32,923 nt of DNA from positions 1-32,923 of the forward strand of contig JAFRPW010000042.1 in the NCBI GenBank assembly GCA_017428945.1. Direction: 5' to 3'. Under the pieces are notes generated by a model. It made no database searches. It was not told the origin of the DNA and saw nothing but the letters and a program-made list of their open reading frames with translations. The position numbers and the translations under genes are program-made. Source of the stretch: Bacteroidales bacterium. GTDB lineage: Bacteria > Bacteroidota > Bacteroidia > Bacteroidales > UBA932. This document shows positions 1-32,923 of this stretch, piece after piece. How positions within the stretch are numbered: the first letter of the stretch is position 1; each line of letters begins with the position of its first letter.

Positions 1-170
1 GGTCCCGTGCCAGCATGATCTCCCCTGACTTTGTGGGCCACACAATCGCAGTCCATAACGGAAACAAGTTTATCCCCGTTTATGTCACTGAGAATATGGT
101 CGGTCACAAGCTGGGCGAGTTCGCTCCCACCCGCACTTTCCGCGGCCACGCAGGCAACAATAAGAAGTAA
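1..170 (+). CDS. rpsS: Small ribosomal subunit protein uS19 (3' part)
   Basis: C-terminal part of S19, which binds 16S rRNA in the head of the 30S subunit with S13. The 5' end lies outside the window; the reading frame enters at position 3 and stops with TAA at 168-170. The visible residues include the conserved block [23 protein letters not shown] split over two lines of sequence and the basic end [11 protein letters not shown], both typical of S19. It is followed 19 bp later by rplV, the standard S10-operon order. Confidence 0.97.
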
Positions 171-189
171 TGTTTAAAGGATTGACATT

Positions 190-603
190 ATGGGAAAGAG
201 AAAAAGACTGATGGCCGAGCGCCTGAAAGAGACCAAGAAGCAGACCGCTATCGCTAAACTTAACGACGTACCTACCTCCCCGCAGAAGATGCGCCTTGTC
301 GCAGACACTGTCCGCGGTCAGGAAGTAAACCACGCACTGGACCTTCTTCACTATTCCAAGAGGGATGCATCCAAGTATCTTGAGAAACTCCTCAAGAGCG
401 CCATCGCCAACTGGGAAGCAAAGAATCCGGAGCAGACCAAGGAACTCGAGTCCGGCAACGTCGTCGTCAAAACCATCATGGTTGACGAAGGCCGCACGCT
501 GAAGCGTATCCGTCCGTGCCCTCAGGGCCGCGCCGGCCGCATCCGCAAGCGTTCCAACCACGTTACCATCGTTCTTGACGTCAAAAAAGCAGTGGAGGAA
601 TAA
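190..603 (+). CDS. rplV: Large ribosomal subunit protein uL22
   Basis: L22 lines the peptide exit tunnel and binds 23S rRNA. The 137-residue product has the family core ([17 protein letters not shown] near residues 27-43) and the conserved C-terminal loop region with [19 protein letters not shown], the beta-hairpin that reaches into the tunnel. An N-terminal extension of about 20 mostly basic and polar residues precedes the core. It lies 19 bp after rpsS and 3 bp before rpsC, so the three are cotranscribed. Its last codons contain GGAGG, which could serve as ribosome-binding site for rpsC. Confidence 0.97.
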
Positions 604-606
604 ACT

Positions 607-1368
607 ATGGGTCAGAAAACTAATCCTATCAGCAACCGTATCGGCATCACCCGTGGTTGGGACTCCAACTGGGTAGGCGGTAACTACGCAGAAAAGATCG
701 CCGAAGATTACGAGATCCGCAAGTACCTGGGCAGCCGCCTTGCAAAGGCCAGCCTGTCCCGCATCATCATTGAGCGCACCCTTAAGCTCATCACCGTCAC
801 CATCCACGCAGCACGTCCCGGTGTCATCATCGGAAAGGGCGGCCAGGAAGTTGACAAGCTCAAGGAAGAACTTAAGAAGGTCACCAAGAAGGATGTTCAG
901 ATCAACATCTTCGAGGTGAAGCGCCCCGAGGTTGATGCTACCATCGTAGCCGACAGCATCGCCCGTCAGATTGAAGGCCGCGTGAGCTATCGCCGCGCCA
1001 TCAAGATGGCCATCGCAACCGCAATGCGCGTTGGTGCAGAAGGTATCAAGGTACAGATCAGCGGCCGCGTAGGCGGCGCCGAAATCGCCCGCAGCGAGAT
1101 GTTCAAGGAAGGCAGGACTCCGCTCCACACTTTCCGTGCAGACATCGACTACGCTCTTGCAGTTGCACACACCCAGATGGGTACCATGGGTATCAAGGTC
1201 TGGATCTGCAACGGTGAGAAGTACGGCAAGCAGGACCTCAGCCCCAACGCCGGTTACGCAGCAAACGCTGCAGCTCCCGGTGCAGGCCGCAGGGATGACC
1301 GTCGCGGTGGAGACCGCGGAGGCCGCCGTGGTGGCCGTCGTGGCGAAGGCCGTGGCGAACGTCGCTAA
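607..1368 (+). CDS. rpsC: Small ribosomal subunit protein uS3, with a long RGG-rich tail
   Basis: S3 sits at the mRNA entry channel of the 30S subunit. The start [20 protein letters not shown] is typical, the KH domain is seen near residues 75-80 (VIIGKGG), and the C-terminal domain has [12 protein letters not shown]. After about residue 215 the protein carries roughly 38 residues rich in Gly, Arg and Asp/Glu (repeats of [14 protein letters not shown] type), giving 253 residues against about 230 in E. coli S3. Basic Gly-rich tails on S3 also occur in other Bacteroidetes as far as I recall. It is normally followed directly by rplP; here a terminator and a hicAB pair follow. Confidence 0.97.
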
Positions 1369-1387
1369 GCAAAGCACTTTTATTGAA

Positions 1388-1417
1388 GCGCCTTCCGTTT
1401 TGGGAGGCGTTTTTTTT
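1388..1417 (+). terminator. Intrinsic terminator after rpsC
   Basis: Stem GCGCCTTCC (1388-1396) pairs with GGGAGGCGT (1402-1410) with two G-U pairs and a 5-nt loop, followed by a run of eight T (1410-1417). It lies 20 bp after the rpsC stop, so transcription of the upstream S10 genes should end here instead of reading into rplP. Confidence 0.9.
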
Positions 1418-1456
1418 ATCCTCACCCGTCCACCCGGAAAGCGATGGCGAGCGCTT

Positions 1457-1861
1457 TCACAGTGATGCCATCATAAGCTCGGAACCGATTGCTTTGATAG
1501 CGCGCATTATCTTTCCGGTTGTCTTTTCTCCAGGATAAGCGGATCCGCTTTTGTATGCTCTCATTTTACTCTCGTTGATTCCGGCATACTCTGCAAACCT
1601 GCTTACATTAATGTAATCGAAGAAGTTGAAGAAAGAAGGTATGTCATAACGGTATTCAATAACAATATCTTCCCAAGCAGGTATAGCTTTTCCCTTTTGG
1701 CGCTGCTCTTCCAATGCTTCTTCTACGCTGGATATAAAATCGTTCTTAACCTCGTTCACAGACTCCCCGAAGCCGCCAAAATAACTATGCCCAATAGAAT
1801 CTTCGGAATAGCATGAGTATAAACCATCTTTACTCTTTTCTATTATCGCCAGTATCTTCAT
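1457..1861 (-). CDS. hicB: HicB-type antitoxin with C-terminal HTH
   Basis: Antitoxin of a HicAB pair: it should bind and block HicA and repress its own promoter. The 134-residue protein begins with a partial RNase-H-like HicB fold (MKILAIIEKSKDGLYSCY.., then a SIGHSYFGGFGESVNEVKND-like stretch near residues 22-41). It ends in a helix-turn-helix of the Xre/Cro kind (SRFAEYAGINESKMRAYKSG near residues 87-106). It starts 4 bp after the hicA stop, a standard toxin-first order. Base composition looks more AT-rich than the flanking ribosomal and envelope genes, in keeping with lateral gain. The family call rests on fold pattern, size and neighbour; the HTH is the clearest part. Confidence 0.85.
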   Translation of the reverse strand: MKILAIIEKSKDGLYSCYSEDSIGHSYFGGFGESVNEVKNDFISSVEEALEEQRQKGKAIPAWEDIVIEYRYDIPSFFNFFDYINVSRFAEYAGINESKMRAYKSGSAYPGEKTTGKIMRAIKAIGSELMMASL

Positions 1862-1865
1862 AGTC

Positions 1866-2057
1866 TTACAGTTTTATTCCTGCCTGTTTTAATATCGCCG
1901 AGCACGTGCCGTTGGCTATCTCCCTGGATTGATGTCTTGGTACTCGGAATTGAGCATTGCTGATAGGAGAGTACCAAACGTCGTGTCCTCTGGCATTTAC
2001 TTGTATCTCTTGGCAACCATATGCCCTTAACAGCCGCTTAAGTTCATTCGTTTTCAT
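1866..2057 (-). CDS. hicA: HicA-type mRNA interferase toxin
   Basis: Small dsRBD-like toxin that cleaves mRNA when not held by HicB. The 63-residue product starts MKTNELKRLLRAYGCQ and contains the family's N-terminal helix, the glycine plus catalytic histidine context (ARGHDVWY, residues about 22-29), and the conserved RVPRHQSREIANGT segment followed by ILKQAGI. An ATG 48 bp further upstream is in frame, but it would lie above the likely -7 box (2082 to 2075 on the minus strand) and inside the operator, so the start at 2057 is preferred. It is cotranscribed with hicB. Confidence 0.87.
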   Translation of the reverse strand: MKTNELKRLLRAYGCQEIQVNARGHDVWYSPISNAQFRVPRHQSREIANGTCSAILKQAGIKL

Positions 2058-2074
2058 AATAGCGGCTATTTGTG

Positions 2075-2105
2075 CAAAAGTAGCGAAATCGCTACTAATT
2101 TGCAA
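2075..2105 (-). promoter_or_regulatory. hicAB promoter with palindromic operator
   Basis: On the minus strand a TACTTTTG box (2082 to 2075) fits the TAnnTTTG -7 consensus, with a weak TTGC (2105 to 2102) about 19 bp upstream. A perfect 18-bp inverted repeat, AGTAGCGAAATCGCTACT (2079-2096), covers the -7/-33 spacer and overlaps the -7 box. It is the obvious binding site for the HTH of HicB, giving autorepression. The palindrome is seen directly; its use is inferred. Confidence 0.75.
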
Positions 2106-2129
2106 GTGTTTGTTCGAATAATAAACATA

Positions 2130-2168
2130 GTTGATGTATATTTGCGTTTGCTACAAACATACATCAAC
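2130..2168. promoter_or_regulatory. Nested inverted repeat with a promoter-like box
   Basis: GTTGATGTAT (2130-2139) and ATACATCAAC (2159-2168) are perfect inverted repeats. Inside them GTTTG (2146-2150) pairs with CAAAC (2154-2158). A TATATTTG box (2137-2144) overlaps the left arm and would fire to the right, with TTCG (2113-2116) 20 bp upstream. This could be an operator over a plus-strand promoter whose short transcript would end at the hairpin at 2193-2222. No protein gene follows on the plus strand, so the role is open. Confidence 0.45.
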
Positions 2169-2192
2169 TGATAACAAAAACGCTGAATCGTA

Positions 2193-2223
2193 AAAAAGAT
2201 TGTGTTGTATCACAATCTTTTTC
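2193..2223. terminator. Bidirectional hairpin terminator between tlpA-like gene and hicA
   Basis: AAAAAGATTGTG (2193-2204) pairs perfectly with CACAATCTTTTT (2211-2222) around a 6-nt loop. A-rich and T-rich flanks on both sides allow termination on either strand. It can stop minus-strand transcripts leaving the thioredoxin gene at 2284, and any plus-strand transcript started near 2150. Confidence 0.75.
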
Positions 2224-2283
2224 GGTTTTTTGCGTGTTTTTTAATGCTTTTTTACAGAAATAAAACTTTTTCTGAAGATCACA

Positions 2284-3078
2284 TCAGTCTTCCAGAGCCT
2301 CTTCAATGGCCTTGCCTATTGCCTCGCCGCGGAGATTCCTTTTCAGGATGGTGCCGTCAGGGCCGAAGAGAATGATGTGAGGGATGCCCTGGATGCCGTA
2401 TATCTCAGTAGGGATGCGCTGGGCGTCCACAATCTGGTTCCAGACTATGTTCTCTTCCTTGGCGGCCTGGATGGTGTCTTCCAGCTTGTCCCACACTGCT
2501 ACGGAAAGCATGTCGAACTTGTCTCCGTGGTATTTCTCATAAACGGCGCGGAGGTTGGGCATTTCCCTGCGGCAGGGACCGCACCAGCTGGCCCAGAAGT
2601 CTACAAGGACGTATTTTCCCTTGCCTATGAAGTCCGAGAACTTGACGCCGTTCACCTCGAAATCCGTAAACATCTGGCCTTCCGCCGTGCCCTTCTGGGC
2701 ATTCAGGGCAGCCTTTAGACCGTAAACAAAGGCGGAATCCTGGCCGTGGACGGGAGCGGTGAGCTTGTTCACATATTCGGCCAGGTCTTCGTCGTCAACC
2801 ATGCCATACAGATTCTTGAGGGCGGCAACGCCTACCTCGTTGTCCAGATTGGCCTTGAGTGCCTTGAGGTTGTATTCCTCTACCACGTCCACGATGGAGT
2901 CGGTATAAGCCTCCATGGCTTCCTGATTACCTTCCAGTGCGACTACGCCGTTACGGAATTCCTCCATCTTGGCCTGGTTCCACTCATTGAATTCTGCGAG
3001 CTTTTGCTCTACGGATTTGCTCTTGCAACCCACCATGCAAACCAGCACGGCGGCGACTAACAGTAAGTTCTTTTTCAT
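2284..3078 (-). CDS. TlpA-like thioredoxin-fold lipoprotein
   Basis: Predicted periplasm-facing lipoprotein that reduces or forms disulfides. Residues 1-18 form a lipoprotein signal peptide ending VCMVGC. Residues 20-135 are a helical, charged region without a family I recognise, in the place where many Bacteroidetes TlpA proteins carry DUF4369. Residues about 140-264 are a thioredoxin fold of the AhpC/TSA-TlpA type with the active site WASWCGPC (near 162-169) and the cis-proline loop GIQGIPHIILFGPDG. A TAnnTTTG box lies about 20 bp upstream of the ATG. It follows the large peptidase/propeller gene by 34 bp on the same strand, so readthrough is possible, but it probably has its own promoter. 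The substrate is unknown. Confidence 0.88.
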   Translation of the reverse strand: MKKNLLLVAAVLVCMVGCKSKSVEQKLAEFNEWNQAKMEEFRNGVVALEGNQEAMEAYTDSIVDVVEEYNLKALKANLDNEVGVAALKNLYGMVDDEDLAEYVNKLTAPVHGQDSAFVYGLKAALNAQKGTAEGQMFTDFEVNGVKFSDFIGKGKYVLVDFWASWCGPCRREMPNLRAVYEKYHGDKFDMLSVAVWDKLEDTIQAAKEENIVWNQIVDAQRIPTEIYGIQGIPHIILFGPDGTILKRNLRGEAIGKAIEEALED

Positions 3079-3097
3079 ATGTAATTCTTATAATATG

Positions 3098-3105
3098 CAA
3101 ATATA
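3098..3105 (-). promoter_or_regulatory. Promoter -7 box of the thioredoxin gene
   Basis: TATATTTG read on the minus strand (3105 to 3098) matches the TAnnTTTG consensus in the 34-bp gap before the ATG at 3078. No convincing TTTG -33 box is visible at the usual distance, so the call rests on the -7 box alone. Confidence 0.5.
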
Positions 3106-3112
3106 GTGTTTT

Positions 3113-6100
3113 TTACAATTCTGTGTTAGCTACAAACCCAACATATACCGGGCTCTTGAGGCCGGTGCTCTTGTACAGGTCTTCGGAGCCGCCGTTGTAC
3201 GCCACACGGACGCCCAGTTTCATGGTAGTGGAGAACATGAAGAGCTTCTCGAAACGAAAGACCAAGTCTGCTCCGGCGCTGTACAGGTACTGCATATCGT
3301 CTGCCGGCAGCAGCGAGAAGTCTGCAAAGGGATTAACCTCCATATTGCTGAAATAGATATATGGACTGAACGCCCTGTCTACATACAGCATGGGGAAAAC
3401 ATAGTCCATGGAGAACCGGGCAGATACCGGAGATAACAGCATGGAGGCACCTGCCCCGGATTTCTCGAAGCCCCTGGGCGACAGGTCCTCGAATCCCCTG
3501 GACCAGGTGTCTTCAGGTATGTAGTATCCAACCTTTATAAGGTCATCATTGACAGGGAAGGTATAATGCCATGCCTGTCCCTTGGCCTGTGCGGCAGCGG
3601 AGAGCTTGATTCCGTGCGTGGACATAAGGCCGGGCAGGTAGGTATAGGCCTTGGCATAGATGCCGGAGCCGATACCATCGTCAAATGGAGACAACACAAT
3701 TCGGAGTTCTCCTCCCACTCCTAACCGGGGAACAATCTGCGAAGGGGCGGTCTGGCGCCTGGTATCGGCGCTGACACTTGCCACCAGGGATTGATTCCGG
3801 AAAAAATCCCGGCCTTTCTTTCCGGTGGCCGTATTAGACCCTTCTTCAGTTACCCCGTCTTCTTTGAAGAATGCCATGCCTTCGCCGATGTAGTCGTTGC
3901 TATACTTCAGGGTGAGGCTTGGCTTGATGGTGGATTCCATTCCTCCGGAAGACAGGTTCAGGGGAACGGAAACGCCTATGGAACTGCCCACAAATAAGCT
4001 ACCCCTGGGTTTTACGCTTATGAACGTGGAATCCTTGGAAGGAATCCAGGCCCTGGAGATGGCGGCGCTCTGGCGGTCTCCTACATCAAGAGAGAAGTCA
4101 ATAACGGGATAAAGTCCGGAATATGTGAGGGTGGTATGGAAGCCTGCGGCCACCTTTTCCTCATCGAAGGGATCTGGATGGACGGAAACGCCCATTGAGC
4201 CGGCCACCGTCCCGGTAAGGTTCTGGAAGAAAGCCCTGGCGCCAAGGGTGGCGGTTTCGTATGTATATAGGTCTACGGAATTGCCGTTCTGCAGATTCAC
4301 ATACAGGGGCAACCAGGAGTGTATATGAAAGAAATTGGCAGGTTTGGAGTAAGCGGATTGCACAGGCGCATCAGTTGCAGCGGGCCTTTCCGCAAATTCC
4401 TTCTCCTGGGCGGAAAGGACATCGGCAATGGGGTAGGCAGAATAATCCGCCAGGGAAACCCTGCGGGAAAGAGGGCTTTCCACTGTGGCAAGGATGCTTC
4501 CGGCAGGCTCAAGGGCACTGAAGCACAGTACTCCGTCCATGAAGAACGGTGAAGATACGCCGTGACGGGTATTGGTCAGCTGTGTAAGGTTTCCCGGGGT
4601 ATATGAATAGATTTCGTTGGTACCGGTGCGGTCGCAGGTGAAATAAATGGCACCCTCATGGGAAACCAGGTTCTTTATCTTTACCGGGACGGCCGCCTCC
4701 AGGGTGCTTATCCCGGAGAAATCCGTCAGATACAGCCCCATGCCCTGGTCCGATATGCCAGTGAAGGCAACCCCGCTCCCCAGGAAAGCAACTTCCGTGA
4801 CCTGAAGCCCGTCAGGAGCGGTTATGGACCTTATTTCCTTTCCGTCCGATATATCCAGAAGGACGATCCTTCCGCCGCCTGTGACCGGATATTCCGCTGC
4901 GGCCAGGGCCTTCCCGTCCGGGGACACCGCCGGGTTAACATATCGGCCCGATGCAAGGTCACGGACCTTTTTGCCGCCGGCCTCAACAAAACGGATACGG
5001 GAGGTCTGGATCATTTCCCACCTGAGGTCCGGAACGCTCTCTGTCCAGTAGATGCAGTCCGTGTATGGGGAATAGGCCAGCCGGCTGTCGGCACTCATGG
5101 GACGGATTACCTTTACGCTGCCGTCCGGTAGAATCTGAACCATCTCCTGCTGCCTGTCCATGGCCGAACGGAGGGCGAATACGCGGCCGTCCTTTGTCTG
5201 CACGGCGCCCCTGAAACTGGTGAAGAACCGGCCTGCCGGCGCCAGATGGACCGGCTCCTGGAACGGGGCGCGGAGGGAATCGTCCCTGGCCCAGACGTCC
5301 TTGAAGCTTGCGGCAATCTCTGCCCAGGAGCCCTTTATCTTCTTGCCGGAGTACTTTTTCATTGTCTTCTGCAAGCCGTTGAAGGCAAAGGGGCTGGTGA
5401 GGTTCCAGAGGTAGTCGCTCATGAACATTGTGGCGTCATAGTTATACCTCATGCCGGCAACCGTCATGTAGCCTATCCTGTAATAATCCGGAGTATACCA
5501 CCTCTGTGAGCCATAGCGCCAGCGGTACCAGTCGCGCATGTCGCCGGTGGCGAAAGACATCCTGATATATGAAAGGAAGTCGGCCGTGCGGCCGCGGCCG
5601 GAATTGGTAAGTGCGGTTTCTGCAACCACGGCATCGCCCTCGAGCAGGGCCACATTCTCATACAGGGTACCGCTCAGAGTGAGTCCTATCTCGCCGAAAG
5701 GCCAGTACAGGTACTTCTTTAAACCGGTCCTGGTAAACTGATTCTGGGCTACATGCCTGTTCTCGTGGATTGCCAGAATCTTTTCCCACGGGACAGGGGG
5801 AAGTGACGCATATGCATCAGGGAAAGTGTATAAATCCATACGGCGCGGGGCCCATACCACGGCGCCGTTGGAAGTAGCTGCAAACGGGTGCAGGATTACC
5901 GGCATCGGGCTGCGGTAGTACTGGTTTGGAAGCATTCCCGCCGAGTTCCCCACCAGCGGCCGGAACTGCTCCAGATAAGCGGAATATACCCGTCCCAGGG
6001 AGTCCAGGCCCACGGGATAAATGACCTTATAGTTGGACGATGTAAGCGTTTCCCAATTGGTTGTAGCCTTCTCGCTTCCAAGCGAAGCAAACTGCGCGCG

Positions 6101-6154
6101 GCCCTGAAAACACGCTGCCATCAATATAGCCAATATGGCAAATGACTTTTTCAT
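3113..6154 (-). CDS. Secreted metallopeptidase-like / TolB-like propeller / beta-barrel protein
   Basis: A 1013-residue exported protein, no gene name recognised. Residues 1-20 are a signal peptide (cleavage after GRA, before QF). Residues about 30-300 contain an HExxH motif (HENRH, 130-134) followed by LLEGDAVVAE with E172 as a plausible third zinc ligand, the layout of gluzincin 'peptidase MA'-like domains. Residues about 310-590 carry TolB/PD40-like blades (NPAVSPDGKALAAAEY; FTCDRTGTNEIYSY followed by LTQLTN). From about 620 to the end alternating polar/aromatic strands rich in Tyr, Phe and Gly suggest an outer-membrane beta-barrel. The whole looks like a cell-surface protease or binding protein. 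It is divergent from uvrC, 47 bp apart, sharing a mirror-image promoter. The module reading is from motif inspection only; the barrel is the least certain. Confidence 0.75.
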   Translation of the reverse strand: MKKSFAILAILMAACFQGRAQFASLGSEKATTNWETLTSSNYKVIYPVGLDSLGRVYSAYLEQFRPLVGNSAGMLPNQYYRSPMPVILHPFAATSNGAVVWAPRRMDLYTFPDAYASLPPVPWEKILAIHENRHVAQNQFTRTGLKKYLYWPFGEIGLTLSGTLYENVALLEGDAVVAETALTNSGRGRTADFLSYIRMSFATGDMRDWYRWRYGSQRWYTPDYYRIGYMTVAGMRYNYDATMFMSDYLWNLTSPFAFNGLQKTMKKYSGKKIKGSWAEIAASFKDVWARDDSLRAPFQEPVHLAPAGRFFTSFRGAVQTKDGRVFALRSAMDRQQEMVQILPDGSVKVIRPMSADSRLAYSPYTDCIYWTESVPDLRWEMIQTSRIRFVEAGGKKVRDLASGRYVNPAVSPDGKALAAAEYPVTGGGRIVLLDISDGKEIRSITAPDGLQVTEVAFLGSGVAFTGISDQGMGLYLTDFSGISTLEAAVPVKIKNLVSHEGAIYFTCDRTGTNEIYSYTPGNLTQLTNTRHGVSSPFFMDGVLCFSALEPAGSILATVESPLSRRVSLADYSAYPIADVLSAQEKEFAERPAATDAPVQSAYSKPANFFHIHSWLPLYVNLQNGNSVDLYTYETATLGARAFFQNLTGTVAGSMGVSVHPDPFDEEKVAAGFHTTLTYSGLYPVIDFSLDVGDRQSAAISRAWIPSKDSTFISVKPRGSLFVGSSIGVSVPLNLSSGGMESTIKPSLTLKYSNDYIGEGMAFFKEDGVTEEGSNTATGKKGRDFFRNQSLVASVSADTRRQTAPSQIVPRLGVGGELRIVLSPFDDGIGSGIYAKAYTYLPGLMSTHGIKLSAAAQAKGQAWHYTFPVNDDLIKVGYYIPEDTWSRGFEDLSPRGFEKSGAGASMLLSPVSARFSMDYVFPMLYVDRAFSPYIYFSNMEVNPFADFSLLPADDMQYLYSAGADLVFRFEKLFMFSTTMKLGVRVAYNGGSEDLYKSTGLKSPVYVGFVANTEL

Positions 6155-6158
6155 GCCA

Positions 6159-6195
6159 TAAAGTTAGCAATAATACCGGAAAATGACTAACTTCG
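6159..6195. promoter_or_regulatory. Mirror-image divergent promoters of the peptidase gene and uvrC
   Basis: A perfect inverted repeat AAGTTAG (6161-6167) / CTAACTT (6187-6193) is separated by 19 bp. Rightward, TTAG (6164-6167) and TAACTTCG (6188-6195) are spaced 20 bp, like -33 and -7 boxes, and end 6 bp before the uvrC ATG. Leftward, the same sequence gives TTAG and TAACTTTA (6166 to 6159), ending 4 bp before the ATG at 6154. Each arm would be the -33 of one promoter and the -7 of the other. Both mRNAs would be leaderless or nearly so. Confidence 0.6.
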
Positions 6196-6201
6196 CCCGG
6201 A

Positions 6202-7995
6202 ATGACCGTCCGTGAAATAATAGCCCTCTTTCCCCATTCACCCGGCGTATACAGGTATTATGACGCCGAGGGAAAGGTTATCTATGTTGGTAAGGCCAAA
6301 GACCTTCACAAGAGGGTCGCGCAGTATTTTGTGCCGCCGGAGCGCCTTAACACCAAGACCCGCATCCTGGTCTCCAAGATTGCCGATGCCCAGTTCTCCG
6401 TGGTTGATTCCGAGGCCGATGCCCTTCTCCTGGAGAACAACCTCATTAAGCAGTACAAGCCCAAGTACAACATATTATTAAAGGACTCCAAGACCTATCC
6501 ATGGATATGTGTGACAGGGGAGGAGTTCCCCAGGGTGTTCATTACCCGCCGTATAGAAAAGGGCAAGGGCAACCGTTACTTTGGCCCGTATTCCAGCGTG
6601 ATGCACGCCAGGAACCTGGTGGACTTCTTCGGGGAGATGTACGCCCTTCGCACCTGTACGCTCAAAATAACCTCGGAGGCTATCCTGAGGGGGAAGTTCC
6701 GTCCCTGCCTCAACTTCCATATAGGCAAATGCAAGGCTCCGTGCGTTGGAAAGATATCCCGCGAGGAGTATGACGGATACATAGACGAGATTGTGCGTAT
6801 CCTCAGCGGACGGGGAAGCGAGGTGATAAAGCATTACAAGGCCCTGATGGCAGAGGCCGCAGAGCGCCTGGACTTTGAACAGGCCCAGGTGTACAAGGAG
6901 AAGCTCTCATCCCTGGAAAAACACTATGCAAAGAGCATCATAACCCAGGCGCGCGACACGGACGCCGATGTATTCTCCATGGTGTTCGACCTCAACGAAG
7001 CCTTCGGCAACTTCCTCAGGATCAGGAGCGGAGCAATCGTTCAGTCCCTGAACCTTGGCTTCAGGAGCCAGATAGAAGAGACCAGGGAGGCCATGCTGGC
7101 AACGTTCATTGGGGAAATTGAGGACAAGTTCGGGGAACTCTCGAAGGAAGTGATAGTCCCGTTCCTCCCGGACGTTGAGATTCCGGGAGTGGAGTTCAGG
7201 ATTCCGCAGAAAGGAGACAAGCTGGCTCTTCTGGAACTAAGTGCCAAGAACGCCAGGGAGTTCCACTTCAACTCCCTAAAGCAGCGTGAGCACACTGACC
7301 CGGACCAGTATAAGATGTCCGTGATGGAAGATCTCCGAAAGGCTCTTGGAATGACGGAACTGCCCCGTCACATGGAGTGCTTCGACAACTCCAACATCCA
7401 GGGCACCAATCCGGTTGCCTCCTGCGTGGTTTTCCGCAATGCAGAGCCCTCAAAGGCCGATTACCGACGCTTCAAGATAAAGACCGTCATAGGCGCGAAC
7501 GACTATGCTTCAATGAAGGAGGTGGTAAACCGCCGCTACTCCCGCATGCTGGCCGAGGCTCCGGACGATCTGCCTCAGCTGATTGTCATAGACGGCGGCA
7601 AGGGACAGCTGGACTTTGCGCACCAGGCCCTTGCAGAACTTGGAATCCTGGACCGGGTAACGGTTATAGGCCTTGCAAAGCGCCTGGAGGAGGTTATCCG
7701 CGTTGGCGATCCATACCCTTTGTTCATAGACAGGAACTCCCAGGCACTGAAAGTGCTCCAGCAGATACGTGACGAGGCCCACCGCTTTGGCATAACCTTC
7801 CACCGGAACCTCAGGTCAAAGGCCGCCATCCAGAGCGCCCTCCGTGAGATAAAAGGAGTTGGAGAGAAGACGGAGCAGCGTCTTATCCTGCATTACGGAT
7901 CCGTTGCCCGCATAGCCGCCGCTCCGCTGGAAGAACTCTCTTCCCTTGTAGGTGCAGAACTGGCGGTAAAGATACATGATTATTTGAATCAATGA
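6202..7995 (+). CDS. uvrC: UvrABC excinuclease subunit C
   Basis: UvrC makes the 3' and 5' incisions around DNA lesions in nucleotide excision repair. The 597-residue protein has the N-terminal GIY-YIG nuclease (SPGVYRYYD, VIYVGKAKDL, residues 12-36), a UvrB-binding UVR motif (residues about 220-245, RLDFEQAQVYKEKL), the RNase H-like 5' nuclease with ECFDNSNIQGTNPVAS near 393-408 and VIDGGKGQL near 463-471, and two C-terminal helix-hairpin-helix motifs (IKGVGEKT). Length is normal. The start is fixed by the conserved N-terminus and lies only 6 bp after a -7-like box. Its stop overlaps the pnuC start (ATGA). Confidence 0.97.
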   Translation: MTVREIIALFPHSPGVYRYYDAEGKVIYVGKAKDLHKRVAQYFVPPERLNTKTRILVSKIADAQFSVVDSEADALLLENNLIKQYKPKYNILLKDSKTYPWICVTGEEFPRVFITRRIEKGKGNRYFGPYSSVMHARNLVDFFGEMYALRTCTLKITSEAILRGKFRPCLNFHIGKCKAPCVGKISREEYDGYIDEIVRILSGRGSEVIKHYKALMAEAAERLDFEQAQVYKEKLSSLEKHYAKSIITQARDTDADVFSMVFDLNEAFGNFLRIRSGAIVQSLNLGFRSQIEETREAMLATFIGEIEDKFGELSKEVIVPFLPDVEIPGVEFRIPQKGDKLALLELSAKNAREFHFNSLKQREHTDPDQYKMSVMEDLRKALGMTELPRHMECFDNSNIQGTNPVASCVVFRNAEPSKADYRRFKIKTVIGANDYASMKEVVNRRYSRMLAEAPDDLPQLIVIDGGKGQLDFAHQALAELGILDRVTVIGLAKRLEEVIRVGDPYPLFIDRNSQALKVLQQIRDEAHRFGITFHRNLRSKAAIQSALREIKGVGEKTEQRLILHYGSVARIAAAPLEELSSLVGAELAVKIHDYLNQ

Positions 7996-8759
7996 ACGAC
8001 AAGAAATTCAACAAATGGTTCAGCGCGTTCATCCTTGTGGGGATGACGGTTGTAACGTTTATTGTTACTGCGATCAAACTTTCTGGCGCCGGCAGCGGAG
8101 AGCATTTCTGGCTCATCCTGGCCGCTTTTGGCTCCCTTATGGGAGTCTTGGCAACGGTTTGCTCCGCCAATGGCTGGATAATTACTTTCCTGTTCGGTTT
8201 CCTGGATGTCTCCATCTACGGCATATCCTGCTGGGTGAACTGGCACGACGGCGGCTCCGGGCTGGGAAATGCCCTGTTGCATTTTGTCTATTTTGTACCC
8301 ATGCAGCTTGTGGGGTATATCCAGTGGAAGAGGCGCGGGGCAAAGGCCTCCACCCAGGTGAAGGCACGGAGGCTCTCCCGCGGCATGCGCTGGGCGTGGC
8401 TGGGAATAACTGTGGCGGCTACGGCTGTGCTTTATATTATACTGCTCCGCTTCGACCGCTCCGCCGCCCAGGGCTTCCTTCGCATTGCCGTGCTTCTGGA
8501 CGTGATTCCGCTTGTGTGCAATGTAATCGGACAGCTCCTGATGTCTACGGCGTACATGGAGCAGTGGATATTCTGGATAGCCGTCAATATCTTCTCCATC
8601 TGCCTATGGGTCACTTCCGACAAGTCCTTTGCGCCGGTTTATATAGTGAAATATGTATTCTATCTGATTAACTCCGTCAACGGTCTCAGGATATGGATTA
8701 ATCTGAGCCGGGAAGAGATTCCCACTCAGGCCGGGGATGACAGGTTTTTGGATAATTAA
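7992..8759 (+). CDS. pnuC: PnuC-family vitamin transporter
   Basis: PnuC proteins carry nicotinamide riboside, or related vitamins such as thiamine in some Bacteroidetes homologues, by facilitated diffusion. The 255-residue product has about seven hydrophobic segments and the family's NWHDGGSGLGNALLHFVYFV followed by MQLVGYIQWKR, including the Trp-rich pore region. It overlaps uvrC by 4 bp (ATGA), so the two are translationally coupled, a pairing with no obvious shared pathway. No TPP riboswitch or thiamine gene is nearby, so the substrate cannot be told. It ends 80 bp before acpP. Confidence 0.88.
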   Translation: MNDKKFNKWFSAFILVGMTVVTFIVTAIKLSGAGSGEHFWLILAAFGSLMGVLATVCSANGWIITFLFGFLDVSIYGISCWVNWHDGGSGLGNALLHFVYFVPMQLVGYIQWKRRGAKASTQVKARRLSRGMRWAWLGITVAATAVLYIILLRFDRSAAQGFLRIAVLLDVIPLVCNVIGQLLMSTAYMEQWIFWIAVNIFSICLWVTSDKSFAPVYIVKYVFYLINSVNGLRIWINLSREEIPTQAGDDRFLDN

Positions 8760-8778
8760 TTATTTTTATTTAACTTTG
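8747..8778 (+). promoter_or_regulatory. acpP promoter
   Basis: TTTG (8747-8750), 20 bp, then TAACTTTG (8771-8778): a full match to the Bacteroidetes -33/-7 consensus. The predicted leader before the ATG at 8840 is about 55 nt. The -33 box overlaps the last codons of pnuC. Confidence 0.85.
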
Positions 8779-8839
8779 CGCGTTAATTAGCATGTACGAA
8801 AAGTAGTAAAACGTAATATAAACTTAAAACCTAAAGAGT

Positions 8840-9082
8840 ATGACAAAGGAAGAAATCGTAAAGCAGGTCAAGGATATCATCGTTGACAAGCTTGGCGTCG
8901 AGGAAAGCGCAGTAACTGAGACTGCAAGCTTTACCAATGACCTCGGTGCAGATTCCCTGGACACCGTAGAACTTCTCATGGAATTCGAGCGCGTGTTCGG
9001 TATCAAGATTCCCGATGAGGAAACCTCCGGCATCGCCACCGTTGGTGACGCCATTGCAAAGGTAGCTGAAAAGCTCGCCTAA
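8840..9082 (+). CDS. acpP: Acyl carrier protein
   Basis: Carries growing acyl chains on a 4'-phosphopantetheine arm in fatty acid synthesis. The 80-residue acidic protein has the four-helix pattern and the attachment site [17 protein letters not shown] with Ser at about residue 39. Here acpP stands alone, with its own promoter and terminator, without the usual fabF neighbour. Confidence 0.97.
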
Positions 9083-9094
9083 TAACAGTAAAAT

Positions 9095-9129
9095 GTAAAA
9101 GGTTCGGTTTTTTTCACCGAACCTTTTAC
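9095..9129 (+). terminator. acpP terminator hairpin with poly-T loop
   Basis: GTAAAAGGTTCGGT (9095-9108) pairs perfectly over 14 bp with ACCGAACCTTTTAC (9116-9129); the 7-nt loop is TTTTTTC. The T run is in the loop rather than after the stem. Position directly after acpP supports termination. A sequence-related hairpin follows at 9157. Confidence 0.75.
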
Positions 9130-9156
9130 GTTAATATGCATTACAGCTAATATAGT

Positions 9157-9191
9157 GTGAATGGTTCGGCCCAAAAAACCGAACCATTCAC
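9157..9191 (-). terminator. DUF4270 gene terminator hairpin, related to the acpP one
   Basis: GTGAATGGTTCGG (9157-9169) pairs perfectly with CCGAACCATTCAC (9179-9191), loop CCCAAAAAA. Read on the minus strand it directly follows the stop of the DUF4270 gene (9194) and shows GGTTCGGTTTTTT...CCGAACC, the same core as the acpP hairpin on the plus strand. The two form a convergent pair. Confidence 0.7.
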
Positions 9192-9193
9192 AT

Positions 9194-10870
9194 TTATTTC
9201 TTGGATACCGCGAATGTGATGCGGAACATAGGCTTTCTGCCTGCGGCTTCCGGGCCGCTGAGGATGGCACGGTAATAGCGGTCCTTGTCCAGTTCCGTAT
9301 TGGTTGTGTACTTGGTCTGGTTTGCTGCGGCAAGCTGCTGGGCCAGCATGGCATACGTGTAGTAGTTGCTGTAGCCGCCATAACCTCCGTAGCCCCCGTA
9401 ACCGCCATATCCGTAGCCGCCATAACCACCGTACCCGCCGCCGTATAGACTGTTATAGAACATGGCGTACGTGAGCTGCTGCAGGTACTGGTTCTGGGTG
9501 TTGTCCGTGGCCTGGGCAACCTGCTCCGTGAAGATGGTGAGGAGCCATATGTCCGCGTCCGTTGCGGAGTCAAGGTCTGTCCTCTTGAGTATTTCCTGGA
9601 CGTGGTAGCTGATGTCCGGGCAGTAGACCAGGTTGGAGCGGTCTATGTCTCCCTGGTTCTCCGTTGATACGGATGCATCCGTAAGGCCGGCAAACTGAAT
9701 GGATTCCTTGCCGCCGTCACCTGTGACCGTGTGACGGATGGTGGGGCTCAGGATGGAAGGGAAGTACTTCATGTCCAGGTAGTTGGCGGGCATTTCAAAG
9801 GGGAGGACAATGGTTGCCTTGGTAACTATTGCATCGCTTATGCTGCCGCCTTTTGCCTCTATGGCCGCTTTTGCATGGCTGTAAAGTTCTTTTGCGGAAA
9901 TTACCGGCTTTACGCCGCTTCCGCCCTCAACCAGGAGCTGTGCGCCCGCTGCGCCTTCAGGATAGGTGTGGGTGGTGCGGTTGAATGCAAACTGGTAGAA
10001 GCGGGATCCGTTGTCTATGGATGTGTCCTCGTCCAGGAAGCTCATTTCTCCGGGGACAAAGACTACCGTCAGGGTGGTGTCCTTTCCGGCGACCTCGTCG
10101 TTGGTGTAACTGAGGACGGCCAGGTTGTTGTTGACGTAGAGCTGGCCGTCGGACACGCCCAGGCACGAGAGTTCGAACAGGTTGATGCGTCCGCCGTTGC
10201 CGGAGGGCTCGTCCGTCCTGAGGTGGATGCCGGGGAGCTTGGCCGTGTATTCCTTGTAGCGGGCGGCCTTGGCGTCATCGTCCCACTCCCTGTTGATTAT
10301 TACGCCGTCCGGGGCGAGAGCCTTTATTCCGTCAAGATACTTCTGGGCGAAGGCCTTGGTGAAGGAGAAACGGAGCGGGCCGCTGCCGTTGTAAACGGGT
10401 ATGCCGTCGGTGATGAGATCTTCCGAATGGGTTATGACCGTGTTGGAGGCCGACTTTTCCGGATCCAGCGCTGCGGTGAGTTCAGTTACGTAAATATTCT
10501 GAAGTATGCGGGCCTGCGAGTCATCGGCACAGGAGATGCTGTCGGAGGCAAAGTAGATGTTGAGGCTTTTTGCCTTGGGATTGGTTCCGAGGTCCAGGGT
10601 GTCCAGCACGGGGACCAGGGTGAGCGCGCTTTCGCGGGTGGAGAGGCCGAAGACATCGTCCCTGACCGCGCCTATGACAATGCGGGAGGAGGAGTAGCCG
10701 GAGAGGTCCGTGGGCCTCTTCATCATTATATCGGTTAGCGGGAACTCTTCCGTATATGTGTCATAAAGGAGGCCTTTGTCCACAAGGCCGCTTCCAAGAC
10801 TGTTGTCCACTTTTATGCATGCGGAGGCGGCAATGGCTGCGGCAGCGCACGCGAGGGTGAGTTTTCTCAT
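9194..10870 (-). CDS. DUF4270 lipoprotein with a Gly-Tyr repeat insert
   Basis: Bacteroidetes-specific secreted protein of unknown function, usually found beside the short GT5-like protein, as here. The N-terminus is a lipoprotein signal (MRKLTLACAAAAIAASAC, Cys at 18). The middle has the family's features: loss of a shared DSISCADDSQARI-like region near 110-122, and repeated beta-strand segments naming columns such as TLVPVLDTLDLGTNP. Near residues 474-502 sits a low-complexity run of GGY/GYG units (9370-9450) before the last 55 residues. The start ATG overlaps the stop of the upstream gene (ATGA), so the two are translationally coupled. Calling it DUF4270 rests on size, lipoprotein signal and this conserved pairing. 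Confidence 0.8.
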   Translation of the reverse strand: MRKLTLACAAAAIAASACIKVDNSLGSGLVDKGLLYDTYTEEFPLTDIMMKRPTDLSGYSSSRIVIGAVRDDVFGLSTRESALTLVPVLDTLDLGTNPKAKSLNIYFASDSISCADDSQARILQNIYVTELTAALDPEKSASNTVITHSEDLITDGIPVYNGSGPLRFSFTKAFAQKYLDGIKALAPDGVIINREWDDDAKAARYKEYTAKLPGIHLRTDEPSGNGGRINLFELSCLGVSDGQLYVNNNLAVLSYTNDEVAGKDTTLTVVFVPGEMSFLDEDTSIDNGSRFYQFAFNRTTHTYPEGAAGAQLLVEGGSGVKPVISAKELYSHAKAAIEAKGGSISDAIVTKATIVLPFEMPANYLDMKYFPSILSPTIRHTVTGDGGKESIQFAGLTDASVSTENQGDIDRSNLVYCPDISYHVQEILKRTDLDSATDADIWLLTIFTEQVAQATDNTQNQYLQQLTYAMFYNSLYGGGYGGYGGYGYGGYGGYGGYGGYSNYYTYAMLAQQLAAANQTKYTTNTELDKDRYYRAILSGPEAAGRKPMFRITFAVSKK

Positions 10871-11703
10871 TTCAGAATCTGATCGTAAAAAGCGTTGTAG
10901 CTGTCCATGTAGCTGCCGTCAGCAATGGCGGCGGGGTCATAGTCCAGCATGGGCACTCCCAGGCCCTTGCACCAGGCGGTGATCTCCGGCGAAATGCCGC
11001 CACTGCCCAGGATTATGCCGTCAGAGTACTGTGCGGCTATTTTTGCAAGGAACGTGCCGTTTGTGCTCTCTCCTTCCGGAAGATCCCGGCTTTTGATGCC
11101 TCCGTAGAGGATGGTGTCCCTGAATCCGGGGGCAAGGTCTTCAGAGGGGATGTCGTCAAACAGGGAGAGGACTACTTTGGAGCCGGCGAAGATGGGGTCG
11201 TCCTTGTACGCTTTTTTGAGGTAGAGGGGGAGGACCGATGTAATCCAGCCGGAGCAGTGAATCACGTCCGGGGCCCAGCGGAGCTTCTTCACTGTCTCCA
11301 GGACGCCGCGGGCGAAGAAGATAGCCCTTTCACCGTTGTCTGCGAAGAAGGTGCCATCGTCATCGCGGTAGATCTGTTTGCGGCGGAAATAGTCCTCGTT
11401 ATCTATGAAATATACCTGTATTCGGGCCGATGAAATGGACGCGACCTTGATTACGAGGGGACGGTCCACGTCCGAAATGATGATGTTCATTCCGGAGAGG
11501 CGGATGACCTCGTGGAGCTGGTTCTTCCTTTCGTTGATGCAGCCGTAGCGGGGCATGAAGGCACGGATTTCCCGTTTGCGCTCCTGTATGCCCTGCGGGA
11601 GCTGGCGGCAGATGGTGGCGATGTCCGTATCAGGGAGATAGGGGGACATTTCCGAGTTGACGAAAAGAATCTTCTTTGCCGAATCTTCCATTGTTAAAAT
11701 CAT
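10867..11703 (-). CDS. Short GT5-like (glycogen synthase N-domain) protein, probably not catalytic
   Basis: Resembles only the N-terminal Rossmann domain of GT5 glycogen/starch synthases: KKILFVNSEMSPYLPD at the start and a WAPDVIHCSGWITSVLPLYL segment equivalent to the DxxHxHDW region. At 278 residues it is little more than half of a real synthase and lacks the C-terminal GT-B half. The ADP-glucose-binding KxGGL motif expected after the first strand is replaced by YLPDTDIATICRQLP. Such short proteins beside DUF4270 genes are common in Bacteroidales and are usually annotated 'glycogen synthase', which is probably wrong in function. An alternative start is the Met at 11691 (MEDSAKK), which looks more like the conserved beginning. 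A minus-strand TAAATTTG box (11719 to 11712) lies just upstream. Confidence 0.8.
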   Translation of the reverse strand: MILTMEDSAKKILFVNSEMSPYLPDTDIATICRQLPQGIQERKREIRAFMPRYGCINERKNQLHEVIRLSGMNIIISDVDRPLVIKVASISSARIQVYFIDNEDYFRRKQIYRDDDGTFFADNGERAIFFARGVLETVKKLRWAPDVIHCSGWITSVLPLYLKKAYKDDPIFAGSKVVLSLFDDIPSEDLAPGFRDTILYGGIKSRDLPEGESTNGTFLAKIAAQYSDGIILGSGGISPEITAWCKGLGVPMLDYDPAAIADGSYMDSYNAFYDQILK

Positions 11704-11711
11704 TTAGCTTA

Positions 11712-11719
11712 CAAATTTA
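11712..11719 (-). promoter_or_regulatory. -7 box for the GT5-like / DUF4270 operon
   Basis: TAAATTTG on the minus strand (11719 to 11712) matches TAnnTTTG, 8 bp before the ATG at 11703 or 20 bp before that at 11691. No clear -33 box. It is arranged back to back with the ftsX promoter. Confidence 0.5.
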
Positions 11720-11728
11720 CGAATTTTT

Positions 11729-11759
11729 TTTGACTATTCCGCCCATTTCAGTAACTTTG
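11729..11759 (+). promoter_or_regulatory. ftsX operon promoter
   Basis: TTTG (11729-11732), 19 bp, TAACTTTG (11752-11759): a full consensus match, with the ATG of ftsX 19 bp further on. It should drive the run ftsX, DUF3098, uppP, LpxH-like, DUF4294, whose genes all touch or overlap. Confidence 0.85.
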
Positions 11760-11778
11760 GGCCGAAATTAGGTGTGTT

Positions 11779-12660
11779 ATGCCCTCGGTAAACAGTTCTG
11801 TAACAAAACGCCGTCTGGCAAGTTCCTGGATATCTACGGTGATAAGCCTGTCGCTGGTTCTCCTCCTGGTGGGAATCGGTTCCATGCTGCTGGTCAACGC
11901 CCGGGCGGTGAGCGATTACTTCAAGGAGAACCTTCAGGTGGAGGTTCTCATGAAGGACTATGTGGACGAGGAAGAGGCATCGGCCTATGAAAAAGGGCTT
12001 CTGGCCATTCCCGGAGTCCGCGCCACGCGCCTTGTGTCCAGGGACGAGGGCATGGAGGAGATGTCCCAGATGCTGGGCCGGGACTTTCTGGACGTGTTTG
12101 AGGCCGCTCCCGTGCCGGTTTCCGTAGAGGTGAGCCTGGAAGCGGCGTATGTATCGGCAGACAGCCTGGCGGTAATACAGGAATTACTGGCCGATTCCCC
12201 GCTGGTGGACGAGGTGGTCTACCAGACATCCCTTGTGGAGGCGCTGAACCAGAACCTGGGAAAGATTACCCTGGGGCTGGCCGTGATGGTTGCCGTGCTG
12301 CTTTTCATTTCCTTCGTCCTCATGGCAAATACCGTCCGGCTGGACCTTTTCTCCCGCCGCTTCTCCATACACACCATGCAGCTTGTGGGAGCGACGCGCC
12401 GGTTCATCAGGGCGCCTTTCGTGGGAAGGGCTGCGCTGCAGGGTCTGTTTGCGGCGCTCATAGCCATCCTGCTTCTGCTGGGAGGCCTGTTCTTCCTGAA
12501 GGGAGAGTTCTCGCAGCTGTTCTCCATCTTCACGCTGGAGTCCCTGCTGGAGGTTATGGGGATAATGCTGGTTTCCGGCGTATTTATCTGCTGTGTAAGT
12601 ACTTACTTTATGGTTAACCGCCTTGTGGGGTATAATCGTGACCTTATATATTCATATTGA
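11779..12660 (+). CDS. ftsX: Cell division protein FtsX
   Basis: Membrane subunit of the FtsEX ABC-type complex, which controls peptidoglycan hydrolases at the septum. The 293-residue protein has a cytoplasmic N-terminus, a first membrane helix (about residues 17-38), an extracytoplasmic domain of about 120 residues, and three further helices at the C-terminus with the FtsX/MacB-like sequence MQLVGATRRFIRAPF (about 203-217). ftsE is not adjacent, as is usual in Bacteroidetes. Its stop codon shares one base with the start of the next gene. Confidence 0.93.
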   Translation: MPSVNSSVTKRRLASSWISTVISLSLVLLLVGIGSMLLVNARAVSDYFKENLQVEVLMKDYVDEEEASAYEKGLLAIPGVRATRLVSRDEGMEEMSQMLGRDFLDVFEAAPVPVSVEVSLEAAYVSADSLAVIQELLADSPLVDEVVYQTSLVEALNQNLGKITLGLAVMVAVLLFISFVLMANTVRLDLFSRRFSIHTMQLVGATRRFIRAPFVGRAALQGLFAALIAILLLLGGLFFLKGEFSQLFSIFTLESLLEVMGIMLVSGVFICCVSTYFMVNRLVGYNRDLIYSY

Positions 12661-12905
12661 TGGCAAAGAATTCAGACAAGATGGCCCTGTCGGCCAAAAG
12701 TATAAAGCTGATGCTGGCCGGCCTGCTTGTAATGGCGGCCGGATTCCTGCTCCTGAGCGGAGGCGGATCGGACGACCCCAACGTGTTCAACTATGCGATG
12801 TTCGATGCAAGGCGCCTGGTTGCGGCTCCAATAGTGATAATTGCCGGAATCGTGGTGGAGGTGATAGCCATCATGGGCAGGTTCAAGGATAAGGAGGAGG
12901 AATAG
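12660..12905 (+). CDS. DUF3098 small membrane protein
   Basis: Bacteroidetes-specific two-helix membrane protein of unknown function found between ftsX and uppP in many genomes of the group. The 81-residue product has helices at about 14-33 and 55-73 and a charged tail ending KDKEEE. The ATG at 12660 overlaps the ftsX stop (TGATG). Its last codons (AAGGAGGAGG, 12892-12901) form a strong ribosome-binding site for uppP. Confidence 0.85.
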   Translation: MAKNSDKMALSAKSIKLMLAGLLVMAAGFLLLSGGGSDDPNVFNYAMFDARRLVAAPIVIIAGIVVEVIAIMGRFKDKEEE

Positions 12906-12908
12906 GCT

Positions 12909-13730
12909 ATGGAATGGTGGCAGGCTTTTATCCTTGGCATAGTCCAGGGTCTCACGGAATTTCTCCCGGTGTCTTCTTCCGGGCACCTTATGATATTCAA
13001 GGAGCTTGTCGGCGCAGACGCGGAAGGCTTCCTTGACTTTACCGTAACCGTTCACTTTGCAACGGTACTGGCAACGCTGGTTGTGTTCTGGAACGCCATC
13101 TGGAAACTTCTGAAGGGCTTTTTCAAGTTCAAGTACAACGACGAGACGGATTATATCTGCAAGATCCTGGTCTCCTGTATTCCAGTGGCTCTTGTGGGCT
13201 TCCTGTTCAAGGATTTCGTGGACGGGCTGTTCGGGGAGTCGCTGTCGCTTGTTGCTAATGGGCTTATTATAACTGCAAGCCTTCTTTTAATCTCGGACAA
13301 TATAGGGAAGAGGATTAAACTTGTTTATTCTGAAAAGAAGTACCGCAACGGCATATCATACTGGCAGGCGTTTGTAGTGGGTATTGCACAGGCTTTCGCG
13401 GTGTGCCCGGGCATCTCCCGCAGCGGAAGCACCATCGCCACCGGTCTCATTTCAGGTGTAGAGCGCGGCGCCATGGCGCAGTTCTCCTTCCTGATGGTCC
13501 TTATTCCAATAATTGGGGAGCAGGGTCTGGACCTTTTGAAGATGGTCACCGGGGCAGAGGCATTTGGTGCCGGGGTTGGCCCCCTGGCCCTTGTGCTTGG
13601 CTTTGTGGCGGCTTTCCTTAGCGGTCTTTTCGCCTGCAAGGTGATGATTGCCATCGTCCGTAAGGCCAAGCTCACATGGTTTGCACTTTACTGTCTGCTG
13701 GTGGCAATAGCGCTGTTTATATTTGCGTGA
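12909..13730 (+). CDS. uppP: Undecaprenyl-diphosphate phosphatase (UppP/BacA)
   Basis: Integral membrane enzyme that recycles undecaprenyl pyrophosphate to the monophosphate carrier for cell-wall synthesis. The 273-residue protein shows both family signatures: GLTEFLPVSSSGHL (residues about 15-28) and PGISRSGSTIATGL (about 166-179). Eight or so membrane segments are visible. It lies 3 bp after the DUF3098 gene, and its stop overlaps the GTG start of the phosphatase gene downstream. Confidence 0.96.
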   Translation: MEWWQAFILGIVQGLTEFLPVSSSGHLMIFKELVGADAEGFLDFTVTVHFATVLATLVVFWNAIWKLLKGFFKFKYNDETDYICKILVSCIPVALVGFLFKDFVDGLFGESLSLVANGLIITASLLLISDNIGKRIKLVYSEKKYRNGISYWQAFVVGIAQAFAVCPGISRSGSTIATGLISGVERGAMAQFSFLMVLIPIIGEQGLDLLKMVTGAEAFGAGVGPLALVLGFVAAFLSGLFACKVMIAIVRKAKLTWFALYCLLVAIALFIFA

Positions 13731-14464
13731 GTAGGCACCTGACATACTTCGTTTCCGACGTCCATCTGGGTCTCCGGGTGCAGGATCCCGCACGCCGGGA
13801 AGCCCGATTTGTGGAGTTTCTGAAAGGCATTCCAGCCGCAGAGACGGAAGCCCTGTATCTCCTTGGCGATATCTGGGATTTCTGGTATGAGTACAAGGAC
13901 GTGGTTCCCAAGGGTTACGTGCGCGTTTTCGCAGCACTTCTGGAACTCATGGACGCCGGCGTCAAGGTTTACTTCTTCCCTGGCAACCACGACATCTGGG
14001 CCTACAGCTATTTCCGTGAACTTGGAATGACCGTTCTGGAACAGCCGTATGTTACCGTTATCGGCGGCAGGCGCTTCTGCCTTGGCCACGGAGACGGCCT
14101 TGGGCCCGGAGATTACGGCTACAAGCTCATGAAATGGGCTTTCCACAACCGTTTTCTGCAGAGGTGTTTTTCCGCTCTTCACCCGCGCATTGCGTTTTCC
14201 CTTGGCAATGGCTGGAGCCGTAAGTCCCGCCTTGCCAAGAACGTAAGCTATTTCTTCCGCGGCAAGGACGAGCCCCTGTACAAGTGGTGCGCAAAATTCA
14301 AGGGCGGGGCCGATTTCTTTATCTTCGGCCACTACCATGCCCGCGTGGACATGCCCGTAGAGCCCTCCGGACGCCTGCTTGTGATGGAAGACTGGATTAC
14401 CAGCCCCAACTGGCTGGTGTATGACGCTCTGGCAAACTCTTTGCAGGTAGAACCGTCGAAATGA
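13727..14464 (+). CDS. LpxH-like UDP-2,3-diacylglucosamine diphosphatase
   Basis: Calcineurin-like metallophosphoesterase, by family the step making lipid X in lipid A synthesis. All metal-binding motifs are present: SDVHLG at the start, GDIWDFW, GNHDIW, GHGDG and GHYHAR. A GTG at 13727, overlapping the uppP stop (GTGA), is the likely start, giving 245 residues beginning VSRHLTYFVSDVHLG. A start at 13676 would run 55 bp into uppP and adds residues with no family match. Assignment to the LpxH role, not another phosphoesterase, rests on the pattern and the envelope-gene context. Confidence 0.85.
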   Translation: MSRHLTYFVSDVHLGLRVQDPARREARFVEFLKGIPAAETEALYLLGDIWDFWYEYKDVVPKGYVRVFAALLELMDAGVKVYFFPGNHDIWAYSYFRELGMTVLEQPYVTVIGGRRFCLGHGDGLGPGDYGYKLMKWAFHNRFLQRCFSALHPRIAFSLGNGWSRKSRLAKNVSYFFRGKDEPLYKWCAKFKGGADFFIFGHYHARVDMPVEPSGRLLVMEDWITSPNWLVYDALANSLQVEPSK

Positions 14465-15207
14465 CAAGACAGAGTCTTAATATCCTGCTGTTGACGCTGC
14501 TTATGATTTGTGCTCCCGTAGATGCGGGTGCGCAGGGGCACGTGCGCAAAGCCATGGAAAGGGCACGCGAGAAAGAGCAGATGATGGCGGCAAAGAAAGC
14601 CGCCCAGGAGAATGTTCCCCAGGGCGAGTGGCTCCGGATGAAGGTGGAAAACGGGGATACCATGTACTTTGACAAGATTCCGCCCGTGTGGATATTCGGC
14701 CGGGGCTCCCGCAGCAGCGAGAAGGAGTGGAGAAAGTACTACAAACTGGTCTACCGCTTTGCCAGGGTGTATCCGTATGCAGAGGCATCAGGAGGCCTCC
14801 GTCACATCGTAGACAGCACAATTGCGGCAAACAACTACAACAGGTTCCAAAGGGAGCAATATATAAACAAGGTGCAGAAAGACCTGTTCAAGGACTTCGA
14901 GGGCGCCCTCCGCCACATGACCATCACCCAGGGAGCCCTTCTCCTCAAACTCATAGACCGTGAAACCGGCATGCCGCCGTATGCGGTGATCAAAGAGTAC
15001 AAAAGCGGCGCAGCAGCCGGCTTCTGGCAGGCTGTGGCAAAACTATTTGAGAACGACCTCAAAAGCGAATACGATCCGGAAGGAGAAGACCGCGATATAG
15101 AAGAACTGGTCCAAATCTGGAAGGCCGGGGCCTTCAAGAATCTCTACTGGTCCGTCTTCTGGGAAGACCCTCCGGAGATAGAGGTCCCGGAAAAATACTT
15201 CAGATAA
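14461..15207 (+). CDS. DUF4294 secreted protein
   Basis: Bacteroidetes-specific protein of unknown function. The N-terminus is a signal peptide (residues 1-24, about SLNILLLTLLMICAPVDAGA). The mature part is helical and basic, with the family's conserved YKLVYRFARVYPYA (residues about 91-104) and QGALLLKLIDRETG (about 157-170) followed by AFWQ/WFWQ-like AGFWQAVAKLF. The start overlaps the stop of the LpxH-like gene (ATGA). It is the last gene of the ftsX operon, with a hairpin 4 bp after its stop. Confidence 0.83.
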   Translation: MTRQSLNILLLTLLMICAPVDAGAQGHVRKAMERAREKEQMMAAKKAAQENVPQGEWLRMKVENGDTMYFDKIPPVWIFGRGSRSSEKEWRKYYKLVYRFARVYPYAEASGGLRHIVDSTIAANNYNRFQREQYINKVQKDLFKDFEGALRHMTITQGALLLKLIDRETGMPPYAVIKEYKSGAAAGFWQAVAKLFENDLKSEYDPEGEDRDIEELVQIWKAGAFKNLYWSVFWEDPPEIEVPEKYFR

Positions 15208-15210
15208 AAC

Positions 15211-15245
15211 CAAAGCCGGTCCCGAAGAAAACGGGGCCGGCTTTG
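15211..15245 (+). terminator. Hairpin terminator after the DUF4294 gene
   Basis: CAAAGCCGGTCCC (15211-15223) pairs with GGGGCCGGCTTTG (15233-15245) over 13 bp with one G-U pair. There is no long T run after it, so it may act by another mode or only protect the 3' end. Confidence 0.65.
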
Positions 15246-15265
15246 CTGAATAATCGTATCAATAC

Positions 15266-15490
15266 TTATTGTTCCTGATGGACCAGAACAACCTTGGTTA
15301 TGGTGACCAACATGCCAAGCATACTCATTTCGTTGGCATAGCCGTTAACGGCCAGTACATCATCGTAGGAAAGCCTGTATGTGACCGAACCGCTGCCGTA
15401 AACATATACATCTGTGGCCCCGTCATTCCGGTATGTCTTATGCTTTGCACTGCAAGTTGCAGAACCGGATGTGGTTACAGACGATAATTT
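15266..15490 (-). pseudogene. Minus-strand gene fragment, C-terminal piece
   Basis: An open frame of 74 codons between an upstream stop (15491-15493) and TAA (15266-15268) has no plausible start codon near its beginning. Its sequence (for example YRNDGATDVYVYGSGSVTYR, LSYDDVLAVNGYANE, then LGMLVTITKVVLVHQEQ) reads like a real beta-rich protein, not a chance frame. It abuts the AraC fragment on the other strand. I do not recognise the family. It is probably the tail of a gene cut by a rearrangement. Confidence 0.5.
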
Positions 15491-15653
15491 TCATCCGTTT
15501 GCCGATGTCTACCTCTTCCACACGGAAGACCCGGAAATGGTCCGCGCGGACGTGGCTGAAGCCTCCGGCTTCGCCTCCCGCACCGCCTTCCTCCGCACCT
15601 TCAAGGCCCAGACCGGCCTCACTCCCACGGAGTGGAAGGCGCAGATATTATAA
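15487..15653 (+). pseudogene. AraC-family regulator remnant (last HTH only)
   Basis: The peptide DVAEASGFASRTAFLRTFKA followed by QTGLTPTEWKAQIL is the second helix-turn-helix of an AraC/XylS DNA-binding domain, ending at TAA (15651-15653). The first HTH and the ligand domain are missing, and the upstream in-frame sequence belongs to the antisense fragment. About 50 residues remain of a protein usually near 290. A decayed or truncated gene. Confidence 0.7.
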
Positions 15654-15663
15654 TAATAAGGTA

Positions 15664-15753
15664 GCCGTCCCTGAAAATGTCCTTTTTTAGGGACGGCGAC
15701 TTGTTTTTGCCCGGTTCGTCCCTGAAAACGGGCGTTTTTGCGGACGGCGGGAC
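15664..15753. repeat. Two copies of a GTCCCTGAAAA hairpin repeat
   Basis: Copy 1 (15666-15700) and copy 2 (15717-15753) share CGTCCCTGAAAA, then a variable GT/GC-rich segment, a T5-T6 run and GGACGGCG. They start 51 bp apart. Copy 1 folds as GCCGTCCCT (15664-15672) / AGGGACGGC (15689-15697). Neither is in a gene. They look like members of a dispersed intergenic repeat family, lying in the debris between DUF4294 and rplP. Confidence 0.6.
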
Positions 15754-15914
15754 TCCCGGAGGGATGGGCGGTGCTGCAGTGCGGCAGAATGGAGATAACC
15801 TCCGGTCGAAAAGTGGGCAAACTTTTTTTCAACACTGAGCGTAACTTGCGGAAAAACCGGATAGTTAGGTGTCAAAAAGCGCGGTCGAAAATGTTTAAAA
15901 AAAGTGTAAAAAAG

Positions 15915-15945
15915 TTTGGCGGTTCGGAATTTTTTTGTAACTTTG
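15915..15945 (+). promoter_or_regulatory. Promoter restarting the ribosomal cluster before rplP
   Basis: TTTG (15915-15918), 19 bp, TAACTTTG (15938-15945): a full consensus match, with A- and T-tracts upstream (15890-15913) that could act as an UP element. The leader to the rplP ATG at 16033 is about 80 nt. It gives rplP-rplQ their own transcription start, needed because the S10 operon is cut after rpsC. Confidence 0.88.
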
Positions 15946-16032
15946 CAATCCCCAAATTGGAGCAAAAAGCACCCAACCAGCTGAGTTTCAATGAGTTAGG
16001 GACTAAATGGAAATTATTTAAACATTAAAGCA

Positions 16033-16455
16033 ATGTTACAGCCTAAAAGAACAAAATTCAGAAGGGAACAGAAAAACCGCATGAAGGGCAATTCCGGTCG
16101 TGGAAACCAGCTCGCATTCGGCTCTTTCGGCCTCAAGAACCTTGAAAACTGCTGGCTCACAGCACAGCAGATCGAGGCAGCCCGTCAGGCCATCTCCCGC
16201 CGCATGAACCGTGAAGGTCAGATCTGGATCCGTGTTTTCCCTGTGAAGCCGTTCACCGCAAAGCCGCTCGATACCCGTATGGGTAAAGGTAAGGGTGACC
16301 CTCAGGGCTTCGTAGCTCCCGTTACCCCCGGCCGTATCCTCTTCGAGGCAGAGGGCGTTTCCCTCGCCACCGCAAAAGAGGCAATGCGTCTTGCCGCAAA
16401 CAAACTCCCCGTCGCCACCAAGTTCGTGGTCCGCAGGGATTATGTAGAAGAATAA
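16033..16455 (+). CDS. rplP: Large ribosomal subunit protein uL16
   Basis: L16 organises the A-site region and helps assemble the 50S subunit. 140 residues with typical start [20 protein letters not shown], the [20 protein letters not shown] loop and [16 protein letters not shown]. Intact, so the break in the operon fell cleanly between rpsC and rplP. First gene of the second ribosomal block. Confidence 0.97.
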
Positions 16456-16472
16456 TCTAAGGAGGAAAAGCA

Positions 16473-16670
16473 ATGAAAGTAGCAGAAGTACGTGAAATGT
16501 CCGTCGCAGATCTTCGCGACCGCATCGAAGTCGAGAAGAACAACCTCGACACCATGAAACTCAATCATGCAATCTCCCCCCTGGAGGACACTTCCAAGAT
16601 CAGAAAGACCCGTCAGGACATCGCCCGCATGATTACCATCCTGGCAGAGAAAGAGAAACAGCAGAACTAA
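16473..16670 (+). CDS. rpmC: Large ribosomal subunit protein uL29
   Basis: L29 lies at the exit-tunnel rim. 65 residues, two long helices, starting [19 protein letters not shown] and ending with the conserved [16 protein letters not shown] strong Shine-Dalgarno AAGGAGG (16459-16465) stands 7 bp before the ATG, in the intergenic gap, which is notable because most genes here have none. Confidence 0.95.
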
Positions 16671-16684
16671 AGCACCACAGTCTT

Positions 16685-16939
16685 ATGGAAAGAAATCTTC
16701 GTAAGGAAAGAGTAGGTATAGTGGTCAGCAACAAGATGGACAAGACCATCGTCGTGGCCGTTGAGACTCACGAAAAGCACCCTATTTACGGCAAGTTCGT
16801 AAAGAAGACCACCAAGTTCGTTGCTGAGGATGCAAAGAACGAATGCTCCGAGGGCGACACCGTCCGCATCATGGAGACCCGTCCTCTCAGCAAGACCAAG
16901 AACTGGAGATTAGTTGAAATCGTAGAAAAAGTCAAGTAA
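16685..16939 (+). CDS. rpsQ: Small ribosomal subunit protein uS17
   Basis: S17 binds 16S rRNA early in 30S assembly. 84 residues with [19 protein letters not shown], the [14 protein letters not shown] segment and the terminal [15 protein letters not shown]. Follows rpmC by 14 bp and precedes rplN by 2 bp. Confidence 0.96.
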
Positions 16940-16941
16940 TT

Positions 16942-17307
16942 ATGATACAGCAGGAATCACGTTTAACGGTTGCTGACAACAGCGGTGCAAAGGAAGTCCT
17001 CTGCATCCGTGTGCTGGGTGGTACCCGCCATCGTTACGCAACCATCGGCGAGACCATCGTCGTTACCGTCAAGAGCGCCATCCCCGGAGGCGACATCAAG
17101 AAAGGTACCGTCACCAAGGCCGTCATCGTCCGTACCAAGAAGGAAATCCGTCGCCCGGACGGTTCCTACATCCGTTTCGATGAGAATGCATGTGTCCTCC
17201 TGAACGGCGCAGGCGAACTCCGCGGCACCCGTATCTTCGGTCCCGTGGCCCGCGAGCTCCGTGAGAACTACATGAAAATCGTTTCACTGGCACCCGAGGT
17301 CCTCTAA
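16942..17307 (+). CDS. rplN: Large ribosomal subunit protein uL14
   Basis: L14 sits at the subunit interface. 121 residues: [20 protein letters not shown], the [20 protein letters not shown] signature and [10 protein letters not shown] near the end. Length and order are standard. Confidence 0.97.
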
Positions 17308-17322
17308 AGACAACGCAGAATT

Positions 17323-17637
17323 ATGAAAAAGTTCAATATAAAGAAAGGCGATACCGTGTATGTGAATGCCGGTAACGACAAGGGCAAGACCGGAAAGGTC
17401 CTCGAGGTCCTTCGCGACAAGGATCGCGTGATCGTAGAGGGCGTGAACATGGTGTCCAAGCACACAAAACCCAACTCCAAGGCCCCTCAGGGTGGTATCC
17501 TCAAGCAGGAAGCCGGTATCCACATTTCCAACGTCCAGCTCATGGACGCCGCCGGCAAGCCCACCAAGGTTGCCCACAAGGTAGTTGACGGAAAGAAAGT
17601 CCGCATTGCTAAAACAACTGGAGAGGAGATCAAGTAA
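17323..17637 (+). CDS. rplX: Large ribosomal subunit protein uL24
   Basis: L24 starts 50S assembly. 104 residues with the KOW motif at the N-terminus ([20 protein letters not shown], about residues 7-26) and the [17 protein letters not shown] segment. Followed 2 bp later by rplE. Confidence 0.97.
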
Positions 17638-17639
17638 TT

Positions 17640-18239
17640 ATGGCAAAGAAAGCAAACAAACCCGCAGAGGCTCAGGCCCTTCCCGCCGGCTACTGCCCGG
17701 ACCTCAAGAAGGTCTATAAGGAGGAAATCGTTCCCGCTCTGGTGAAGCAGTTCTCCTATCATACCGTAATGCAGGCTCCCCGCCTTGTAAAGATTACCCT
17801 CAACGAAGGCGTAGGTGACGCCACCCAGGACAAGAAGATGGTCGAGGAAGCAGCTGAAGAGCTCTCCATCATCGCCGGTCAGAAGGCTGTTATCACCAAC
17901 TCCCGTAAGGATATATCCAACTTCAAACTCCGTAAGGGCATGCCCATCGGCGCAAAGGTCACCCTCCGCGACGTCCGCATGTACGAGTTCCTCGAGCGCC
18001 TTATCCGTGTGGCTCTCCCCCGTATCCGCGACTTCAACGGTATCTCCGAAAAGATGGACGGTCAGGGCAACTACACCCTTGGTATCAAGGAGCAGATCAT
18101 CTTCCCGGAAATCGAGATCGACAAGAACCCCCGTATCCACGGTGTCGAGATCACTTTCGTGACCACCGCCAAGACTGACGAAGAGGCACACGCCCTCCTC
18201 AAGGCCTTCGGTCTTCCTTTCAAGAAACACAATAACTAA
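17640..18239 (+). CDS. rplE: Large ribosomal subunit protein uL5
   Basis: L5 binds 5S rRNA in the central protuberance. 199 residues, about 20 more than E. coli L5 because of an N-terminal extension ([17 protein letters not shown]). The core is typical: [42 protein letters not shown] and the terminal [14 protein letters not shown]. Confidence 0.96.
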
Positions 18240-18248
18240 GATAACAGC

Positions 18249-18518
18249 ATGGCAAAGGAATCAATGAAAGCTCGCGAAGTAAAACGCGCGAAATTAGTTG
18301 CAAAGTACGCTGCCAAGAGGGCTGCCCTGAAAGAGGCCGGTGACTACGCCGCCCTTGACAAGCTCCCCAAGAATGCAAGCCCCGTACGTCTCCACAACCG
18401 CTGCTCCCTTACCGGTCGTCCCAAGGGTTACATGCGTGACTTCGGCCTCAGCCGTATCCAGTTCCGCGAGATGGCATCCCAGGGTCTCATCCCCGGCGTT
18501 AAGAAGGCAAGCTGGTAA
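18249..18518 (+). CDS. rpsN: Small ribosomal subunit protein uS14, zinc-free long form
   Basis: 89 residues, starting [17 protein letters not shown] and ending [11 protein letters not shown], with the [18 protein letters not shown] signature. The CxxC pairs of the short zinc-binding form are absent; this is the C-minus long form. 9 bp after rplE. Confidence 0.96.
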
Positions 18519-18539
18519 TAACTATTAAAGAAGAAGAAA

Positions 18540-18935
18540 ATGACTGATCCTATTGCAGATTATCTGACCAGAGTCCGTAACGCCTACCTCGCAGGAAAGA
18601 AGGTAGTCGAGATCCCCGCCTCCAACATGAAGGTGGCCATCACCAAGATTCTGTGCGAAAAGGGTTACATCCTCAGCTACAAGGTGGTTGAAGGAACTCC
18701 CTATAATACCATCAAGATCGCCCTCAAGTACCACCCCGAGACCAAGGCCGCTGCCATCAAGAGCATCGTCCGCGTAAGCACCCCCGGTCTCCGCAAGTAC
18801 GCTGACGTGGCCAACATGCCCCGCGTTCTCAACGGCCTGGGCATCGCAGTCCTGTCAACCTCCAAGGGCGTCATCACCGACAAAGAGGCCAAGGAACTTG
18901 GCGTAGGCGGTGAAGTTATTTGCTACGTATACTAA
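18540..18935 (+). CDS. rpsH: Small ribosomal subunit protein uS8
   Basis: S8 is a primary 16S rRNA binder and, in E. coli, the repressor of the spc operon. 131 residues starting MTDPIADYLTRVRNAYLAGK and ending with the conserved GLGIAVLSTSKGVIT and GGEVICYVY. Upstream bases are A-rich with no clear Shine-Dalgarno. Confidence 0.97.
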   Translation: MTDPIADYLTRVRNAYLAGKKVVEIPASNMKVAITKILCEKGYILSYKVVEGTPYNTIKIALKYHPETKAAAIKSIVRVSTPGLRKYADVANMPRVLNGLGIAVLSTSKGVITDKEAKELGVGGEVICYVY

Positions 18936-18956
18936 TCGTTCAAACGAAAAACAATT

Positions 18957-19517
18957 ATGTCAAGAATCGGTAAATTACCTGTAGTCCTTCCCGCCGGCAC
19001 CAAGGCAGAACTCCTTGAAGGCAACGTCGTGAAGGTGAAAGGCCCTCTTGGCGAGATGTCCCAGAAAGTAGATCCGGACATCAAGGTCACCATCGAGGGA
19101 AATGAAATCAAGTTCGAGCGTCCCAGCGACCTCCCTCGCTTCCGCTCCATGCACGGCCTCTACCGCGCCCTTGTCCACAATATGGTGGTGGGCGTGAGCG
19201 AAGGCTTCACAATCAAGCAGGAGTTCGTAGGCGTGGGTTACCGCGTGGTAGCACAGGGCCAGCTTCTGACCATGTCTCTGGGTTATTCCCACGACATCCA
19301 GATCATGCTCCCCAAGGAAATCACCGCGGAGACCCCCCAGGTCCGCAAGGGCGAGAACCCGCTTCTCATCCTCAAGAGCGCAGACAAGCAGCTTATCGGA
19401 CAGGTAGCTGCCAAGATCCGCTCGTTCCGTCGTCCCGAACCTTACAAGGGCAAGGGTATCAAGTTTGTCGGTGAACAGCTCCGCCGCAAGGCTGGCAAGA
19501 CCGCATCGGCCAAATAA
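18957..19517 (+). CDS. rplF: Large ribosomal subunit protein uL6
   Basis: L6 lies near the factor-binding site. 186 residues: MSRIGKLPVVLPAG, two repeated folds, and the C-terminal signature RRPEPYKGKGIKFVGE with a basic RRKAGKT tail. Standard length. Confidence 0.97.
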   Translation: MSRIGKLPVVLPAGTKAELLEGNVVKVKGPLGEMSQKVDPDIKVTIEGNEIKFERPSDLPRFRSMHGLYRALVHNMVVGVSEGFTIKQEFVGVGYRVVAQGQLLTMSLGYSHDIQIMLPKEITAETPQVRKGENPLLILKSADKQLIGQVAAKIRSFRRPEPYKGKGIKFVGEQLRRKAGKTASAK

Positions 19518-19532
19518 TAGGAGGATAAAGTT

Positions 19533-19895
19533 ATGGCACTCAACAGAATTGAAAGAAGAAGAAGGATTCACTACAGAATCCGCAAGCATGTCAACGGTAC
19601 TGCAGAGCGTCCCCGCATGGTCGTTTTCCGCTCCAACAAGCAGATTTACGTCCAGGTGGTCAATGACCTCGAGGGCAAGACTCTCGTAGCAGCCGCCTCC
19701 AACGACAAGGCCCTTGCAGCAGAAACCAAAGGCAAGAACGGCACCGAAACCGCAGCCATCGTGGGCAAGGCAATCGCAGAGCGCGCACTTGCAGCCGGTA
19801 TCACCGCAGTCTCCTTCGACCGCGGAGGTTACCTCTTCCACGGCAGGGTAAAGAGCCTGGCGGACGCCGCCCGTGAAGCCGGCCTCACATTCTAA
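19533..19895 (+). CDS. rplR: Large ribosomal subunit protein uL18
   Basis: L18 joins 5S rRNA to the 50S subunit. 120 residues with [33 protein letters not shown] and the end [21 protein letters not shown] strong Shine-Dalgarno AGGAGG (19519-19524) lies in the gap 8 bp before the ATG. Confidence 0.97.
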
Positions 19896-19909
19896 TCATT
19901 CATACTACT

Positions 19910-20428
19910 ATGGCAAATTCAAACGTAAAAAGAGTTAAGACCTCTGACCTTGAACTCAAGGACAGACTGGTAGCAATCAACCGTGTTACCAAGGTCACCA
20001 AGGGCGGACGTCACTTCCGCTTTGCAGCTATCGTCGTGGTAGGTGATGAGAACGGTGTTGTAGGTTACGGTCTTGGTAAGGCCAACGAAGTTACCGCCGC
20101 CATCGCCAAGGGCGTCGAGGACGCAAAGAAGAACCTTGTGAAGGTTCCCGTCATCAATACTACTATTCCCCACGAGCAGGTTTCCCGCTTCGGCGGCGCT
20201 GAGGTCTTCATGAAACCCGCTGCTCCCGGTACCGGTGTAAAGGCCGGCGGCGCCATGCGTGCCGTATTCGAGAGCGCTGGTGTCCAGAACGTCCTTGCAA
20301 AGAGCAAGGGTTCTTCCAACCCTCACAACCTGGTCAAGGCTACCATCCAGGCCCTCACCGAAATGCGTGACGCATACACCGTGGCCGGCCTCCGTGGTAT
20401 TCCCATGAACAAAGTTTTTAACGGTTAA
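19910..20428 (+). CDS. rpsE: Small ribosomal subunit protein uS5
   Basis: S5 acts in decoding accuracy. 172 residues with the S5 signature ([20 protein letters not shown] near 30-49) and the C-terminal [20 protein letters not shown]. No visible Shine-Dalgarno. Confidence 0.97.
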
Positions 20429-20441
20429 TACTCAGAGAGAC

Positions 20442-20624
20442 ATGGCAAAGCTTAAGATTACCCAGGTCCGCTCCAAGAATGGAGAGACCAAGCGTCAGAT
20501 CGCTAACCTGAAGACTCTCGGTATCCGCAGGATGCACCAGACCGTCATCGTAGAAGATACCCCCATCACCCGCGGTATGCTCGAGAAGGTCCAGCACCTG
20601 GTTTCCTATGAAGTAATTGACTAA
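20442..20624 (+). CDS. rpmD: Large ribosomal subunit protein uL30
   Basis: 60 residues, MAKLKITQVRSKNGETKRQI, then TLGIRRMHQTVIVEDTP and GMLEKVQHLVSYEVID. Normal bacterial length. Confidence 0.95.
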   Translation: MAKLKITQVRSKNGETKRQIANLKTLGIRRMHQTVIVEDTPITRGMLEKVQHLVSYEVID

Positions 20625-20638
20625 GGAGGACAGAAGAG

Positions 20639-21088
20639 ATGAAACTTGAAAATCTGAAGCCCGCAAAGGGCGCTACCCATAACAGCAAGCGCGTAGGCCG
20701 CGGCCAGGGTTCCGGTAAAGGTGGCACCGCCACCCGTGGTACCAAGGGTGCCCAGGCACGTGCAGGTTACGAGCACAAGGTTGGTTTTGAAGGCGGCCAG
20801 ATGCCTATCCAGCGTCGTCTTCCCAAGTTTGGCTTCAAGAACCCCACCCGCGTTGAGTACAAGGCTGTCAACGTCGCCGCTCTCCAGGCCCTGAGCGAAA
20901 AGCTCGGCGTCAAGGAGTTCGACATCGAGGCCCTCATCGCAGCAGGCATTGCCTCCAAGGGAGACCTTGTGAAGGTTCTTGGTAACGGTGAAATCACCGC
21001 CGCCATCGAGGTCAAGGCCAACGCATTCTCAAAGAGCGCAGTCGCAAAGATTGAAGCAGCCGGTGGTAAAGCAACCGTAATCGAGTGA
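20639..21088 (+). CDS. rplO: Large ribosomal subunit protein uL15
   Basis: 149 residues, MKLENLKPAKGATHNSKRVG, the glycine-rich RGQGSGKGGTATRGTKGAQA loop region and the C-terminal KANAFSKSAVAKIEAAGGKA. AAGGAGG (20623-20629) stands 9 bp before the ATG. 7 bp before secY. Confidence 0.97.
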   Translation: MKLENLKPAKGATHNSKRVGRGQGSGKGGTATRGTKGAQARAGYEHKVGFEGGQMPIQRRLPKFGFKNPTRVEYKAVNVAALQALSEKLGVKEFDIEALIAAGIASKGDLVKVLGNGEITAAIEVKANAFSKSAVAKIEAAGGKATVIE

Positions 21089-21095
21089 TCAGGCG

Positions 21096-22415
21096 ATGAA
21101 GAAGTTTTTTGAGACAATACGCAATATCTACAACATCGAAGAGCTGCGCAAGCGGATCGGTTACACGATCCTGCTTGTGCTGATCTATCGTCTGGGCAGC
21201 TTCATCCTCCTTCCCGGCCTTGATCCCGAGGTCCTGAAAGGCGGTATCAGCGGCACCCAGGAAGGCCTCGTCGGGCTTCTTAACATGTTCTCCGGCGGCG
21301 CTTTCGGTAACGCTTCGATATTTGCACTTGGCGTGATGCCGTACATCTCGGCATCTATCGTGGTCCAGCTTCTGGGCATGTTCGTTCCCTCCTTCCGCAA
21401 AATGCAGATGGAAGGCGAGAGCGGCCGCCGCAAGATGAACCAGATCACACGCTACCTCACCGTGGCAATCCTTGCCATCCAGGGTCCTGCCTATGTGGCC
21501 GGTATGATTCCGTCCGCAGCACGCACCGTCACCTGGAGCCCGTTCATGTTCAACCTGGTTTCCACCGTCATCCTGATGGCCGGTTCCATGTTCGTAATGT
21601 GGCTGGGTGAGAGGATTACCGACCGCGGTATCGGCAACGGCATCTCCCTTATCATTATGATCGGTATCGTTGCCCGTCTTCCTTACGCCCTCGTGGCCGA
21701 GGCCGGCCAGAAATTCACCGGCAACGGCGTGGGCGGTCCCATGTTCTTCATCGTAGAGATGGTTGTCTGGGTGCTCGTCATCATTGCCGCCATCGCCCTT
21801 GTGCAGGCTGTGCGTAAAGTTCCCGTACAGTATGCCAAGAGGGTTATCGGCAACAAGCAGTACGGCGGTGTCCGTCAGTACATCCCGCTCAAGATCAATG
21901 CAGCGGGCGTGATGCCGATCATCTTCGCACAGGCTCTGATGATGTTCCCTATGCTGCTTGGCCGTTACGATGCCACCCGTGGCATCGCCGCCGCCTTCTC
22001 CAGCTACACCACTATCTGGTACAACCTGGTATTCGGCCTTCTGGTCATCGTCTTCACCTATTTCTATACCGCAGTCACTGTGAACCCCACAATGATGGCT
22101 GAGGATATGAAGAAGAACGGTGGCTTCATCCCCGGCGTCAAGCCCGGCAAGAAGACCGCTGAATACCTGGACAGCATCATGACCAAGGTTACCCTCCCGG
22201 GTTCCATTTTCCTGGCCATTATCGCATGTCTTCCCGCCCTGGCCAACATCCTTGGCGTGAACAACCAGTTTGCCAGCTTCTTCGGCGGCACCTCGCTGCT
22301 GATCCTCGTTGGCGTGGTCCTGGACACCCTGCAGCAGATAGAGAGCTATCTCCTGATGCGCCACTACGACGGACTCATGAAAACCGGCCGTCTCACCGGA
22401 CGTTCCGGCATGTAA
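21096..22415 (+). CDS. secY: Protein translocase channel SecY
   Basis: Pore subunit of the SecYEG translocon in the inner membrane. 439 residues with about ten membrane helices. Hallmarks are TILLVLIYRLGSFILLPG-like first helix, SALGVMPYISASIVVQL-type second helix (FALGVMPYISASIVVQLLG), VIGNKQYGGVRQYIPLKINAAGV split between cytosolic loop and TM7, and GFIPGVKPGKKTAEYLD. Standard place between rplO and map. Confidence 0.97.
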   Translation: MKKFFETIRNIYNIEELRKRIGYTILLVLIYRLGSFILLPGLDPEVLKGGISGTQEGLVGLLNMFSGGAFGNASIFALGVMPYISASIVVQLLGMFVPSFRKMQMEGESGRRKMNQITRYLTVAILAIQGPAYVAGMIPSAARTVTWSPFMFNLVSTVILMAGSMFVMWLGERITDRGIGNGISLIIMIGIVARLPYALVAEAGQKFTGNGVGGPMFFIVEMVVWVLVIIAAIALVQAVRKVPVQYAKRVIGNKQYGGVRQYIPLKINAAGVMPIIFAQALMMFPMLLGRYDATRGIAAAFSSYTTIWYNLVFGLLVIVFTYFYTAVTVNPTMMAEDMKKNGGFIPGVKPGKKTAEYLDSIMTKVTLPGSIFLAIIACLPALANILGVNNQFASFFGGTSLLILVGVVLDTLQQIESYLLMRHYDGLMKTGRLTGRSGM

Positions 22416-22441
22416 TTAATTGAATGTAGTATCGAGATTCG

Positions 22442-23221
22442 ATGGTAAAGCCCAAGACAGAAGAGGAAATCGAGCTTCTCCGCATCAACGGAGATCTGGT
22501 TTCGCGGACTCTTGCGGAGGTCGGTAAGATGGTCGCCCCAGGTGTGACAACTGCGAAGTTGAATGAGGTGGCCGAGACCTTCATCCGCGACCACGGCGCA
22601 ATTCCCTCCTTCAAAGGGTTCGAAGGCTTTCCCGCAGCTCTCTGCATGAGCGTCAACGATGTGGTGGTCCACGGTTTTCCGTCGGAACGCCCCCTTGAAG
22701 AAGGAGACATCGTTTCCGTAGATTGCGGAACCCTGTACAAGGGCTACAACGGAGATTCGGCATACACCTTCCCTGTAGGGGAGGTGGACGCCGAGACCCG
22801 CAGGCTCATGGATGTCACCAAGGCATCCCTGTACAAGGGAATCGAAGCTGCCGTGGCAGGCAACAGGACCGGCGATATCGGATACGCGGTGCAGTCGTAC
22901 GCAGAATCATTCGGTTTTTCCGTTGTCCGCGAACTTGAAGGACACGGACTGGGCAAGGAAATGCACGAGGATCCCGGCGTTCCCAATTACGGGAGAAGGG
23001 GCCACGGAGCACGCCTCCTGAGCGGAATGGTCATTTGTATCGAGCCCATGATTTGTGCAGGCGGAAGAGGTGTGTATCTTGCAAAAAATGGTTGGGCAGT
23101 ACACACATCCGATCACAAGAATGCGGCGCACTACGAGCTTACGGTTGTTATCCGGAATGGCAGGGCCGAGCAGCTGTCGACTTTCGATTACATTGAGAAA
23201 GATGGTTCGATTAAATTTTAA
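22442..23221 (+). CDS. map: Type I methionine aminopeptidase
   Basis: Removes the initiator Met from new proteins. 259 residues of pita-bread fold. Metal ligands are visible in SVDCGTLYKGYNGDSAYTF (two Asp), the EGHGLGKEMHEDP block (His), ICIEPMI (Glu) and HYELTVVI (Glu); the substrate-binding His is in VVVHGFPS. It lies between secY and infA, a standard Bacteroidetes order. Confidence 0.97.
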   Translation: MVKPKTEEEIELLRINGDLVSRTLAEVGKMVAPGVTTAKLNEVAETFIRDHGAIPSFKGFEGFPAALCMSVNDVVVHGFPSERPLEEGDIVSVDCGTLYKGYNGDSAYTFPVGEVDAETRRLMDVTKASLYKGIEAAVAGNRTGDIGYAVQSYAESFGFSVVRELEGHGLGKEMHEDPGVPNYGRRGHGARLLSGMVICIEPMICAGGRGVYLAKNGWAVHTSDHKNAAHYELTVVIRNGRAEQLSTFDYIEKDGSIKF

Positions 23222-23236
23222 AGTGAAGTTAAAACT

Positions 23237-23455
23237 ATGTCCAAACAAGTAGCTATCGAGCAGGATGGAACAGTGATCGAGACGCTTCCCAACGCAATGT
23301 TCCGCGTTGAGTTGGAAAACGGCCACGTCCTCCTCTGCAACATTTCAGGTAAGATGAGGATGAACTTTATCCATATCCTCCTTGGCGACAGGGTCAAAGT
23401 GGAGATCTCACCTTACGATTTAACCAAAGGAAGAATTTCTTTCAGATACAAATAA
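23237..23455 (+). CDS. infA: Translation initiation factor IF-1
   Basis: 72-residue OB-fold protein that blocks the A site during initiation: [20 protein letters not shown], then [20 protein letters not shown] and [20 protein letters not shown]. Length and sequence are typical. Confidence 0.97.
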
Positions 23456-23469
23456 AAAATTAGATAACG

Positions 23470-23586
23470 ATGAAAGTCAAAACCTCCATCAAGAAACGCA
23501 GCGAAGACTGCAAGATTGTCCGGCGTAAGGGCCGCCTGTACGTTATCTGCAAGAAGAACCCCAAGTTCAAGATGCGCCAGGGTTAA
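23470..23586 (+). CDS. rpmJ: Large ribosomal subunit protein bL36
   Basis: 38 residues, beginning [19 protein letters not shown] and ending [10 protein letters not shown]. The zinc ribbon of bL36 normally uses Cys11, Cys14, Cys27 and His33; here positions 11 and 33 are Ser and Phe, leaving only two Cys, so zinc is probably not bound. Lies 14 bp after infA and 28 bp before rpsM. Confidence 0.95.
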
Positions 23587-23614
23587 TGTATAATCATAAA
23601 AGTTCAGATAGAAT

Positions 23615-23992
23615 ATGGCAAGAATAGCCGGTGTTGATTTACCGAACAACAAACACGGAGTTATAGGTCTTACCTATATCTACGGTATCGGCCGCAGCAG
23701 CGCCCAGAAGATTCTGGACACCTGTGGCATCGACCCCACCATCAAGGTCGGAGACTGGAACGACGAGCAGGTCGCCGCAATCCGTAACCTCATTAACACT
23801 GAGTACAAGATTGAAGGTGAGCTCCGCAGCTCCGTACAGATGGACATCAAGCGCCTCATGGATATCGGTTGCTATCGTGGCATCCGTCACCGTGCAGGTC
23901 TCCCCGTCCGCGGACAGAGCACCAAGAACAACGCCCGTACACGCAAGGGCCGCAAGAAGACCGTTGCCAACAAGAAGAAGGCAACCAAGTAA
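23615..23992 (+). CDS. rpsM: Small ribosomal subunit protein uS13
   Basis: 125 residues, [20 protein letters not shown], helix-two-turn-helix ALTYIYGIG-like region and the signature [20 protein letters not shown] with a lysine-rich tail. Contacts tRNA and S19 in the 30S head. Confidence 0.97.
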
Positions 23993-24005
23993 AGTCTGAT
24001 GAATT

Positions 24006-24395
24006 ATGGCAAAGAAAACTACAACAACAAAGAAGAGAGTTGTCAAGGTTGAGGCTTATGGCGAAGCCCATGTTTCATCGACCTTCAACAACGTCATCGT
24101 CTCCCTGTGCAACGCCCAGGGTCAGGTGATCAGCTGGTCCTCCGCCGGCAAGTGCGGCTTCCGTGGTTCCAAGAAGAACACTCCCTATGCCGCCCAGATG
24201 GCAGCAGAGGACGCTGCAAAGACCGCATTCGACGCAGGTCTCCGCAAAGTAAAATGCTATGTGAAGGGCCCCGGAGCAGGACGTGAGTCCGCAATCCGCA
24301 CCATCAACAATGCAGGCATCATCGTCACCGAGATCATCGACGTGACCCCCATGCCCCACAATGGTTGCCGCCCCAAGGGACGCCGTAAAGTTTAA
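24006..24395 (+). CDS. rpsK: Small ribosomal subunit protein uS11
   Basis: 129 residues with a basic N-terminus, [38 protein letters not shown] and the final [15 protein letters not shown]. Forms part of the platform of the 30S subunit. Confidence 0.97.
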
Positions 24396-24414
24396 TTATT
24401 AACGAAGTACTACT

Positions 24415-25017
24415 ATGGCAAGATATACTGGTCCTACCACCCGCATCGCCCGTAAGTTCGGCGAGCCCATCTATGGCCCTGACAAGAACTTCGAAAAGAG
24501 AAATACTCCTCCGGGACAGCACGGCCTTGCTGCAAAGCGCAAGAAGCAGAAGGAATACGGCACCCAGCTTAAGGAGAAGCAGAAAGTGAAGTACATGTAT
24601 GGTGTGCTGGAGCGTCAGTTCCGCAACACCTACGCCCGTGCAGCCCGCATGAAGGGCCAGACCGGTGAGAACCTCATCCTCCTCCTGGAGGCCCGTCTGG
24701 ACAACCTCGTGTACCGTCTGGGTATCGCTCCCAGCCGCGCTGCCGCCCGTCAGCTTGTCCTTCACCGCCACATCACCCTGGACGGCACCGTTTGCAACAT
24801 CCCGTCCTGCCAGGTGAAGCCCGGACAGGTCATCGCCGTCCGCGAGCGCTCCAAGAGCCTTGAGGTCATCCAGAACTCCGTAGCTTCCGCCGCAAAGTAT
24901 TCCTGGCTCGAGTTTGACGCCAGCACCCTTACCGGCAAGTTCCTTAACGTTCCCGCCCGCGAGGAAATCCCCGAGAACATCAACGAACAGCTTATCGTTG
25001 ACCTCTACTCCAAGTAA
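24415..25017 (+). CDS. rpsD: Small ribosomal subunit protein uS4
   Basis: 200 residues. Primary 16S binder; includes [20 protein letters not shown], the S4 signature [20 protein letters not shown] and the S4 RNA-binding domain ([11 protein letters not shown]). No CxxC zinc site in the N-terminus. Confidence 0.97.
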
Positions 25018-25040
25018 CAGATTTAACACCCAAAAGACTT

Positions 25041-26048
25041 ATGGCAATCTTAGCATTTCAGAAACCGGACAAGGTTATCATGCTGGAAGGCACCGATACC
25101 GTTGGACGTTTCGAGTTCAGACCCCTTGAACCCGGCTACGGCCAGACCATCGGCAACGCCCTCCGCCGCATCCTCCTTGCTTCCCTGGAAGGTTTCGCCA
25201 TCTCTCAGATCCAGGTGAATGGTGTTCAGGACGAGTTCCAGACCATCCCCGGAGTTATCGAGGGAATGCAGGACATCATCCTGAACCTGAAGCAGGTCCG
25301 CTTCCGCAGGATGGTTGACACTGTAGACTCCGAGGTGGCTTCCATTACCATCAGCGGCAAGAGCGAATTTACCGCTGAGGACATCTCCAAGGGATTGTCT
25401 TCTTTCACGGTGTTGAATCCTGAGCTGCACATCTGCTCCCTGGAGCCTTCAGTAAAGATTGAAATCACCCTGACCATCACCAAGGGCCGCGGCTTTGTCC
25501 CGGCAGAGGAAGAAAGGGACGAGAACACGCCCATCGGAACCATTCCCGTGGACGCCATCTACACCCCTGTCAAGAAGGTCAACTGGACCGTGGAGAACTT
25601 CCGCGTGGAACAGAAGACCGACTATGAGAAACTCCTCCTTGAGATTGTCACCGACGGTTCCATCAGCCCTGAGGCCGCACTGCAGGATGCAGCCAACATC
25701 CTCATCTATCACTTCAAGCTCTTCACCGACGACAAGAAGATCGCCATCGAGTCTGCCGTTGAGACAGACAGCAAGGAGCTTGACGAGGAATCCCTGAGGA
25801 TGCGTCACCTTCTCCTTACCAAACTTTCCGATATGGGCCTCTCCGTGAGGGCATTCAACTGCCTCAAGGCCGCCGATATCGACACCTTCGCAGACCTGGT
25901 CTCCTACAGCCGCGCAGAACTCATGAAGTTCCGCAACTTCGGCCGCAAGAGCCTCTCCGAGATTGACCTCCTGGTAGAGAAGATGAAGCTTTCCTTCGGT
26001 ATGGATGTCACCAAGTACAATATTGAACCTAAGAAAAAGATCGTTTAA
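25041..26048 (+). CDS. rpoA: RNA polymerase alpha subunit
   Basis: 335 residues. N-terminal dimerisation domain with [20 protein letters not shown] (residues about 23-42) and C-terminal domain (about 250-325) with two helix-hairpin-helix-like elements, including [20 protein letters not shown] and [17 protein letters not shown], which contact UP elements and activators. Between rpsD and rplQ as in most bacteria. Confidence 0.97.
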
Positions 26049-26050
26049 CA

Positions 26051-26518
26051 ATGAGACACAATAGAGCAGTCAATCATCTTGGTCGCAAGAGCGGTCACCG
26101 CAAGGCGATGCTCGCCAACATGGCATCCTCCCTCGTTCTGAAGAAGAGGATCACCACCACCGAGGCCAAGGCCAAGGCCCTCAAGCCTTATCTTGAACCC
26201 CTCATCACCAAGTCCAAGGAAGACAGCACCCACTCCCGCCGCGTCGTTTTCAGCTACCTGAAAGACAAGGAGGCAACAGCTGAGCTCTTCCGCACCGTAG
26301 CTCCCAAGGTCGCAGACCGTCCCGGCGGATACCTCCGTATCCTCCACACCGGTTTCCGCAGCGGTGATGCATCGGAAATGGTTATGGTAGAGCTGGTGGA
26401 CTTCAACGAGGCAGCCCTCGCCACCAAGAAAGAGGTCAAGAAGACTACCCGCCGCAGCCGCGCCAAGAAGGCCGAAGCTCCCGCAGAGCCCGCAGCAGAA
26501 GCACCTGCAGCAGAGTAA
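26051..26518 (+). CDS. rplQ: Large ribosomal subunit protein bL17
   Basis: 155 residues with [40 protein letters not shown] and the [20 protein letters not shown] signature. An alanine/glutamate/proline-rich tail of about 25 residues follows the usual domain. Last gene of the ribosomal run; a terminator follows. Confidence 0.96.
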
Positions 26519-26537
26519 TCATCTTGAAACCACTCTG

Positions 26538-26566
26538 AAACGTCCGGTCACAGGCCGGGCGTTTTT
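26538..26566 (+). terminator. Terminator after rplQ
   Basis: AAACGTCCGG (26538-26547) pairs with CCGGGCGTTT (26555-26564) with one G-U, 7-nt loop, followed by T5-C-T5. Ends the ribosomal cluster. Confidence 0.88.
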
Positions 26567-26585
26567 CTTTTTGTGAAAAAAAAGT

Positions 26586-26593
26586 TATATTTG
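26586..26593 (+). promoter_or_regulatory. -7 box for the sugar operon
   Basis: TATATTTG matches TAnnTTTG and lies 42 bp before the ATG of the transporter gene. A TTTG lies only 12 bp upstream, too close; a TTTC at 26564-26567 is 18 bp upstream. The -33 is therefore weak. Confidence 0.55.
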
Positions 26594-26635
26594 AATTCTG
26601 AAAAAGGAACAACTATAACTTTAAACCAATAAACA

Positions 26636-27928
26636 ATGTCTAAAAAAGGTGATTCCAATATCATTGCAGTCATTACAATGATATTCCTGTTCGGCATGAT
26701 CTCCTTCGTGACGAACCTCGCCGCCCCTATCGGCAACATCTGGAAAATGCAGCCCGGCATCGAGGGTTCCAACACCCTTGGAATGATGGGTAACATGATG
26801 AACTTCCTGGCATATGCCATCATGGGCATCCCTGCCGGCAACCTCCTCAAGAAGAAGGGTTACAAGTTCACCGCACTGGCAGCCCTTCTGGTTGGCCTCC
26901 TGGGCGTTTTCGTGCAGTATCTGTCCGGTATCGTGGGCGTAGGCTCCACCATCGGCAAGATTCCCACCAACTTCTTCGTGTACCTGTTTGGCGCATTCAT
27001 CTGCGGCTTCTCCGTGTGCATGCTCAACACCGTGGTGAACCCCATGCTCAAGATCCTGGGCGGCAAGCGTTCCAACCAGTACATCCAGATTGGCGGCAGC
27101 TTCAACTCCCTCATGGGTACTCTCACCCCCATGCTGGTGGGCTCCATGATCGGCACCCTCACTCACGATACCCTCATCTCCGACGTGAACACCCTCCTGT
27201 TCATGGCAATGGGCGTATTTGCAGCGGCATTCGTAATCCTGCTCTTCGTCCCTATCCAGAACCCCGAGGCAAAGGGTGTGGAAGGCCAGGTGGCAAACCC
27301 CATGAAGTACATCCACTTCGTGCTTGGTGCAATTGCAATCTTCGTATATGTGGGTGTTGAGGTAGGTATCCCCGGAACCCTGAACTTCTATCTGTCAGAT
27401 CCCGTCAAGGGCGCAGGCATGGATCCTTCCACCGCCGTTGCAATCGCCGGCTTCGTGGCAGGTACCTACTGGTTCCTCATGCTCATCGGCCGTCTGGTTT
27501 CCAGCCTTATCAGCGGAAAGGTATCGTCCAAGACCCAGCTCACCTGCGTTTCCGCAGTGGCCCTGATTCTCATCGTCCTTGCCATATTCCTGGGCAATTC
27601 CTTCCAGGTCAAGATGCCCGTTTTCAACGGTCACGGCTTTGAGATGGCGGTTGTTCCCATCGCAGCCCTGCTGCTTGTCCTCTGCGGTCTGTGCACCTCC
27701 GTCATGTGGGGCACAATCTTCGACCTCGCTGTGGACGGCCTTGGCACCGCAACCGAGAAGGCATCCGGTATCTTCATGGCAATGGTCGTGGGCGGCGGTA
27801 TCGTTCCCCTGTTCCAGAACTTCATTGCCGACAAGGTCAGCTACATGGCCAGCTACTGGGTGCTTGCAGCCTGCGTAGCCTTCATCCTCTACTTCGCAGT
27901 TATCGGCTCAAAGGTAAAGAAGGCATAA
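26636..27928 (+). CDS. MFS sugar transporter
   Basis: 430-residue membrane protein with twelve hydrophobic segments, of the FHS/sugar MFS kind (VITMIFLFGMISFVTNLAAP in the first helix, FLAYAIMGIPAGNLLKKKGY ending in the usual basic loop between TM2 and TM3). The next gene, 3 bp on, is a ROK kinase, followed by a GH3 glycosidase, so the likely cargo is a hexose or amino sugar released outside the inner membrane and phosphorylated inside. The exact sugar cannot be read from the sequence. Confidence 0.87.
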   Translation: MSKKGDSNIIAVITMIFLFGMISFVTNLAAPIGNIWKMQPGIEGSNTLGMMGNMMNFLAYAIMGIPAGNLLKKKGYKFTALAALLVGLLGVFVQYLSGIVGVGSTIGKIPTNFFVYLFGAFICGFSVCMLNTVVNPMLKILGGKRSNQYIQIGGSFNSLMGTLTPMLVGSMIGTLTHDTLISDVNTLLFMAMGVFAAAFVILLFVPIQNPEAKGVEGQVANPMKYIHFVLGAIAIFVYVGVEVGIPGTLNFYLSDPVKGAGMDPSTAVAIAGFVAGTYWFLMLIGRLVSSLISGKVSSKTQLTCVSAVALILIVLAIFLGNSFQVKMPVFNGHGFEMAVVPIAALLLVLCGLCTSVMWGTIFDLAVDGLGTATEKASGIFMAMVVGGGIVPLFQNFIADKVSYMASYWVLAACVAFILYFAVIGSKVKKA

Positions 27929-27931
27929 GTT

Positions 27932-28891
27932 ATGGCAAAAGATCTTGTAATAGGTATCGACGTAGGTGGCCAGACCACCAAGTGCGGCATCGTGGATGCC
28001 CGCGGTACCGTCCTGTCCCAGACCGTCATCCGTTCCGATGAAACCACGGACCATGAGGTCTTCATCGCCTCCCTTGCAGAGGCCCTGAACCACATCATCG
28101 CAGAGGCCCAGGCAGAAGGCCGCATCCGCGGAATAGGCGTAGGCGCCCCCAACGGCAACTACTACACCGGAACCATCGAGTACGCTCCCAATCTCAAATG
28201 GGGCGGCGCAAAGGTGATTCCCTTTGCCAAGCTTCTGTCCGAGCAGATGAACGGCATTCCCGTTTCCCTTACCAACGACGCCAACGCCGCCGCAGTGGGT
28301 GAGATGACCTACGGTGCGGCCAGGGGCATGAAGAACTTCATCATGATTACCCTGGGAACCGGCGTGGGCTCCGGAATCGTCATCGACGGCAATGTTGTGT
28401 ACGGTCACGACGGCTTTGCCGGAGAACTTGGCCACACCTGCGCAGTGCGTCATAACGGCCGTGCATGCGGCTGCGGCAAGACCGGCTGCCTGGAAGCTTA
28501 CTGCTCCGCCACCGGCGTAGCCCGCACCGCCCGCGAATGGCTTGAGATGACGGACGAGCCTTCAGAGCTCCGTTCCCTGGACAAAATCACCTCCAAGGAT
28601 GTCTACGACGCCGCAAAGGACGGTGACAAGCTGGCCCTCAAGATCTTTGAGTACACCGGCCGTATCCTTGGCGAGAAGCTGGCCGATTTCATCGAGTTCA
28701 GCGCCCCTGAGGCCATAGTTCTCTTCGGCGGCCTGGCAAGGAGCAAGGAGTTCCTCACGGAGCCCATCCTCAATGCCATGAACGCCAACGTGCTCCCTCT
28801 GTGGAGAAACAAGGTAAAGCTGGTCTATTCCTCCCTGAAGGAGTCTGACGCCGCTATCCTTGGTGCATCTGCACTTGCCTGGGAACTCTAA
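27932..28891 (+). CDS. ROK-family sugar kinase (glucokinase-like)
   Basis: 319 residues. ATP-binding start VIGIDVGGQTTKCGIVDARG (residues 5-24), catalytic region TNDANAAAVGE (about 110-120, with Asp as base), and the ROK zinc site GHTCAVRHNGRACGCGKTGC then LE (His plus three Cys, CxCGxxGCxE). Phosphorylates a hexose or N-acetylhexosamine. The gene lies 3 bp after the transporter. Glucose, GlcNAc or mannosamine are all possible; the neighbouring hexosaminidase favours an amino sugar, which is inference. Confidence 0.9.
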   Translation: MAKDLVIGIDVGGQTTKCGIVDARGTVLSQTVIRSDETTDHEVFIASLAEALNHIIAEAQAEGRIRGIGVGAPNGNYYTGTIEYAPNLKWGGAKVIPFAKLLSEQMNGIPVSLTNDANAAAVGEMTYGAARGMKNFIMITLGTGVGSGIVIDGNVVYGHDGFAGELGHTCAVRHNGRACGCGKTGCLEAYCSATGVARTAREWLEMTDEPSELRSLDKITSKDVYDAAKDGDKLALKIFEYTGRILGEKLADFIEFSAPEAIVLFGGLARSKEFLTEPILNAMNANVLPLWRNKVKLVYSSLKESDAAILGASALAWEL

Positions 28892-28903
28892 AGTCACGGT
28901 AAC

Positions 28904-30031
28904 GTGAACAGATTAGTAGCAATTTCCGCCGCATGCTGCCTTATGGTGGCCTGCGGCGGAAACTCTTCAAGGAAAGCTGCCGCGGTGCAGCCGGACCCCC
29001 TGGAGGGCATGTCCCTGAGGGAGAAGGTCTGCCAGATGTTCTGGGTGCGTCCGGAGGCCCTTGACCCCACGTTTACATGGGTGAGTAACGACGACCTGGT
29101 TGCCAACGGGCTGGTAGAGCTTAAGGATACCATGCGGGCCACCGCAGCGGAGTATCCCGTAGGCGGAGTAATAATCTTTGCCCACAATATCCGGGATAAG
29201 GAGCAGCTTACGGCCTTTGTGGATACCCTCAAGGCCCTTCCGGGCGTTCCTCTCATCTGCATTGACGAGGAAGGCGGCCGCGTTGCCCGCATAGCCAACA
29301 ACAAGGCTTTCGGCCTTCCCCGGTACAAGAGTATGGCAGACCTGGCCTCAAAAGGAAAGGGCGCAGTCAAGGAAGCGGCCGGGACCATCGGCAAGTACCT
29401 CCACGGCTTTGGAATAGACATAGACTTTGCCCCCGTGGCCGATGTCAATACCAATCCCCGCAACATTGTAATAGGCCCCAGGGCCTTCTCCGACAGCCCG
29501 GAAGAAGCGGCGGATCTGGTGGCCACATATCTCAAGGCGCTTCAGGCGCAGGGTGTGCACGGCTGCCTCAAGCATTTCCCCGGACACGGAGACACATCGG
29601 CCGATACCCACTTCGGCTATGCCGTCAGTAATAAGACCTGGGAGGAGATGCTGGAGTGCGAGATGGTGCCGTTCCGGGCGGGAATCGCCGCCGGCGCGCG
29701 CATGGTGATGACTGCGCATATATCGGCCCCGAAGGTTACGGGAAGCGATATCCCGTCCACGCTCAGCCATACCGTCCTCACGGAGAAACTCCGCGGGGAG
29801 CTGGGGTTTGACGGGGTAATCGTCACCGATGCAATGGAGATGGGCGCAATAACCCGGCAGTATACCGCCGTCGAGGCAAGCGTCCTGGCCGTCAAGGCCG
29901 GGGCCGATGTCCTTCTCTGCGTAAAAGACTTCCGCGCCGCCGTAAACGCCATCGAGGACGCCGTGGAAAGCGGAGAAATCCCGGAAAGCCGGATAGACGA
30001 GTCCGTGAGGAGGATATTGAAGCTTAAATAA
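28904..30031 (+). CDS. GH3 beta-N-acetylhexosaminidase-like lipoprotein
   Basis: 375 residues from a GTG start. The first 19 residues are a lipoprotein signal (CCLMVAC, then GGNSS). The GH3 TIM barrel shows LKHFPGHGDTSADTHF (about 223-238, the NagZ-type acid/base loop) and the nucleophile Asp in GVIVTDAMEMGAI (about 304-316). No C-terminal beta-lactamase or second GH3 domain is present. NagZ-type enzymes split GlcNAc from muropeptides or chitooligosaccharides; with a transporter and kinase upstream this suggests uptake of sugars freed at the cell envelope. Confidence 0.9.
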   Translation: MNRLVAISAACCLMVACGGNSSRKAAAVQPDPLEGMSLREKVCQMFWVRPEALDPTFTWVSNDDLVANGLVELKDTMRATAAEYPVGGVIIFAHNIRDKEQLTAFVDTLKALPGVPLICIDEEGGRVARIANNKAFGLPRYKSMADLASKGKGAVKEAAGTIGKYLHGFGIDIDFAPVADVNTNPRNIVIGPRAFSDSPEEAADLVATYLKALQAQGVHGCLKHFPGHGDTSADTHFGYAVSNKTWEEMLECEMVPFRAGIAAGARMVMTAHISAPKVTGSDIPSTLSHTVLTEKLRGELGFDGVIVTDAMEMGAITRQYTAVEASVLAVKAGADVLLCVKDFRAAVNAIEDAVESGEIPESRIDESVRRILKLK

Positions 30032-30043
30032 CTTAAGCTTAAG
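30020..30043. terminator. Weak hairpin between convergent genes
   Basis: AAGCTTAA (30020-30027) pairs with TTAAGCTT (30033-30040) across the GH3 stop codon, and CTTAAGCTTAAG (30032-30043) is itself a palindrome. Only 14 bp separate the two converging stops, with no T run, so termination here is uncertain. Confidence 0.3.
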
Positions 30044-30045
30044 GA

Positions 30046-31683
30046 CTAGTAATTCCTCACCAGCTGGTCAAACTTGGTCAGGCGCTTTGTGATATAGCTC
30101 TTGACGTTGTTCACCTCTCCGGAATAGGAGCCGTAGGTCTTTGGATTCTGGTGCACATACTGGTTGAGTATGGGCCAACGCTTGAAGTTGAGCTGCTGGG
30201 ACTCTTCCAGCAGCTTTGCCGTTTCATCCACGTAGTCATTGAGGTCCTGGAGAGCAGGCTTTGCCTGGTCCCAGATTTCCACAAGGCGCGCGCGTGCCCC
30301 GGAATCCTGTTTTACAATGCGGTTTACCATCTTCCGGACGGAATCCGAAGCGACGGAACCCTTGCTGCAGTAAATGAAATCGTTGATGTTATTGATGGGG
30401 TATGTCCTGCCGTCATTCTCGAAGGCAAGGTCGTAGTCCCAGGCGGGGCCGGTGAACAGGACGCCGTCCGCCCCGTCCTTGTACATGTTCACGCTCCAGT
30501 AGGTGTCCGTATTGCCGCAGAATTCACCCACGATGAAATTCTGCATGAAGCTGTCCACGTCCAGATACTTCCTGTAGCCGCTCACCGGGTCCGTGAAGTT
30601 GGCAGCGTTCACCGCGGTTTCCATCTTTGCAAAGAAGTCCTTTATGAAGGCCAGCTGGTCCGGCGTGATTTCATCGTCCTTGGGATACTTGACGGTGACG
30701 GGGGTGCCTTTGGCGGAATAGAAATAGACCTGCTCTCCGGAGGCGTAAGCATCTATCTCTATAAGGTAACCGTTCTTTGCCGGAACGCGGCCGGTCCCCA
30801 CTTCCACCTGGTCGCACAGCTGGTAGCAGCCCTGGTATTCGCCGTTGAGGATAACGTCCACGGGCGTGCAGAAGGGAGTGTATGCCATTCCCACGCGGCG
30901 GCTCACCTCGAAGGCCAGGATGTTTCGCATGAGGGTTTTGTCCCCGTAGTTGTTGATGAGGGTCCATTTCTTGTCGTTTGCAGGAGCGCCAAGGACGCGG
31001 TGTTTTTCTGCAAACTTAATCCTGTAGGGCTTCTTGGGGAAGTCCCAGCTGGCGTTTCCGCGGCCGCGGACGCCGGTCTGCGTGGTGGAGAGGAGGTCTT
31101 TTCCCTCGCGAGAGATTATGTATACGTTGGAACTTACCTCGGTTGTCTTTGACGTGATGGCCTTGCCGCCCTGGGTGTTTATTACAACCGTAGGAAGGTT
31201 TGTGACCTGATAGAACTGTGTATCGTCCCCGGGGGCCTTATATCCGTAGAAGGTGAGTTCCGACAGGTTGTACTGGGTGCCGCTGGGGGACATGTATCTT
31301 ACATAGCGGAAGCCGCGGGAGCAGTTGACTTCCAGGCTGCGCAGGACGCCGTCAGAGCACTGCTCCTTTATCATGGCAATTGGCAGGGCGTCGCTGAAAT
31401 CGGGCTGGTTGGCGCCTTCAAAAAGGCCCAGTTCCACCTTCTTGCCCTGGGAGGCTTTGGGTGTAAAGTAGACGGTGGTTATGACATGTTTTTCCTGAAG
31501 GTCATATCCGGACCACCTGCCGGAGCCCATGACCATTCCGCTCAGTTGTACGGGGGTTGTGTCTACCTGCTCGGGCTCTTTTCCCTCTCCGCTATTCTGG
31601 TTCTGCGAGGGGTTGAACTCATCGGCGCAACCTATCGCTACGGCCGCTACTGCCGCCAAAATCAAATACTTCCAAATCTTCAT
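30046..31683 (-). CDS. CotH-kinase-like lipoprotein
   Basis: 545 residues from the preferred start MKIWKYLIL. Lipoprotein signal ends VAIGC (Cys about 19). Residues about 45-150 form a beta-rich module that may bind carbohydrate (F5/8-like, unproven). From about 165 the CotH kinase fold: RGRGNASWDFPKKPYRIKF, NNYGDKTLMRNILAFEV, EYQGCYQLCDQVEVG, FMQNFIVGEFCGNTDTYWSV and GPAWDYDLAFEND, equivalents of the ATP- and metal-binding residues of Bacillus CotH and the eukaryote-like kinase fold. An ATG 18 bp further up lies above the -7 box at 31696-31689 and is rejected. Being surface-exposed or periplasmic, its substrate is unknown. Confidence 0.88.
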   Translation of the reverse strand: MKIWKYLILAAVAAVAIGCADEFNPSQNQNSGEGKEPEQVDTTPVQLSGMVMGSGRWSGYDLQEKHVITTVYFTPKASQGKKVELGLFEGANQPDFSDALPIAMIKEQCSDGVLRSLEVNCSRGFRYVRYMSPSGTQYNLSELTFYGYKAPGDDTQFYQVTNLPTVVINTQGGKAITSKTTEVSSNVYIISREGKDLLSTTQTGVRGRGNASWDFPKKPYRIKFAEKHRVLGAPANDKKWTLINNYGDKTLMRNILAFEVSRRVGMAYTPFCTPVDVILNGEYQGCYQLCDQVEVGTGRVPAKNGYLIEIDAYASGEQVYFYSAKGTPVTVKYPKDDEITPDQLAFIKDFFAKMETAVNAANFTDPVSGYRKYLDVDSFMQNFIVGEFCGNTDTYWSVNMYKDGADGVLFTGPAWDYDLAFENDGRTYPINNINDFIYCSKGSVASDSVRKMVNRIVKQDSGARARLVEIWDQAKPALQDLNDYVDETAKLLEESQQLNFKRWPILNQYVHQNPKTYGSYSGEVNNVKSYITKRLTKFDQLVRNY

Positions 31684-31688
31684 GACTG

Positions 31689-31696
31689 CAAAGGTA
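31689..31696 (-). promoter_or_regulatory. -7 box of the CotH-like gene
   Basis: TACCTTTG (31696 to 31689) matches TAnnTTTG and ends 5 bp before the ATG at 31683. It decides the start and predicts a nearly leaderless mRNA. No clear -33. Confidence 0.55.
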
Positions 31697-31801
31697 ATCA
31701 TTTTCCATAATATGAGTCAGAAATAGCTCTAACGGGGATGTCAAAATATTCCGAACTCAATGATTCTTACCAAAATGCGAATAATGGCTATGCTTATTAT
31801 T

Positions 31802-31837
31802 TGGAGCTGAAAACGAGACTCGAACTCGCCACCCCGA
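31802..31837 (-). repeat. tRNA-Gly 3'-half fragment (copy A)
   Basis: Read on the minus strand the 36 nt hold a perfect T-arm (GCGAG / loop TTCGAGT / CTCGT with one G-U), the acceptor 3' strand TTTCAGC and an encoded TCCA. It matches, from memory, the 3' end of tRNA-Gly (E. coli ends CGCGAGTTCGAGTCTCG, TTTCCCGCTCCA) with a few differences. D-arm, anticodon and 5' acceptor are absent: upstream lies the end of the HepT gene, only 7 bp away. Shares 24 of 25 bp with copy B at 32549-32573, in the same direction. Confidence 0.75.
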
Positions 31838-31844
31838 ACGCGAT

Positions 31845-32189
31845 TCATGTATTATCGGTGAGCAAGGAGGTTACTTCTTCTTTGAGTTTGGGTAGGTCAT
31901 TGATGACAATATTCCACATAACATCATTAGTAACCGCTGCGTAATCGTGAATCACACGGTTCCTTGTGGCAATGATGGCTTTGGAATGTGAGATTGCTAT
32001 CTCAGGATGGTCTTTCAAGAGTTTGTTGGTGGCTTCTCCAATGATGCCGATATTCCTTTCTATGGCACGCCTAAGCATCAGATTTTTCTGGTATTCATCA
32101 AAACGCTTCGGGACCTGCTCGAAGAACGAATAAACCTCGTCAATAGCCACGTTGATGTCGTACAGATGTGCTTTAAGATGCCTGTCCAT
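31845..32189 (-). CDS. HepT-like toxin (HEPN domain RNase)
   Basis: 114 residues. All-helical HEPN fold with the catalytic Rx4HxY motif RNRVIHDY (near residues 76-83) and the conserved RRAIERNIGIIGEA segment (about 41-54). HepT toxins are RNases or targets of AMPylation by their partner MntA. The start MDRHLKAHLY at 32189 is preferred over an in-frame ATG at 32213. It overlaps the nucleotidyltransferase gene by 17 bp, so the two are translated together. Confidence 0.88.
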   Translation of the reverse strand: MDRHLKAHLYDINVAIDEVYSFFEQVPKRFDEYQKNLMLRRAIERNIGIIGEATNKLLKDHPEIAISHSKAIIATRNRVIHDYAAVTNDVMWNIVINDLPKLKEEVTSLLTDNT

Positions 32190-32487
32190 ATATAAGCTGT
32201 TTGGTCTCGTCAAGTTCTTCTTTGAAATAAGGATTCTTGACAGCGTTGTATTCTACCAAATCCACCTCCCGCTTTAACAGGTTTTCCAGGGCGAACTTAA
32301 AATCAAAGTAGTTCTCCCCATAGACCAGTAAAGGTAATGCGCTGCGGTCAAAGATAACGGTGAAATCAACATCGCTATCCTTATTGAACCTGTCAGTAAG
32401 AATGGATCCGAAGACGTAAAGCTGTAACACTTTGTGTTTTTCACACAAAGCGATAATCTGAGCCATATTTCTCCGAATCAACCTCAT
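32173..32487 (-). CDS. MntA-like minimal nucleotidyltransferase antitoxin
   Basis: 104 residues. Pol-beta-like NTase with the exact GSx10DxD motif (GSILTDRFNKDSDVDF, about residues 26-41) and a later Asp in the VDLVEY strand. MntA AMPylates a Tyr of HepT, which neutralises it. Precedes and overlaps the HepT gene. A TATATTTG box on the minus strand stands 7 bp before the ATG. The pair is more AT-rich than the neighbouring genes. Confidence 0.88.
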   Translation of the reverse strand: MRLIRRNMAQIIALCEKHKVLQLYVFGSILTDRFNKDSDVDFTVIFDRSALPLLVYGENYFDFKFALENLLKREVDLVEYNAVKNPYFKEELDETKQLIYGQAS

Positions 32488-32494
32488 ATCGCTG

Positions 32495-32502
32495 CAAATA
32501 TA
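32495..32502 (-). promoter_or_regulatory. -7 box of the mntA-hepT operon
   Basis: TATATTTG (32502 to 32495), a TAnnTTTG match, 7 bp before the ATG at 32487. It lies between TCGCT (32489-32493 region) and AGCGA (32502-32506 region), a possible small operator. No -33 at the usual distance. Confidence 0.5.
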
Positions 32503-32521
32503 GCGAAAAAGACAAACAAAA

Positions 32522-32550
32522 AAAACGCATCGGTTCTGCCGATGCGTTTT
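32522..32550 (-). terminator. Terminator directly after tRNA-Gly fragment copy B
   Basis: AAAACGCATCGG (32522-32533) pairs perfectly with CCGATGCGTTTT (32539-32550), 5-nt loop; on the minus strand eight T follow or overlap the stem end. It is placed exactly where a tRNA terminator would be, one base after the CCA of copy B, and upstream of the mntA promoter. Confidence 0.85.
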
Positions 32551-32573
32551 GGAGCGGAAAACGAGACTCGAAC
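32549..32573 (-). repeat. tRNA-Gly 3'-end fragment (copy B)
   Basis: On the minus strand GTTCGAGTCTCG followed by TTTTCCGCTCCA (32573 to 32550) is the tRNA-Gly T-loop, T-stem 3' strand, acceptor 3' strand and CCA. The 5' half of the T-stem does not pair (TATGG in place of ACGAG), so the tRNA match stops at the T-loop, as at a tyrosine-recombinase crossover. A 25-bp direct repeat with 31801-31825, with one mismatch at 32556. Confidence 0.78.
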
Positions 32574-32627
32574 CATATCTTGTGATATGTTGAAAATCAA
32601 CGATTTAGAACAAACCGAAAAGACATC

Positions 32628-32647
32628 AGGTGAAACATAGGTGAAAC
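32628..32647. repeat. Tandem AGGTGAAAC repeats beside copy B
   Basis: AGGTGAAAC occurs at 32628-32636 and 32639-32647, with an 11-bp period, about one helical turn. Their place about 55 bp from the tRNA fragment resembles integrase arm-type sites. This use is inferred. Confidence 0.4.
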
Positions 32648-32689
32648 TTTCGTGGCTTTTCAGGACGTATAGGGAAAGCGTCTTGAACG

Positions 32690-32748
32690 GGATTATTTAA
32701 TTTTGGATTATTTAATCTTGCATAATTAAATCCTAAATATTATCTTTG
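32690..32748 (+). promoter_or_regulatory. Promoter and repeats before the ATPase gene
   Basis: CTTG (32717-32720), 20 bp, TATCTTTG (32741-32748) form -33/-7-like boxes, ATG 16 bp further on. Upstream GGATTATTTAAT is repeated (32690-32701 and 32705-32716), and ATTAAATCC (32725-32733) is a partial inverted copy within the promoter, perhaps a regulator site. Confidence 0.6.
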
Positions 32749-32764
32749 CCCAAAACGAGAAACG

Positions 32765-32923
32765 ATGCTGCAGCCGAATCCATTCATCATTACCGCCGAT
32801 TACTACGGCCCTGAGTATTTCTGTGACAGGCAGGCCGAGACGGAAGCCTTGGAAAGCAATATCGCAAACGGGCGGAACACGGTGCTGATTTCGTCCCGCC
32901 GTATGGGGAAGTCCGGACTCATA
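32765..32923 (+). CDS. AAA-type ATPase, N-terminal part only
   Basis: 53 residues to the window end. MLQPNPFIITADYYGPEYF, DRQAETEALESNIANGRNTV, then a P-loop LISSRRMGKSGLI. This is the start of the large Bacteroidetes family of single-gene ATPases (about 370-400 residues in full) annotated as 'ATP-binding protein'. The rest is out of the window and the role is unknown. Confidence 0.8.
   Translation, partial: MLQPNPFIITADYYGPEYFCDRQAETEALESNIANGRNTVLISSRRMGKSGLI

Follow-up and report, generated by a model that had tools for sequence, protein, structure and literature searches.

The S10 ribosomal protein operon, part of a str-S10-spc-alpha gene order that ranks with the best conserved of bacteria, is broken at two places, between rpsJ and rplC and between rpsC and rplP, in a clade that comprises at least 15 genera, all from one Bacteroidales family. 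It is very likely that this double break is ancestral to the clade and that the cluster now forms three separate transcription units. In the ancestor, the rplC..rpsC block would have been cut from its neighbours at both ends, leaving str-rpsJ as the first unit, rplC-rplD-rplW-rplB-rpsS-rplV-rpsC as the second, and rplP through rplQ as the third. The rplC and rplP units would have gained promoters and structured 5' leaders.

The interval between rpsC and rplP in the window

The window, that is, the whole stretch of 32,923 nucleotides analysed here, is contig C38 of a Bacteroidales bin, G000. The first-pass annotation reported an S10 operon split between rpsC and rplP, and this was confirmed, both genes being intact and above the NCBIfam cut-offs. 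rpsC is not directly followed by rplP; the gap measures 14,664 bp (Table 1). Past this gap, the spc and alpha operons are contiguous and in the standard order. Within it, the glgA-, ftsX-, uppP-, and lpxH-like names are best matches lying under the curated NCBIfam cut-offs, the 1013-aa ORF gave no family above cut-off in family searches, and the 558-aa ORF was assigned none. The HicA-like gene and its 134-aa neighbour fall outside the stretches that align between the window and its closest relative, G019. No tRNA was found in the window.

Table 1. Features of the window around the rpsC-rplP gap
Feature	Position	Strand	Basis
rpsS, 3' part	1-170	+	alignment to the 3' end of the full-length rpsS on G000:C30; contig C38 starts within the gene
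rplV (L22)	190-603	+	TIGR01044, above cut-off
rpsC (S3), final gene of the rplC..rpsC unit	607-1368	+	TIGR01009, 271 bits
Predicted intrinsic terminator 3' of rpsC	1385-1417	+	hairpin 1385-1413, T-run to about 1417
HicA-like toxin gene (1866-2105) and 134-aa neighbour without family	1457-2105	-	PF07927, 43 bits
thioredoxin-like (-), 1013-aa ORF (-), uvrC (+), pnuC (+)	2284-8759	mixed	profile search
acpP	8840-9082	+	NF002151, above cut-off
558-aa ORF (-), glgA-like (-), ftsX-like, DUF3098, uppP-like, lpxH-like, DUF4294	9194-15207	mixed	profile searches
Putative promoter TTTG-N19-TAACTTTG of the rplP unit	15915-15945	+	motif match
5' leader of the rplP unit, with predicted 5' hairpin	15950-16032	+	transcription start inferred from the -7 element
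rplP, first gene of the 3' unit	16033-16455	+	above NCBIfam cut-off
rplP-rpmC-rpsQ-rplN-rplX-rplE-rpsN-rpsH-rplF-rplR-rpsE-rpmD-rplO-secY-map-infA-rpsM-rpsK-rpsD-rpoA-rplQ, uninterrupted	16033-26518	+	

Distribution and origin of the two breaks

Adjacency of rpsC and rplP was scored wherever the pair could be located, which was in 169 genomes; those lacking one or the other gene were left out. None of the 135 genomes of the split genera (the window's own and 14 more in its family) had the two genes adjacent. Of the 34 genomes outside this group, which represent six more genera of that family and 23 other families of the order, 33 did. Thus, the rearrangement is not peculiar to this genome, as first proposed, but an old state common to 15 genera; comparing the spacing in related genomes found the two genes apart across the clade, an outcome that the first-pass annotation had itself named as refuting a genome-specific event. 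For 34 of the 135 split genomes the pair lies on a single contig, and in these the spacing, which can be taken as measured, is at least 9.8 kb, reaching 441, 274, and 155 kb in the single-contig genomes G063, G070, and G130. The remaining 101 have them on separate contigs and show the break only where flanks were read. Among named public loci, some of which are assemblies also in the 169-genome set, 47 carried at least 600 bp past rpsC with no rplP in that sequence, 31 were rplP-adjacent, and two (L110 and L126) were undecided. In a tree that omits split entries with more than four of nine genes missing (G000b, G006, G008, G021, and G136), the split genera formed one clade (48/48 split tips, support 90), with g38 and g47 as its first branch. 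The rpsC-rplP junction is also broken in family f60 (G384 and G417) and, in one assembly, in G352, as observed in a 140-genome set that left out the window's genome.

A second break, which lay beyond the view of the first-pass annotation, parts rpsJ from rplC in the same split genera; coming on top of the first, it leaves the cluster in three units. Of 123 split genomes, 26 have rpsJ and rpsC on a common contig, never closer than 9.6 kb; in 30 of 33 unsplit genomes the two are 3.1-4.0 kb apart. A tRNA-Met lies directly 3' of rpsJ (about 75 bp) in 24 of the 27 split genomes read, a count that includes the window's genome and leaves out G085 (g49), where neither rpsC nor rplP was found. In the window's genome, rpsJ is on C22 and is followed by this tRNA-Met rather than by rplC, which is absent from the 2.2 kb read past rpsJ; the bin's rplC lies on C30, a contig that may derive from the second genome in the bin. 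tRNAs upstream of rplC (g42, g35) did not prove general on a wider look. The new junctions recur on the rplP side as well: in nine split-clade genera, rplP is preceded by parts of the block at 9194-15207, and in split genomes aroB is near rpsC and uppP near rplP. These neighbourhoods were read with a codon-usage ORF score, ORF calling by length having dropped true genes; the absence of a neighbour is weak evidence, because the score misses genes in some genomes.

Of the 20 genomes of the window's genus that allow the distance to be measured, 18 have the halves 10-20 kb apart, with housekeeping genes between them; in other split genera the halves are from 21 kb to hundreds of kilobases apart. 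A possibility, though on the doubtful side, is that the closer spacing is the original split state, made of two inserted stretches, and that wider dispersal came later. G008 would fit, with rpsJ, 7.7 kb, rplC..rpsC, 10.2 kb, and rplP in order on one strand, as would the same-strand 21 kb rpsC-rplP gaps of G061 (g26) and G232 (g40) and, in G162 (g1) and in genomes of g28, g29, g30, g34, and g40, the placement of rpsJ on the rplP strand, 38-94 kb upstream of that gene. However, the sister genus g41 has its halves on different contigs, of the 14 genomes from other split genera that allow a measurement only G061 and G232 are as close as 21 kb, and the interval genes differ between genera: rpsC is followed in g26 and G232 by what we take to be murA, murB, and pepP homologues, and in g28, g35, and g40 by, presumably, a serine-hydrolase-like gene and/or shikimate genes.

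Separate origins of the split in g38/g47 and in the rest of the split genera, making two independent events within the family, are unlikely. They deserve mention because neither the rpsJ-tRNA-Met nor the ftsX-block junction was seen in g38 and g47 (0.65 kb past rpsJ being readable in g38) and because these genera have the weakest rplC hairpins (z -0.36 and -0.71); the broken junctions of f60 and G352 would also be in keeping with repeated events. Yet g38 and g47 cluster with the other split genera at the support given above, and they show both breaks.

An element or island inserted between rpsC and rplP is very improbable, even if a HicA-like gene adjoins rpsC in the window and the G019 interval is shorter by about 4.5 kb. 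The interval ORFs scanned (NCBIfam and Pfam, with PADLOC for three ORFs) matched no transposase, integrase, or phage family, the named genes are mostly housekeeping, and the halves are tens to hundreds of kilobases apart in many relatives. The initial view that this is not a mobile-element insertion was thus borne out as far as the genes show, although an ancestral element, since lost, could conceivably have been involved. The cause may have been an inversion, a translocation, or an insertion, but a single simple inversion is unsupported. The aroB and uppP sides that such an inversion would have joined lay on separate contigs in every one (10 of 10) of the family's unsplit genomes compared, most of these assemblies being fragmented and the uppP match being weak, maybe a paralogue, in four. 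Finally, the bin probably mixes two related genomes, since it holds a second S10 copy (G000:C30, 88.6% identity over 1357 bp) and C38 starts inside rpsS, but a chimeric assembly or binning artefact is excluded for practical purposes because the split recurs in 33 other genomes whose rpsC and rplP share a contig, including three single-contig genomes, and the second copy likewise has a terminator-like hairpin, and not rplP, 3' of rpsC.

Predicted signals at the ends of the separated units

The strong terminator proposed after rpsC is present as a terminator-like hairpin followed by a T-run. Scanning positions 1200-2300 on both strands gave four terminator-like sites, two of which overlap at this hairpin, against a shuffle mean of 1.1. 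Such a hairpin lies 3' of rpsC in 50 of 53 split versus 0 of 12 unsplit genomes, loci with <100 nt past rpsC being unscored and the detector firing on 24 of 106 shuffled segments. The full-consensus promoter described ahead of rplP was found as well. Exact matches to the motif number four in the window against 0.28 expected, a count reached by 0 of 100 shuffles, and 67 of 91 upstream regions of rplP in split genomes carry the full motif against 0.7 expected from shuffles. The primary promoter consensus of Bacteroidota has TTTG at -33, an element that is often weak, and TAnnTTTG at -7 (PMC6847099). With its own terminator and promoter signals, the arrangement appears established, as had been suggested, and we infer that these signals are in actual use.

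The leaders before rplC and rplP fold well, with mean z values against shuffles of -2.28 for rplC (n=24, G130 counted twice; G019 and G030 left out for a mis-set start) and -1.73 for rplP (n=90, G335 falling outside the set for want of a recognised leader). An RNAalifold consensus of the rplP leaders, from an alignment omitting four short g1 leaders, was weak (-12.8 for 30 selected sequences, -3.5 for 59). Fixed-column covariation was unconvincing there, the structures not aligning to one fixed set of pairs, and the rplC hairpin showed a few paired changes, as judged by eye. Rfam gave no gathering match in the window and a single chance-level match in 15800-16100. The rplP leader was also considered as a copy of the 16S rRNA site of S8; this reading was dropped because the bases expected to be important vary among leaders. 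The leaders may stabilise or regulate their mRNAs. That both orphaned units evolved them to replace an operon-wide feedback lost with the S10 break seems rather unlikely; were it true, the clade would show, as a natural experiment, how control over the balance of ribosomal proteins is rebuilt once co-transcription is gone.

Comparison with known ribosomal protein clusters

The order of the cluster in Proteobacteria is thought to be maintained by co-regulation (PMC8046335). Since the clade has long lived without two junctions, this idea is testable, and the unsplit genera of the same family can be compared with it directly for expression, dosage, and ribosome assembly. The split group is a large set of uncultured gut bacteria whose cluster lies in three pieces, two with their own putative on/off signals, and in which a balanced supply of ribosomal proteins would no longer depend on co-transcription. 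In practice, rpsC-rplP or rpsJ-rplC synteny is unsafe as an assembly-quality criterion for these metagenome bins.

Structured 5' leaders before ribosomal protein genes have a parallel in the L13 and S4 leader RNAs known in Bacteroidia; in the part of the table consulted, no Bacteroidota leader stands before rplP or rplC, the positions of those predicted in the split clade (PMC7247131). Rearranged S10 clusters are already known in other bacteria, and the double break at rpsJ-rplC and rpsC-rplP was not found in the literature searched. A survey of 204 species (Proteobacteria, Acidobacteria, Firmicutes, and Tenericutes) described rare insertions or relocations in an otherwise conserved cluster, as here; 75 of its 115 rearrangements separate operons, leaving them intact. 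Compared with the standard Bacteroidales str-S10-spc-alpha cluster (Parabacteroides, Dysgonomonas, and Prolixibacter loci), the split clade has the same genes, keeps the order within rplC..rpsC and rplP..rplQ, and has spc-alpha intact, but lacks the rpsJ-rplC and rpsC-rplP junctions, its pieces having promoter or terminator signals of their own. In Aquifex aeolicus, the ribosomal operons are dispersed, with str apparently in two pieces, and two related genera are compact (PMC3879981). The split clade resembles it in having dispersed ribosomal operons with compact relatives; however, the A. aeolicus breaks described there fall mainly between operons, whereas here S10 itself is cut at both ends of rplC..rpsC, and this in 15 genera.

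Distance between rpsC and rplP in the family

We computed the distance between rpsC and rplP for 169 genomes in which both genes were located. In the window's genus (g1), the two genes were adjacent in 0 of 42 genomes. Twenty of these carried both on one contig, and the spacing was 9.8-19.3 kb in 18 of them; in G016 the genes were 505 kb apart on opposite strands, and in G184 they were 112 kb apart in reversed order. Adjacency was likewise found in 0 of 93 genomes from 14 other genera of the family, 14 of these genomes having both genes on one contig. In genomes consisting of a single contig, the gap was 441 kb (G063), 274 kb (G070) and 155 kb (G130). The genes were adjacent in all 11 genomes of six further genera of the family (g31, g32, g33, g44, g45 and g48; gap 30-109 bp) and in 22 of 23 genomes from other families of the order (gap 24-100 bp), the sole non-adjacent one, G047, having them on different contigs.

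In a phylogeny built on nine ribosomal proteins (1396 columns, LG+G4, 60 tips), the 48 split tips all fell into one clade (support 90), nested among the unsplit genera of the family. Support was 100 for the split clade together with g33 and g48, and 74 for the family node; g38 and g47 made up the earliest branch within the split clade.

The window covers the whole of contig C38 (32,923 bp), one of 47 in a 2.6-Mb bin. A second rpsC was found in this bin on contig C30, with a protein identity of 96%; at the DNA level, C30 (75441-76211, locus L064) and the window (1-1354) showed 88.6% identity over 1357 bp of the rplV-rpsC region. C30 stops about 200 bp past rpsC. Neither rpsC copy has rplP after it; in each case a terminator-like hairpin comes next. 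Searching the bin returned rplP once and rpsJ once. The bin is probably a mixture of two related genomes, and the rpsC-rplP split is no artefact.

Gene order at the two breaks

In the window, 14.7 kb of other genes lie between rpsC and rplP, and the cluster then runs from rplP to rplQ without breaks.

Features of the window around the rpsC-rplP interval
Feature	Position	Remark
rpsS, 3' part		contig C38 starts inside gene
rplV		between rpsS fragment and rpsC
rpsC	607-1368	
hairpin with T-run	1385-1417	3' of rpsC
HicA-like gene and neighbour		first in interval after rpsC hairpin
thioredoxin-like gene	2284-3078	in interval
1013-aa ORF, no known family	3113-6154	in interval
uvrC, pnuC, acpP		in interval, after 1013-aa ORF
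558-aa ORF, glgA-like, ftsX-like, DUF3098, uppP-like and lpxH-like genes		in interval, after acpP
DUF4294 gene	14461-15207	
promoter motif TTTG-N19-TAACTTTG	15915-15945	ahead of rplP (start 16033)

For the 1013-aa ORF, NCBIfam, Pfam and PADLOC gave no match above cut-off, and the ORF was absent from the aligned stretches of the closest relative, G019. The thioredoxin-like and DUF4294 genes are each inverted as compared with G019.

Parts of the ftsX-DUF3098-uppP-(lpxH)-DUF4294 block lie upstream of rplP in nine genera (g1, g28, g30, g34, g35, g36, g40, g41 and g46), often accompanied by the glgA-like and 558-aa genes, and in some genera inverted or interrupted by other genes; DUF4294 is also upstream of rplP in g42. 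The block was not found within 9 kb upstream of rplP in g26, g29, g38, g39 and g47, genera in which the ORF caller misses part of the genes. On the other side, the stretch downstream of rpsC repeatedly holds a serine-hydrolase-like gene (c29) and/or shikimate genes in g28, g35 and g40, and c29 also in g42 and g46, these being the identities that we presume from the sequences. What we take to be homologues of murA, murB and pepP are common to G061 (g26, L164) and G232 (g40, L202) at the same place.

A second break separates rpsJ from rplC. Of the 33 unsplit genomes with rpsJ and rpsC, 30 had rpsJ beside rplC, 3.1-4.0 kb before rpsC; in the other three, rpsJ and rpsC were on different contigs. 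Within the split clade, 26 of 123 genomes had rpsJ and rpsC on one contig, and the gap was at least 9.6 kb in every one. No rplC turned up in any of 20 rpsJ fragments searched, one of them from G085 (g49), which had yielded neither rpsC nor rplP. G008 shows both breaks with the pieces in order on one strand: rpsJ, 7.7 kb, rplC to rpsC, 10.2 kb, rplP. As a rearrangement path, a single simple inversion, which the first-pass annotation had entertained beside translocation, was not supported.

Of 27 split-clade genomes read past rpsJ, 24 have a tRNA-Met(CAU) about 15-370 bp after it and in the same orientation; the window's own genome is one of them (rpsJ at C22:21724-22026). The tRNA was not seen in G083 (g47), G076 (g41) or G073 (g38), the last of which could be read for just 0.65 kb. 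ARAGORN reported one tRNA (Asn, in G067) in nine unsplit cluster loci. Some 2-3 kb upstream of rplC, a tRNA-Gly was seen in G095 (g42, L316) and a tRNA-Leu in G130 (g35, L318), a placement that was not general.

Predicted transcription signals and leader RNAs

A terminator-like hairpin was detected 3' of rpsC in 50 of 53 split entries as compared with 0 of 12 unsplit ones, by a detector that also gave a positive call in 24 of 106 shuffled segments. Two of the 50 matches were weak and 81 bp away (G115, G177). As to the misses, G029 and G162 have strong hairpins that the detector rejected, and no hairpin was visible by eye after rpsC in G077. After rpsJ, a weak match was obtained in 2 of 7 split genomes.

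The promoter motif ahead of rplP in the window is the consensus described for Bacteroidota (PMC6847099). Looking at the 300 bp before rplP, we found the full motif in 67 of the 91 split genomes, against a mean of 0.7 in simple shuffles, and the -7 element by itself in 89. Of 12 unsplit genomes, 2 had the -7 element and 2 the full motif, the latter lying inside rpsC each time. Ahead of rplC, all 24 split sequences had the -7 element and 13 of them the full motif; neither was present in six unsplit rpsJ-rplC gaps from this family. Further upstream than the -33 element, 75 of the 91 split rplP regions carry GTC(G/A)AAAA (window 15884-15891), a raw count uncontrolled for position or chance.

By folding prediction, a small hairpin, for instance CCCGC..GCGGG, should form at the start of rplC mRNAs, with an A/U-rich tail behind it. 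The mean folding z of rplC leaders was -2.28 (n=24 sequences), the weakest being those of g38 (-0.36) and g47 (-0.71). The rplP leaders are 43-163 nt long, with a mean z of -1.73 (n=90; 71% below -1). In g1 they contain a stretch of about 54 nt that is constant in length while much of its sequence varies; CCCAACCAGCTGA was identical in 25 of 63 rplP leaders, and covariation in fixed columns was weak. No Rfam family matched in the window.

The junction in public loci and across the class

We found no report of the rpsC-rplP break among the papers listed for S10-spc-alpha, split ribosomal operons, S10 rearrangement with leaders, Cryptobacteroides or synteny; subscription papers lay mostly outside this search, and an earlier description is possible. 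We take the split group to fit GTDB family UBA932, with Cryptobacteroides as its big genus. Among the best 80 public rpsC loci of the matches listed, a panel not independent of the 169 genomes (several contigs, being equal in length, are evidently common to both), 47 extended at least 600 bp past rpsC with no rplP in the available sequence, 31 had rplP adjacent and 2 had too little sequence to judge. Judging by titles, those where no rplP was seen were mostly rumen and gut Bacteroidales bins, including Candidatus Coprenecus merdigallinarum, and those with adjacent rplP included Parabacteroides, Dysgonomonas, Prolixibacter and Paludibacter.

Across a sample of the class, 140 genomes carried rpsC and rplP, and in 136 of them the two were adjacent. 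One exception, G401, has rpsC at the end of a contig. In G384 and G417, of one genus of family f60 (L308-L311), no rplP was present in the sequence read past rpsC, and rpsJ-rplC to rpsC was intact. G352 (family f29; L306-L307) ran 10 kb past rpsC without rplP, the genes being adjacent in four other f29 genomes. The junction has thus been lost repeatedly in the class; the breaks in f60 and f29 are separate ones in other families and suggest that rpsC-rplP is a recurrent weak point.
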